64,000 nt of DNA from Ilyonectria destructans (lineage: Eukaryota > Ascomycota > Sordariomycetes > Hypocreales > Nectriaceae), in contig JAHEWK010000007.1 of the NCBI GenBank assembly GCA_020740775.1, positions 2,852,001-2,916,000 on the forward strand. The letters are read 5' to 3'. Within the stretch, counting starts at the first letter, position 1. The number at the start of each line of letters is the position of its first letter. Under the pieces are notes generated by a model. The model was given only the letters and a program-made list of their open reading frames with translations. It was not told the origin of the DNA and searched no databases. A program made the translations under genes and the position numbers. Positions 1 to 64,000 of the stretch are shown here, piece after piece.

Positions 1-11
1 GCTACAGCAAA

Positions 12-959
12 ATGCCCCTACGATACGATACCGAATGGATCGCTTTGGCTGGTCCCAAGCTCGAAGCGCAGCGAGAAGTCCTACCAGTGCATGATGTGAC
101 AACAAGAAGAACCAGATTCGAGCAACTATTTGTTGGATCAAGCTATACAGTTCCGGACGATATCGGGTTGAAGGTGTACAAAGCGCCAGCATCCGATGGC
201 CACCAAGTTGAGATATATCACCTCTTTAAGAAAGGTGCTCACTCACCCACCGAGCGTACGCCGGCTGTTCTACACATCCACGCAGGAGGGTTTATCTCTG
301 TGCGCGCAAAACACGTCTTGCCATCTCTTGTGCCTTTTGTCTCCCATTCCGGTATACCCATATTCTCAGTCGACTACCGATGGGCGCCCGAGCATCCCTT
401 TCCAACGCCAGTGGAGGATTGTTGGACTGGACTTCTTTACCTCCAGTCTCACGCAGAAGAACTCGGCATCGACCTGAAACGTATCGCAGTCATGGGCGAA
501 AGTGCAGGGGGAGGCTTGGCAGGATCCCTAGCTATCATGGCAAGAGACCGGAACTTGTCGCCTCCATTGGCGAAACAGATCTTGATATATCCCATGCTGG
601 ATGATCGAACAGTGACAGACCATTCCGAAGGTTTGGCTGTTTTCAGCATGAACGATGTCGTCACGGGCTGGTCTGCCTACCTCGGCGAGGCTTATGGGAC
701 TGATGATGTATCGCCATTTGCGTCTCCTTCTCGAGTAACTGACGTGACAGGCCTGCCACCATTGTATTTGGACGTGGGACAACTGGATGTATTCTTACAT
801 GAGGGCGTTGCATATGCCAACAAATATCTGGTGGCCGGTATTGAGACGGAACTTCATGTGTATCCGGGTGTGATTCACGCGTTTCAGAGGTGGGGTGCTG
901 GCTCAGAAATTGTCAAGCATGCTTGGGCAAATAGAATGAGGGCAATTAATACTCTTTGA
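12..959 (+). CDS. HSL-type alpha/beta-hydrolase (esterase) 1
   Basis: A 315-residue alpha/beta-hydrolase fold-3 (hormone-sensitive-lipase family) protein, predicted to hydrolyse carboxylic esters or lactones in the cytosol; no signal peptide is visible. The nucleophile elbow GESAGG gives Ser164, and Asp259 (in GQLDVF) and His289 (in VIHAF) complete the triad. The oxyanion-hole motif is HAGG (residues 90-93) instead of the usual HGGG. The ATG at 12 lies at the window edge, so an upstream exon cannot be excluded, but the N-terminus matches the paralogue at 6694 in length. The two proteins share long blocks such as PPLAKQILIYPMLDD, so they are recent paralogues. In context it probably cleaves esters made by the neighbouring Baeyer-Villiger enzymes (inference). 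Confidence 0.85.
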   Translation: MPLRYDTEWIALAGPKLEAQREVLPVHDVTTRRTRFEQLFVGSSYTVPDDIGLKVYKAPASDGHQVEIYHLFKKGAHSPTERTPAVLHIHAGGFISVRAKHVLPSLVPFVSHSGIPIFSVDYRWAPEHPFPTPVEDCWTGLLYLQSHAEELGIDLKRIAVMGESAGGGLAGSLAIMARDRNLSPPLAKQILIYPMLDDRTVTDHSEGLAVFSMNDVVTGWSAYLGEAYGTDDVSPFASPSRVTDVTGLPPLYLDVGQLDVFLHEGVAYANKYLVAGIETELHVYPGVIHAFQRWGAGSEIVKHAWANRMRAINTL

Positions 960-1553
960 AAAGAGTTGAGGCTAGCTAGTATATCGCTCTACGTACGCGA
1001 ATGCAAGGAATCCGCTCATACCCGCATCAGGGAAGCAATGCTTGTTCCATCTTCAAACATGAGAGCAATCGGACCGTGAGTGCAGTTCTGGAGGAACCCG
1101 AGTACTGGAGAGGGTTAAATAGATTATTTAGTTAAAGATACAACGAATCTAAAGGTGTTTTAATTATGTATGAATGGAAAATGTGAGACCAGGAGGTATC
1201 GCGCTTTTCCACGTGCCATCCCGGCCAAACAATCCCCGATTCTATTTTACTCATGGATACGGCATCAACATCTGCTTGTTCACCTTATGTTACCGCCTGA
1301 CTCACGAGCATCCGTTAAACTACTCCATTGATCCACTCCACTGGGCCACTTTATTGAACCATATCTAATCAAAATCCCTTGTCGGCACCTCGGGCCAAGG
1401 GTGCGTCGGGCAACGCCAACGCTGAGTAAACTCGGGAACTCGCAGCCTAAACCGTGGGCCTCAAAACGAACGGGCATGGAATAAATAATCCTTGGAACTG
1501 TTTTTTTAAACGTTGCCAAATTGCAAAGTCTTTCTGACCTCCATTGTCTCAAA
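960..1553. promoter_or_regulatory. Intergenic region and kinase promoter, one CCTCGG site
   Basis: No gene is visible. One CCTCGG at 1388-1393 lies 161 bp before the kinase ATG. A T-run and pyrimidine-rich leader at 1500-1550 precede the start codon. Confidence 0.5.
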
Positions 1554-2767
1554 ATGTCCTCCACTGAAACTCAAACCGTACAGCTAATCCGCCAATGCTT
1601 TGCAGAGGAGGAGCAGAATCCGCCGGTTCCCCAAACGGCGGACGATGTCCCAATCTCTTACCAAGCAATGACCACGGAATGGCTCACCTTAGTCTTGGGA
1701 CCATATTCTGGCGGTGCGAGAGTCAAGAGCTTCTCCCTTGGACCAAAAGACAACGGTACATCGAATCGTCGACGAGTATGCCTCGAATGGGATGGAAAGT
1801 CGACCAAGACACCCCCGGAGTCGGTGTTTTGCAAAGCGGCTCACGCACTTAACAACAGAATCACCTTGTTCAATGGTGGCACAAAGAGTGAAGTCCAGTT
1901 TTACAAGCACATTCGGCCTCTGCTTGATATTGAAGCGCCATCTGCGTATTTTACAGCTTACGATCCAAAGTCCTGGGCTTCCATTATCATGCTCCGTGAT
2001 ATGGACCCGCGCACTCAGTTTTGTACACACAGAACAGTTTTATCAAAGGAGCAGCTTGGCCAACAGTTGTTGATTTTGGCGAAGCTTCACGGCGCTTTCT
2101 ACCAGTCCACTAAGGACGTCTTTGGCCAGGTGACGACCCTGAAGGAAAGATTCAACAGACTTATTGTCACTGTGGATTTCAAAGGGGCCGCTGAAAACGG
2201 GTTCGAGGCTGCTAAGAGTGTCATCCCACTCCATGTATTTGCCCGTGAAAACACGGTCTGGGAACGAACTCTCCAATCGTTGGAACGTTGTGCATCTCTA
2301 CCGCCGACACTGATTCATGGGGATGTGCATTTAGGTGAGCAACGCGCATTTCCTCGGCATGATAAGTGGGCTTACTCCGGACTTTAGGAAACTGGTACAT
2401 GACTCCCGATGGAAACATGGGCTTAACGGACTGGGCAGTTCTCTCGCGTGGACACTGGAGTCGCGACGTTGCCTACGTACTGGCAACAGCCGTTTCGCTC
2501 GAGAATCGACGGGAATGGGAGCATGAGATGGTGGAGTTCTACCTCGAGGAGCTGGCCAAGGCGGGTGGTCCATCTGTATCAGCTGCAGAGGCGTGGCTAG
2601 AGCTGCGTCGAGCCTCATTTCTGGCTCTGGCGTACTGGACCGTTACACTGACGCCATCTTCCAGCATGCCCGACATGCAACCCGAAGACACCACTCTGGA
2701 GTTTATTCGCCGGATTACAACGTTTATGGGAGATCACCAAGTTTTTGATTCGTTTGCGGACATGTAG
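1554..2767 (+). CDS. APH/choline-kinase-like phosphotransferase
   Basis: Two exons, 1554-2334 and 2388-2767 (53-bp intron), encode 386 residues of the aminoglycoside-phosphotransferase / CHK kinase-like fold. Splicing restores the catalytic loop HGDVHLGNW across the junction, and a DWAV metal-binding motif follows about 15 residues later, so the kinase looks active. The ATG at 1554 is preferred over an upstream in-frame codon at 1521 because of its AAAATG context. The substrate is unknown. Family members phosphorylate small hydroxyl compounds; ACAD10/11-type kinase domains act on hydroxyacyl-CoAs, which would suit the hydroxy acids expected from Baeyer-Villiger plus esterase chemistry here (speculative). 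A CCTCGG lies in its promoter. Confidence 0.85.
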
Positions 2768-3510
2768 TTCTGCTGGGCAAGGATCATTTGTGTTGATAGA
2801 TTGCTTACGACAACAAACGATCAGTTAGATTCTAAATAAACTAGGTAGCGACTGCAAGAACGCTTGGTACGATGTACTGGTGCATTATAGCAATGAACAA
2901 GTCCCTAGGAGGTTGGTCAGTTTACTGCATTGGGATATTTATTCCACAAAGGAGTTGTTGGACGATCTTCCTCTAGCCAGCGCTAGACAAAACCGGTTAA
3001 TGTTTGGGCCTTGCGCTTGACCCTGTTGCATGTTAGTCTAGGTTAACCCCTCCTCAGCACTCACTTGATTATTTTGTAGTATTTGTGCGGATGATAGCCT
3101 CGGTAACCCCGAAAGCGGTAAAGATCCGCCAAGATCCTGTGATCCGTCACCACTCTGGGAGGATTATTGTTGTGGTATCTGTCAGCTTGCTACGAGTAAC
3201 AAGCCCGATGGGAAGGGATATTTACTCAATTGTATTTAATAATTATAATTATCTGTCAATGGGAGGTGCTATTCGAACATTTATCAGGGCAATAAATTGC
3301 CAGTTATGTTGACGGGGCTGTTGAGAATAATACGCCCCGCCCACAAGTCTGTTTTATTAGTAGCCGAGGTTTTGCTATAACGTCATCTTGAAACCGGAGA
3401 CGGACAAGCCAACAAACCCGAGCGGGCAACTAGATTACCAGGAGGACGTCGAACTTGGATATTCTCTTTGTTTGGTCGCATTTTGCGTCTCTCCACCGCG
3501 ACATTCCACG
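2768..3510. promoter_or_regulatory. Intergenic and promoter of Zn2Cys6 regulator 1, two FarA-type sites
   Basis: No gene is supported. CCTCGG at 3098-3103 and CCGAGG at 3364-3369 lie upstream of the regulator ATG, in opposite orientation, which would permit autoregulation if the regulator binds this core. Confidence 0.5.
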
Positions 3511-6019
3511 ATGCCTTCCCCTAGCGACGACGACGACTTCGAGCCCCATCGACCGCCTTCCGCTTCCGCGTCCGGAGCGAACAAGAGGAGAGCAGATGGC
3601 TTGCAGCCCGAGATCATTGTAAAGCGGCGTGCTTCTCGAGCTTGCCTGATATGTCGCAGGCGAAAGGTCCGCTGCGACGTGACGAGTCGAGGAACGCCCT
3701 GCACAAACTGCCGCCTTGACGATGTTACATGTCGTCTCACGGACCATAATCGGGGCGCCAGACCTCGTTTATCGGCCGATGCAACTGAGGGCAGACGACA
3801 AATAATTTTAGTTCCTGCTGTTGGTTCCCTTTCGCACACGGTTGAAGGTAAGCTTTGGTCCAACTTCCAATTGCAGTCTCCAAGCAATAGAAGTATTCCG
3901 TAAAATGCAATGCGTCAAAATTAATAAATTGAATCAAGACACAGAAAACTTGCCTTCACGAAAGGAAGTCACTAATCCAAGAGACGCCGTAGATTGCGCA
4001 CAACCTCCTGCGCAGGCGCAAGACGGAATCATTTCCCCTAGGAGTTTGATCAACAGTCCTGTAGCCACAACCGGGTGTCCTTCTCCCGCATCGGCCGATT
4101 CACAAGGGCAGTCCCTGCCATCTTATATCCGCTGTCTGCCAGCGCACTTAAAGCCTATAGACCTGGAGTATCTGGCCAAAAAGGGAGCCTTGACGATGCC
4201 AGACGACGAGCTTCAACGGGAGCTGTTTCGGAAGTACATCCAGTACGTCCATCCATTCATGCCTGTCCTCGACTTGGCAGCGTTTCTATCGCCAATTGTC
4301 CGACGTGACGGAACTTCACAAGTTAGCCTACTCGTGCTTCAGGCCGTCATGTTCACTAGTGTCGCTTTGGTCGACCTTGACTATCTCACCGCAAGGGGGT
4401 ATTCGAATCGCAGGTCTGCACGGAGAGAATTCTTTGAGAGAGTACGCTTATTGTACGATCTTGAATGCGAGCCGAATCGAATTTCCCGCCTTCAGGCCCT
4501 CTTGCTGATGACATACTGGTATGAGAGGCCAGAGGACGAAAAGGAGACCTGGTATTGGACCGGCATCACGCAGTCCTTGGCGAATGTGATGGGCATGCAC
4601 CGAAACCCCGACCATATGGACATCAGTCCGGCAATGAAGCGTCTAAGAAAAAGGATTTGGTGGTCATGTTTTGTGCGAGATCGTCTCCTGGCGCTTGGAA
4701 TACGACGGCCAGCCCGCATCCGCTCAGAAGACTTTGACGTTCCAATGCTGACACTGGACGACTGTGAAATGGCGCCGTTTGAAGACGACATCTTGCGGTA
4801 TTTTGGACCTCTGCCAGTGGCGGACGATGTTGCCATTAAACGCAGCATTTCCCTTTGTTTCGTCGAGCTTGCCCAGCTTTGTGTTCACATTGGAGACACC
4901 CTGTTCACGCAATACTCGATTCTGGGAAGTTCAACCGGCTGGACGGAAGACACCACCACCATGATGGTACGACCGAAAAGATCAACGGACCAAATGCAGG
5001 ACATGGCAAAATGTGATAGCGAACTCACCGGCTGGCTGCAAAACCTCAGCCCGGCCTGCCGGTATCAACTAAGCCCGCATCAAGTCGAAGAGCAACAACA
5101 GCCAGAAAACAAGAGGATTCTACGATTTCACCAGGCTCTACTTTACATAATTTACTTGGCCACCATGACGATCCTGCACCGGCCGCATGCGCTGCAGGTC
5201 AGTTCGAACACCTCGGCGGACATGTTGGTCAATTCACGGCTGTCAACGGAAAAGGTCACGGAGGCCGCGGCGGAAATGACAGAAGTTGTCTATAATCTAC
5301 AGCAAGACAACCAGTTGCGCTTCGCCTCTACTTCGGCCGTCCCGGCCCTCCTGTCCGCCTCTCTTATTCACCTGGTGGACGCCCGTTCGACTAAAAGAGA
5401 CGTTCGCAATGTCTCTATAGGGCGATTCTACCAGTGCTGGCAAGCCCTCCAATACCTCCAGGACATGTACGCCTGTGCCGAGCACGCCGTATGGCTCCTA
5501 GAGGCTGTCATCCAGAAGACCAAGGTCCAAATCCCCATGCTGAACCTGGCTCCGTGGCCTACAGGAACTAGACCGCCATTCAAGCCCAAGAGACAGCGTT
5601 GCGCTGAGAGGCCGACAACTTCTTCCAGAGAATCACAACCCCTCGAACCTGCGGGTCAACGAGCCTCGGTAGCAAACTCAGTTACAACGCCACTGGCCTC
5701 TGGGAATGAACACTTAGATGCTGCCCTCCAGCCCGCTGTCGAAAACAATAGCCGGACTGTAAACAGTCCTTGTTTGACTAGTACCCAAGGGCCTTTCCCG
5801 GCCACAGAGATGGAAGATTCTATGAACTTTGACCTCTTCAATAATGCATGGCCCGGGATCAATGTCGAGGACAACCTACTTCAAGCCTTAGTCAACTTCG
5901 ACATGCCAAATTTGTTTCCCAATATGGGTGTGAGACACAGAGGTGTTACGTCCTCGCCAAGCTCCGGAAACGTTCGTTGGGTTGGAGAGGATGCGGGACA
6001 TGATGACCACTGGAGATGA
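3511..6019 (+). CDS. Zn2Cys6 transcription factor 1 (FarA/CTF1-type)
   Basis: A fungal binuclear-zinc-cluster activator. Exon 1 is 3511-3847; exon 2 starts at 3891 (43-bp intron) or 3945 (97-bp intron), both in frame, and ends at 6019, giving about 821 or 803 residues. The zinc cluster uses Cys45, 48, 55, 64, 67 and 74 with an 8-residue central loop and the CTNCRLD signature seen in FarA/CTF1-type regulators. The rest is a fungal_trans middle-homology region, including MTYWYERPEDEKETWYWTGI and a WWSCFVRDRLLALG block, followed by a low-complexity acidic tail. It is nuclear. FarA/FarB (Aspergillus) and CTF1 (Fusarium) bind CCTCGG and control fatty-acid and cutin use; that core is abundant in the surrounding promoters, making this the likely cluster regulator (inference). 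Confidence 0.88.
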
Positions 6020-6693
6020 TGTACTTTAGATGCGCCGTAAAGTGTTAGAAAGATATTTCATGCCAGTGGAATATACTACTAATACTAGGTGCCCCCTTGT
6101 TCAGTTTTCCGGGTCATGATAAATAGCGTTTGAGAAGCATCATCGATGCATTACAGCTTATAAGCCCCATGTTGGAAGACGACCCTGAATTACGAAACCT
6201 CTGATAGATTGACATCATGACCTTAGTGAGAGGGGGTGTCACAAAACCCCTCTCTGGCCGACCCGGTCCATCCGGGCCCAAGCAATCTTCAACATCAACA
6301 TCACAGCTTTGAACACTATTGCCCTAATCAAATTGACGGTAACTGATCCATCACCCCATGTGTTGTATTAATTGGGATTGCTTTGTGGTTCACCCTTTTG
6401 ATCAATTGAAGTTTCATTTCAACATTTGATGTGTTCATCCGTGTAAAGTGAATGCATCAGAGGCATGCGATGTCTCCTCCATTCCTCCCGGTTAATCAAC
6501 TTTAACCTCATGTAGACAGCACCCCGCATTTGCAGGAATTGCCAGTTGCCGATGCCTCGATGCCTCGGCAAGATTAAGCGTAGCTTCTTAGGTTGCCGTA
6601 GCCGACCTTCCGAACCCGTTATGACATGTACATAAGAATAGCAAACATCACGAGCGTGTGTTCAAACCATCATCTCATCCATCAATAAGCCAA
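6020..6693. promoter_or_regulatory. Promoter region of esterase 2
   Basis: No coding sequence. It contains the promoter repeat at 6172-6275, described separately, and one CCTCGG at 6563-6568, 126 bp before the esterase ATG. Confidence 0.5.
6172..6275 (+). repeat. Dispersed promoter element, copy 1
   Basis: About 100 bp here is recognisably similar to 25563-25662 (shared blocks such as TTGGAAGA.GACCCT, CTGATAGAT, TGACCTTAGT, AACCCCTCT and GGCCG...GGTCC). Each copy contains an inverted repeat; here the arms lie at 6228-6237 and 6246-6254. Both copies lie upstream of a gene on the same strand. Confidence 0.7.
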
Positions 6694-7659
6694 ATGTCTG
6701 TCCAATTCGACCCCGACTATTTCGCAGTCCTTGAACCGCTATTACCGGTCCTCGCGAAGCGGCCCACGCTTTCTATAAAGGATATTCAAACTACTCGAGA
6801 TGGCCGAGAAACAGGTATGGGCGAGTTTCTAGCGCGGCTACCGGAGTGTCCCGACGTGGAAGAGACGGTCCATCATGCCAAAGCTTCCGACGGCTACCAA
6901 ATCTCGGTTCGCAGCTTCACAAAGAAAGGTGCTCGGTCAGCGCCAGGACCGGTCTTACTACATTTCCACGGTGGAGGTATGATACTGGGATCAGCCGAAC
7001 TCTTTGCCAAACCTCTGTCGGGTCTCGTGAGCCGGACGTCCGTCCCCATCTTCAGCGTCAACTATCGTCTGGCTCCCGAGTTCCAAGGCACAACTCCGGT
7101 TGAGGACTGCTATGCCGCTCTAGTTTGGTTACACAAGAATGCGCAGATATTGAACATCGACCCAGCCAGGATTGGGGTCTTCGGAGAAAGTGCAGGTGGT
7201 GGACTGGCTGTTGGTGTGGCATTAATGGCGCGGGATAGACACCTCCAGCCTCCTCTTGCCAAGCAGATCCTCATTTACCCTATGCTGGATGACCAGAACA
7301 TGACGGCCAACGACATAGTTGAACCTCTTGCCTTCTGGAAAACGGCAGACAATGTCGCAGCTTGGACAGCCCTTCTGGGAGACAAAGCTGGCCAGCCCAA
7401 TGCTGATGTTTCTCCTTACGCAGCCCCTGCGCGAGCCAAGAGCGTAGCAGGCTTGCCACCGGCTTACATTGACGTCGGGGAGTTTGACATCTTCCGCGAT
7501 GAAAACATGGTCTACGTGAGCAGGCTGTTGAGGGAGAATATCAAGACAGAGCTGCATCTATATCCTGGATTGCCGCATGCATTTGAACTGGTGGCACCGG
7601 ATATCGCACCAACCAAGAGAGCGATTGAGAATAGGGTCAGCGCTATACTTAGCTTTTAA
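6694..7659 (+). CDS. HSL-type alpha/beta-hydrolase (esterase) 2
   Basis: A 321-residue, intronless fold-3 hydrolase. HGGG at 92-95 forms the oxyanion hole, GESAGGG carries Ser166, and the acid (GEFDIF) and His (LPHAFEL) follow near the C-terminus. The ATG at 6694 (CAAATG context) is the first good start; the frame opens slightly upstream without an ATG. It is a close paralogue of the esterase at position 12, but that gene has HAGG in place of HGGG. It is probably cytosolic, since no signal sequence is visible. It is likely to hydrolyse esters or lactones produced by the adjacent monooxygenases (inference). The promoter has a CCTCGG site and the dispersed element shared with the NmrA-like gene. 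Confidence 0.9.
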   Translation: MSVQFDPDYFAVLEPLLPVLAKRPTLSIKDIQTTRDGRETGMGEFLARLPECPDVEETVHHAKASDGYQISVRSFTKKGARSAPGPVLLHFHGGGMILGSAELFAKPLSGLVSRTSVPIFSVNYRLAPEFQGTTPVEDCYAALVWLHKNAQILNIDPARIGVFGESAGGGLAVGVALMARDRHLQPPLAKQILIYPMLDDQNMTANDIVEPLAFWKTADNVAAWTALLGDKAGQPNADVSPYAAPARAKSVAGLPPAYIDVGEFDIFRDENMVYVSRLLRENIKTELHLYPGLPHAFELVAPDIAPTKRAIENRVSAILSF

Positions 7660-8299
7660 CCTTCTTAGGCATGTTTTGAGAAAGTGGTGATAGTATTATG
7701 CGGCACAGTTGGCTTCAGAGAGTTTAGTGGGCTCTTATCGTCGTCAGCAATAGCTGTACAATTTCACTGTTTAAGATACTATGCATGCCAACCTCCCATC
7801 TTGGGTTATCCAAGGGATCAAACTTGTAGACAAATCCATTTAAATACTCAAGTTTGAATGCGTAGCTAAATACAGGCGTAGGACCGTCCACACCGATACA
7901 AAGCAGCGACAGAGTCATGGCAAGCGCCATCTGTCATATCTAATAATGGTAATAAGCATTCGAATAATGAAAAAGGCATATTTCCTTGCATATAATGATG
8001 GTCTAGGGGTCAGTCTTATGTAGATGAATATGACCATGAACGAAAGCGGATCCCTTTCAAGGCAAATGTGCAGCTCCGGCTCGCTACAGGCTGAGGAACA
8101 TCCAAGGAAACCCGGATCCGATCCTCCGCCATACAGAGGACTAACCTCGCTCCCGAGACGCGTTGGACGTCCTTGAGATAAGGCCCAGCATGTAACTTAG
8201 TACACCCTCACCCTCAGTACACCCTGAGTCAATATAGCCCTATCACTCCAAGACGGTGCCTCTCAATAACGTGAACAGTTTTGAGTCGATACGGCTTGG
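7660..8299. other. Convergent intergenic gap
   Basis: This lies between the 3' ends of esterase 2 and the monooxygenase on the minus strand. I see no gene, repeat or CCTCGG site in it. Confidence 0.6.
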
Positions 8300-10237
8300 C
8301 TACCTGACTTCAAAGTCGTCAAAATTAGGCTTGGTCACCATGTCATGATAGTCGGCCGTATGCCAGGGCACATTGACGCTCTGGCGGCCATGTTCGTTGA
8401 CGTAGTAGCCGTGGCCCTCTTGTTCCCAGATGAGAGTCTTAGCCTCCTCGTCCAGCCTGGTGTTGTACTCGTCAAAGACATCCCTGCGACACTCGATGGA
8501 AGTTTTGCCGTTCTCTATCAAGTGGATGAGGGATGTGGCCGTATATCGCGACCATATCTCAGCCCAGGAATAGAATCCTCCTGAGCGCGGCTGGTGATTT
8601 GGCCCATAGAAGGCAAACAGGTTTGGGAATCCTGGCATCACCAGCCCGAGATACGACCGCGGGCCGTCCTTCCTCCACAGCTCGTCCAAGGTTGCTCCGT
8701 CTCGGCCGACGTATTTACACGGCCAGAAATACTGCGATACCTTGAAGCCGGTGCCGAGGACGACCATATCGAACTCTCGCTCCACGCCGTCGGCCGTCTT
8801 GATGCCTCTTTCAGTGAATGTGTCGATCTCATCCGTCACCAAGTCCACGTTGTCGCGTCGCAGCGCATCGTAGAAGCCGTTGTCCACAACCAGTCGGCGA
8901 ACCAGCGGCGCATGCTTGGGCAAGATCTTTTCGAGCAGCCCGGGGATGCCCTCAGCCTTGGACTGGATGTACTCGGTAAGGTTCTTGCGCACCAAATCGT
9001 TGCGCTCGTTGGTCAGGCCGCCCTTGGCCTGCCACTCCAAGTCGTTCGTCTGCATGTACTGCAGTTGCTGCGCCGTCACATGGGCCGAGTAGCAGTGCCA
9101 ATTCCAGTAGTAGGGCATGCGGTCGAATATGAAGCGTACATGGTCATCGATGCGCGTCTTGTAGCCATCCATGTTCATGATCCAATTTGGCGTGCGCTGG
9201 AAGATGGTCAACGTCTTGGCTTCGGATGCCACGGCTGGCGTCAACTGCGTGCCCGTAGATCCTGTGCCAAGCAAGGCGACGCGTTTATCTTTATAGTCAA
9301 CTGTATGATCCCATTTAGCCGTGTGGAAAACCGGACCCTTGAAGTTCTTGATGCCCTTGATGTCCGGCTCGTTGGGCGTGGCAAACAGGCCGCTTCCACT
9401 GACGACGGCGTTGCATCTCAGCGTCTCTGTGTTGCCATCGGCGTGATTCTTTACTGTGAGTTCCCACTCACTCTCATCCTCGTGCCAGACGGCGCCCACA
9501 ACCTCACGGTGGTAGTGAAACTGGTCTTTGACCTCGTATCTTTCAGCCACGTCCTCGAGGTACTTGAGCGTCTCGCCTGCCGAGGCAAAGTACTCTGACC
9601 AGGGATAGTTCTTGACGAACTTGAACTGGAATAGATAGCTGGACGTGTCTACACGAGCACTTGGGTACGAGTTGAGAAGCCAGGTTCCGCCGACGCCTCC
9701 CTGTCGCTCGAGGACCTGGAAATTGAACCCCAGGCGCTTGAACTGCACCGCAGCCGCGAGGCCACTGATGCCGCCGCCAATGACGATAATCTTGAAAGCG
9801 TTAATCTTGTCGGCCGACGGCTTCTTTTCTGTCCATTCTGCTGGACGAGGAAACTCTTCGTACGCCAACTCCTCGTAGTTGTAATTGAACTCGCGCTCGC
9901 TAATGGGCTCATCGCCAAAGACATCCATCAGCTTTCTGGCCTCGGCCTTAGACGGCGCCAGAGGCAAATCATCGTCGGCCTTCCGCTTCGAGAGATAAGC
10001 CACAGCCTTTTCCTTGAGTGCTGGAACGTCTTCAGGGTCCATGACATGTGCAAACATGGCGCCGCCTCGAATGGCATGTCGCTTCGTGCGCATCTTGGCC
10101 AGGTCAGGATCGCCCGTAACTTGCAGCAGCGCGAGGCGCAGAGCGTTGAGGTTAGACTTGTCTATGGCCGCGCGGATAAAGGCCTCGTCAACTGGCTTGA
10201 CGCCATTTACTGACGATACAGGTGCACCTAAAGCCAT
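8300..10237 (-). CDS. Baeyer-Villiger-type flavin monooxygenase 1
   Basis: A 645-residue, single-exon class B flavoprotein monooxygenase. It has an N-terminal extension of about 150 residues before the FAD Rossmann motif GGGISG (154-159). The Baeyer-Villiger fingerprint FxGxxxHxxxW is intact as FKGPVFHTAKW (299-309), and the NADPH motif GTGSTG follows at 324-329. GGTWLLNSYPSARVD is the usual FAD/substrate segment. It should insert oxygen next to a ketone carbonyl using NADPH and O2, giving an ester or lactone. The long N-terminus resembles the larger fungal/actinobacterial subgroup acting on bulky or ring ketones. It diverges from the acyl-CoA ligase gene across a promoter with four CCTCGG-type sites. 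Confidence 0.9.
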   Translation of the reverse strand: MALGAPVSSVNGVKPVDEAFIRAAIDKSNLNALRLALLQVTGDPDLAKMRTKRHAIRGGAMFAHVMDPEDVPALKEKAVAYLSKRKADDDLPLAPSKAEARKLMDVFGDEPISEREFNYNYEELAYEEFPRPAEWTEKKPSADKINAFKIIVIGGGISGLAAAVQFKRLGFNFQVLERQGGVGGTWLLNSYPSARVDTSSYLFQFKFVKNYPWSEYFASAGETLKYLEDVAERYEVKDQFHYHREVVGAVWHEDESEWELTVKNHADGNTETLRCNAVVSGSGLFATPNEPDIKGIKNFKGPVFHTAKWDHTVDYKDKRVALLGTGSTGTQLTPAVASEAKTLTIFQRTPNWIMNMDGYKTRIDDHVRFIFDRMPYYWNWHCYSAHVTAQQLQYMQTNDLEWQAKGGLTNERNDLVRKNLTEYIQSKAEGIPGLLEKILPKHAPLVRRLVVDNGFYDALRRDNVDLVTDEIDTFTERGIKTADGVEREFDMVVLGTGFKVSQYFWPCKYVGRDGATLDELWRKDGPRSYLGLVMPGFPNLFAFYGPNHQPRSGGFYSWAEIWSRYTATSLIHLIENGKTSIECRRDVFDEYNTRLDEEAKTLIWEQEGHGYYVNEHGRQSVNVPWHTADYHDMVTKPNFDDFEVR

Positions 10238-10796
10238 TTTCGACGATTCGTGAATACTGATTTGAAATGGTGGACAAAACTCTCAGAACAGACTCTTAGA
10301 ATAGAGCAGTGAGGGTTTGCTGATACATAGAAATTCCCAGTATAGGAGCCAGTACTCGAGAACTTGGATTGCGTTAGGAGTTCTTTCTTCTTGAGAATAA
10401 AGTCTTAATATATGACTACGAATACTTTAACTCTCATGCCTACAAGCTCGCCAAGATATGCCATGAACACCAAGTTGCGATCCGAGGCCCGAGGCCCGCT
10501 TTGGGAATAGCGGAAAATGAAATGAAATGAAATTACAAGGGAAACAACATGAATGTAAAAAAGTCATCTTGTTAGTGGTGTGAGAGCAAGTAATTGCGCA
10601 GCGTAGAGGCATCCGGGCCGAGGCCGATTGCCTCGGATACTGCACAGCAACTTCGAGTCGCCAAACCACCCCAGCTCTGCGGCCCCCACGCAGCCTCCAT
10701 TTGGATGAGACATTCCTGGAACCAACACTTAAGGAAAATCACAAGTGCGGGGTCTCTTGGGACCGTTCTTGCCACAAGCTACTGCGCTGCAACTTG
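10238..10796. promoter_or_regulatory. Divergent promoter with four CCTCGG-type sites
   Basis: This 559-bp region is shared by monooxygenase 1 and the acyl-CoA ligase. CCGAGG occurs at 10482-10487, 10489-10494 and 10618-10623, and CCTCGG at 10631-10636. The last two form a perfect inverted repeat with 7-nt arms (CCGAGGC / GCCTCGG) around a 5-bp spacer at 10618-10636, the layout expected for a dimeric zinc-cluster regulator. Confidence 0.65.
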
Positions 10797-12767
10797 ATGC
10801 CATCCAATATGCTGTTTCGATCCAGGTATCCAGATATTGAATGCAAGTCTATGCTGTTGTTCAATGCGCTGCATTTGCTAATCTCTGTTTACAGATCCAA
10901 CCGACTTGACGGTGTGGGAGTGGGCTTTTGAAGATGCCAAGTACTCGCCGTTATACAACTACCCGCCCCGGGAGATAGCTGGCTTCACCAATGCCGTCAC
11001 TCAGGAGCGGCTGGACTTTTTCCAAGTCAAGGAGTATTCGACTCACCTATGTACTGCCTTGGTCAAGGTATATGGCTTGCAAGAGACAGACACGGTGTCC
11101 TTGTTTAGCCAGAATACCTTATGGTACCCAGTAGCAATGTTCGCCGTCCTAAGAGCAGGTATGTTGACACACAAGTTGGTCCCTCCAATTATCCTCATGG
11201 TTGGGTCTTCATTAAGCACATGACAGAAAGCACGCTAATTCTACCTCATAGGCGGAAGAGTCAATGGTGCATCTCCTGCGTACAGCGTCAATGAGATGGC
11301 AAGTGCTCTCAAGACGGCGCAATCCAAGTACATCATGACAGTGCCTAATTCCATCGAGGTTGCCCGTGCCGCTGCTAATGAAGCCGGAATCCCTCCGGAT
11401 CGTATCTTTTTATTAGAAGGCGAGCTCGAAGGCTACACAACGATGAAACAGCTGTTAGAAATGGGGAAGAGCTATGGCAAAGACGGTCAAAGTCCCGTCT
11501 ATCGCATCCCAGCTGGCTCAACCAATAATGTTTGTGGTTTTCTGAATTTCAGCAGCGGAACCACTGGTCTGCCAAAAGCGGTGAGTATTCGCAAGTCTAC
11601 TCTCCAGATCGGATGAGTTGCCTGCTAATATCAACCGCAGGTGATGCTATCTCACGGGAATGTCATCGCCCAGTGTCATCAGTTGAAGGATGTGTCAGGA
11701 CCTGGCAAGAAGAGGTACTTGGCCAGCCTGCCTTTGTTTCACAGTAAGAGTCATATCCACGCCGCCGAGCTATTGCATCTCTCAATTCTAACCACAAACG
11801 ACCGGCAGTCAGTGGACTAGTCCGATTTCTCAACTGGCCTTTAGCCAGCAACAGCGAATGCGTCATGCTACCACAATTCACCATCGAAGCGTTTCTCGAT
11901 GCCATCATCAAGTACCAAATTACGGACCTCACACTTGTCCCAACAATTGTAATACGGCTTGTACGCGACCCTATCGTTGAGAAGTACGATCTGTCCTGCG
12001 TACAGCTCATTGCGTGTGGTGCAGCTCCTCTGGCATCAGAAGTCACCAAGCTGCTTGAGAAGATGCTCCCGAAAGTAGGATTCAGACAGAGCTACGGTAT
12101 GACGGAGTCGTGTTGTTGTCTCACAACTCACCCGCCTGAGTTCTACAGCTACAAATATGCCAATAGTGGGGGGATGCTTCTGGGCTCGACGGTGGTAAAG
12201 ATCATTGATGTCGATACCGGGAAGGAGCTGGGGCCGGGTGGAATAGGAGAGATCCTGGCCAAGGGCCCCCAGATTGCCATGGGCTATCTCGCGAACCCAA
12301 AAGAAACGTCCGAGGCATTTGGCACGGACGGATTTCTACGCACCGGGGATGTTGGCAGTATCGACGACCAGGGCTTCATCCACATCGTGGATCGAATCAA
12401 GGAGATGATCAAGGTCAAAGGGCAGCAGGTAGCCCCGGCTGATCTGGAAAATCTCCTGCTGGGTCATCCTCTTGTGCACGATTGCGCGGTGCTGGGCATA
12501 CCCGACGATTACAGTGCCGAGCGGCCCAAGGCATACATCGTGCTGAGGCCCAAGGCGGGTAAGCCTAGTGACGCCCTTGGAAGGGAACTGATGCAATACG
12601 TGAAGGAAAATCGAGTGCGGTATAAATGGGTCAAGGAGGTTGAGTTCGTCACCGAGATCCCCAAGAATCCAAGTGGCAAGATCCTCAGGCGAGTGTTGCG
12701 CGATGGAGGGAAGACGAGGGAGGGAGGGCTTGTTGTCAAGGATGTTACAGAGCGGGCGAAGATGTAA
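10797..12767 (+). CDS. 4CL-like acyl-CoA synthetase (AMP-forming)
   Basis: Five exons (10797-10842, 10895-11158, 11252-11580, 11641-11743, 11809-12767) encode 566 residues. The N-terminus MLFRSRYPDIEYP is typical of fungal 4-coumarate:CoA-ligase-like enzymes and is only restored if intron 1 has a GC donor (GCAAGT at 10843; branch GCTAAT). Motifs: P-loop FSSGTTGLPKAV (split by intron 3), YGMTE, TGDVGSID, and the catalytic-lysine motif PKNPSGKILRRVL. The enzyme forms an acyl-adenylate and then the CoA thioester. The C-terminus AKM fits a weak PTS1, so import into peroxisomes is possible. It is predicted to activate an acid released by the esterases. An in-frame ATG at 10809 is an alternative start. 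Confidence 0.9.
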
Positions 12768-13413
12768 ATATTGAGGTTATAGGTCAATAGAGCAATGAAA
12801 AACCGGCCCATGTGTTGCTGAGAAGCATGCTCGACTACAGATACAAGGGAATTGGTGGAATAATCCACGCTTTGTAGTACGACGAGTGCAGCTTGCCAAT
12901 GGGTCTCCAGATCACCAGATTCAATTTCATGTATCATCTCTTCAAAATTTGACTCTTATGATCGTTAAATACACTTTCCAAGTGTATTGGATGTATGTTG
13001 GCTTTGTTAAGTACTCATACCTCTCTTTGAAACGTAGTCACGGTTCTAGGTTGACGAGATGTTTCACGCGACGCGGTGATAAGCGGAAATATTCATCGAC
13101 TCAGTAACAGGCCGGATGATATTCTGCTGTCTAAACTTCTACAGCCACTCGTCATCATTGAGCATTTTCGTATTCGGCCGACGTAGAGTCGGAGCGAGGT
13201 GATGCAAGTCTCCACTCCCGAGGTCCTCCCTTGGTATGCATACCCCACGGTCGGCTTCCAACCCTCGGCAATCTCCAACTCGTACATGTTATCCAGGATG
13301 CGCCGGTCTATTTTATATACATGTATGCTGGGCACTGCAATCCATGGCATCACGAACCTAACACAGTTTACAATATTTAGCCAAATTCTTTCCTCTGTTA
13401 ACATAACTACACA
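12768..13413. promoter_or_regulatory. Intergenic region and promoter of SDR 1
   Basis: No gene is visible. CCGAGG (13218-13223) and CCTCGG (13263-13268) lie 191 and 146 bp upstream of the dehydrogenase ATG, in inverted orientation. Confidence 0.5.
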
Positions 13414-14502
13414 ATGTCATACGCCGGAGAAACCGCCTACATCACAGGTACTACACTCTCTAAGCTCCTTGAAAACCTGGGGATCATTCTGACTGTACTA
13501 TAGGAGGAGCCAGCGGCATCGGCCGATCCTTGGCTGCAAGGCTCGTTAGCAAGGGGTAGGTCCCGCAGGCCGTGAGCGCGGAAAATGCCGCTAATTATCC
13601 CCTGTTCACAGAATGAAAGTCTTCATTGCAGATCGCAATGTCGAAGGCGCTCAAGAAGCCGCCAAACAGCTGAACAAAAACGGCCAAGTCGCCTGGGCAG
13701 TCCAGGTTGACGTAGCGGATTGGGAATCCCAGAAGAAAGGGTTTGAAGTCGCCGTCAAGGAATTCAGCCGCATAGATTACGTCTTCCCCGTCGCTGGAAT
13801 TCCCGAGTCATCCTGGCTTCCCAATCGACCAAATGCAACTACTTTTGAGAAGCCCAACCTCGCTGTTTTTGACGTCAACGGGACAGGAGCTCTCTACTCC
13901 TGCGCCTTGGCGATCCAGCAATTTCGCCGCCAGACGCCAAACAAGTATGGTTATCGTGGAAAGGGTAATATTCATGCTCAACTAAACTCCCTTTTCAGTG
14001 TTCCTTCAAACTAACACGGGGATCTGCAGTCGTGCCAGTTGCCTCTGGGTGCGGCTTCTACTATATTACAACCCTCCCGATTTACACCGCTTCGAAGCAG
14101 TACGTTGTTCAATTTCCCTCGGAAAAGATTTCTATTCTAATCAAATTCAGTGCCATCGTCGGTTTCGTTCGTTCCTTCGGCAAGCACTTGCCGGAGGAGA
14201 AGATTACGCTAAATGCCATCTGCCCCAACATCGTCAAGACTAGTATCTCCACAGGGGATTTCTATGATCGAGCCGGCGAAAAGGGCCTTCTCATTACCGA
14301 AGACTCTCTAGTGGCGGCCTTTGAGGCTCTATTGGGTGCAAGCGATATCTCTGGTGAAGCCATCGAGGTTCTTCCAGGCGATGGCGGGTGGAGGATTAAG
14401 GAGATTCCCGAGTACACCAACGAAAAGTGCAGGATGAGTGTTGAAATGACGCGGGACCGGTCGCACAGATCGCATAAATTCCACGAGCCTGTTACGGAGT
14501 AG
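13414..14502 (+). CDS. Short-chain dehydrogenase/reductase 1
   Basis: Five exons (13414-13447, 13504-13555, 13612-13964, 14030-14099, 14151-14502) encode 286 residues of a classical SDR, closest in style to 15-hydroxyprostaglandin-dehydrogenase-like fungal proteins. The cofactor motif TGGASGIG is assembled across intron 1. The catalytic block PIYTASKHA is assembled across intron 4, and the preceding VASGCGFY supplies the serine. The usual NNAG is changed to PVAG. The C-terminal extension after the substrate loop is basic (TRDRSHRSHK). It probably oxidises the alcohol freed by ester cleavage, or reduces a ketone, with NAD(P) (inference). Two inverted CCTCGG-type sites lie in the promoter. Confidence 0.87.
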
Positions 14503-15338
14503 AATGAATTTGGTTGGACAACTCAATTTTAACTGAATTTGTCTTTGCTAGAATTCTTCCCCCGCATCACTGAAATGCTAGGACTATTAAACTTGTGTGC
14601 TAAGCATTTTAAAGGGCCATTGTCGGACTTAACGCATACCGCGTGGTGCTACGTGAAACCCTGAAGACTTGTAAAAGTACAGTTTTCCCTACTGTCGTAC
14701 GTCCAGCCTTTTAGATAGGAGGAGTCAGATTTCGTAGCTCTATTCTCGTCTGCCAGCACTTCAGCCACAACATGCTCAAGTATCCAGTCTTTTTTAAAGG
14801 ACTTTGAAGGACCCGGATACTCTCGCAACGTGCAGCTACATACATGGATGGAGCGAGGGATGGTGATGTAGAAGTATAGGGTAGGGTAGGCTTCTTTCAG
14901 GAAGGATCCACACCAAGCTACCTACGGTTTGGCTGGAAAGCTTCTGTTGGTGGATACAGGCTATATAGCACATGACAAGAAGTCCGGCAAAGGACGTTCG
15001 TCTTTTTGTGATAGCTTCCCATAGCCTACGATTGGTTAATGTGTCATAACAGTGATATCATAAGAATGCTACAGCCACTCTAGTCTTTCTCTTCGGTACA
15101 ATACGCAGAGTTAAGCAACCTTCTGAGGCCTACCAAAAGCCAAAAGCCGCAACACTCATTCACAAGCATTTTCTCATGGGAAACTTCTTTAGATCTTTCA
15201 GAAGGAGCAGCCTTAGATAGATCTAGGGCTACCGGCAGTACACATAGGTTGGCCACAATCATGTATAAGGACATTTAGAACGCGAAACCTAGTAAGATAA
15301 CAAAATCCACCACTAGCCTGCGTATGCCAAGTAAATCA
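14503..15338. other. Convergent intergenic gap
   Basis: An 836-bp stretch between the 3' ends of SDR 1 and the flavin monooxygenase. I find no gene, no CCTCGG site and no clear repeat; a short purine-rich stretch (TAGGGTAGGGTAGG) is at about 14878-14891. Confidence 0.55.
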
Positions 15339-17423
15339 TCACACCGTCCCGTTGGGTTGAGGTTGACGCCCGGCCGCCGTGCTCGGAGGCCCCGGAGGTT
15401 TGTTCCCATATGGAGTCACGTCAATCCCCAGCTCTTCGGCCTTGATGCGAAGAGCAAGGCGGGCTGACTGGAATCGGGTGAATGAGAACTGATGGAACAT
15501 GGAATACAAACCTTTCTGGGGGAGCGGACAGTAGTTGATAATGGATTCGCCCTCCGGCCCGAGGAAGAAGGCGTTTCCCTTCTCCCATCGCTCACGGCAT
15601 TTCTTGGCCATCTCATCGCCCATGAGAGCCTGGATGGCACCCTTGGAGTTCATGTAGCCTGTTGCAAAGATGACGACATCGGCTTCCTGGCTTGTGCCGT
15701 CTTTGTAAACAACACCATCCTTGGTGAACCGGTCAATCTCTGAGTGCACAAGACGAACTGTTTTGTCTGCAATCAGTTGACAACAACCAGTGTCCCAATA
15801 AAACCCTCCCTGGTCGAATAGGAACATGGAATATGCGCCACCACCGTGATATCCATCATGGAGACGATACCCGACCTTCTTTAGAGACTCGAGTAGATCG
15901 TGATCCAGTTCTCGAGCCTTGGCTTGTCCGCGAGGCAATAGCTCGTACTCAACCGGGAAAGGATGTCGCAGAAAGTTCGTCTGGTCCAAAAGTTCTACGG
16001 GCAAGCCGCCCCTTCGGTTCGTGAGTTCACGGCTTCGGAAGAAGTGCCGGACGCTCTTCTCCACAGACATGACGTGCGTTGCGCTTCGCTGGATCATGGT
16101 CACTTCGCAGCCGTTCTCGCTTAGCTCGTATGAGATGTCGTGTGCAGAGGTTGCGGCGCCCACGACGATGCATTTCTTGCCCTTCCAGTCTGGTCCTGTG
16201 CGATGACGTGAAGAATGAACAATAAGTCCGCCATTCTTCTCGAACTCAGCCATGCCTGGAACCTTGGGAATGCTCGGTAGGGTTCCAGATATGCCTGTGG
16301 CAATCATCAAGTGACGAGGGTGAAGCACGCGTTTCGTGCCATCTTCCCGTGTAACAGAGACAGTCCACTTGCCCTGCTCCTCGTCGTATACTGCGTTTCT
16401 ACCATCGATCTCGGATTTGGTCCAGATATTGAGGTCCATGATGTCGGCATAGCTCTGCAGGAATCTTGCCAGCTGGGGCGCAGGCATAAAGACAGGAAAC
16501 CAGTGCGGAAAAGGAAGGCAGGGCAGATGGTTGGTAAAGGTCGGGCCATGCAGAGACAGAGTGGCATAGCGACTTGCCCAGCTGTATCCGGCGCGATCCT
16601 CCTTTTCGATGATGAGATGTGGAATGCCGAGAACCTTGCACCGAGCAGCCATGGCCAGCCCGGTGTGTCCAGCTCCAACTATGACGACTGTGGGATCAAA
16701 TCCTTCGTTGCCTTGACGCTCATCCTGTCTGATTTCTTCATAGGCGCGACCTCGGCCCAGAGGATCGTGGACCTTGGCATGTTGGTAGCGCATCTTGTCA
16801 CCACTCTCAGCGTCCCAGCCTTGAACTGTTTCCACGGCAGTGCCGATGGTGTAGATCTTCCAAGAATCGACGTCTGCCAGCTCAGCAGCTGAACCCGTCT
16901 TGGCCATGAACGGGCTAAGGCGCATAACCCCAACACCAGTGCCATGTAAAAAGTCGAACTCTAGGTGGATGATTATGAAGGAAAGATCGTCGCCCAGAGT
17001 CTCCAAAGACGGAGGAATCTGGTCATTGAGTTTGATGTTCTTGATTTCAGTCTTTGGGAGTCGCTCGTTGAGCATAGGCTGAATGAGATCGTGCCCGTGG
17101 AGGGACCGAATGTCCCATGTTAACAACTCGACATCCTTCCAGTATCCGTCTCTGTAGATATAGTTGACGATGGCGTCCATATCTTGCGATTCAATGACTT
17201 TCGCAAAGGAAGTTACAAAAGACTCTGCAATCGCGGCGACATTCACAGAGGCATAGTCTGGAGTGAAGCCAAGTTGGCTGTTTGTCGGAAGCGTAGCCCG
17301 TTTGATATGACCATAGTAACCCAGAGTCTGGGATAAAGGCACCCCAGCCCAGCCAACGGTGGAATTGGCATTCGGTGGGCGAATTGCATCGTCGGTCCAG
17401 CCTTGAATGGGATCTTGAGTCAT
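15339..17423 (-). CDS. Flavin monooxygenase with N-terminal extension
   Basis: A 694-residue, intronless class B flavin monooxygenase. Residues 1 to about 230 precede the FAD motif GAGHTG (250-255); part of this (about 60-200) looks like an NTF2/SnoaL-type domain, seen in a fungal FMO subgroup. A second Rossmann motif, GAATSAHD, binds NADPH. The linker has GLIVHSSRH instead of a strict Baeyer-Villiger FxGxxxHxxxW, so N-oxygenation, hydroxylation or ketone oxygenation are all possible. ATGYMN is the usual C-terminal FMO motif. It probably acts on the same substrate family as the other flavoproteins here. Three CCTCGG sites lie within 310 bp upstream of its ATG. Confidence 0.85.
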   Translation of the reverse strand: MTQDPIQGWTDDAIRPPNANSTVGWAGVPLSQTLGYYGHIKRATLPTNSQLGFTPDYASVNVAAIAESFVTSFAKVIESQDMDAIVNYIYRDGYWKDVELLTWDIRSLHGHDLIQPMLNERLPKTEIKNIKLNDQIPPSLETLGDDLSFIIIHLEFDFLHGTGVGVMRLSPFMAKTGSAAELADVDSWKIYTIGTAVETVQGWDAESGDKMRYQHAKVHDPLGRGRAYEEIRQDERQGNEGFDPTVVIVGAGHTGLAMAARCKVLGIPHLIIEKEDRAGYSWASRYATLSLHGPTFTNHLPCLPFPHWFPVFMPAPQLARFLQSYADIMDLNIWTKSEIDGRNAVYDEEQGKWTVSVTREDGTKRVLHPRHLMIATGISGTLPSIPKVPGMAEFEKNGGLIVHSSRHRTGPDWKGKKCIVVGAATSAHDISYELSENGCEVTMIQRSATHVMSVEKSVRHFFRSRELTNRRGGLPVELLDQTNFLRHPFPVEYELLPRGQAKARELDHDLLESLKKVGYRLHDGYHGGGAYSMFLFDQGGFYWDTGCCQLIADKTVRLVHSEIDRFTKDGVVYKDGTSQEADVVIFATGYMNSKGAIQALMGDEMAKKCRERWEKGNAFFLGPEGESIINYCPLPQKGLYSMFHQFSFTRFQSARLALRIKAEELGIDVTPYGNKPPGPPSTAAGRQPQPNGTV

Positions 17424-18324
17424 GGTTAATCAGATTGCAATAGAACAACTATGACTGACAAGCACAAAAATGAACTGCTTCTCATGAACTTTTATTCGCA
17501 AGGCCAATAGTGTCGTATTTTGTCAAATGCGTGAAGAGAACTCCAAAAGCGTGACGGTTCGATTTGCTTGCCTCGGGCCGAGTTCCGACTGCGAGTTGAG
17601 AGATGCTCATCAAGATATCCAAGGCTCCCTCGGCCCCACGCCACCACCCGACTAGGAAATGCGAGAATATGGCTTAAAGCAAAATCAAGGGCAGCTGATT
17701 TGCTGTCGAAAAAACCACACGACCTCGGGAAGCGGCCCTCTTAGATCTTTGGCCATTAGAGACGGGGTTTACATCTGCAACTCTTCATCGGGGACTAACC
17801 GTCTCATCCAACGAACCACTCCTTGCACGATAAAGAGCGCGACATCTTTTCGAATAAGACTCTAAATACATGCCTGTAATATTCGCTACAAGTTAGTCAT
17901 GGCTAGTGACGGTGGCGAGGAATATCGATGAAGGAGTGCAGATGCAAGCTTGATATGTCATATTTTCAAGCCCGCACTCCAGAACGGTTTTACAATTACG
18001 CTAAGTGCAATGCTAGACTCTCCAACCGTCAAGCGAAATATTAAATTAATTGAAGACTCACGGTCGCCTGGTACTGGCACTCTAACTCTTTGAACCTAGC
18101 CGTTTGGGGATGCTCACGGTATATTTCGTGGGAAATAGCGGGATCGAGTCCCATTTCTTCCATATGAGTAGCTTGATAATGGTAATTTCGGAATTTCTTG
18201 AGCAATTTGTCCAGCGGGCTCAGCGCGGAAGGTTGAGCCGGCCGCAGTGAGAGGCGTGACGAACATTATTGTCCAGCGTTGTTTCGTCCAAAATAACGTC
18301 TTCCAGCGGATAGCCCTCCACACT
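17424..18324. promoter_or_regulatory. Promoter of the flavin monooxygenase and gap
   Basis: CCTCGG occurs at 17571-17576, 17628-17633 and 17723-17728, all on the plus strand upstream of the minus-strand gene. No gene is supported between here and the repeat arrays. Confidence 0.5.
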
Positions 18325-18583
18325 CAACTCCCCTCGAAGTGCTAAAATTGCAGTGAAAGATTGGAGTCCTGAGTCTCTTGGCCGGGAAGCGGAGGCTTTT
18401 CAACTGCCACGGAAGTGCTAAAATAGCAGTGCAAGCAAAATATATCCATCACCCAATCGGAGGAGGCAGCGCAGTGGTGGCATTTTAACTCCCCTCGAAG
18501 TGCTAAAATAGCAGTGAACAAAGGCTGTCCCAAAGATATAACCCCATCACCCCACTCGGCGGAGGCCATACGGTGGCACATTA
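18325..18583. repeat. Three-copy tandem repeat, ~80-95 bp unit
   Basis: Approximate units are 18325-18400, 18401-18485 and 18486-18583. Each begins with GAAGTGCTAAAATAGCAGTG (one T/A change in unit 1), which contains the near-palindrome TGCTAAAATAGCA. Units 2 and 3 also share a distal block (CCATCACCC...CGG.GGAGGC...GGTGGCA). It is non-coding; the role is unknown. Confidence 0.75.
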
Positions 18584-18644
18584 GACACAGTGCGCCAACA
18601 CACAAAAACAAAACAAAAAAGTCTCGAATTTAAAGGCTCAAGTT

Positions 18645-19130
18645 GAATATAGGGCTATAGCCACTGTAGCCCACTATAAGTATAGCGGTCTACAGTGGTT
18701 ATTGCCCTGTATTTTATAGCGGGCTATAGCAATTACACCTCGCTCACTGTAGCTGCCTATTGTATAGCGGGCTCTAGCAGCTGCAGCCTTCTTCCTTAAA
18801 GCAGGCTGCAGAGCTGCAACCCGTACTTTTGCACTGAGCGATAGCAGCTACAGCCCAACAGGCTGCGCAATGGGCTACAGCAGATGCACCTCGACCTCTT
18901 GCGCCGGGCTAAAGTGGCTACAGTGTTCCTTAACATAGCGGACTATAGCAGCTGCAGTCCTGCACCTAGTAGGAAGCTGCTGGCTGTAAATGTCGATTGC
19001 GGTGAAGCTTCGAGTTGTGACCACTGTAGCCTGCTAGAAAACTTATAAGCTATAGTGGGCTATAGTGGCTAGAGCGCTATACTTCGCAGCGGTCTATAGG
19101 GGCTGCAGCCCTATATCCTTGTATAACATG
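18645..19130. repeat. Degenerate array rich in CTATAGC/CTGCAGC
   Basis: About 480 bp of diverged tandem units centred on GCGGGCTATAGCAGCTGCAG, occurring in both orientations and with many short palindromes (CTATAG, CTGCAG, CAGCTG). No reading frame is supported. It lies directly 3' of the thiolase gene and looks like an old minisatellite or a decayed repeat element. Confidence 0.7.
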
Positions 19131-19190
19131 ATTATAGGATTGGAGCCACAGAAGACTTTACAAAACGATTTACATCATGCTCTCAACAGC

Positions 19191-20651
19191 CTACAAATTG
19201 GCTTGAGCACCAAGCCTTTCTCTAGTATCTCCTAAAGCAAAGTCGTTCCGGTTCTTCTTGCTTCTCACCCTGTCAGCGTCACTGTCCGTAATGCCGCGGG
19301 CCTCTACAGCAGGATTGTACCCCAGCCAGCTCGTCGACGCAATTTTGTTGTTGCTGACTGCTAGGTTGGTCCGGTCATCAGCCCGTTTGTAGACATTGAT
19401 GACCACGGCGCCTCCAAGGCCCAAGTTATGCTGCAGCGCAACTCTCGTCTTGTCCACGAGCCTGTTGTTGGCCCAGCCTCGCAGCTGCCAGGTCAACTCA
19501 GCACATTGGGCCAATCCCGTGGCGCCGATGGGATGGCCCTTGGATATAAGACCTCCAGACGGATTCACCACCATCTTGCCACCAAACGTAATGTCTCCTC
19601 GGCGAACCATCTCGTGCGCCTTTCCGGGTTCAGAAAACCCCAATGCATCCAAAAGTACCATCTCATTCGTGGAGAAGCAGTCGTGCAACTCGCAGGCTCT
19701 GACATCGCTGGATTGTATTCCGGCCTCACTCATGGCGGCTTGGGCGGCTCGCTGTGTCATGGTGTAACCAACAAGCTCGATTGCACTTGTCCCGAAAGCC
19801 GCGGGAGAGTCGGTCAAGAAAGACTGTCCCGCCATTAAGATGGCCTGGCCCTTGAGATGGGGACGGGCATCTAAGAAACGTTGCGAGACGATGACTGCTG
19901 CTGCTGCGCCATCACTTGTGGGACTACACTGCAGCTTGGTCAAGGGAGCGAAGATGGTTGGCGAGTCCTGGACCTCCTGGAGAGAGTAACTTCGCTGGAA
20001 TTGCGCATACGGATTGCGCTGAGAGTGTTCGTGCGAGATGCGTGCAATCTCGGCAAAGTCTTCTGCTTTCGCTCCGTACCTGAGAGTTCAGTTAGCAAAC
20101 ATTGGTTCGTCTACCACCGTCATCATTGCACATCAAAGAATAACTTACTTTTCCATATACTCTCGACCTGCCTGTCCGAAGTACTGAGCCGTCAAGGGAG
20201 CTGCCTTCTCAACCCCAACCAACTCGCGCAGCTTCGCAGCAAAACGTCCGCTGGAGCTGGGTCTATCGTCCCAGGCACTCTTGAGACTTCCAGGCTTCAT
20301 CTGTTCAGCTCCTACTACCAGGACACAGTCCACAGTGCCGCTCCTCACGAGTGTACGGGCCAGATAGAGCCCCACGGACCCAGTGGCACAGGCGTTGCTC
20401 GTGTTAACGATGGGGATGGTAGACATGCCAAACTGGTAAAAGATACGTTGGCCTGATGTAGAGTCTCCGTACGCAAAGCAGGCCACGCCGTGCTCAACGT
20501 CGTCGTAGTTGATCTGGGCATCTAGCATGGCCTTGACACCAGCCTCGTAGCCCATTTCTGGGTACTTGCACAATCCTCGAGGTTTCGTGAATTTTGTCAT
20601 GCCCACACCAAGCACGTAGGCCTGGTTCCCAGGCGGTGTTATGTTTTCCAT
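19191..20651 (-). CDS. SCP-x-type thiolase
   Basis: Two exons (20149-20651 and 19191-20079, 69-bp intron) encode 463 residues. The junction restores YMEKYGAKAEDF. The active-site cysteine lies in NTSNACATGSVG. CELHDCFSTNEM and GGLISKGHPIGATG are the other hallmarks of the sterol-carrier-protein-x / acetyl-CoA acyltransferase branch. There is no C-terminal SCP2 domain and no clear PTS1 (it ends ANL). The reaction is thiolytic release of acetyl- or propionyl-CoA from a 3-oxoacyl-CoA; SCP-x-like enzymes favour branched or sterol side chains. It is the natural last step for the acyl-CoA made by the ligase at 10.8 kb. It diverges from esterase 3 across a promoter with four CCGAGG/CCTCGG sites. Confidence 0.9.
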
Positions 20652-21380
20652 GTTGCGGACTCGAGAAACTGAAATTTGCGTTTGATTGACGTGTGAATTG
20701 TCGGAATTGGGATATGGCGATTGACTTCAAATGTGGTTTCTATGAATGCACATAAAGAAGACGGAATTGACCTACTATAGCAATCTTGGATAAGAGAATA
20801 TTATTTGCCGCCCTGAGCCTTTACAACTGCGGTTCGCCAACCGAGGCAAGCTCCCCGAGGCAAAAGCGATGGATAAATGCCCTCGGAGTTACATCATCGT
20901 TCCACCATGCCTGAACCGAGTTCCGGCGAATTGACAACGCGTTCCGGGAATTCAATATCCCCGTAGATGATAATAATAAATCAAGTAGAATAGATGTCGG
21001 GTGCATGGCTACAAAGCGTATATTCTCGGTCATGGCGGTCCCAGGATTGCCACGCGCCGCAGACAACTGCTATCCCAAGCGACTGGTGACTTTAGAATGA
21101 TTTGCCTCTATTTTATTGATTGTGGGACCGTGGAGATGAGTAAATTTAGTTGAACAAAAAATTGAATTCTTTACGTACACTATGGCAAAGCTATGGAGCC
21201 GTATATCACAATACCCAAGCCAAAGTAGCTTGCAGTAGCCGAGGGTGCGAAGTCGACTAAAGGATATAATGGCCACCCGGCTCCGTTTTCTTGCTATAAA
21301 GGACCACGAGGTTAATGAGACACATGTTACTCAACCAGAACGACAAATTGAAGTTTCCTTCGATCGAAATAGTCACTAAG
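20652..21380. promoter_or_regulatory. Divergent thiolase/esterase 3 promoter with four sites
   Basis: CCGAGG at 20841-20846, 20855-20860 and 21239-21244, and CCTCGG at 20881-20886. Three are packed within 46 bp on the thiolase side and one lies on the esterase side. Confidence 0.6.
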
Positions 21381-22295
21381 ATGCCTTCCAAAGAGTCCCA
21401 GGCGATGGAGAATCTGTGGAACAAAGTGAACAGGTTCCTCACAGCGTATGGGCTGGAACCCGACTTGTATCAAATGTTGATGGAAGAAGCTGCCGGTGAG
21501 GCTTCAGAGCCCTCGGGAGTCTTGTACGAAGAGGTCAACTGCCCCGGAACCGTCCGGCCAGCCATTTGGTGTAAGCCTCTGTCAGCTTCGCCCTCGCGGG
21601 TGATATTGTACATGCATGGAGGAGGTTTCAGCGCAGGCTCTCCAGCAAGCCATCGCAAAACCGTGGCACATCTCGCCGAGAAGGCTGCATGCCACGCTCT
21701 CATCATCGACTACCGACAAGCACCGGAACACCAGTTTCCTAAGCAGATCGAAGATGTCATTGCCGCATACAAGTGGCTGATAGAGGAGAGAGGAATTTCC
21801 AGCAAAAATATCGCCTTTGCCGGCGATTCTGCAGGAGGCAACCTGACGGTGTCGGCTTCGCTTGCGGCTAGGAGCCTCGACCTGGGTGTCCCAGCCGCAA
21901 TTGCAGCTTTCTCTCCGTGGATCGATATGAAACTGACTGGAAAAAGTTTCCAGACAAACAAAAATACAGACGCCCTCGTAGTTCTAGAGGGTATGCAGGG
22001 CGTCGTCGGTACTTACCTGGGCAATGCCTCCCTGGACGACCCGCTTGTTGACTTGCTTCACGCCGACCTCAAGGGCCTTCCACCAATGTACTTAGGTTCA
22101 GGCACGGCAGAAGTCTTACAGGACGATGCCGTTCGTCTAGCAGAGAAAGCAAAGGCCGCTGGAGTTGAAGTCCAGTTGGAATTGGCTGAGGGAATGCAAC
22201 ACGTTTGGATCTTCATGGCAGGTCGAGCGCCGGAGGCAGACAATGCCCTTTCCCAGGCTGCGGATTTCATTAGGAGGCATATGGTGACTAGCTGA
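21381..22295 (+). CDS. HSL-type alpha/beta-hydrolase (esterase) 3
   Basis: A 304-residue, single-exon fold-3 hydrolase. HGGGF (79-83) forms the oxyanion hole, GDSAGGN carries Ser150, and GTAEVLQDD and GMQHVW supply the acid and histidine. An in-frame ATG at 21315 would add 22 residues; 21381 is preferred because its product begins like related proteins. It is more distant from esterases 1 and 2 than they are from each other (GDSAGG rather than GESAGG). It is probably cytosolic. It shares a divergent promoter with the thiolase, which ties ester hydrolysis and thiolysis to a common control. Confidence 0.88.
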   Translation: MPSKESQAMENLWNKVNRFLTAYGLEPDLYQMLMEEAAGEASEPSGVLYEEVNCPGTVRPAIWCKPLSASPSRVILYMHGGGFSAGSPASHRKTVAHLAEKAACHALIIDYRQAPEHQFPKQIEDVIAAYKWLIEERGISSKNIAFAGDSAGGNLTVSASLAARSLDLGVPAAIAAFSPWIDMKLTGKSFQTNKNTDALVVLEGMQGVVGTYLGNASLDDPLVDLLHADLKGLPPMYLGSGTAEVLQDDAVRLAEKAKAAGVEVQLELAEGMQHVWIFMAGRAPEADNALSQAADFIRRHMVTS

Positions 22296-23108
22296 GCGTT
22301 TCGGTTTCTATTGTATATTTTTGCTGTGCACAAACTATGGCAAAGCAAAGTTGAAATTGATGTCATAAAGATTTTTACCGTTGAAACTAATTCAGTGAGA
22401 AGGGTGGGGAAGATTATGACCTCTGGCAAGGTTCGTATTCTGGCGCTTCCTGCTATTCTAGATTCAATACGCGAACATAAATAAGTTTCTTTAATTCATG
22501 GAGAGAATCGATAAATTATATGGCCCACTGTTTAACCCTTCTTACACCGATTATTTAAGACGGGAGGCTTGTGGCCAGAGCTGGTTTGGTGAAGCCTTGA
22601 CACTCGACTTCTTTGTGGACAATGTCAACGACCTCCGCGCAAGACTGCATGCCACGATGTCCCTCTAGGAGTTACAAATTCTATCCACAACTACTCCATA
22701 AGTTTTTCAATTTTTAAACGCCTCGGGCAGCATTGTCGAGATTTAACCCGGAACTTGGGTGGAACGCAACGACTTGGAGTGCTCGATATCAAGGTTATCA
22801 CCCTATCTCTCAGCAGCGATGCGGGGCATATCAGACGTCCAAATGACGCCTCCCGAGGCGTTTCTCGGCCTACAATATCTTTCTCAGTGGTCAAGATGAA
22901 TTTGGTTCGCTTGTAGGTAGCCGAGGGCACGAGTGAAGTCACAGCCGAGGCCGAGTGTATTATAAAGCTTCACAGCTTAAATCGATCAGCTTTGGGGGAT
23001 GAGAATATGTAGCTAATAACTTTCCACCACATCTTTGCAGCAGAGTTCTGCTTCAATCACACCCATCTCAAAACACCTTTCTCCTCTTTGCTTTCACACA
23101 ATTCTAGT
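22296..23108. promoter_or_regulatory. Promoter of Baeyer-Villiger monooxygenase 2
   Basis: CCTCGG at 22721-22726 and CCGAGG at 22853-22858, 22921-22926 and 22945-22950. The site at 22853 sits in a near-perfect palindrome (CGCCTC-CC-GAGGCG, 22847-22860). No gene is visible in the first 400 bp. Confidence 0.6.
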
Positions 23109-25052
23109 ATGGCACAGGAAGTCAATGGTCAGCGGGAGCAGACACTCCGCGATGTTCAAGAAAAGTACCAACAGGAAAGGGTCAGACGTCTCCGCGACGA
23201 TGGCATGGCTCAATTCACCGACCTCTTTGAGCTCGATAAGTTCAAAAAGTTCCTCGCCGATCCTTGGACTCAAGACACTCCCACGAACGGCACCGCTCCC
23301 CCCACTCCACCAGCCGATCAGCATTGCGAGATCTTGATAGTTGGAGCAGGCCACAGTGGTCTCCTTTTCGCAGCCCGTTTAATAGATGCCGGCTTCAGTC
23401 CCGATGATATCCTCATGGTAGACAATGCCGGTGGATTTGGCGGGACTTGGTACTGGAATCGGTATCCGGGCCTTATGTGTGATGTGGAAAGCTACATCTA
23501 CATGCCGCTTATCGAGGAAACGGGCTACATGCCTAAAATGAAATATTCGTCTGGAGAGGAACTGCGACTCAATGCCGAGCGAATAGCCACCAAGTGGAAA
23601 CTGCAGGACAGAGCAATGTTCCACTGTAGGGCGAGCCGTCTTGCATGGGACGATGCTCGCAAGGAGTGGGTTTCAACCATCTTTCAACAGAATAAGGGGA
23701 GAGACGTGGGACCAGCCATGACGGTGAAGTCCCGATTCGTGATGCTCACAAGTGGTATATCCGTTATTCCTCAAATCCCCGTCATCAAGGGCTTAGAGAC
23801 TTTCAAGAATGACATATTCCACACGGCTCGCTGGGATTATAACATCACGGGCGGCACTCAAACAGATCCTAGCATGGTGAAACTGAAGGGGAAGCGAGTG
23901 GGGATTATCGGAACAGGAGCAACGGCAATCCAAGTAGTTCCCGAACTTGTCAAATGGGCGGATCAACTCTATGTGTTCCAACGAACACCTTCGGCAGTCG
24001 ACCGGCGAGACAACAGGGCAACGGACGAGGGCTGGTGGAACCGCGAGACTGTGAAGCCTGGTTGGCAACATGCTCGACAGCAAAACTTCAACGAATTTAT
24101 GACGCATGCAGACCCGAAACCAGACGTCAACCTCGTTTCTGACGGTTGGACTTCAATGCCGTCGTACAGTGCCATCATTGGGAATAAGAAGACTAGACCC
24201 CCTGAGAAGCTAGAAGACTACAGGCAAATGCTCCACGCTCTCGACCTTATTCGCCAGGGACAAATTCGACAACGAACAGAAGATATTATCCAGGATAAAG
24301 ACACAGCCGAGATGCTCAAGGCCTGGTATCCCGGTTGGTGCAAACGACCGTGTTTCCACGATGAGTATCTTCAGGCTTTCAACAACGACAACATCACACT
24401 TGTTGATACCAACGCACGGGGTGTTGAGCTCGTCACGGAGACGGGTGTAGTGGTCGGAGGCCAAGAATATCCGCTCGACGTTCTCGTGCTGAGCACAGGC
24501 TATCGCAGCGCGTTCCTCTACAGCCCCCCACGTCGAGTCGACATTGATGTGTTTGGTCGAGATAATCGATCGCTGGATAAGAAATGGTCAGCTGGTGTTA
24601 CTACTCTCTTTGGCATGATGAGTCACGATTTCCCGAATATGTTTTGGCCAGGTTTCGTTCACGCGGGGGGTACGCCCAACTTTACTTTCAGTATCGACCT
24701 GGCTGCAAAGAAGGTTGCTGCTATGATGGCTCAGTCTCATTTGCGACTAGGGTCAAACGAAACATCGCCTTCCCCATATCGCTATAACTTTACAGTCGAG
24801 GCGACCTCGGACGCAGAAGAGGAGTGGTCCAACAAGATCGCGGCCGGTGCAGGCATGTTCCTGGCTGCTGCTGGTTGCACGCCGAGCTACATCAATGCCG
24901 AGGGAGAGCTTGACCGAGAGGTCTCGGTGGAAGTGCAAAAGCGACGAGCCCGAGGAAGCATGTGGAGCAAGGGGGTGGTTGACTTTGAGCAAGTGGTCGA
25001 AGAGTGGCAGAAGGGTGGCTTTGAAGGAGTTGTCATGGAGGGCACAGAATAG
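23109..25052 (+). CDS. Baeyer-Villiger-type flavin monooxygenase 2
   Basis: A 647-residue, intronless class B monooxygenase. FAD motif GAGHSG at 79-84, then GGTWYWNRYPG, and NADPH motif GTGATA at 268-273. The Baeyer-Villiger fingerprint region reads FKNDIFHTARW (232-242), with Asn in place of the conserved Gly but His and Trp kept. The C-terminal third (HDFPNMFWPGF and a long tail with EEEWSNKIAAGAGMF) matches the cyclopentadecanone/cycloalkanone-type subgroup in style. The ATG at 23109 is the first in the frame. It is predicted to convert a ketone to an ester or lactone; its relation to monooxygenases 1 and 3 is distant, so the substrates or pathway steps probably differ. Confidence 0.88.
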   Translation: MAQEVNGQREQTLRDVQEKYQQERVRRLRDDGMAQFTDLFELDKFKKFLADPWTQDTPTNGTAPPTPPADQHCEILIVGAGHSGLLFAARLIDAGFSPDDILMVDNAGGFGGTWYWNRYPGLMCDVESYIYMPLIEETGYMPKMKYSSGEELRLNAERIATKWKLQDRAMFHCRASRLAWDDARKEWVSTIFQQNKGRDVGPAMTVKSRFVMLTSGISVIPQIPVIKGLETFKNDIFHTARWDYNITGGTQTDPSMVKLKGKRVGIIGTGATAIQVVPELVKWADQLYVFQRTPSAVDRRDNRATDEGWWNRETVKPGWQHARQQNFNEFMTHADPKPDVNLVSDGWTSMPSYSAIIGNKKTRPPEKLEDYRQMLHALDLIRQGQIRQRTEDIIQDKDTAEMLKAWYPGWCKRPCFHDEYLQAFNNDNITLVDTNARGVELVTETGVVVGGQEYPLDVLVLSTGYRSAFLYSPPRRVDIDVFGRDNRSLDKKWSAGVTTLFGMMSHDFPNMFWPGFVHAGGTPNFTFSIDLAAKKVAAMMAQSHLRLGSNETSPSPYRYNFTVEATSDAEEEWSNKIAAGAGMFLAAAGCTPSYINAEGELDREVSVEVQKRRARGSMWSKGVVDFEQVVEEWQKGGFEGVVMEGTE

Positions 25053-25733
25053 CCAGTCATGATTTGGTGTTAGTCTAATTTGTAAATCTAGGAGATCTCG
25101 ATTGATGGCAGTGGTAGGTCTTCAATAATTGCGTCTGTTCTTACTGGATCGTTACGAGTTATGAAGATCATAGCCCTTTTACGTACAATACTACTCCCTC
25201 TTCTTAGGCACTTTGACCACGGGTGCATACAATATACAGAAGCAACAAAAGAAAATAACAGTAAATTCTTGTTGTATTCAATTTGGTGGAGACAATGACA
25301 ATCTCGAGGAACACAAGTTCAAGTGGGAGATTTCGAGAGAACAGCCCGGGGTTGATAGCCCAGCCCATGACTAAGCAACACGATGGCCAGTACGTCCACA
25401 TAAAGCGGATCTCCATCGAATTCGTAGGTCCGAATGAAGCCTTTGCGTGTTGGCGATTAATTACAGAGTTAGTGGCATTATCAGTACCCGTGGAATTGGC
25501 TAGTCCCGGCCCTCGGCGGCAGTATAGGCATTGATCAAGCCTTAGCCGAGGCTATAGCATATATTGGAAGATGACCCTCTATTATAAAACCCCTGATAGA
25601 TCGATATCCTGACCTTAGTCTGAAGGTGGGTCTGATAACCCCTCTTCCGGCCGGTCCGGATGTATTTATAAACACCGCTTACCTACGAAAGAGCAACTTC
25701 GATCAACGTATTACTGAAAGCGCCCAGGAAAAG
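25053..25733. promoter_or_regulatory. Promoter region of the NmrA-like gene
   Basis: CCTCGG at 25511-25516 and CCGAGG at 25546-25551 (inverted pair), followed directly by copy 2 of the dispersed promoter element. The first 400 bp hold no recognisable gene. Confidence 0.5.
25563..25662 (+). repeat. Dispersed promoter element, copy 2
   Basis: Homologous to 6172-6275. The inverted-repeat arms are at 25622-25631 and 25638-25647. Several arm bases differ from copy 1, yet pairing is largely kept. It ends about 70 bp before the NmrA-like ATG, whereas copy 1 ends about 420 bp before its gene. Confidence 0.7.
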
Positions 25734-26839
25734 ATGAAGGTCGCAATTGTTGGTGCCTCGGGAGAGACCGGACGATCTATTGTAGATGGACTCGTCAACT
25801 CAGATGTCCATTTCGTATGCATATCCTAACTTGCCGATCATTCGAGTTGCCCATTGACGTCGTATTTAGGAAATCACCGCTTTGGTACGCCCATCATCAT
25901 TGGAGAAGCCAAGAGTCAAGGATTTGAAGGCGCGATCGATCCATGTTGTCTCAGCCAACCTTCAAGGTCCGCAAGATGAGCTCATCAACATCCTGAAAGG
26001 GATCGATGTGGTTATTTCTGCCATTCACTACCAGTCGCTTTCGGACGAGATCCCTTTGTCCATTGCTGCCAAAGCAGCTGGAGTCAAACGATACGTGCCA
26101 TGTTTCTTTGCCACGGTTGCACCTCGAGGAGTCATGTACCTGCGCGACTCGGTGAGTACAAAAGGTCTTGTTTGGGAGCGAGCCAAAGTTGCTGACCATT
26201 TCAACAGAAGGAAGATATCCTCGATCATATCAAACGTCTTTATCTTCCTTACACAGTGGTTGATGTCGGCTGGTGGTACCAGATCACCCTTCCCAGGGTG
26301 CCTTCCGGTCGCTTCGATTACGCTCTGCTGGCACCGAATAACACTGTATTCGCTGGCGGAAACGTTTCTATTGCATTCACAGATGTGCGTGATATTGGAA
26401 AATATGTGGCTAGAATCATCAGCGATCCACAGACACTCAACAAGAAAGTTTTCGCCTTCACCGAGACTAAAACCCAGAAACAAGTGTTTGAGCTGGTTGA
26501 AAAAGTGAGCGGCGAGAGGCTAGAGAGGACCGAGGTAAGACCACACATAGACACACAAGTTCACGACAAGTCGCTGACTTCCTATGCCCCTCCCAGGTCT
26601 CTGCAGCTGATATCGAGCTTAAGCTCGACGAAGTCAGAAAATCCAACACTCTCGACGAGATGCAAGCAAATTATGAGTACTGTAACTCGTGGGGTGTACG
26701 TGGTGATAACAGTCCAGATCATGCCAGGTATTTAGGATACCTTATCGCCGAAGATCTATACCCTGGTTTCAAGGGCCGAAGCCTTGAGACGTTTGTTCGG
26801 GATATTGTTGATGGAAAGGGGAAGAAGGTCTGGGTCTGA
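25734..26839 (+). CDS. NmrA-like / isoflavone-reductase-like protein
   Basis: Four exons (25734-25814, 25870-26151, 26208-26534, 26597-26839) encode 310 residues of an atypical SDR with the N-terminal dinucleotide motif GASGETG. The block VVDVGWWYQI and the FTDVRDIGKYVARII segment are typical of fungal NmrA-like/isoflavone-reductase-like proteins. Members either reduce aromatic or enone substrates with NADPH or act as redox-sensing co-regulators; the sequence alone does not decide. All four splice junctions keep frame and family motifs. It is co-oriented with monooxygenase 2 and has two inverted CCTCGG-type sites upstream. Confidence 0.85.
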
Positions 26840-27016
26840 TTGTGAATAACAGATCCTGGGGTATCACAGGGAGTTAAACTAGGATGATTTGTCTCTCGAA
26901 ACAATCAAATTGAAACCTGAATGCCCGTCCTAGTTGACATGCAATCCCGAGTCAGTTCAAGTTGCTTCATCCATGCACAAACTCATTCCGGCCATGTCTT
27001 CTAAAATCTGGCTCAA

Positions 27017-27912
27017 CTAACAGGTCCAGCCACCATCAACACATTGAATAGATCCGGTAATAAAGCTGGCCTCATCGGAAAGCAAAAAGGCAATCAACTG
27101 GGCGACCTCCATTGGATCAGCTTGTCGATCCATACACTGTTGAGTTGTTGGCATATCAATTTTCCGTGCCTTCTCTACGGCCATAATCATCGGCGTTTTG
27201 ACAGTACCTGGAGCGATGGCGTTGACTCTAATGTTTGGATTCTCCCTCGCAGCAGACTTGGTCAAGCCAGCAACAGCATGCTTACTTGCGGCATAGCATC
27301 CCCCGAAGGGAATTCCAATCAGAGACGCGATGCTTCCAGCATTGACCTACAGAGTTTCAGGCCGGTCAGTTTCTGTACTCCTCAACTCGCCCGATGACTG
27401 TCCTGTGGCGGCGAACGCTGTAATGAACTGTATATGGGATGCGAGAACTCACAATGCTACCTCCTGAATCCACCATGTTGTTTAGCTGAGCCCTTAGGCA
27501 GTTGAAAACTCCTCCTACGTTAATGTCCATTACGTTTTGGAATCTTTCGTATGTTTCGTCTTTCAAGAGGCTATCGCTGTTTAATATCCCCGCCAGGTTT
27601 ACCGCCCCGTTCAGTGGACCATGGCGGCGAACTGTCATTTCGATCCACGACGTTACTTGTTTACTGTCTCGTACATCGACAACGGTGCTAGTGTGGACGC
27701 CTGGAGAGAGGGTTTTAACAGCTTCTTTCAATGCACTTTCACTGATATCGGCAAGAGACAAGATGGCGCCTCGAGATGACAAGAGCTGCGCGGTTGCAAA
27801 GCCAATGCCAGAGGCTGCGCCTGTAATGGCAATCTGTTACTCGGCAGCTTGGTCAGCGAACGATTGCAGTTCATGTGATAGTACTCACCACCTTTCCTTC
27901 AAGGGACGCCAT
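27017..27912 (-). CDS. Short-chain dehydrogenase/reductase 2
   Basis: Three exons (27889-27912, 27453-27833, 27017-27346; the second intron is 106 bp) encode a compact 244-residue classical SDR. Motifs: TGAASGIG, NLAG, the serine in NAGSIASL, YAASK and PGTVKTPM. The C-terminus FITGSIQCVDGGWTC is typical of FabG-like/cyclohexanol-dehydrogenase-like enzymes. The tiny 8-codon first exon was placed by splice signals and frame. It probably interconverts an alcohol and ketone feeding a Baeyer-Villiger enzyme (inference). CCTCGG sites lie 83 and 207 bp upstream. Confidence 0.87.
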
Positions 27913-29566
27913 AGCTATGATCGAACTTTGGTTGAATGACACAGGAGCTGCTTGGATAAACTGGGATAGAAGAAAGAGGTGAAGATTCAAGTATCCTCGG
28001 GAGGTCATGGGTATATATATACATATTTTGAGACGTCTCTGCCATTTAAATAGTTTACAACTGGTAGTAGACCTGATATTACTCAAGGTTATACTCTGAG
28101 ATGATGTCCTGCTTCGGGCCGAGGCTCTCTAACCTCAAGGCCACTCACCCCGATGCACGACAACCGGCGACTATCGGACAGGTCAATATCTATTCTGGCA
28201 GCAGTTCAGGTCGTCTACAGATAGCCTTTGAGCTGCCGCTTGACTCCTATTGCAAGATAATCAATGGTGATAGGTTATGGACTATGAATCTTTCAAAGCT
28301 CAAGTACAACCATCTTTCTTTTGCATTCGTCACTGAAATATGCTCAGATATCAATAACATACGTCAGTACCGTCCAGGGACCTCAGCATCCCGTCAACTC
28401 TCCGATCGATCAGATGACGGGCGACTAGCTACGAGTAGTTCGGTCATTGCCTGCCAGTGAATCTCTGCCTTTGTAGGGTTTTCTGTCACTCTCGTTGTCT
28501 CTTTTGGTTGGTAAATTGAATTTCGTTCTTGAGAACTCGTAAGTGTTCGATGGCAATACTGAGGTTCCTTACTCAGGACAGATGATACGCTTGGTTCCTT
28601 TTTCGAATTAGTGAAATTTTATACGATGGCAGATTACATGTATCAATGACCAATGCCCCATGGAATGATCTTATGAATCTCTTGAATCCTGCCATGCTAT
28701 GGAGGGATACTTTAATCGCTTCATGCAAAAGCTTTATGCAAGATTGTAGTTATTTATGGACCGTAATGGTCAGGATGGGATTTCAGCTGTAATCCTCTCA
28801 GATTCAAAATTGCAATTCACCTTGACAGCGAGGAGCCAGGTATTACTTTGTTGTCGGCAACAGTTCGTTCCATCGGATTGCGAATCTAGCATGACTTACC
28901 CTGGACAATAAGCAAGTTGGTTATTGAGATCATAACGATAACTCAAGTGTAGGCATCACAGAGTATATTCCTTTTAAAGTTTAATTAATGACAGAAACCT
29001 ATTTTTGGTTGCTTAATCTGCTAGTTCAGCTTGACGCTATTGGCAGATTTCAGTTGGGACCGCATTCTAACGAATATTATTTGCCATTTATCCACTCCAT
29101 TACAAGACTGCCTCAAGTCCCATCATAGCTACACGTTCATGAAGACCTCTATTTTCTTTCTATTACAAAGACACAAGTTTGAGCGGGTACAACTAACCCT
29201 CTCTCCGATTGTGCATCGGTTATCAAAGGAACGTTCGGCCCTCGGCTATTATATCCAACTTCTCTTTCCTTCATTACCGTGCGGGGTGCATAACATGGCT
29301 AAAGTTTAAGATCAATGGTCCAAGAATGTTTAAGATTGCCGAGTTACTGTAAGGAAAGTTCCATTCTCGGTTTACAAGTGAGTGCGGGAGGTGAACATGT
29401 CTTGGCAACTGGGGTCGAGTGACAGTGATCGAGAGCAATGAGACCGAGTCGTGGATGTACAACTACAGAGTATGGACTTTGTAGCACACCACCGGGACCA
29501 TATTCAGATACTAGTGTATGTACAGAATAGATATCTGGATATAGTAGCTTTCCACATGACGGTAGC
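27913..29566. other. Long intergenic stretch, SDR 2 promoter at one end
   Basis: CCTCGG at 27995-28000 and CCGAGG at 28119-28124 belong to the SDR 2 promoter. From about 28150 to 29566 I see no supported gene: frames are short and AT-rich. One isolated CCTCGG is at 29240-29245, in the 3' flank of the transporter. Confidence 0.5.
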
Positions 29567-31110
29567 TCAAATAGTGTATATAAAATCCCTCTGACCTTCC
29601 AAAACACGATTCGTCTCTCTGTGGAGTCGATTTTGCTGATTAAAATACCAGACAAGCAGGGCAGTAAGACCGATGATGCCACCAGTGCAACAAAGTATCA
29701 CAATGACACCCGGAGTATAGGTTGGGGCATCCTGGGATCGGAACACGGTGGAGGCAATGATGCCACCAACGGCTCCAAGAGTCAGTTGCAGACCTGAACT
29801 CACGCTGCGTTTTGTTCGTGTTGGTGCATTGTTTTGGGCAAAGACAATGGTCATAGGGCCATTGACCAACGACCCGCCGATGGTGAAGAATAAGCCCAGA
29901 TACTGGGAGCCGGTATTTGGTCCCCATCGGGTCAATCCAATTCCCAGTATCATGTTGAGCGCGAAGAACATAATGAATGGCGACCTCATCCGGATCCGAT
30001 CGGACAACCCGGAACAGACCACAGCCAAGATAAAAGAGTAGAAGTATGGAGGAGTTGTGAGCACCTGGCTGAGCGCGCCCGTGAAGCCCATTTGCTCATT
30101 GAGGATCAGGGGCATGAAATACGCCAGCCCATACGTGACAGTAACGTTGAGCATGTAAATAGCTGCAAAGATCCAGATCTTCCAGTCGCGTAGGGTTAAC
30201 AACACCAGTTTAACCGTCATTTGCTCTTCTTCATGCTCCTCCCGATCCTTCGCAATCATCTGGACAGCAATGTGGCGCTGTTGTTGAGAGAGAAATTTCG
30301 ACTTCTCAGGGTACTCATCGAGCACAAAGAAGGCCCCTGCTGCTACGAGTACGGTTATGGCGCCTTCGAGTAGGAAGATCCAGCGCCATCCAGCGTAGTC
30401 GGCAACGTTTATGCGTGAAAAAGCATACGCGAGGACGCCCGATAGGGACGAGATCAGTGATGCGCCGCAAGCGACGAATGTCATTCTCCGGCCAAAGTAA
30501 TAGCGGGGATACCACGAGCTAACCACCACTATTATGGTAGGATACACCCTTTCAGAGTTAGCAAAGCGTTGTTTAGGTTGAATGAAATTATACAAACTTA
30601 CCCAGATTCGCAGATTCCCAAGAAGACGCGCATGACGACGAGGCTGGCGTAGTTACGAATAAGCCCCATGCCTAGCGTGAACAGGCCAAAAGCGACCGAG
30701 AGGAACGTGAGCCAGTATCGGACCGAAGTCTTGTAAAGGAAGTAGTTGCCCGGAATTACAAACAGAGCGTAGCCGGGAAAGAAGACTAGGAGCGAGATGG
30801 AATACTGGTATGCCTTGAATTCCAGCTCGGCCGACATGCCAGCGACAGCAGCGAGACCCATATTGGTGCGGTCGATATAGCAGAAGGCAAGCAGAATTGT
30901 CATGACGGGCAAAACGATGAGGTCCATCTTTCTGATGGTCTTGGCAAGCTCTTTCGAAACGGCCATCGGATCAGCACTCTCGACATTCTGGTCGCCATCT
31001 TCCTCGTGTTGGAAGACTGGCGAAATATCTCCCTTTTGCGACGTATTTGAGGCCAACACGTCCTTTTCTCCTCCATGGTTACCTCCAGGTGGGGCTGTAA
31101 GTCCTTGCAT
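29567..31110 (-). CDS. MFS transporter, anion:cation symporter (Dal5/Tna1-like)
   Basis: Two exons (30602-31110 and 29567-30548, 53-bp intron) encode 496 residues. The cytosolic acidic N-terminus is followed by TM1 with the family signature FCYIDRTNMGLAAVAGM, then RVFLGICESGVYPT across the splice junction and YFGRRMTF. The central loop (DEYPEKSKFLSQQQRHIAVQMI) and 12 predicted TM segments fit the allantoate/nicotinate permease family, which imports organic anions by proton symport at the plasma membrane. It diverges from the P450 across five CCGAGG sites, suggesting uptake of the cluster substrate or an intermediate acid. Confidence 0.88.
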
Positions 31111-31545
31111 TGTCGAAGTATGTCAGGCCAAGTTGAGAGAATCCGAACTCTTGATCCTTGCAGATCAATTAATCCATGTTCTGACTGGCTGGGTAAAGGT
31201 GATTAATATAAGGTAGAACTCTAAGACCCGAGGAGAGCCTGTGACCGGACCCGAGGAGAGGATACAACCCGAATTGGCGATGACTCCCGAACCGGTGGAT
31301 GTATCCCGAGGGGAGGATGAATCCCGAGGTGAAGCTTACAACAAGCTGAAGTTAAAATCTGACAAGCTTCACATTGCCGAGGACGGACATATTGACCAAT
31401 CCAAGTGAAGGAATTCAGGCATGGACAAATAAGCTGTAGTATAAAAACCATTATGTTCTTGCTATGATCTTAGACAGCCATGCTTCGATGAACCGTTGTT
31501 CATTCTCCAACCAAGAGTCCTGAAAATTGCTGAAACTTGTGTAAA
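31111..31545. promoter_or_regulatory. Divergent MFS/P450 promoter with a CCCGAGG array
   Basis: CCGAGG at 31228-31233, 31251-31256, 31306-31311, 31324-31329 and 31377-31382, all in one orientation, plus CCCGA partial copies between the second and third. Spacing is about 18-23 bp, giving an array of operator-like repeats. Confidence 0.65.
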
Positions 31546-33241
31546 ATGGATTTTGCCTACACCCAACTCCCTTGGGCCTCTGGACGTCTCGCACTCCGTA
31601 TTTCCTACGCACTCTTAGGTGTAAGTATTCTCACTCTTCATTAGTTACGCGGAACTGACTTATACCCCAGGGCTTGATCTTCCTTACCGTGGGCTTTGCA
31701 CTAGTCGTCATATACAACCTCTATGTCAGCCCGCTACGAAGATTTCCTGGCCCGAAATCGGCAGCCGCTACTCCATTGCGATACTTGAAGGCAGTGCTTA
31801 CCGGCCAAAGAACCCAATATGTCTATGAATTGCATCAACAGTACGGAGATATCGTACGCATTGGGCCAAGAGAACTGTCCTATACTAAAGCTGAAGCTTG
31901 GAAAGATATATACGGACATCGCTCAGGCCATGAATTATTCCCCAAAGAGCCCGCTTTCTATATGGACCCGCCTAATGGAGTTCCTTCTCTCTTCTCATCC
32001 GATCACAAATACCATCCGCGCTTGCGTCGCCCCATGGCACATGCCTTCTCTGAGAAAGCTCTTCGAAGCCAGGAGCCTCTAATGAGAGTCTACATTGATC
32101 TTCTCATCCAAGGACTCAGAGACAAAGCGGACACAGGCGAGGATGTTAATATAGTTTCGTGGTTTAACTGGACCACATTTGATATTATCGGTGATCTTTC
32201 GTTTGGTGAACCGTTCGATTGCTTAAAGACAAGATCAACCCATCCCTGGGTTAAGGCCATTTTCGATACTGTCCACGCTACAGCATTATTAGGTGCTATC
32301 AGAAGAACACCTGGTGCCCAAAAACTTATTGAATTCTTTATTCCGAAGGGTGAAAAGGAACTGCCGAAACGACACCAGGAAATAACTGACGACAAGGTGG
32401 CTCGACGCTTGAATTCAACAACCGATCGACCGGATTTTATCCATTACCTTATCAGGAATAAGGACAAGCAAGACGCATTAACAGATCCCGAGCTGAGTAG
32501 TGCACTCTTCGCGGTTATTGTTGCTGGCTCAGAAACAACAGCTACTTTACTTGCAGGCTGTATATACCTCCTGCTAAGGAATCCTGACAAGCTGCAGAAG
32601 CTAGTTGATGAAGTGCGCCAGACATTCAAATCGGATGACGAAATCGACTCAGTGAGCGCCAATCAGCTAAAGTATACTGTTGCCGTACTGGATGAGTCTA
32701 TGCGGTTGTACCCTCCTGCTCCGACTGGCATGCCCAGAGAAGTGCCGAAGGGAGGAGACACTATTCTCGGGGAGCATATTCCAGGCGGAGTAAGAAATTT
32801 CCCAATTTCTATAGTTCATCACAAGCTAACCGCTCTACTATTAGACTATTGTCTCGGTAAATCAATATGCCAGTCACCACTCACCCAATCATTTCCGGGA
32901 CCCCGAGACCTTCGCTCCGGAGCGCTTCATGGGGGATCCTTACTATGCCGATGATGATCGCAAGGTTTTTCAACCATTTTCCATCGGGGCCAGGGGTTGT
33001 ATTGGTCGAAAGTAAGTTGCTCAAGTTCCCCGACTAACAATGATTTGATAAACCGAGCGGCTAATGAGGTGACAGCTTGGCGCACGCTGAGATGCGACCC
33101 ATCTTGGCTAGGATTGTTTACAATTTTGACCTGGAGCTGTCAGACGAAAAGTACGACTGGATGGGAGACCAGAAGACCTTTCTTATCTGGGTGAAGGGCC
33201 CCCTTAAGATCAAGGTCCGCAACGCTCAGAAGGTAGCTTAG
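31546..33241 (+). CDS. Cytochrome P450 monooxygenase
   Basis: Four exons (31546-31620, 31671-32789, 32845-33011, 33076-33241) encode 508 residues of a microsomal fungal P450, in general style like the isotrichodermin-hydroxylase group. An N-terminal TM anchor (LIFLTVGFALVVIYNLYV) is followed by the proline-rich hinge RRFPGPK. The oxygen-binding I-helix motif is AGSETT, the K-helix ExxR is in LDESMRLYPP, and the heme loop FSIGARGCIG places the thiolate at Cys450. All motifs are intact after splicing. It probably hydroxylates the substrate at the ER membrane, upstream of ketone formation (inference). It is co-regulated with the MFS gene, judging by the shared promoter. Confidence 0.9.
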
Positions 33242-34343
33242 GGTTCAAGCACTTCGCCCACGATGAAGACAATGGGAAATGTTTTGTCTCGTTTATTTTG
33301 GGCTCATTTCGGCTGCATTGCATTGTACACATCTTGCGGTGATCGGATAAGTTAAACGTCCATTTACATCTTCCGGCTTCATCCATCGGCTGCCAAGATA
33401 TGATATGATTCAAGATCTTTTCTCGTGTTTACCCCGCGCGAAGTGTACCACAGCTCCAATTATGTAAGGGGAGTCGGCTCCCCTTGTGCGACACGAAGGA
33501 ATACAGGGGGCAAGGGATTTGTAATTTCGAATTTTGAGCTGGGGTATCGGCTTTTGTGGCTGATCTTGGCACCAGACTGATTGACACAGAAGAACATGAG
33601 TCAAGAGCAGTAAACGGCTAAGCATACGAATAAGCAATACGATTTAGACCTTAATAGCATTAGGAATCAATGAATCTTCTGCTACCAGCCGTTTAAGGTC
33701 GGTGCCGGTGTGCCGCTCAGCTTGACAGCACTAGAGGCCAAAGCGATACCCATGTTACAAGTAGCGCCTCGGGGAAGGCTTTAGTAGCCCGTGTCCTGCC
33801 ACGTTTAGTCAAGGATTGAAGGAACTTCAGCAGTAACTAACTAGCTCATCGTTTCTAGTGGTGGCTTTCAGGGCTGGATGACAGCAGAGCGCAGGTACCG
33901 CGTTGCAGTGGTTACGGAGTCAATAACGGTGGTTCACCCAGGGATTCGGATCTGTTTCCGGCTTCCGCCCCTGGCAGGCTTAGACTTTTCGCTTGGGCCC
34001 TTGTCGCATCGAACTGGGCATAGATCGACAGATACCGAGATGCAATGTGCCGGCATGTCCGGGAGAATCCTTTGCCATCATTCGTGCACAATTGGGCTCT
34101 ACACGCACGTTACTGCAATTTGTCTCACGACTGGCCTTTATAATAACGCTCTTCATGATCATGCTGTATTTACAGAGTGCTGCTATGTATGTATTCGTGC
34201 GTCGTGAGTCAGTTTCCGTATACCAACCCCCCGTTTTCTTCAACGACAAGGTCCCCCAGTCGTATCACATAACATCCCTGGCCTGCATTGTCGTCTAGAT
34301 CACGACCCCATCATGTGGTCGATTTGCCCCTAGCATGCTCCGC
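33242..34343. other. Convergent intergenic gap
   Basis: 1.1 kb between the 3' ends of the P450 and the FAD oxidase. No gene with a recognisable family motif is present. One CCTCGG at 33767-33772 is far from any start codon. Confidence 0.5.
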
Positions 34344-36026
34344 CTACGCAATCGGTCCAAAGAAGCTAAATTTGCCCTTCGGATCGTACTTCCCCTTCAG
34401 GGCCTTCAGGCGGTCCTGGCGCCATTGCTCGCTCCCGTACCATGCCTTCGGGGTCTCATCACCGAAGGCATAGTTCACGTACGAGCCCATCTCCTTCTTG
34501 CCCGTGGCCTTGTGCAAGATCTGGCGAAGCTCCACGCCCAGGTCGGCAGCCCGCTTGTCAAGGGCAGGGCCATCGGGCGAATATGTAATGAGCGGGGCGA
34601 GGAGAAGATGTGCGTCCCGGAAGGCGAAGGCGCTTGACTGGTGATTAATCGAGCTTACGCCCTGCGTAGAGTATCCCTCGAGCATGAACAGGGAGCCGTT
34701 AAAGGGAGAGTTTCCATTTGTTTCGGATGAAAAGAGCTCATAGGCCTGCTTTGTCGCCGCGATGTCATATGACTCGAGATAGATCGGGAAGCGGGGGTTG
34801 ACGAGCCCGTTCTTCTGGCATGGCGCAGAAGCGAGGGCGATGCCGGTCCAATTGGCAAGATCTCGATAGTTTCCTGCAACGGGCTCGATGGCGAGAGGTC
34901 CGATGTCGTGGAAGGGCTTCGTGATGGTTGAGTTGACGGCTGTCACTCCTTCTTGGATGATGTAGAATAGGATGATGGGCTAGAGGATGGTCAATGACAA
35001 CATTCATACTGGATTATGAGGGTACTCACGTTGTTTGGATCCGCATCAGGGCTGTTGACCCAGTATGACCAGTTAATGACACCCTCGGGCTGCTTTCCAA
35101 GGAGGTTGTCATTGGCGGCTTGGTACACCTCCTCGACCTGGTCAGCACTGTAGATGAGGGTTTCAATCGCCCAGTCGCTGTGCTCAATGTCGTAAATCTT
35201 GGAGGTGATGGAAGTCACAATGCCGAAGTTGTGACCAGCGCCCTTCATCGCCCACCAAAGGTCAGACTTGCTATCAATTGTCTTCAAGGTGCCGTCGGCC
35301 AGCACGATGTTCATTGAGACGAACTGATCGGCAATGAGCCCGTGGTGTCCTTGGAGCCAACCGTGGCCACCCCCAAGTGCGGGTCCCATGTAGCTGACAC
35401 ACTCACAGGTTCCAGTCACTTTCTCTCAAGGTCAGCGCTAGCATTCAATGAGCTCTGAATAAAAGACTTGCCTGTCTGTTTCCCTGCTGCCCAGAGCGTA
35501 TCTGTGACAACCTTGGATTGAGTTCCACCGCCGATCCTGACCGTTTTCCCATTTTGAGCGATTTTTACGCTGCTCAGGAGGTTCATATAGATCTCGATGC
35601 CATGATCCATCTTCCCCAGCGTGGTGATGGCTCCGTGGGCGGTATTGAATGCGAGAAAGGGCAAATCCTGCGAGTTTGCGAATTTCACCTAAGATGGCAT
35701 GAGCTTTAGCATGCTCTCACCGGACAAATCCGAGTCAATTGGACAAAACATACCGTCTCGACAACGTCATTTTCCGTAGCAGGAACCACGACAATGTTCA
35801 CCGTGGGGGCATCCAGGACAGACCATCGCTTTGATGCTAGCTCGAATTCGTCCGACCCTGGGTAGTAGACCATGGCTGCCTTTGAAAGCTTCTTACCAAG
35901 CTTACCCAGGTCGGTGATGGGAGTTTCACCTCGTAGCGAATTGCGTGGCACAGGCGCATACGCACAGACTGGCACAATCGCCCAGCCAGCAACGGCCAGG
36001 ATGGCCTCGATCTTGATCCAATGCAT
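34344..36026 (-). CDS. Secreted BBE-like FAD-linked oxidase
   Basis: Four exons (35754-36026, 35472-35688, 35030-35418, 34344-34979) encode 504 residues. A signal peptide (about residues 1-23, ending VCAYA) directs secretion. The FAD-binding PCMH domain includes FNTAHG (His for one covalent FAD link), IGGGTQ, GTCECV (Cys for the second link) and LGGGHGWLQGHHG; the C-terminal BBE motif is YVNYAFGDE. Such enzymes oxidise alcohols, sugars or alkaloid-like compounds and release H2O2. The second intron needs a GC donor (GCAAGT at 35471, branch GCTGAC, 53 bp) to join exons in frame. Its promoter lacks CCTCGG sites, so it may not belong to the main regulon. Confidence 0.87.
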
Positions 36027-36880
36027 CGTGATCGGAATAAACGGGCTACAAAGTATATCGAGATGCCACGGGGCACAGGAATTACAAAGGATTCGTGCAG
36101 TTGCCCAATGAGTGTGGGCTGGCCTGGTAGCCTTTGACGAGGGCGCAATGGCTATTTAACGTGCGTGAGGGAATTCCATCGCCCGGCTTCACTGCCCACG
36201 ATATCCCTGTTTGCATAGGCGTGCTATGGTCTTGATAGCGTAGTTCACCGTCGGCAGCAATTGGTAATAATTACAATCCCCTGCTGGTGGCATTCACAGC
36301 CGTACATATATGCATGCAGCAGCTCTTAGCTGCAGGCTGAACCAACCGTCCACCGGGATATTTCGATTGCAGTACCGAATCGCCGACAGGGGGCGGTTGG
36401 TATGCCCGAATGTGCTAAGCAGCTATCTTGCGATCAAGGCAATTGCATCGTGATCCTCACCGTTAGCACGACGGGTATCTCATCAAATTTCGCTCTCAAT
36501 ACTACATACATTAGTACAATATGGATCTCTAAGTTTGACGGGGTCTGCGTATCGCCCCTCTTCCATTGTTCCACGAGGCTTGACTCGACGACTCTGTCTG
36601 TTGGTCGCCCCCTGGTTACAGAATGCGTTAGTGTAACGGTTGGCATTACCAGCCATTCCGCGGCCCCTGGTTCGTATCTTCAAACAGGGAAGGTGTTATT
36701 CCGGCTGCCGACGCAGGGGCCAGACTCACATGTGAAGGGTAGCAGTTCATGACTGGTGCCTGGGGTCTCTACAAATAGAATGCCAATTCTATGCAAGCAG
36801 ACGAAAAGAATCGTCGTTCCCGATGGCCTGTTTCTCTGCAATGGCCATCTGATTCACCCCAGCACGAATATGCCTGGACA
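36027..36880. other. Divergent intergenic region
   Basis: This separates the FAD oxidase from the PTH11-like gene. No coding sequence, CCTCGG site or repeat stands out. Confidence 0.5.
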
Positions 36881-38372
36881 ATGTCATCCAGTGATTCCAC
36901 CGATTCAGTGGCAAAAGCTATTGCAGACGCCATCCACCGATCAGCCGTCGAGTCATGGACGCTGTACTCAATTGGAGTCGCGTCGACGGTGCTCAGAACC
37001 TATGCTCGCATGAGAGGTAGTGGATTTCGGGGTCTTCGCACCGAGGATTATCTGGTGTGGATCGGCATTGTTTGTCTCCCCGTTGATCCAACGAGTATTC
37101 CACGTCTCGCTAACCTCAACCACTGCAGATGTTCTATACCATTCAATCAAGTCTAGCATATAGCGTGGGGAGTGTTGCCCAAGGCCTTGCAAATAATGGT
37201 ATGACCGACGCTGAGCGATCCGCGCTGTCGCCCGAGGATCACGAGTATAGCTCCAGGTGGGTTTTATCCTAGTCTGGTTGGACGCGATTGCCAACTGTTT
37301 TACGTAGGGTGCTTGGGTCGAAAATACAGGTCGCCGGCTGGACCATTTATTCTGCCTTGATATGGTCGCTCAAATTGTCCATGTTGTACTTCTACACTCG
37401 ACTCACGGTATGAATTGTACAGCCACTGACATATCAGGCTTGCTAACCAACCCTTTGATAGGACGGCGTTGGCGAGCGTTATCGCATCAGAATTCAGATC
37501 GGATTTGCTCTGGTCATTGCGACATTTGTCGCTTGCATCTTGACAGTATTTCTGGCATGCCGGCCGTTTCACAAATACTGGCAGATCAATCCTGATCCCG
37601 GCAGTAAGCAATTCACCTCCGTTTTGATTAAGCAATTCCTAACGCATTGTTTCTAGATTCCTGCCAGGCCGCCATATCCAAACCCATCATCTGGGTCTCG
37701 TTCGCCGCAAATGTATCCACCGATATATATCTGATAGGAATACCTATCCCGATGTTATGGCAGTCCGGCTTGAAAACGATCAAGAAAATTGCGTACACCA
37801 TTGTGCTCGGTACGGGTATATTTGTGCTCGTTTGCGCTACGCTGAAGAGTATTTTCGTCCTGGTGGTGAGTCTTGACCCACGCCTAGCCGCAGCAATTTC
37901 TCTAATCGCCTCCTTTATGCAGGACCCTGTCAATGGAGCTGCGCTCGCAGGCGCCTGGGGAACTCGTGAGGCCTTCGTGGCTGTAATAACGACCAACCTT
38001 CCGCTTCTGTTCCCCCTTCTCAGAGCGTGGCTCACCCCGCTGTTCGGAAGTATGTTACGCTCGTCTCAAAAGACATACCAAACGCCGTCAGGCTTCCGCA
38101 CCATTGGTGGTGGTGGTGGTGGTGATGGCCAAAGCCGAAGGAATCGAGGGCCTCCTACCGCCAATCCCATCACCGCGAATATTACACTCAATGACAGCGA
38201 GGAACGTATTGTGGACGATGTGAAGATGCAGCGCTTGAATATTTCCTCAACGCCTGTATCTGCCGACTACCCGTCAAATGGCATCGTGGCATCCAACGAG
38301 GTTGAGGTCGCGCACGAAGACAGAAGCAGTCATCATAGCGAGCACGCGCAACGTGTCCGTGAAATATGGTAA
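36881..38372 (+). CDS. PTH11-like / rhodopsin-domain integral membrane protein
   Basis: Six exons (36881-37069, 37129-37256, 37308-37407, 37462-37603, 37657-37865, 37923-38372) encode 405 residues of the fungal SAT4/rhodopsin-like membrane family, with about seven TM segments and a cytosolic tail. Family landmarks are LRTEDYLVWIGI, FLACRPFHKYWQ and the block DPVNGAALAGAWGTREAFVAVITTNLP (a shortened mention). The intron at 37866-37922 is 57 bp, a multiple of three without a stop; it has a good donor, a CTAAT branch and acceptor, so I treat it as an intron that could be retained. An in-frame ATG at 36791 would add 30 residues. The tail has a six-glycine run. The ligand is unknown; it may sense an extracellular cue. 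Confidence 0.8.
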
Positions 38373-39280
38373 CCAGGGGCTCTAGATTTTGGTACTTAGA
38401 ATTCAATGCGACATGAATGCATTTTGACATCAATAATAGCGTCCAGTTATCATAAACAATCGCACTAATTATTACAATCGCGGCATCCCTAATCGACATG
38501 ACACCTACCGCGAAACCTCTTCCACAGAGCTCCCCATGCTGCCTATCTTCACTTCACATCACTTCTTCTTGAAATCCCACGTCGTCAACTCGATTCCGGG
38601 TCCATTTAAGCGCATTATGGACACGCATCTTTATTTCTAGTCTTTGACAAGGTTTATTAGGTTACAACATCTTTCGACAGCCATAAGCAGACAAGAGTCG
38701 GATCCTGTACCTACCCTACACCTCCGAACCCTGACCCCGGCGAAGCTTGTTTTACGCCCATGGTCAAGTCTGATAATAGTGGTATTGCATTGCGAGATAT
38801 TATGTGAACCCTACGGGCACATATCATTAATGCCTTTGGCTCCGAAGACTAATAGACTCAGAAGACAGCAGTAGTATGACATTCCTACAATGCTGAGCAG
38901 CATCGAACCCAAACTGGCACATTAAGCTTATGCCCTGCCGATTAACTTAGCTGGCTGCTGTCACAAGCTAGACAATCGGAATATCGGAAGTTGGAATGCG
39001 GGGACGACTCCACACTAAACGGACGGTAATGTAGACCGGCAATCGTCACGACAAAGACGGAGAAGCACCAGCTTGCAAGTAATTGGTGACTTGTTCTCCC
39101 CGCACTTTGGAGAACATAGCGTGGGCAGTGGCAAGTCTAAACAACCTCTCTAACCTGAAACGAGCATCTGCGTGTTCCGTAGAGGCATAGCGTCTCTTGC
39201 TCGCGTCCCTCCTCTCAACGCTCGCGTAAGAGCACCTCGATCTTTCCATCGCCATCATCGTCGCAATCACCTTCGTCGCG
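38373..39280. other. Intergenic region, promoter of broken regulator 2
   Basis: About 900 bp with no supported gene. I found no CCTCGG/CCGAGG here, unlike the promoter of regulator 1. Confidence 0.5.
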
Positions 39281-42249
39281 ATGGCTCCTGACGATCCAAT
39301 GGCACCCTCCAGCAACCCTCGTCGCTTGAGTCGCCCGCGATCGATGCAGGCCTGTCTCTCTTGCAGGTCTCGCAAGGTCCGTTGCGATGTCTCGACACGC
39401 GACCAACCCTGTACCAACTGCCATCTGGATGGAAAAAACTGTCTCGTTGTCGGGAGGGCATCGCGAATGTACGACAATGCTAAGCGCCTGACGCGCTTTG
39501 AAGCTGCCCTTTGTTTGTGACTGCTGCTAACCTTGTGATGCAGAAGTCAACAAGCCCGCAGGAGACAACCGGGTCGTCTCATCGCGGACACCTCATCGGA
39601 ACGGTCACGGCGCGGAGATCCACCCCAAGAGGATCTGGGCGACAGCATTCATGCATCGCTGTCCGCCGCAGAGACATCAACAATGAGCGCCCCCGATGAT
39701 GCTGCGCCGTCGATGAATCTTGACGATCCATCCCAATTCGACATAGACATGCCCTGGTGGGAAGGGCAGCTCGAGTCTCTTCCCGCTGTGTCTATTGAAG
39801 ACGGCATCAACGGCGGTGATATTGGGCACGAGTCGCATCAAACTACTGCCACACACACCGAACGCGATTTTAGCCAATCCGCATGCGGCGAGCGAATAGA
39901 TGCAATGCCTCTATCAGGGACCGCATCTTCAGAACCAACTTCGATTGAGAGTCACAGACGGGCTGCGAGCGACGCCGGATCAATCCACCACAGAAAGCGC
40001 CGTACCGATGGGAACCAGGGGCCGTCCACGGTACTCTATTCTCACTACCGATACCTATCCGTCGGTAACCTGCACAGCATTCCTCATCAGGATGTCAGCT
40101 ATCTGGAGGCCCAGGGATGTTTACACGTGCCTACTCGCCCGACGTTGGACAACTTCGTAGAACAGTACTTTGCCCAATTGCATGTCCTGATCCCCTTAAT
40201 TCACGAGGGCGAATTCTGGGACATGTATTCCGACAAAGGCGACGCGGTTCCTCGGCGAACGATGTCTCTGCTAGTATTCCAGGCCATGCTGTTTGCCAGC
40301 TGCACTGTGCGTTAGACTGCGACGCTGCATACACTCTATGTCAAACCAGATACTGATATAACCACAGTTTGTACCCCAAGAAACTGTTCAGAAATTGGGC
40401 TTCTCAAGCCTTCGGGCAGCGAGAGCTGAATTCTATCGAAGAACAAAGGTATTTCCACCCCTAGAAATATTGTGAGAGTGCTCATACCAAGCCAAATGGC
40501 CTCACAGCTTCTCTACGATTTAGAAACGGAATCTGAACCACTTCCACTGGCACAAGCCGCGCTCTTAATGATGGGCTGAGTTCCACCGTCCAACACAACC
40601 CTCAAACCATACCAAAAATGGCTGGCAATCGGCATCCAGCACGCGAGAAGCATCAACGCAGATCGCTATGCGGAAAGCTTGGAATCGGCCACACCCCTCT
40701 CGCCAGATCAGAGCATGCACCACAATGCACTTCGTCGTCTCTGGTGGTGTTGCATTATCCTCGATCGAGTCTCTCCCCTCTGTACACGCTTCCGGCTCCA
40801 CATTACACACGATCGGTTCGACTTCAAGAACAGCATACCCCTGGGGATGTCGGATCTAGAAGGGGAGATGTATCGGTCAAGTATCTTCACCCCGGCAACT
40901 AAGCGACGACACATTGCCCTGTTCTCCAAATTTCTGGAATTCATTGTGATACTTACTGACGTACTCACCCTGGTATTTCCATTTGAAGACTCTGTTATGA
41001 GCAAGTGGGAATCGCAACAGTCAGACCATGCCGTGGTTAAAAGGTCTGATGCCCTATTAAAGGACTGGTATGCGCGCGCTAGTGCGCAATTTCCTCCCAA
41101 TGATGACAGCCAAACACAGCGCCCCGGCAAGAGAGAGAGAGACAAGTCTGTTGTATTGCACACTCAGCTCATGTATATATACTATCAGTGAGTCGCCGGG
41201 TCACTTCGTCTCTTATCCGTCAGAGCTAACACAAGCGTAGCACCGCCGCTATTGCCCTATGTCATTATAAAATACTGCATGAATCTGTCAACTTACAGCC
41301 CATCAATAAAGCAACCAACGATGCTGAACAAACCATACAACTGGACAAACGGTGTAGCGAGTTGCAGGACAGCACTTGCAAGATGACGCAATGTTTTGGC
41401 ATCTTAACCCAACGTCGCCTAACTCGCTGGCTTCCAATAACCGCGTAAGTTAGCTATTGTATATCACGACAAGACAAATTAAAACTTACGATTCTTTTGG
41501 ACAGAGTTGCGTGCCTTGCAACCCCTCTAGCATTACATGTTATGACTGCAAGACTATCATGTCTGAGCAAGGAATTGACCTTTGATCCTCTCAGTGGGTC
41601 GAATTCGGTTTCGGTGACGAACCAAAGTCGCTTGGACGTCTTGGTCGAGGCGATGAAGACGTTTGTGCCACAATACGATGGTGTGGAGTGGGTAAAAGAA
41701 GTAGCAAGACATGTTGCAAACCTGGCTCAAATTAATAGTCAATCGCTGTGCCAGGCGGACCGGGCATCCATCACAGACTGGGGCCAGATGTTGACGAGCC
41801 AGCCAAACACGTACCTGCGGATGACCTGGACGGTAGATGTCTGCATGAGCAAAGGGAGGCTACCGGAAGAACGTGACTTTCCAGCGTGGCTTCGCGACCA
41901 GCTGAGCCTAGCCAAGGGAGCCGGACCTCACTCGCAACGCAAACAGCCTCGGGTCTCATCCCTGGCCGAGCCGAGGACTTTTGACCCGGTTTTGAACTAC
42001 GACCCGCAGCAATCCATCGACGACCTCATCCCGTCCCTGGCAGAGTTTCTCCCCACTGGACAGGTCCCTGGAATTGAAAATTACAGCTCAGAGTTTCTTA
42101 CAGGGCCAATCAATACCATGACAGAGGGGTATTCTGGTAGCCAGACACGGGATCGCGACGTGTTTGCTGACGGGGCATCGCAGCCTATAGATGTCGACGG
42201 AATGGAATGGGCCTTGTTCGGAGTCATGGAGGACTTGGTTGAAAAGTAG
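39281..42249 (+). pseudogene. Zn2Cys6 transcription factor 2, interrupted by TGA
   Basis: Six exons (39281-39468, 39544-40306, 40368-40448, 40508-41187, 41241-41444, 41505-42249) form an 887-codon frame with a FarA/CTF1-type zinc cluster (Cys25, 28, 35, 44, 47, 54; CTNCHLD) and a fungal_trans domain. All splice joints keep frame, but codon 368 is TGA at 40577-40579, after QAALLMMG and before VPPSNTTL. No GT or GC donor that would remove it exists between the exon start and this codon. Related regulators have an aromatic residue about here, so a TGG-to-TGA change is likely. Downstream sequence (WLAIGIQHARSINADRY, LRRLWWCCIILDR) is well conserved, so the damage is recent, a sequence error, or bypassed. 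A truncated product would keep the DNA-binding domain. Confidence 0.8.
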
Positions 42250-43077
42250 CCCGGCATTTACATACTAGTTAATTTACTATCACCTTGCCCCCATCTGAAC
42301 TCGTGTGAACGTGGCTGTGGTGCTGGTTGCTCAAACACAATGTGCTACAAGATTCCGAGTATTCCGAGTTGCACCCACCAGTTGATTCCTGATTACGGCT
42401 CCACTGGAATTTGGCTTCAATGCGGGGTAGTCTGATTATAGTCTGTCTGGGGTAATGGGGTAATGCGTGTCGTGCGGTCGTGCTAATGTCCCTCGGCAAG
42501 GGAGACACATCGAGCCGTACCCTCAATGCGGAGAGGGGGAATGTTCTAACCCTACAATGCTTAGTGGCCCTGCGAATGGTAGGATCTTGGCCCCCGGATC
42601 TGTGAATGGGATGACCTCTAAACGCTGGCCCCCGTTATTGCAACAGCTGCCATTGGTGTTCGGGAATCCAAAGCTGGTACTTTATCATGGGTGCCCATGG
42701 GGACTGGTGAGGGAGATGCCGGCTTGTAACTCGCTTAGTCTTTGCTGGGGTATGCCGCACATTTGGGTGCTCGTTGACGCTGACGGTCTAGACTGTTAGC
42801 TTAGGGTGTGATGAATACATAAGTCATTATCTACTCCATCTCTACCGTATCAATTAGATCCCTTTGTAGCTCATTCATTTCTAATTAACCATCATCAACT
42901 GTATTGCATAACGCCAGCCGCTTCTGAGATACAATGGTCGACCACGCAGAGACGGAAGCCCATGCGGCCCGTCATGAGTTAGTGAAGCCGCAACACCATG
43001 TTTCGCATGCGCTGGTATGGAATTAACGGTGGAATTCTGGTAGCACGGCCACCCAGAACATCTCTGGGACCATCGAC
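42250..43077. other. Intergenic region upstream of the DHA1 transporter
   Basis: No gene is supported. One CCTCGG at 42491-42496 lies 580 bp upstream of the transporter ATG. A short open frame from an ATG at 42934 does not join the transporter in frame by any good splice pair. Confidence 0.45.
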
Positions 43078-45203
43078 ATGACAATCACCGGTATGCCTGC
43101 TTCCGTCAATTGAAACTTCAGCGATAGCTGTCGCTAACGTGGCCACTGTGATAGATACGACAGGAACAGCCTATGGGCTCGCATTGTACCCGGTTCCTAG
43201 CGACGATCCGAACGACCCTCTTAAAGTGCTTCTTTTCCGATCTCCTGCGATTTCGCGTACGCTGACCCGGTTTCATCCCTTAGTGGCCGAGGTGGAAGAA
43301 AAATACCGTCCTGTTTTTAGTGTGCAGCTATTCGTTCCTGTCGAATGGAGCATTGTTCGGGACAAGCGTATACGTCAATTATCTGGCCGAATTATTCCAA
43401 AAAACACCCAGCGAAACCTCTCGCCTCGTCTCATATCCAAACTTGCTATTCGGTTTTGGTGAGATCCATCCAACCCAACCGAGACGGAACGACGCAACTT
43501 ACAAGCTTCTCCAGGCTCTCTTATATTCGTGCCGATGTACCACAAGATAGGAAGGCGACCTGTCATGCTCATCTCAATTATACTGGCAAGCTTCCCCTCG
43601 ACGTGAAGTACGCTTCCGATCACGGGCTGACATGACTGCTTTAGTATTGTGGTGGCCTTCTTGGATGTGCCCTGTCTCATTCGTACGATGTTCTTCTCGG
43701 ATTCCGGATGCTGCACGCGTTTGCTTCCTCCGTTTGCGAAGCTCTCCCTGCTCAGGTCGTGGCAGATGTATTCTTCCTGCATGAACGTGGTAGTGCGCTG
43801 GGATGGTATACATGTAAGCGATCTCATCGGGGCTGGTTCCCTTTGACCCTCAAATGAGTTGTGGTGTTAACCTCTTGGCTGCGCAGTTGCCCTCACCACA
43901 GGTAGTCTGAGCGCCGTTGCTGCAAGTTACATGCTAGCCGGAGGCCACTCTTACAACCTCTTCTTTTGGGTTGAGTTTGCTATCGGATGCGTCTTATTCA
44001 TAGCGACCTTTTTCTTCTTGGAGGAGTCCATGTACCTCAACAGGATGAAGGATGATGTCACTGAAAGTACAGCTGAAGGTGTGATCAATTCGGACAAGGA
44101 AGCTCAGCAGGCTTCGGAACAAATCGAAGACGCGACGAATCTCCCTCGACGCAAGACATACGCGCAGCAACTCAAGGTTATCGACCAAATCGACTATCAG
44201 TCTCCGGTCTTTATGATGATGGTAATGTCCTATCCAGCACCAGCTAGGAAGAAGATCTTGAAGCAACTGCTAATACATGCGATTCTCAAGATCCGCTCAT
44301 TCACATACTTCGCTGTTCCACCAGTATTCTGGGTCTGCACCACATATGGTATACACCCATTGGCCTACTGTTGAATCTTGATTGTTAACTAAATGATTTA
44401 GGCATGGTCATCGGTCTTGGAGCTCTCGCCTTCACATCGACGTTTCCAGCCATCGTTGCCGCCCCACCGTATTCATGGCCGATTGTAAGAACCTCTTGAT
44501 AGACTACCAACAGCTGTTGGTCGTGCACAGGTCTTATGCCATTCAACTACAGAGCCCAACCTAACCACTTTATATAGGAAAATACGGGCCTGGTGTCGAT
44601 CGCTGCGTTTGTGGGCTATTTTGCGGCCGCCATTCCTTTCAGCACACTTCCAGACCGATTTGCCGCTAGGCTAACAAGAAGGAACGGAAATATCCATGAG
44701 GCCGAACATCGCCTTTGGTGCCTTGTTGTGGTGCTCCTGGTATCTCCGGCATCGCTCATCCTATACGGGTACTCGGCCGAGAAACAGCTCCACTGGATCG
44801 GCCTCATTTTTGCTGTGGGACTCTTTCAATTTGGTATGTCCTTGCGGATGTGTTTATATGAGATCGTGGGTGGATTATACTGACCAACTTTCTTTCCACC
44901 GCAGGAAATTTCTTTTACCTGACCTACACGCTTGCATACGCCATGGATTCGTACGAAGCCAATGTGCCGGAGATGTTGATCGCCATGAACATTGGAAAGC
45001 AGGCCATCTCCTTCGGGTTTGGGTTCGCAGTCCTTGACTGGATCTCGGAGCACGGGTACATCACTATGTTTGCGGGCGTCTTTTGTGGTGCGATATTGGC
45101 GAACAACATGGCCGTGTTCATCTTTCTCTCTTTTGGCAAGCCCATGAGAAGATGGTTTGGGCAAACGCGCCTTGCAAAGATGCACAAGAAAAGCCTCCAT
45201 TAG
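43078..45203 (+). CDS. MFS transporter, DHA1-like drug/metabolite exporter
   Basis: Nine exons (43078-43090, 43155-43225, 43284-43458, 43515-43585, 43645-43813, 43887-44348, 44402-44484, 44578-44833, 44905-45203) encode 532 residues. Landmarks appear only after splicing: DDPNDPLKWPRWKK before TM1, PMYHKIGRRPVM (loop 2-3 motif), RMLHAFASSVCEALPAQVVAD, FFLHERGSALGWYTFAL, FFWVEFAIGCVLF, and DSYEANVPEMLIAMN near the end. This is the fungal DHA1 family of proton-coupled exporters at the plasma membrane. Intron 5 (43586-43644) needs a GC donor with a GCTGAC branch site. The many small exons hide the gene from single-frame inspection, and the first 13-bp exon is the least certain. It may export a toxic intermediate (inference). 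Confidence 0.83.
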
Positions 45204-45694
45204 CTGATAATGCACGATGTCCTTGTTTGTGTTGGCACACATGACCACCATCAGAATACAATTATTTTAAATCGACAGACAGAGCTTGACAGTGTCTCGT
45301 AATTTGTGAGCAGATTTACTAGAGCCCATTAAAGACATCATCTCGTCCTACACAGAAAATTTCCACACAGCGAAATCGTGAAGTGAACGGGAATAGTTGG
45401 ATATTAAGAGTTCCTCAGACCTGAGTGGTCCGAATATTCTAAGTTCACCCTTCACCAAGCTAATCAAGGAGAGCCGACGAGGTGCCATCTTTTCTAGGGG
45501 GTCTAGTCATACGTACACATCAGAGCATGGCAGCAATTTAACTTAGGTAGGCTAATAGACTCAGGATTCGCCCTCAACACATGACCAAGAGAAATGAAGA
45601 GATTTACAATCCAATTTCAACTAATTTCCTTGAAGTCCTGACCATTGAAAACCTGCTTCGGTCATTTACTATGACTTGTATATTTGTACCCGAG
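45204..45694. other. Convergent intergenic gap
   Basis: This lies between the 3' ends of the DHA1 transporter and SDR 3; nothing recognisable is in it and no CCTCGG site. Confidence 0.55.
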
Positions 45695-46772
45695 TCACCC
45701 GCTTTTCGACTTTTCCAACGCCGTAACAAGCACGGTTGACACATTATCCCGGAGACCCTCCTGCAACCATGCCGGCATACCACGAATCATGGAAGTCCAA
45801 TTCAACGACTCTGGAACACACATCTGGGATCCATATCCAGAATACAGGGCATCAACAACTCTAGTTGCGACATCATCAGCAGACACTGTAGGGTCATTGA
45901 ATGTACGCTGTTCAATCAATCTGGTGATCATGGGTGTTCTAACCCAGCTTGGGTGCACAACGCTGGTCATCGTCAATCATGGGCATATACCACGTGGTGG
46001 GAAGGCTACTTACCTCGTTCGGACCTTGGAAGACTTGTAAATGTGTCTCAGTTCTTGCGTCAAGCCTTCGTGGAATGAGAGGACCGCGGACTTGCTACAG
46101 GCGTAGTCGACGTTGCAGGCTTGAGTGGCAAAGGAGGCCATACTCGCGATATTTACTATGTGGCCATGATTGTTGCGCACCATACTGGGCAAGAATTCCT
46201 GTACCAGCAAAAATGGTGCCACAAGGTTGACGTCAAACAACTTGCGAAGCTTTTCCTCCGTCACGTCAAGTATCGCGGCGGCATTTCCGATACCTGCGTT
46301 GTTGATAAGAACCGTGGGGTCGCCGTGTTCGGTTCGGATAGCTTTTGCGACAGAGGCAATGGCGGAGGAATCGGTAATGTCAACCTTGTAGAAGACAATG
46401 TTTAATTCTGGAAAAGTGCACCCGTTCAATTGTTGCTCAGAATATTCATTGTTTTGTGTGTGACGTACTTAAATCTCTCTTTGGCTCGTTCACGTCCAGG
46501 ATGATGACTTTTGTCTGCTTCTGAGCGAGCTTCTCGGCCATACATTCGCCAATTCCACTGCTTCCGCCAGTGATGATGACAACTTCTTTTGTCCAGTCCC
46601 ACGTCGTATCTGTGACATAGTTGTTCACCTTTCGTCGCGAAAACCACCTGTTCAAGCGAGGAAGGATACCCAACGCAAGCAGTGCGACAATGGTAGCCCG
46701 GACGTTGGGGAGCTTGGCTACAGCCGCTAATTTCGTCAACGAGTGCTCGTCAAACTTCATGAGAGAAGCCAT
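45695..46772 (-). CDS. Membrane-anchored short-chain dehydrogenase 3
   Basis: Three exons (46469-46772, 46014-46407, 45695-45962) encode 321 residues. An N-terminal hydrophobic segment (ATIVALLALGILP) followed by basic residues suggests an ER or lipid-droplet anchor. Motifs: TGGSSGIG, NNAGIGNAA, VNIASMASF (Ser) and YACSK. This is the 17beta-HSD11/RDH10-like branch (DHRS/SDR16C), whose members oxidise or reduce steroids, retinoids or long-chain alcohols. The ATG at 46772 is the first in frame; earlier codons are not ATG. It diverges from the hydrolase at 47359 across three CCTCGG-type sites, linking it to the main regulon. Confidence 0.87.
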
Positions 46773-47358
46773 GTTATGTGGTGGCTTGAAGAATTTGAGA
46801 GGTGGAATTGGAAAAGGATTGGAGACCACCGACGAGGGATGCGAAATGCGAGATTGTCATTATCTGTGAGAGTCAACTAGAAATAGGATCAGAGAATGAT
46901 CATTAATTAATAAAAACAAAGCCGCGATTTAATTTGTTGGTTCTGTCCCAAGCCTTCACGCGCCGATTATGCCTGCCCCGCGCTTGTTGTAGACAGACAG
47001 GGGGCTCACTAGCGTTGGCCTCCTGGCCCGAGGCCTCGTTGACGCCGAGGAGTGAGTGAATTGTTCTAGTGAGTCGCGTATTATGCAAAGTCGAAATGGC
47101 CCTCGGAAACCAGGCTGCCAGGGGAAGTACCGTAGTGGAACAGCAATCGGTTTGTGGCGGTGAGAGGATCAAGCGTCTTCATTCGCTCTTCGCCGCATCC
47201 GGATGATGCTAGTGCCATGATTTGTGTTTGAGGATGTTCCAAATATTCCATAATATATATCGTCTCTCCGGCTGGAGAGAAGGATGTTGAATCAACGAGT
47301 CATCCCTTCTTGTGCTTGATTCCCTACTCCTCCATTACTGAGCACCAGCTTCCCAAAG
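46773..47358. promoter_or_regulatory. Divergent SDR 3 / hydrolase promoter, three sites
   Basis: CCGAGG at 47028-47033 and 47045-47050 (17 bp apart, direct) and CCTCGG at 47102-47107. No gene lies between. Confidence 0.55.
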
Positions 47359-48326
47359 ATGACTTCCACTCGGGACTTTGACATTCCTACTTACGATGGA
47401 ATTAAACTGCGAGGCACCCTATACTGTATAGGGCAGCAGAAGCCCTGCATCATAATGTCCAGTGGTGTGAGTCAGCCCAAGGGAGACGAGCCTACTTCGC
47501 GGCAGTTCGTATGCTAATAAATATATTTCGTCGCTAGTGGTCGGGTCTTCGCACCCACTTCATTCCCGATTTCGCGGCACGATTCAACGCTGCCGGGTAT
47601 GGCGTCCTGGCATATGACAACAGAGGTTGGGGCGAGAGCGAGGGCATGCCTCGTGAGGAAGTCGATCCTTGGCTGCAGACTCGCGACTATTTCGACGCCT
47701 TCAACTTTGCCACAGTTCAGCCCGAAATTAATGCCACTAAGATAGTCTACTGGGGGTCCAGCATGTCCAGTGGAAACGCCGTTTGTGCTGCCGCCATCAA
47801 CAAGAAGATTGCGGCTGTCATTCTTCAGGTCCCGTTCGTCTCCGGCGAGGCAATCAGCCGCAGCCCTGGCATGGATACCAGCATGTTCGTGCTGGAACGC
47901 GGCAAGGCCGTGGCTGAGGGCGCTGCCTCCAAGATTGACAACTTCCCCAGCTCAATGGAGGAACTCATGGCTGGTACATCCAAAGCCGTGCTCAGGGATC
48001 CTGAGGCCATAGCCTTCATCGACGAAATGAAGAGACGCGGTATGGATTGGTCCAAGACTTGCACGGTGCAGAGCTTGACGAACGCCGTGCTCCATGAGCC
48101 GGTAGCGTACATCCACCGGATTTCGCCCACGCCCATGTTGATGATTGTCTCAAATAGCGACGTCACCACACAAACTCATTTGCAACTCCAAATGTACGAA
48201 AAGGCATTAGAGCCGAAGACATTGACGATTCTCAAGGGCGTGGGACATTTCAGCCCGTACTATGGCGAGACATTCGAGATCAATATTAAAGCCCAGCTTG
48301 ACTTTCTCAAGGAGACTATTGGATGA
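47359..48326 (+). CDS. Alpha/beta-hydrolase (S15/dienelactone-hydrolase-like)
   Basis: Two exons (47359-47466 and 47538-48326) encode 298 residues. The fold is recognisable from GYGVLAYDNRGWGES, the nucleophile elbow at YWGSSMSSG (Ser111), the acid region VSNSDVTT and GVGHFSPYYGE (His). The elbow reads GSSMS rather than GxSxG, an unusual replacement also seen in some fungal polyketide-transferase-like hydrolases. Relatives of this YcjY/S15-like group act as esterases, C-C hydrolases or acyltransferases. It is unrelated in detail to the three HSL-type esterases. Divergent from SDR 3 with shared CCTCGG-type sites, it probably serves in the same pathway. Confidence 0.83.
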
Positions 48327-48673
48327 TATAAGACGTCGGGAAATCTTTACCTCAGATGGATAGAACAATAGAGCCGCCCTTGCCCTCAACTTTTATGTCA
48401 ACCTAAGTAAAATTGTGTAACCGTGATAACCTGAAGCCGATGCGGCCAGCTAAAAAAAAGTACTAAACAATGTTTTGCATTCCAAATTCTACTTCACAGG
48501 CTTCGTTACAAGATGCCAAGTCCCTTGGTGGTGTTTGAAGTCAATTTAGAATGCGAAATAGAAGTTCTAGGTAATGTATGCAATCAGCCTATTGTACTTC
48601 TAATGGCACTACACGCCGCTGACTACCCTATCAATTCGCCCTGCAGGTCACACTTTGGCGTGACGGCTCATAA

Positions 48674-48946
48674 TTACAAATGAGCCTGCAACTTCTTCTG
48701 CCTTTCTTGGTCTTTCAAGACACGTCTCAAGATCTTCCCACTGGGGCTCTTCGGGATCTGCGCAACGAATTCAATGCCACCCTGCAACCACTTGTACCTC
48801 GCCTTGTGCCCGGTGATGCCGCAGGTGAATGGGTTACGAGATTGCGCGAAGAGTTTCCGACCATCTCGCTCATTGTACATGAACTCTTCCACCGTGACTT
48901 CGGGAGCAGTTTGTATCGGGAGGGGGTTTGGCCTAGGGCGGCGCAT
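48674..48946 (-). pseudogene. 3' relic of a second 4CL-like acyl-CoA ligase
   Basis: About 90 codons match only the C-terminal end of AMP-forming ligases: VTVEEFMYNER, then RYKWLQGGIEFVAQIP and the catalytic-lysine motif PKSPSGKILRRVLKD, ending LQAHL. Odd insertions (FAQSRNPFTCGITG) split the first part. Upstream sequence (48947-49625) lacks the adenylation domain, so the 5' nine-tenths is gone. It resembles the intact ligase at 10.8-12.8 kb (RYKWVKEVEFVTEIP) and its terminus AHL would fit a PTS1. It is best read as a deleted paralogue. Confidence 0.75.
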
Positions 48947-49625
48947 GAAACACCATGGTGTTGCGTGTTATTGTTGGTTCTTTCGTGATAGGACTGCTGA
49001 GTATTCTTACCTAGAGAAGGTAGAGGATGATTCTGGCGTATATCGTTTATGAGTGACAAGACTTGGAGTTAGCCTAACGACCAATCTCGCACATCGCATC
49101 CGCAGCGGTCGGAAAACTCCCGTAGCCAAAGCCGTAGTTCGACGGCAGTTTTGGTCCACTGGACCGAGGCTTGCCCCCTTAAGCTAAGCGGCCTCGGGGG
49201 GCTTGCCTGATATGGTCACGTCTATCAAACCCCGCGTTGAGGATCAGCATCGATGAAGCTACTGCATAGATGTTGCGGGGTAGATGCAGGCTCGCTAATC
49301 AATGAGTAATGATGTGGGCTGGGTCGAGCTAGACCAAGACGGAGGCAGGTTGATGGGTAGACTGCAACATACGATTTCCAATTGGTGAAACGTTCCGAGC
49401 ATGCGCCTGCGTTGGCAACGCGCCGTTATGGCTCCCCTCCCTCGGCACACCACTCGGAATTATCATTCCGCAGTCGACTCCCAGAATATGTCTTAAGAGG
49501 GGCAAAGCTGCAGGATTAAGCTCAGTGCCGTCACTCTCCATTTCTCAAACAAAGCCATTCATACAACACTGATAGTATTACGACATACATACTAGAGCAC
49601 AGCGTTAGAAATCCAAGACGAAGCC
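48947..49625. promoter_or_regulatory. Promoter of Baeyer-Villiger monooxygenase 3
   Basis: CCGAGG at 49164-49169 and CCTCGG at 49192-49197 form an inverted pair 22 bp apart; a third CCTCGG is at 49440-49445. No further coding sequence is present. Confidence 0.55.
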
Positions 49626-51725
49626 ATGGGTGACGTAATCAACGACACGAGCGAGAACGTTCACGAGTTCACCCTCAAAGATAGCCCGGTCGAAAATCAG
49701 CGGCGCCTACGGGTCGTCGTCATTGGTGCTGGCTTCTCGGGTATCTGCACCGCGATTCGGTGAGCAACGAGTCCAGGCCGAACTTTACTGCTGCAAAGTG
49801 TGAATATTGACACGACGATGACAGAATCAGCCAGAGGCTGAGGAATATCGATCTTGCGGTCTACGAGGCGAACCCAGAACCGGCAGGAGTTTGGTAAGTC
49901 GTGACAACATTGTTAATACAATAATCTAATCATGAGTGAAGGTGGTTGAACCGCTACCCGGGCCTTGCCTGTGACATTCCTTGTGAGTATCCCAATCTAG
50001 TGATTCAGAGATGTGAAGAAGGAATCAGCACCTAACACATCTTCTGCACCTTCAGCATACAGCTATCAGTTTAGTTTCGCGCCAAACCCGTACTGGTCTT
50101 CGCTATACGCACCGGGTCCGGAAATCCGGGCCTATATGCAAGATGTTGCGGAGCGGTTCGGGGCTACGCGACATATCAAGACGTCTCACAAGGTGACATC
50201 CGGTACCTGGGATGATGAGAAAAAGCTATGGTAAGCGGTGACATCCTCACTCAACACCTGAGCAGTCGACTAACCAGCAAAGGAAACTCGTGGTACTCAA
50301 TTTGGAAACTGGCGAGTCATTCGAGGACACTGCAAACATCCTTATATCTGCCAAAGGTGGCCTGAACCAGATCTCCTGGCCCAAGATCAAGGGTTTGAAG
50401 AGCTTTGGCGGAAAGCTCATGCATTCCGGTGCCTGGGATGAGGAGTTAGTATCGCCACATCGTTGCAAGAGTAACAGTTCTAACAACGGGTAGCGTTGAT
50501 CTGCGTAACAAACGTGTTGGCATTATCGGCAATGGATCTAGTGCGATTCAGATCGTTCCAGCCATCCAGCCACTCGAAGGACTGAAACTATCGTGCTTTG
50601 CGCGCTCTCCTACTTGGATTGCCTCGTCTTTCGGTGATCGGGTGATGGTACAATTGGGAATGGACCCCAAAAACTCCAAATGTATGTGAATTGTCACCTC
50701 TCTCAACACCGAGTAAAGTAAGCTAAGCATCAAACACAGTCACACGGCGCCATCAGGAGTACATGGCTAGGTTTCCGCAAAGATACCAAGAAATCAGGAA
50801 GATGATTGAAGACGACGGTGCCACAATTTACCCCATCACTCTCCAAGGTACGAAGGAGCAACTGGGTGCCAAGGCCGCCTTCGAAGCCGGAATGCGCCAA
50901 CGTCTCGACGGCCGAGAGGATCTTATAGAGCCTATGATCCCTAAATTTGCAGCTGGATGCCGCCGTCTAACGCCTGGACCGGGATATCTGGAGGCCTTGA
51001 AACAGGAAAATGTGGATTTCATCACCACGCCGATTCAGGAAATCACACCCGAAGGCATCAAACTGACTGTTGGAGATGAAGTCAAACTAGACGTCCTGAT
51101 ATGCGCAACGGGCTACGATATCGAGGCACCTCCAACATTCGAACTTGTGGGCCGCAACGGCACGACACTGGCAAACAAGTGGAAGCCACATTTTCAGTCG
51201 TATATCTCCATGGCTGTAGATGAATTCCCCAACTTCTTCATTATCGGGGGGCCCAACAGCGCCCTCGGGTCAGGCAGCCTGACCAGTGTGTACGAAGCGC
51301 AGGTCAACTACGCCGTCAAGGTTATCCGCAAGATGCAGAAGGAAGACTACAGCACCATTGAACCCAAGAAGGAGAGGGTGAACGACTTCAGCCAGTACAT
51401 TGATGAGTATTTCAAGGGTACGGTGTATACTGATGAGTGCTCGTCATGGTACCGTGCGGGTAAGTCGGGAACACGCATCGTCGCACTTTGGCCAGGTTCA
51501 TCAGCACATTGCCTCGAGATTTTGAGGTCACCGCGTTGGGAAGACTTTAACTACGAGAGTGCTGACAAGACGGGTAACCACCTTCGGTGGTTGGGCAATG
51601 GCTGGAGCATAACCCTTACTGAGGGAGACCCTTCGTGGTTTCTCGATGAGGACATTGTAGACGTGCCTGACGAGGGAGAGCCGGAGAAAAGCAAGTTCTA
51701 TAAGAACCGACCATTCTCACATTAA
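49626..51725 (+). CDS. Baeyer-Villiger-type flavin monooxygenase 3
   Basis: Seven exons (49626-49759, 49825-49893, 49942-49982, 50056-50230, 50283-50444, 50494-50681, 50740-51725) encode 584 residues. FAD motif GAGFSG at 34-39; splicing yields GVWWLNRYPGLACDIPSYSY. The Baeyer-Villiger fingerprint is perfect: FGGKLMHSGAW (181-191). The NADPH motif GNGSSA follows, and ATGYD lies in the C-terminal half. It lacks the N-terminal extensions of monooxygenases 1 and 2 and differs from them in having six introns, so it is not a local duplicate. It is predicted to oxygenate a ketone to an ester. Three CCTCGG-type sites lie upstream. Confidence 0.9.
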
Positions 51726-52254
51726 TGGTATGAAAGTTTTAGTGGTCCTTTGCTGCTTATATAGAACGCTAGTTGAGACGATTGAATATATTAGCTCCAT
51801 GCGGCTGGGTTTCTATCGCGATATTATGTTCGCCCGATAACCATTTGAGTTTTCCGACTTGACTGAATAGCATTAGATGCATGAAAGCCAGCGTTGAAAC
51901 TAAACTTGGTTGCAAATATCCTCACAATTATAGTCACCATGAAGAGAATGAGTTACTTACATGCTGACACTTCAACATTGAAATCATACAACATATTCCT
52001 AGCTTCTCAATCAATATCAACCCCTGTAAACCGCCATTTCTCCTTGCAAGGAATACTTCGACGATGGGGCCAACGTAGGAGCGAGCGCATTCGCATCTCG
52101 AAAAAAGATTGCTTCACATATTGGCTACTGATGATGATCTCAACTGGTTCTTGATTGTGATTTTCACGATCGTGCATCTCCCTTCGATGAAGTATATTCA
52201 ATCTAGCTAAGTGGGTGGTCCGGGATATCTTCAAGTAGTAATACTGACCATATA
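51726..52254. other. Convergent intergenic gap
   Basis: This lies between the 3' ends of monooxygenase 3 and the bZIP gene. No gene or regulatory motif was recognised. Confidence 0.55.
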
Positions 52255-53902
52255 TTAAAAACTATCAATAGAATCAAGGTAGAAGTCAATAAAACTGTAA
52301 TATGTCTCAGCCGTAGGGAAGTCAAGTGGCTTCGGAGGGGTCAGAGTAAGTTGTAGGTCAGGCTTCAAAGGAATTCCGGCCGCCATAATATCGACATTAT
52401 GGTCATATAGTTCCGGATATTTGCCAAACAACGATGGATCAACCTTGTAAAAAGATGGACCTCGGTCCATGTTGAGATACCGAAACGCAGCGCGAGCATA
52501 CTTTCCCACAGTAAACAGGGATGCAGCATCTGGCGCCGGAAGCGTCTTGTCCAGATCGTTTTCAATCTCATCCAGCGAGGACATGCCTGAAACTAAATCG
52601 GTGACGCGGACATAGACGTCCAAGGCTGGAGCTCCTTGTATTAGGTCGGACATCTTGGCCTCGACCACATAGCTGTTGACAACATCGCAAAATATTTGGT
52701 CAATTTGCGGATTGGCGGCATGAAGTTGAATAAGTCGATCCCGTACAGAAGGGAATGCGATCCAATCGATTGCTCGGGGGTGTTGGTTAGTTGCCTGGAT
52801 GTCTGTTGGTCGAAATCTCTCGTGGAGCCTTCCAAAAGTACTCAATGACGGGTAGATTTGCCAAGCTGTGAGATCAATAGTGTGGAAGTATCGTGTTTTA
52901 GCATACCAATCCATCATGTGCGGTCGTGCCATGCTATTGAACATTGACAGGGCCATCAAGATTGGCTGATACAGGCTAAACAGGGGTTAGAAACACTCAC
53001 TGAGGGTTTTAGATCCTTGAATTACCTTCGCGCTAGGCTTTGAGGACTTGTTATCAATCCTGTTCTGTTGAGTTTGTCCTTTAGAAATAGTTGAAGGACA
53101 TTGATGTGATCAGAAAACGGGGAATTTGAAGGTGCCCATCGTTTCCCAAGAATAGCCATAGACTTTTCCGATGAACTGATGGCATTCATATAAGATTGTG
53201 GACCCATTTGGTACCCGAAATCCCATATCTTTGGAATCTGCTCGTACAAAGGACCAGCTTCGACAATGCTCAAATTCGGCCCAGTGTGGAGCTCAATGTC
53301 CTCTATTACAGCATCAGAGTCAACTCGAGTATAGTTTGAAGACAACCTTTACTCACGAAGTGATACGGTCATAGGCGCGGGAGATTTGTGTGCACTGGCA
53401 CCGCTATCCAACGGTTCCGGTGCGAATGTTTCATCGGCAGTCAGCCAACAGCTGGGACTCAAAAAGCTTTCCGGCGTCTCAAAGCAAGATTCTTGTGGCT
53501 CAGGGGAGCCCTTCTCATTCTCCTTGCTCATGGAGGCAGCTTCATCCAGAGTTTTCGATACAGATTCCGACATGGACTGCACGGTAGCTAACAGCCTCGA
53601 CATTTTGTTCTGAACGTCGACGAGCTGCGCACGCAAGACGCTGTTTTCGCGTTGGAGAGCTTCAATCCGTTCATTGTCTGGCCGTTGGTTAGCATCGACG
53701 AGACTCCGCAGCTCCCTGATGGACTCTGCTTGTCGACGCCGGAAAGCTTGCTGAGATAAGCGATTGCGTAGTTTCCTGGAGTCATGGTGAGATTCTCTGC
53801 ATCGGAAGAGAAGTGAACGATAGGGACGTACTTTCTTTCTTGTGAGTCGTTAGGGTAGGCGCATTGGTCCATACTGTGGGGAGGCGAAGTGTCACGGTTC
53901 AT
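52255..53902 (-). CDS. bZIP transcription factor with DUF3425-like C-terminus
   Basis: Four exons (53832-53902, 53357-53775, 53026-53302, 52255-52975) encode 495 residues. Splicing assembles the basic region ERKKLRNRLSQQAFRRRQAE, followed by a leucine-zipper heptad segment (RELRSLV, IEALQRENSVLRAQL, VQNKMSRLL). A Ser/Pro-rich linker leads to the C-terminal half (GPLYEQIPKIWDFGYQM; ARPHMMDWYAKTRYFH; RAIDWIAFPSVRDRLI), the DUF3425 architecture common in ascomycetes. It is a nuclear regulator with unknown targets. It diverges from the GH3 gene; its promoter contains CGG-N5-CGG elements, so it may be co-controlled with region C. Confidence 0.87.
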
Positions 53903-54728
53903 TTTGTAAGATCGTCACCTTGTGCTTCTTGGATTCATGAAGCCGACGGTTGTTGAAGAATTTACGCACCATCCTTACAGAGTAACCTTCGGATAATCTG
54001 ATTTTCCGACCGAAAGGCAAATACCGGTACGGAAGACGCTACGCTAAAGCGTGAAATATGGAGTTCAACCTCCACGAACCCAAATTCGCGCATATGATTC
54101 GTCCAAAGCGAGAGTCACAATTGGACAATTCGAACCACTGTCTAGGGAGAACGCGGAAGATATCTCAGCATAATTCATGCAAGTAGAGAAAACACACACC
54201 GAGCTGCCATTCCGCCAAAGTACAGGATATTGGTAGTGGCTTGGCATTTGTTCATGGTACTCTGGTAGATTCTCAATGCCCGTACTGCGTCCATCAGAAC
54301 TATTCCTAGGCGTTAGCGTACCCCGCTTGGAATTGATCATCCGCCCCTCGGCAGTAACATCCCGATATTCCGCGACCAGTGATGCAATGACTTTAGCGTT
54401 GGGGGCACGAAGCACTGCGGCAGTAGACTGGACAGTTGCCCGACATTCCACCATCATTATGATACGATGAATTGACTGCTGAAGGCATGATACATTATTA
54501 CAGACAGCGGCCCGACATTCCGCGACCAGCGTTTAATAAGCAGTTCAATACAACACATTTAGCCAAGACTCAGATCATGCACATGAATAATCCGCTACCG
54601 AACTATGGCGAGAGCTTGACAGAGATAATTTAAAACACGGCGTTGCCCTCCAAGTGCCTTCATGTCTTACAATTGTCTACCCTCTTCAGGTTATTTCTTT
54701 CAAGAGCAAAACATCCAGCGTCAATACC
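53903..54728. promoter_or_regulatory. Divergent bZIP/GH3 promoter with CGG-N5-CGG elements
   Basis: CCGATATTCCG at 54362-54372 and CCGACATTCCG at 54512-54522 lie inside a 21-bp near-identical segment repeated at 54361-54381 and 54511-54531. A degenerate third copy, CCGACATTCCA, is at 54440-54450. Each is two CGG triplets in direct repeat with 5-bp spacing. One CCTCGG is at 54345-54350. Confidence 0.65.
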
Positions 54729-56975
54729 ATGTCCCCCACTTTAGCTCTCAGTCAAGCCAAGCATGTTCACCCAATGCAAGGAGCAGACAGCTCTTATACA
54801 TTCCAAAAGGCAACCCAAGCTATCAGAGACGGCGAGAACCTATCCACTGTTGCTCAGATTCTACTCTCTCAACTCACACAAGCTGAGCGTCTGCATTTGC
54901 TAGATGGGGACGATGCATTCTACCCGGGCGTTCGGAAAATTCTCTGCGACCGGTACAACCGAGAGCCCTTTATCCACGGTGCAGTACCACGCCTCGGGAT
55001 TCCCGGGATTCGCTTTACGGACGGCCCTCGGGGGGTGGTTATGGGCGCATCGACCGCTTTCCCCGTGTCAATGGCCCGTGGAGCAACGTGGGACACTCTC
55101 CTTGAGCGACGAATCGGTGACGCAATTGGTCTCGAAGCCAAGGCTCAGGGGGCCAATTTCTTCGCTGGTGTCTGCGTCAATCTTCCTCGTCACCCGGCTT
55201 GGGGCCGAATTCAAGAGTCATATGGAGAAGACCCTCTTCTTCTGGGAGAATTTGGCTTGGCACTCACCCAAGGCGTGCAGCGTCACGTTATGGCTTGTGT
55301 GAAGCATTTTGCTCTCAATTCCATGGAGAATGCTCGATTCAGAGTTGATGTTCAAGTCGAGACGAACGTCCTTCACGAGGTCTATTTGCCACATTTCAGG
55401 CGAATTATCGAAGGAGGCGTTGCCTCGGTAATGTCCTCATATAATTCGGTCAATGGTGAATGGGCTGGTCAAAGCAAGCTCCTTCTCACAGATATTTTGC
55501 GACACAATTGGAATTTCGACGGATTTGTCCTTTCGGATTTCATCTTTGGCCTTCGAGATGCTGCACTGTCTCTAAAAAATGGCCTTGATATCGAAGCCCC
55601 ATTCTCACAACAGCGGGCCATCCACCTACGGACCGCAATTGAATCCGGGAAAATTAGCTGGGCAGATGTGGACAAAGCATGTTCCAACATTCTTGCTAAG
55701 GAGCTTCAATTCGAAATCCTTACTGGGTCAACGGTTCCTGATGTCTCCGTCGTCTTCTCCGCCAGACACCGGTCACTAGCGCGCGAAGTTGCAGGCCGAT
55801 CCATGGTTCTTTTGAGAAATAAGACCATTCAGGGTGCACCTATTCTTCCTTTGAACGTCAAGAAGCTGTCAAGAGTTGCCGTTGTCGGTCGTCTTGCCAA
55901 CGTCGCAAATACCGGCGATAAAGGGTCTTCTCAAGTGTTCGCTCCTCATGTGGTGACTCCATTTGAAGGACTGAGAGCTGCATTACCTAATACGGAGGTT
56001 CTACTTGAGGACACAGACTCGGCAGAGAAAGCGCGCGAAGTTGCATCACACGTCGATGTGGTGATCTGCATCGCGGGCTATGACGCAAGGGATGAAGGCG
56101 AATACGTGGTGCCTTCGTCGCAGAATGACCCTGGCATCCTCGATCTTCTCCCTCCGGAAAAGTCAGCTGAAGATGCTGAAACATTAAAATTACTTCAAGG
56201 AGACTCAGGTGGTGCCACTGGAAATGCCGGGATCGAAGTTGGGGCAGGCGGCGATCGAAAGTCGTTGAGGCTTCGCCAGCGTGATGTTGACATCATCACT
56301 GCCGTGGCTGCAAGCAATAAAAAGACAGTGGTGTCAATAGTTGCTGCAGGTCCTGTAATATTGGAGGAATGGAAAGAACAAATCCCTGCGCTAATCATGG
56401 CTTGGTACGCAGGCTCAGAAGGTGGTCATGGCCTCGCCGACGTGCTTCTTGGCCGCGTTGATGCCAGTGGGAGATTGCCATTCTCTATTCCGAAAGATGA
56501 AGCTCATTTGCCCTATTTCGACATGAATGCTCGGAAGATCCAGTATGACCGCTGGTTCGGCCAAAGTCTTCTCGATAAGCTTGGTGTTGAAGCATCATTT
56601 CCCTTTGGATTTGGGTTGTCATACACCAACTTCGAGGTCACCAAAATTCGGCTTGGCAAACCCGACCTATCGCGTGATACAGAGACGTTGACAGTATGGG
56701 TGAGCGTTAGGAACACAGGACCAGTCAAGGGAAGATACATTGCACAGGTGTACGGGCGACCAGGACTCGACGACTTTCCAACTCGCATGCTGCTTGGATT
56801 TGCGCCTGTGGACCTGAACGAGGGTGAGTCGAAGGAGGTCGAGATTCTTGCATCGACTAGGCCGCTTCAACGGTGGATTGATGGCAAATTTGTGTTACCG
56901 CACATGGAAGTCGTCATCGAGGTTGCAGCATTTTCTGGCGATCCGCACGCTCTGCAGGCTATCTGTCATTTTTAA
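54729..56975 (+). CDS. GH3 beta-glucosidase-like enzyme, intracellular
   Basis: A 748-residue, single-exon glycoside hydrolase family 3 protein. The N-terminal TIM-barrel domain has FTDGPRG (98-104), KHF (192-194) and the nucleophile Asp270 in GFVLSDF, where most relatives have SDW. The C-terminal alpha/beta sandwich includes VAVVGRLAN and a GSEGGHGLADVL loop, and a fibronectin-III-like domain (GFGLSYTNFEV onward) ends the protein. There is no signal peptide, so it should act on beta-glucosides imported into the cell. That fits the convergent sugar transporter next door. No PA14 insertion is evident. The ATG at 54729 is the first in frame. Confidence 0.9.
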   Translation: MSPTLALSQAKHVHPMQGADSSYTFQKATQAIRDGENLSTVAQILLSQLTQAERLHLLDGDDAFYPGVRKILCDRYNREPFIHGAVPRLGIPGIRFTDGPRGVVMGASTAFPVSMARGATWDTLLERRIGDAIGLEAKAQGANFFAGVCVNLPRHPAWGRIQESYGEDPLLLGEFGLALTQGVQRHVMACVKHFALNSMENARFRVDVQVETNVLHEVYLPHFRRIIEGGVASVMSSYNSVNGEWAGQSKLLLTDILRHNWNFDGFVLSDFIFGLRDAALSLKNGLDIEAPFSQQRAIHLRTAIESGKISWADVDKACSNILAKELQFEILTGSTVPDVSVVFSARHRSLAREVAGRSMVLLRNKTIQGAPILPLNVKKLSRVAVVGRLANVANTGDKGSSQVFAPHVVTPFEGLRAALPNTEVLLEDTDSAEKAREVASHVDVVICIAGYDARDEGEYVVPSSQNDPGILDLLPPEKSAEDAETLKLLQGDSGGATGNAGIEVGAGGDRKSLRLRQRDVDIITAVAASNKKTVVSIVAAGPVILEEWKEQIPALIMAWYAGSEGGHGLADVLLGRVDASGRLPFSIPKDEAHLPYFDMNARKIQYDRWFGQSLLDKLGVEASFPFGFGLSYTNFEVTKIRLGKPDLSRDTETLTVWVSVRNTGPVKGRYIAQVYGRPGLDDFPTRMLLGFAPVDLNEGESKEVEILASTRPLQRWIDGKFVLPHMEVVIEVAAFSGDPHALQAICHF

Positions 56976-57603
56976 TAGTCGGTAGCGTATCTGGTTAGAT
57001 CTAACAATTGGCTTTATTGGAGTCTTTCAACTTATACCTTGCGTCACAAGAGGAAAATGGGACGACTAATCCAATGGCAACATCGATGCCGGCTGGAAGA
57101 AGGCGCAAAGTAGTTGTAAACCTGGTCGCCTGTGAGACTACCATCGACAAATAAGATAGATATATGTAGCTGATATCGGGAGGCCTACCTTCATGTCCTT
57201 CTCAGCCGTATCTCTATTAATATCCCTGGTCCCTGTAATGCAGATGCACTGAATATGATACTATTTGCATTATAACACGGCCTCTGCCGAGTGTAAATTT
57301 CACGCCGCAAAAGAAGCCACGTTTAGGGACTTTACACGCAGGACTCCCAGGATTTGGATTAGTTGAATCAATGCTACTTGATGCGTTGAATTATCGAGGA
57401 GAAGAACAGAAGTATAAGAGCTACTACGATAGCTTGGATCAAGGAATACTAATCAAAGCAATGATGTATTCAAAATCCATGAAAGATAAACGTATTCACG
57501 TCCTCTGAACTTAGGTAGAGCCGTTCCTCGAAGTGCCGAACAAGCTACGTACTAGCCGGACTCCAATAAAACCCTGTCTACCAAACTGCATCATCGCAAC
57601 ATC
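56976..57603. other. Convergent intergenic gap
   Basis: This lies between the 3' ends of the GH3 and sugar-transporter genes. No gene, and notably no CGG-N5-CGG element. Confidence 0.55.
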
Positions 57604-59338
57604 TCAATCAAATTTGTATGAACCCATCTTTCGAGGAGGAACCCGGGCTTGAAACATGCCGTCGATTTCAGCGTAAGTCCGCCCCTTGAGTTCCGGAATG
57701 TAGAAAAAGCAAAATAAAGTGGCGATCAAGGAAAGGAAGCCAAAAACAAATCCCACTTTGCCTTTCAAGTTCTAAGCAAACTCCAAGTTAGTAAACATAG
57801 TGACTAAGGATTACACAGGTAAACTTACACCAGCATCTGGGCTAACCATATATGGAACAGCAAAGAACATGATAATTCCAAAAATCGCCTGTGTTGCGGT
57901 TGCTAGCGCTGTTGTTCGAGCCCTCAATGCGAGTGATGAGACTTCGCCGAGTAGAACGAATGCGACGGCTCCAATTGTGAGAAAATAGACGAATGAGAAA
58001 ACTACTGTCAAAGCAGATTGAGCCCATTTCGCTCCATCTGCTGGAACGACATCCAATATTCCGATAAGTAGAAGAATGGTTGTACACCCAACCATGCCAC
58101 ACAGGAAAATAGGTCGTCGACCGAATCGATTGACGAAAAACCAAGAGCAAATGTTTCCTGCAACACCACAGGCGGTAACACCAACGCCAAGATCGAGTGA
58201 TTTGGCCGTGTCGAGACCGGCAAGCTGGAAGAAATAGGTGGAGAAGCTGAGAACGAAAATAATACCAACTGCGTGCTGGCAGGCAAAAACACCAATGGAT
58301 ATCAAGGTGCGAATGCGATCGGTACCGTGGAAAGCAGACATGTAACTCGGGGCTTCGAGCTTGGTTTCTTCCGCTATCGTCCGCTCGATGCCAATCAACT
58401 TCTCCGCTGCCTCAGCTTCAGACCCGTACAGGGACTCGAGAACTTGCTTTGCTTCCGTGATCTTTCCCGAGCGTACGAGAAACCATGGTGACTCCGGAGA
58501 CAGAAAGCTGCCAACGAAAAGGAACACCGAAAAGAGCAGCTGCACCAGAAAGGGTGCTTTGAATGCCCACGAGTCCTCTCTGTTTCCAAATCCCGATGTT
58601 ACGGAATTCGAAACCAATTGTCCAATGGCGATACCAAGGTTAACGCCGGCGGCAGACAGTCCCCGAAGTACTGTGGGCGCGATTTCGGAACATGTAATGG
58701 GCCCGAGGGTCAAGTAAAAGCCGACGCCGAAGCCAAGAATGAGCTTACTGATGACAAAGGCGGGCCGTGTGGTAGAGAATGTCTCTCCGATGATACCGCC
58801 GGTGACTATCAAGACTCCACAAGTGAGACTCTTCTTCCGGCCGATTTTATCAGAGAGGTAACTGCAGAGGAAGCCACCGAAGAATTGGCCGACAGAGGAC
58901 ACAACGTTGAAAGCAGTTAACCAGCCAGCAGGTAGCACGCTATTTCCATTGTGCTTGTGTCTTCGTCTGTGTCAGCTTGGCATCTTAGATATCACTATTG
59001 TATGAAATACTGACCCATAGAACTCTCGAAACGCCGGAACACCAATGATTGCACCGTTGACTTGGGTATCAAACCCCCCTGGGTCATGTTAGCTGCCTAT
59101 TGAAAGGTTCCCTTTTCCCTGAACTTCGACACTTACACCCAACAGCGCACATGCACCAAAAGAACGACCACCAGACGATTTTCGGGTGCTTCTGGACGAC
59201 TTGCCGAAAAGTCAAGTTGTGCTCATTAGAATTATAAATGTCCAGTCCGGAGGTCACTTTATGATTCTGCGAGATCTCATGGTCGTCTCTATTGACATCA
59301 GACTGGTGCACAGTCGCCGGTTTCTCAACGTCGATCAT
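57604..59338 (-). CDS. MFS sugar porter
   Basis: Four exons (59137-59338, 59015-59078, 57829-58960, 57604-57771) encode 521 residues. Splicing gives AVGWGFDTQVNGAIIGVPAF in TM1, then SDKIGRKKSL, PESPWFLVRSGK after TM6, NRFGRRPIF and PELKGRTYAEID after TM12, all sugar-porter signatures. It resembles the alpha-/beta-glucoside (maltose- or cellobiose-type) fungal proton symporters more than hexose uniporters, but the substrate is not certain. It sits at the plasma membrane. It is convergent with the intracellular GH3 enzyme and divergent from a Zn2Cys6 regulator, the classic layout of an uptake-and-cleave module. Confidence 0.88.
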
Positions 59339-59883
59339 GTTGTCGACGTGAAGGTCAGTGGATTGGGGTATGAGGATGGAATGGCGGTTGGTATAATGAC
59401 ATATGTAGAGCGAGTTGGAGAGGTTTAGTAGCTTTATATCGAGCATATGATACATGTTTCTCGTCGCGTGCCAAACCGCAAGCGAGGCAACATAACTTAT
59501 CACGAGTAGGTTGAGTAAATCCAGATGTCAACTAGTCTAATCAATGTCAATTACCCGACACTCCGCAACGGTTCAATTCCTAGGTTAAGGTAATTACCCC
59601 AGCACAACCCCCGCACCCCGCAAACTGCCCCCAGCCTATAGGGACCGGATTATGAGCTCGGGAGATTTTATTAGGACCGTGATAGCGTGATTGCATGAGT
59701 GTGATCATCCGACCACGCAATGACACTAATCGTAACCGGAATAGCTCATGTTGGTACACCCGCCGGTGACCGGCTATATTTGAATGGTTTTTCTTAGCTA
59801 TTAAAATACTCGTCCCGCTGTCGTTGACAGCACCCGACAATCCGCTACTAGCAGCCTCCACGCCAACTCCACCAACAGTGACG
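59339..59883. promoter_or_regulatory. Divergent transporter/regulator 3 promoter with CGG-N5-CGG elements
   Basis: CCGACACTCCG at 59555-59565 and CCGACAATCCG at 59834-59844, the latter ending 39 bp before the regulator ATG. Both are CGG-N5-CGG on the minus strand. Confidence 0.65.
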
Positions 59884-61620
59884 ATGCAACATTTCGAGCC
59901 TCACGGCCGGAGGAGCCCTGCCGTTTCAAGCAAACGCGTGGCACCAACCACTCGAGCAAGCTCAGCATACCCCAGAAAGCGGGCAGTTACGGCCTGTCAG
60001 GTCTGTCGGGCTCGACGCACCAAGTGTGACCTGAAGAAGCCGGCATGTTCATTCTGCAGTAAGATTGGAGCTGAGTGTGTCTTCGACCCGTCAGTTCTTT
60101 CTTCCTTTGACCCGGCGAGCCTCGAGATCATTGAGCGACTGGATCGACTAGAACGGAAACTCGACAATCCGCTCCATCCAAGACTCGAGAGTGTAATCGA
60201 GCAGCAGAGTGTTCCGAGTAGCACACATGATCCGCACGCACTGCTGCCTGAGAATCTCGATGCAGTACTCAAGTGGGCAGTTTTTCAACGTCTTGCACCC
60301 TCTTCAAAAGTTGGATCTACCGCCACTAGTCCCATTTGGCGAGGTATCCTGGGACGGATTCCAGTCACGGGCGACGAGCTCGATCCGGCCTCATGCAATG
60401 AATGGCTGGATAATTTTTTCAACGAAGTTCACATCAAGAATCCGATTCTAGACGAAGAGAATACTCGAAGACTAGTGCGCAAGGTCTGTCTGGACGGCGC
60501 TGGCTGGGATAGCTCCTCTTGTTTGGCCCTTCTCGTCTGTGCGAACGGCGCCCTAGTCCGCGAGTTTCGTATGCCTTCGCTCGAACATCATGAATTGGAA
60601 GGGTCCGTCGCCATGGCGCTTTTTTCAGCAGCGCAGAAAAGGCTAGGCCCTGTCATGTTGGCGAATAGCGTTGTCGAGGCTCAATGCGTGTTCCTCGTTG
60701 GTGTCTTCCTGATGTCCATCTTACGACCCGTTGAGGCATGGCGGATGTTTCTCCAAGCACTTGCAATCTGCCAGAGCTTTAAGTCTTCGTGCCGCAGGGT
60801 GTCCAATGATACCGCGGGGTCCATCGACACTACTGCTGCCCAAGAGAGCATCTACTGGTCTTGTTGGAAGTCCGAGCAAGAGCTCCGATGGGAACTGGGT
60901 CCCTCTGACTTTAGCTCTCGGACTCTCGACCCGCCGCAGTTGTTCCCGAGTATCCCCGATGCCTGCAAAGATGAGAATCTCCGCGCGTGGTACTTTTACC
61001 TATCTGAAATTTCGCTTTGGCGGTTGGACACTGAGACAAGACAGGAGATGAGGAGAGTGGCCAATGAAGGCCGAAGCGGTGTTCTTCGAGCCCTTGCTGA
61101 TATTAGTGACGGCACTTTACAGCAATTGGCTATCTGGCAAGAATCTTTGGCTCCTCCTGTAAGCCTTGCAGGCCATGATCCGCCGTCTGCGGACAGCGAC
61201 ATCATTCGGTTCGTTCTGAGAGGTCGCACCACTTACATTCACGAATTGATATCGTGGCCATTTATTCACGTGATGATTAATGAGGAGGACGAATCCCCAA
61301 GGACCCAGCAATGGGCATCCGATGGCCTGTCCTTCCATCTTGAAAGATTGGCTATCAATCGGCCGGGATTCTATCATCGGCATCACGGAACATGGCTTAT
61401 GCTACGTTCTTCGGCCCGCAGCGCGTGTATCATTCTTGCATGTGCTTACTTGCCATCTACATCGAAGTTGATGCCCGAGGGATGGAAAGAACCCGTTGAA
61501 GCTACGATACAAATGCTCAACTATTGGCGTGACCAAACTGAAGGCATCGGTGATGCCGTGGACCTCATGCAACACCTCCTCACTATTGTTGAAACGGGGA
61601 AGAGCGGTCACGACAGCTGA
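59884..61620 (+). CDS. Zn2Cys6 transcription factor 3
   Basis: A 578-residue, intronless regulator. The zinc cluster uses Cys38, 41, 48, 55, 58 and 65 with a short 5-residue central loop (CDLKKPAC), so it is of a different class from regulators 1 and 2. A coiled-coil linker (LEIIERLDRLERKLDN) suggests a dimer, and a fungal-specific middle-homology region follows (YWSCWKSEQELRWELG). The ATG at 59884 is used; the frame opens upstream without an ATG. Members of this class often control carbohydrate use. It is flanked by CGG-N5-CGG elements, including one 39 bp before its own start, making autoregulation plausible. Confidence 0.9.
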   Translation: MQHFEPHGRRSPAVSSKRVAPTTRASSAYPRKRAVTACQVCRARRTKCDLKKPACSFCSKIGAECVFDPSVLSSFDPASLEIIERLDRLERKLDNPLHPRLESVIEQQSVPSSTHDPHALLPENLDAVLKWAVFQRLAPSSKVGSTATSPIWRGILGRIPVTGDELDPASCNEWLDNFFNEVHIKNPILDEENTRRLVRKVCLDGAGWDSSSCLALLVCANGALVREFRMPSLEHHELEGSVAMALFSAAQKRLGPVMLANSVVEAQCVFLVGVFLMSILRPVEAWRMFLQALAICQSFKSSCRRVSNDTAGSIDTTAAQESIYWSCWKSEQELRWELGPSDFSSRTLDPPQLFPSIPDACKDENLRAWYFYLSEISLWRLDTETRQEMRRVANEGRSGVLRALADISDGTLQQLAIWQESLAPPVSLAGHDPPSADSDIIRFVLRGRTTYIHELISWPFIHVMINEEDESPRTQQWASDGLSFHLERLAINRPGFYHRHHGTWLMLRSSARSACIILACAYLPSTSKLMPEGWKEPVEATIQMLNYWRDQTEGIGDAVDLMQHLLTIVETGKSGHDS

Positions 61621-61847
61621 ATACAAACTTGCTTTTATTGTAATAATTCGATGAACAGAAGCGAGTTTCACTGGATATAAGATGGTGAAAGGAATGTAGA
61701 GTCATTGTTTCCCTTAGCTTCCCCACCACGGTTGCTATTTGACAGTCATGACATAAAAGGGAGACTGGGGAAGAGTGAATAAGATCTAACATATCCCCCA
61801 CATCAACTCAATTTCCTTTGCACTTGGCTTGCGACGGTAGTATCGCT

Positions 61848-62999
61848 TCAAGTCGGGATAGGAACTACTCCGCAAGCCACAGAGTTATACTGCGGGTCTC
61901 CCATGTTGCCTCCATTTCCAAACAGCAACTTTCTCTCCCCGTTAACCGCGATGATTCTCATGCTTCGTGAATAAGCTGACCACATGCCCACATCAACCTT
62001 TTTCCATCCATCTGAGTCAGCAGCATCTTCGTTGATGAAAACAGGCTCCTGGTTTCCTCCACTGACAATAATGAGACCAGACCCATCACTCCTCTCTGGA
62101 TGGGGAGTCCAGATTACGTAGGGTGACCCGACTGGGATGGTTTGCGACGTATCATTCGACTTCAGTTCAATGGCCGGAGCTGCGTCGAATTCCAGCGGGG
62201 AAGAAGCAACCTTATAATGTACTCTACACCCTCCTGTACCGCAATACTCGAAAGTCATGATGTATTGGTTGGATGACTCGATATGTGCGACAGTCGTCAT
62301 TCCGGGTCGATCTCCATATGTCGCAAATGCGACGTCCGAAACTGGCTCAGACCATGTGAGCAGGTCACTGGTGGTAACATGAACAAGCTTTTGACCATGG
62401 TTCGGATCTGTCTGATCAGAATAGAAGCACACCAGGTTGTCGTTGTAAACCAGTAGGAAGGGCTCCCACAGAGCGTCATTTCCGTTGGTGATAGTCTCGG
62501 GTCCAGCGCCGTACGCGATGTGGCTGATGAAGTTCCATGTTTCAGCTTGATCTTTACTGGCGTAGATATCGATGTAAACACCACCCTCGAGACTGAAAGG
62601 GGTCGACACGCCAGCTGCAAGGATGGTACCAGCAGTAAAGTCCCCAATGTCTTGAGGTAAAGTGTATAGGAATGGTTGGAATCGCATGCCCCATCCATTG
62701 GTTTGGTCTTCAACCTGGCTAAAGTTGAACCAAGTTGCACCTCCATCGACAGACTTGTAGATAGGATGGTTGACAAGAGGTGGCTCCTTGGGATAATTCT
62801 CCCAGGTCATAAGGATCGAGTCGTCTGGTAGCTGGAGAGAACGAGCATAGAGAGTTCTCCACTGCACTGCATCAGCAGCTGGATAGAAGAAGATGTTATC
62901 CGTAAAATCGGCAAAGGGCTCTGGGGCCCGCTTGCCAATGTCTAACGCAGCTACTGAAAGAAAGCATCGTGTAAGAAGAATGCTGCGAATAAGCTGCAT
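61848..62999 (-). CDS. Secreted GH93/BNR-type exo-glycosidase-like protein
   Basis: A 383-residue, single-exon protein with a signal peptide (MQLIRSILLTRCFLSVAALD; a KR dibasic site follows). It has a six-bladed sialidase-like propeller pattern: Asp-boxes at YKSVDGGATW and a degenerate YASKDQAETW, and LWEPFLLVYNDNLVCFYSDQ, typical of GH93 exo-arabinanases. GH93 enzymes release arabinobiose from alpha-1,5-arabinan; other BNR proteins are possible. The in-frame extension upstream of 62999 is rejected because the signal peptide starts here. Two CGG-N5-CGG elements lie 268 and 491 bp upstream, shared with the GH3, transporter and regulator genes. Confidence 0.75.
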   Translation of the reverse strand: MQLIRSILLTRCFLSVAALDIGKRAPEPFADFTDNIFFYPAADAVQWRTLYARSLQLPDDSILMTWENYPKEPPLVNHPIYKSVDGGATWFNFSQVEDQTNGWGMRFQPFLYTLPQDIGDFTAGTILAAGVSTPFSLEGGVYIDIYASKDQAETWNFISHIAYGAGPETITNGNDALWEPFLLVYNDNLVCFYSDQTDPNHGQKLVHVTTSDLLTWSEPVSDVAFATYGDRPGMTTVAHIESSNQYIMTFEYCGTGGCRVHYKVASSPLEFDAAPAIELKSNDTSQTIPVGSPYVIWTPHPERSDGSGLIIVSGGNQEPVFINEDAADSDGWKKVDVGMWSAYSRSMRIIAVNGERKLLFGNGGNMGDPQYNSVACGVVPIPT

Positions 63000-64000
63000 G
63001 ATGTACTTTTCGCTGCTAGTCTGGATGACTGGACTTTTACTCGAGGATAGATTTGCTGGGAGGAAAATGAGAAGCCAACTGAAGACTATACAGAGTAAAA
63101 GTTCAGGTTTAAATTGTATAGAGTATTGCCTTCCTTTATACATCTCTAGCAAAGGAATTGGTTTTGTTACTACTCAAGAAATGTCGTCATTTAGGGTAGC
63201 CTCTGTCTGCCTGGGTAAACTTCTTTCTAGCAAAGAGGGGTCTTCTGTGGTAAAGCTGGGATGGCGCGGAGTATCGGGACTTGGATAGAAAAGATGGGCT
63301 CATTTTAAAGTCCCTGAATTCCAACACATCAACAAGTCACACTAGTTGCGGATCCAACAGAACGACTTCGGCACATACAGTCAAGTTCAATCCCCAAAGC
63401 TACATTGTTCCTTAGCTATCATTCATGCGCGAGTTTTTGATTCAGCCTTTTCTCCTTGGAAGAAGCCTAATATTAGGGCAAGGATGGCGCGGAGTGTCGG
63501 GATTTACATAATTATCCGCTTCAAAAATATAGGCTGATCTTTTCTAGCTTCCTTTCTACTACACGCGTTGTAGCTAGACCTATTAGAAATTACGTGTTTT
63601 ATAATGTTAAAAATGCTAGGAAATGACTTATTCAAGTGATGTTTTTCCCCTCCACAATTGTCTCATTTGTTACCATTATTTGTCCACTTCCCCCAGTTTG
63701 GAATGACGGCATATCCCGGCTACTATCTGATAATCTTGATGCCTGCACTGTTGCATGCTGATGGTGCCTGCCCTTCATGCTGCGCATCTCCCATGCCAGG
63801 TGTTCCTCACTCTCTGGCATCTTATTAAACCCTGCGGTGCAAGCATGCGAACCACTGACGCCCACCCTACTTGTTGCAGTTGTTGTGCGAGCGCTAGGGC
63901 CTTTGCCACTTGTATCTTTCTGAGAGCTTCGCAGGCTGATTCCAAGCCAGCGGAGGGCTGTGCGGTCAAAGACAGGGCGTAGCATGGGGCTCGATGCGAC
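63000..64000. promoter_or_regulatory. Promoter of the GH93-like gene and window end
   Basis: CGGAGTATCGG at 63267-63277 and CGGAGTGTCGG at 63490-63500 sit in a longer shared block (GGATGGCGCGGAGTRTCGGG) repeated at about 63259 and 63482. From 63540 to the end I find no convincing gene: open frames on both strands in 63632-63985 have no family motif, and one may be the edge of an unseen gene. Confidence 0.55.

Follow-up and report, generated by a model that had tools for sequence, protein, structure and literature searches.

The window analysed here is a 64,000-bp stretch of the Ilyonectria destructans genome. It holds part of a gene cluster that, judging from its gene families, apparently serves the breakdown of ring-shaped ketones, and the promoters of this cluster carry copies of the hexamer CCTCGG or its complement, CCGAGG. 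The features are listed by window position, with site positions in brackets.

-18.2 to -15.9 kb (left flank): REG0, Far-like regulator
1388..1393: CCTCGG site within the kinase 5' DNA (960-1553), 161 bp before the start codon at 1554
2768..3510: REG1 5' DNA, two sites (3098, 3364)
3511..6019, + strand: REG1, Far/CTF1-like Zn2Cys6 factor, 803 aa predicted, single intron 3848-3944
6563..6568: CCTCGG site 5' of esterase 2 (6694-7659)
8300..10237, - strand: Baeyer-Villiger monooxygenase 1 (BVMO 1), 645 aa, FMO-like Pfam match
10238..10796: divergent promoter of BVMO 1 and the acyl-CoA ligase, four sites (10482, 10489, 10618, 10631)
10797..12767, + strand: acyl-CoA ligase (AMP-binding)
12768..13413: SDR 1 5' DNA, start codon set at 13414, two sites (13218, 13263)
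15339-17423, - strand: flavin monooxygenase 2
17424..17728: flavin monooxygenase 2 5' DNA, three sites (17571, 17628, 17723)
19191..20651, - strand: SCP2-type thiolase (Thiolase_C_1, PF22691; SCP2-thiolase type-1 6hsj, 417 bits)
20652..21323: divergent promoter of the thiolase and esterase 3, four sites (20841, 20855, 20881, 21239)
22296..23108: BVMO 3 5' DNA, four sites (22721, 22853, 22921, 22945)
23109..25052, + strand: BVMO 3, polycyclic-ketone-monooxygenase type, 647 aa (5mq6, 598 bits)
25053..25733: 5' DNA of an NmrA-like gene, two sites (25511, 25546)
27017-27912, - strand: SDR 2
27913..28124: SDR 2 5' DNA, two sites (27995, 28119)
31111..31545: divergent promoter of an MFS transporter and a cytochrome P450, five sites (31228, 31251, 31306, 31324, 31377)
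39281..42249, + strand: regulator 2, Zn2Cys6 gene, PF00172 on the first exon, several introns, approximate model
42491..42496: CCTCGG site upstream of a second transporter gene, of Sugar_tr type (5' DNA from 42250 to about 43000, start approximate)
46773..47454: divergent promoter of SDR 3 and an alpha-beta hydrolase, three sites (47028, 47045, 47101)
48327..49625: 5' DNA of a flavin monooxygenase, three sites (49164, 49192, 49440); last CCTCGG-rich promoter and right edge of the pattern
49626-51725: this flavin monooxygenase

Most cluster promoters contain two to five sites each, with densities of up to 5 per 435 bp and about 3/kb overall in cluster 5' DNA. The whole window contains 72 hexamers per 64,000 bp, and the genome background is 0.688/kb (24,675 + 24,650 = 49,325 hexamers in 71.67 Mb). 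With hand-corrected gene models, 38 sites were found in the 13,652 bp of window 5' DNA (16 segments, 2.78/kb), where the genome rate predicts 9.4 (P = 2e-12). The sequence-only reading had counted 36 copies, which is close to our number; its 8.3 kb or so of promoter DNA was a tighter choice than ours. It had placed sites in nearly every cluster promoter, and the pattern turned out to be stronger than claimed, with at least one site in 14 of the 16 window segments and in 23 of 26 segments of the whole cluster. Including the left flank, the cluster has 65 sites in 21,791 bp of 5' DNA compared to 15.0 expected at the whole-genome rate (P = 1e-21). The left flank contributes 27 sites in 7.5 kb (nine segments); a tenth segment there (-1749 to -1117, 633 bp), which lies beside a doubtful 103-aa ORF and has no site, enters the 26-segment count only.

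The excess is restricted to 5' DNA. Window exons contain 28 sites in 37.6 kb (0.74/kb, first gene models), which is about the genome rate. Tail-to-tail gaps contain 1 site in 3,246 bp in the window, where four of the five gaps are free of sites, as had been said of most convergent 3'-3' gaps, and 3 sites in 6.9 kb overall. Outside the cluster, 5' DNA contains 32 sites in 42.0 kb (0.76/kb), and 19 of 36 segments have at least one; this background sample is 200 kb, all from the cluster's own contig (C67), and the cluster's two flanks make up half of it. The difference in density between cluster and outside segments is significant (P = 3e-8; 25 vs 36 segments, the site-free 633-bp segment not being among the 25). 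An equal density in other promoters had been named as a result that would count against a regulon. Since the outside promoters are at about the genome rate, this objection fails.

Base composition, dispersed repeats or chance could also make a hexamer abundant, and genome-wide there are somewhat more copies of CCTCGG (49,325) than of the mirror-image control (40,423). We regard this explanation as negligible. In the identical 5' DNA, the mean over the 59 other hexamer classes with this composition is 8.3 copies, compared to 65 for CCTCGG/CCGAGG, and neither the exons nor the tail-to-tail gaps of this stretch have an excess. In cluster intergenic DNA (first gene models), CCTCGG/CCGAGG is the top-ranked over-represented hexamer, with 42 copies compared to 14.5 from background intergenic DNA and 8.0 under a Markov model, which confirms the claimed excess. 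The ranking and the same-composition counts led us to reject chance and composition, and a dispersed repeat was rejected because the DNA flanking the sites looks unrelated.

The stretch dense in sites begins about 28.8 kb to the left of the window and continues up to 49.6 kb within it, a total of about 78-80 kb, and ends abruptly at its boundary. Close pairs of sites (gaps of up to 30 bp) number 20 in the 78.5-kb cluster, compared to 1.7 expected from genome-wide counts; immediately to the right there is 1, with 1.4 expected.

Gene models were predicted with a home-made finder, for which the window plus 200 kb of the same contig served as training DNA. The window models were then corrected by hand, with the site positions known, while the left-flank models are uncorrected finder output. 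Sites 37041, 37232 and 43287, which were intergenic in the first models, fell within plausible coding exons later and no longer enter the 5' count. Correcting the REG1 model turned a supposed tail-to-tail gap with two sites into a promoter. The distance list covers 17 genes and leaves out esterase 1, the FAD-linked oxidase, the rhodopsin-type gene, regulator 2 and the second transporter. The first exon of the kinase gene had no Pfam match, and scans of the window with Rfam and for tRNAs (bacterial code) gave no match. The left part of the pattern, which begins about 28.8 kb outside the window, is absent from the sequence-only reading. Since the cluster extends beyond the left end of the window, the gene list of that reading was incomplete.

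Two of the cluster's regulators, REG1 and REG0, clearly resemble Far proteins. REG1 contains a Zn_clus domain (PF00172, 2.5e-7) and a Fungal_trans domain (PF04082, 7.6e-28), and it matches A. nidulans farB with 500 bits and 37% identity over 99% of REG1. In its zinc cluster, the CRxRKVRCDV...CTNCRLD pattern found in A. nidulans FarB is preserved, and the names of REG1 homologues include farB, Ctf1B and cutinase transcription factor 1 beta. Both its domains and its full-length similarity place REG1 in the Far/CTF1 family in the broad sense. In REG0, both the Zn2Cys6 and the Fungal_trans domain were found, and its upstream DNA contains two sites, as for REG1. It is possible that REG1 regulates itself through its own two upstream sites. 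The zinc cluster of regulator 2 is 45-58% identical to those of Far-like proteins (55% to REG1 for the zinc cluster alone, by tblastn), compared to 22-26% for the rest of the protein. Against FarB, regulator 2 is 22% identical over 610 positions (75 bits, tblastn with an approximate gene model), and it was absent among the matches listed. The 908 bp upstream of it (38373-39280) contain no CCTCGG site, a point against the Far/CTF1-site reading. On these comparisons REG1 and REG0 are clear Far-like genes, and regulator 2 is probably a distant Far relative.

A 45-row tree separated P0095 and the proteins of the type found on contig C73 from REG1, REG0 and the Far-like gene on C56, with a split support of 100/100 and long branches between the sides. 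The reference was A. nidulans FarB, with no verified FarA sequence among the homologue lists. REG1 and REG0 fall outside the FarB group, whose member in this genome is the gene on C73. Judged by the tree, REG1 is not the FarB/CTF1-beta orthologue and belongs to a separate Far-like group. The earlier description of REG1 as FarA/CTF1-style stands for its Zn2Cys6 type and, as worded, is not supported for FarB/CTF1-beta itself. Of the two origins suggested for this regulator, duplication agrees with the presence of REG1, REG0 and the distant regulator 2 inside the cluster and of a FarB-clade gene on C73; recruitment fits less well. The L032 gene (C67:763201-766000) was set aside since its zinc cluster is of a different type.

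Linkage in other fungi was compared using homologue lists for REG1, the C73-type protein and BVMO 1, which are the best 120 of 916, 1694 and 1741 proteins. The comparison covered 102, 107 and 84 contigs, in the same order, with most of those under about 9,000 bases omitted; contigs were matched by their lengths, entered by hand, and one number in the C73-type list is perhaps mistyped. Among the matches listed, 13 records have REG1 and BVMO 1 homologues on one contig. A common contig is not proof of closeness, and in 8 of the 13 the gene numbers are 3 to 16 apart (e.g., A1O5_06205/06196 in Cladophialophora psammophila, ACJ41O_005611/005614 in Fusarium nematophilum and g7290/g7295 in Dothideomycetes sp. 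NU459). Four records have no gene-number pair (Penicillium pulvis, P. lividum, Dactylonectria macrodidyma and one JGI contig), and the Sporothrix stenoceras record has gene tags from two assemblies. Of the linked homologues in the tree, P0005 and P0012 alone group with REG1; eight others (P0023, P0024, P0045, P0046, P0052, P0054, P0065 and P0066) are in the neighbouring group with REG0 and the C56 gene. No C73-type (FarB-clade) homologue shares a contig with a BVMO 1 homologue among the matches listed, a weak control since the species differ between the two lists.

The sites themselves do not reveal which paralogue binds, since the hexamer is short, has no longer consensus and is variably spaced. 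Comparing the neighbouring bases of the cluster 5' sites gave no longer consensus: C or G precedes the hexamer in 45 of 65 sites, and the outside sites are similar (about 10 of 16 after scaling). A fixed spacing of paired sites was rejected because the gaps vary from 1 to 29. An unrelated Zn2Cys6 regulator, such as a NirA-type protein, might also read the hexamer. The NirA-type consensus is CTCCGHGG, and CCGAGG can occur within such sites. However, CTCCGAGG is found at only 3 of the 65 cluster 5' sites, CTCCGTGG and CTCCGCGG do not occur in cluster 5' DNA, and the cluster contains Far-like regulators, which makes this very improbable. A NirA-type regulon was rejected on the scarcity of CTCCGHGG sites in cluster 5' DNA.

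Global FarA/FarB-type regulators could instead be the main readers. The cluster would then belong to a fatty-acid regulon that spans the genome, and its own paralogues would be redundant or otherwise employed. The genome has the FarB/CTF1-beta clade gene on C73 as a candidate. The cutinase loci, which are classical CTF1 targets, have 2 or 3 sites upstream in all four loci cut (of 30 family matches). In A. niger, according to the available passages of PMC10512302, growth on ferulic acid depends on FarA, and putative CCTCGG sites lie in the foxA and katA promoters. We still consider this reading unlikely, as the density in the cluster (about 3/kb) far exceeds that of the other promoters sampled, and the 13 linked records compare to none for the FarB-clade list (weak control, among the matches listed). 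Two isocitrate-lyase loci, expected Far targets, were cut and have no clear promoter cluster of sites, which counts against Far/CTF1 control through the hexamer; one has 1 site 0.57 kb upstream and the other has none. In favor of such control, a second locus of this genome, around the Far-like gene on C56, repeats the cluster pattern. About 0.95 kb of DNA upstream of this regulator contains 3 sites, its neighbours resemble HMG-CoA lyase and CoA-transferase, and the divergent promoter between these two (0.69 kb) has 4 sites.

Two of the cluster's BVMOs have 5mq6, which we take to be polycyclic ketone monooxygenase, as their best match (598 and 626 bits), although its table name is pyridine nucleotide-disulfide oxidoreductase-like protein. 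BVMO 1 matches phenylacetone monooxygenase and steroid monooxygenase chains, and BVMO 3 scores 484 bits against the PtlE-like family NF045818, under the cut-off of 1100. Judged by the gene families, the starting compound would be a cyclic ketone, probably a bulky polycyclic one, produced or taken up with the help of the P450, SDR and MFS proteins. The Baeyer-Villiger monooxygenases would convert it to a lactone or ester, the esterases would open the ring, and the acyl-CoA ligase would activate the opened product. Chain shortening by acyl-CoA dehydrogenase, a multifunctional enzyme and the SCP2-type thiolase would follow. Since the late intermediates of such a pathway are acyl-CoAs, a regulator family of fatty-acid catabolism would suit it.

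We therefore favor, with a probability of about 70%, the reading that the hexamers are putative Far/CTF1-family sites uniting the cluster of about 78 kb as a regulon, chiefly via REG1 and REG0. Zn2Cys6 activators of this family would bind the hexamers and so join the cluster promoters, with an inducer and co-regulation of the genes to be expected. The resident paralogues REG1 and REG0 would be the main activators, and global Far proteins possible helpers. Since sites lie in almost all promoters and Far relatives reside in the cluster, the pathway for ring-ketone breakdown seems to have taken over a lipid-type switch. The cluster offers an example, readable from the sequence only, of how a regulon may arise, with relatives of a global regulator within the cluster and a six-base site before nearly all genes. 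It also yields a prediction of which paralogues govern a ring-opening pathway, with many strong promoters.

Steroid lactonisation by 'Cylindrocarpon radicicola' and Baeyer-Villiger chemistry on polycyclic ketones have long been known. According to NCBI taxonomy, C. radicicola is Ilyonectria destructans, so its Baeyer-Villiger enzymes come from the same fungus as the cluster. The cluster is a concrete candidate locus for this chemistry. We suggest more tentatively, as a rather doubtful extension, that two or three Far-related genes form a self-contained, lipid-derived circuit in a widely common, patchy polycyclic-ketone (steroid or terpenoid) cluster. Sites would have been gained before nearly all genes, a global fatty-acid switch would have become pathway-specific, and the cluster could underlie the lactonisation. 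A steroid monooxygenase of C. radicicola is cited in the available part of PMC6019235, and CAMO is assigned to the CHMO group in that of PMC5225235; the present results tie neither the purified enzyme nor CAMO to any gene of the cluster.

Far proteins are reported to act via CCTCGG in the available parts of PMC5068947 and PMC10512302. In the literature covered (titles and abstract openings, few subscription journals), no Baeyer-Villiger catabolic cluster with a Far-type regulator was found. A. niger FarA and FarD, which control growth on ferulic acid, are similar in that Far-type control covers a non-lipid carbon source ending in beta-oxidation. However, FarD has no zinc cluster, unlike REG1, the A. 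niger promoters described have single sites compared to two to five in most cluster promoters, and no cluster with resident Far genes appears in those passages (PMC10512302). FarA/FarB of Aspergillus and CTF1-alpha/beta of Fusarium share with REG1 and REG0 the Zn2Cys6 and Fungal_trans domains, a very similar zinc cluster and, putatively for REG1 and REG0, CCTCGG as the site and a link to acyl-CoA catabolism. REG1 and REG0 differ in that the tree sets them apart from A. nidulans FarB and the C73-type proteins. Control by Far proteins through CCTCGG is already known; a cluster driven by Far paralogues of its own looks like a novel form of it. REG1 and REG0 are located within the cluster that they probably control.

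The hexamer CCTCGG/CCGAGG occurs 49,325 times in the assembly (71.67 Mb, 74 contigs), or 0.688 per kb. At this rate 44 copies would be expected in the window (C67:2852001-2916000), and 72 were found. Genes were predicted with a simple finder trained on the window and 200 kb of the same contig, and the window models were then corrected by hand. With the first models, sites in the window occur at 1.80 per kb in intergenic DNA compared to 0.74 per kb in exons. Intergenic density was 0.51 per kb in 100 kb elsewhere on the contig and 0.93 per kb in the two 50-kb flanks, a figure that takes in the left flank, itself partly DNA of the predicted Baeyer-Villiger monooxygenase (BVMO) and beta-oxidation cluster. 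This cluster extends from about -28.8 to +49.7 kb and contains the following predicted genes.

Predicted genes of the cluster (window coordinates; negative values lie in the left flank)
3511-6019: regulator REG1, 803 aa, zinc cluster CLICRRRKVRCDVTSRGTPCTNCRLDDVTC
-18.2 to -15.9 kb: regulator REG0, 770 aa, zinc cluster of the REG1 type, 44% match to REG1
-26.2, 8.3, 15.3, 23.1 and 49.6 kb: Baeyer-Villiger or related flavin monooxygenases
-23.5 kb: long SDR-type protein, peroxisomal multifunctional enzyme-like, judged by eye only
-3.1 kb: acyl-CoA dehydrogenase
In the cluster: three alpha/beta-hydrolase-3 esterases and one further hydrolase
In the cluster: acyl-CoA ligase
In the cluster: SCP2-type thiolase
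In the cluster: several SDRs
In the cluster: NmrA-like, MFS and P450 genes

The first exon of a gene that the sequence-only reading had called a kinase gave no Pfam match. By eye only, a predicted 990-aa protein resembling a fungal NLR, with a nucleoside-phosphorylase-like N-terminus, an NTPase and TPR-like repeats, lies within the cluster span (-11388 to -8317), and a second NTPase/ankyrin-like gene lies outside it (-34740 to -31652).

The sequence-only reading had claimed that the cluster promoters are enriched for the hexamer over background, and our counts bear this out. With the corrected models, 5' DNA in the window holds 38 sites compared to 9.4 expected (16 segments, 13,652 bp; P 2e-12), and the tail-to-tail gaps hold one (5 gaps, 3,246 bp). 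When the left flank is included, the 5' DNA holds 65 sites compared to 15.0 expected (26 segments, 21,791 bp; P 1e-21), with at least one site in 23 segments; an earlier count (25 segments, 21,158 bp) lacked one site-free segment, which is restored here. The three site-free segments of the 26 are 36027-36800, 38373-39280 (ahead of the third Zn2Cys6 gene, regulator 2) and -1749 to -1117. The excess is specific to 5' DNA and to the cluster, since neither the tail-to-tail gaps (3 sites in 7 gaps, 6,906 bp, window and left flank) nor promoters outside the cluster (32 sites in 42,036 bp, spread over 19 of 36 promoters) show such density. The first of the site-free segments is the common 5' DNA of an FAD-linked oxidase (34344-36026) and an adjoining fungal rhodopsin-type membrane protein gene (36800-38372, PF20684), though both lie within the cluster span.

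An unbiased word test on intergenic DNA of 960-49625 (first models) put CCGAGG/CCTCGG in first place among hexamers by either standard: it occurs 42 times, where background intergenic DNA predicts 14.5 (P 10^-8.5) and a second-order Markov model predicts 8.0 (P 10^-16.5). Among 60 hexamer classes of equal composition in cluster 5' DNA, the CCTCGG class had 65 copies compared to a mean of 8.3 for the others; the second and third classes (30 and 29 copies) both share five overlapping letters with it. In the same window intergenic DNA, TACAA/TTGTA was the top pentamer against background (75 vs 37.1) and CTACAAAG occurred 6 times compared to 0.4 expected, which could be a second motif.

For 17 window genes, the distance from the start codon to the closest site upstream is 80 to 349 bp (median 161). 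The 78.5-kb cluster has 20 pairs of sites at most 30 bp apart. The whole genome has 1,575 such pairs (508+544 direct, 256 inverted, 267 everted), which would predict 1.7 in a stretch of this length. Because gaps and orientations vary among paired sites, the unit of recognition is likely the single hexamer. Both measures return to the genome rate to the right of the cluster (51.7-114 kb; 43 sites vs 42.9 expected, 1 pair vs 1.4), and the stretch from -50 to -28.8 kb has 7 sites (14.6 expected) and 1 pair (0.5 expected). The hexamer is also at background level around two genes to the right, a Zn2Cys6-type gene (by eye; 59884-61620) and a glycoside hydrolase family 3 gene (54774-56975).

The Far/CTF1-style zinc cluster previously ascribed to REG1 held up, as CLICRRRKVRCDVTSRGTPCTNCRLDDVTC closely resembles that of A. 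nidulans FarB, CCCCRARKVRCDVVENGSPCTNCRLDQVEC. Names among the listed REG1 homologues include farB, Ctf1B and cutinase transcription factor 1 beta. In a 45-row tree, Aspergillus FarB/Ctf1B rows group with those of the type found on contig C73 of this genome, and REG1, REG0 and a Far-like gene on contig C56 lie across a 100/100 split; some rows, REG0 among them, sit on long branches, and the program flagged that such branches meet. Because of this split, FarB orthology was ruled out for REG1, which we class from its predicted protein as a Far-like paralogue. Regulator 2 (39281-42249) is, by sequence comparison, a distant relative, with a zinc cluster 45 to 58% identical to Far-like proteins and a remainder at 22 to 26%; it was not among the 63 own-genome matches listed for REG1 and FarB (best candidates scored).

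Use of the motif elsewhere in the genome was checked at cutinase loci. All four examined, of 30 family matches, have two or three sites in the roughly 0.65 kb preceding the predicted start; at the locus without a predicted forward gene (L035), the distance was taken from the family match. Two isocitrate lyase loci had no clear upstream site cluster of this kind. The C56 Far-like gene lies near genes that by eye are HMG-CoA lyase-like and CoA-transferase-like (C56:657401-671800) and whose divergent promoter (about 0.69 kb) has 4 sites; the regulator itself has 3 further sites in the roughly 0.95 kb ahead of it. Over its full 14.4 kb the locus has 14 sites (0.97 per kb). With its CCTCGG-rich promoters, it is possibly a second small Far-type regulon.

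The CCTCGG sites are most simply explained as putative Far/CTF1-family sites, at which resident paralogues and global Far proteins would act, either alone or together. Among the matches listed, 13 contigs carry homologues of both REG1 and BVMO 1 (8300..10237, minus strand, 645 aa), and no contig has a C73-type protein together with a BVMO 1 homologue, a weak control because the species sets differ. The 13 come from fungi that we take to be Sordariomycetes and Eurotiomycetes, and from one Dothideomycete. The two gene numbers are 3 to 16 apart in eight of them (C. psammophila, Fusarium sp. NRRL 66182, A. nanangensis, F. decemcellulare, NU459, F. nematophilum, Thyridium curvatum and Sporothrix eucalyptigena). 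In the tree, two linked regulators (P0005 and P0012) fall with REG1, and another eight join REG0 and C56. Because REG1-type and BVMO 1-type genes share contigs, and two sites lie ahead of each of REG1 and REG0, we favor local control by the predicted paralogues. Since this explanation rests on REG1 and REG0, its odds are unaffected by the distant relationship of regulator 2.

The best match of two cluster BVMOs was 5mq6 (598 and 626 bits), presumably a polycyclic ketone monooxygenase. NCBI taxonomy equates I. destructans with Cylindrocarpon radicicola, and a steroid monooxygenase from the latter is cited in PMC6019235. Together these make a steroid or terpenoid substrate for the pathway a lead, not a result.

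In the literature searched, with most subscription journals outside its scope, we found no report of a BVMO and beta-oxidation cluster that has its own Far-like paralogues and carries the hexamer ahead of almost all its genes. The components themselves are established: PMC5068947 and PMC10512302 already describe CCTCGG as the site of Far/CTF1 proteins, and Far regulators as controlling lipid and some aromatic catabolism.
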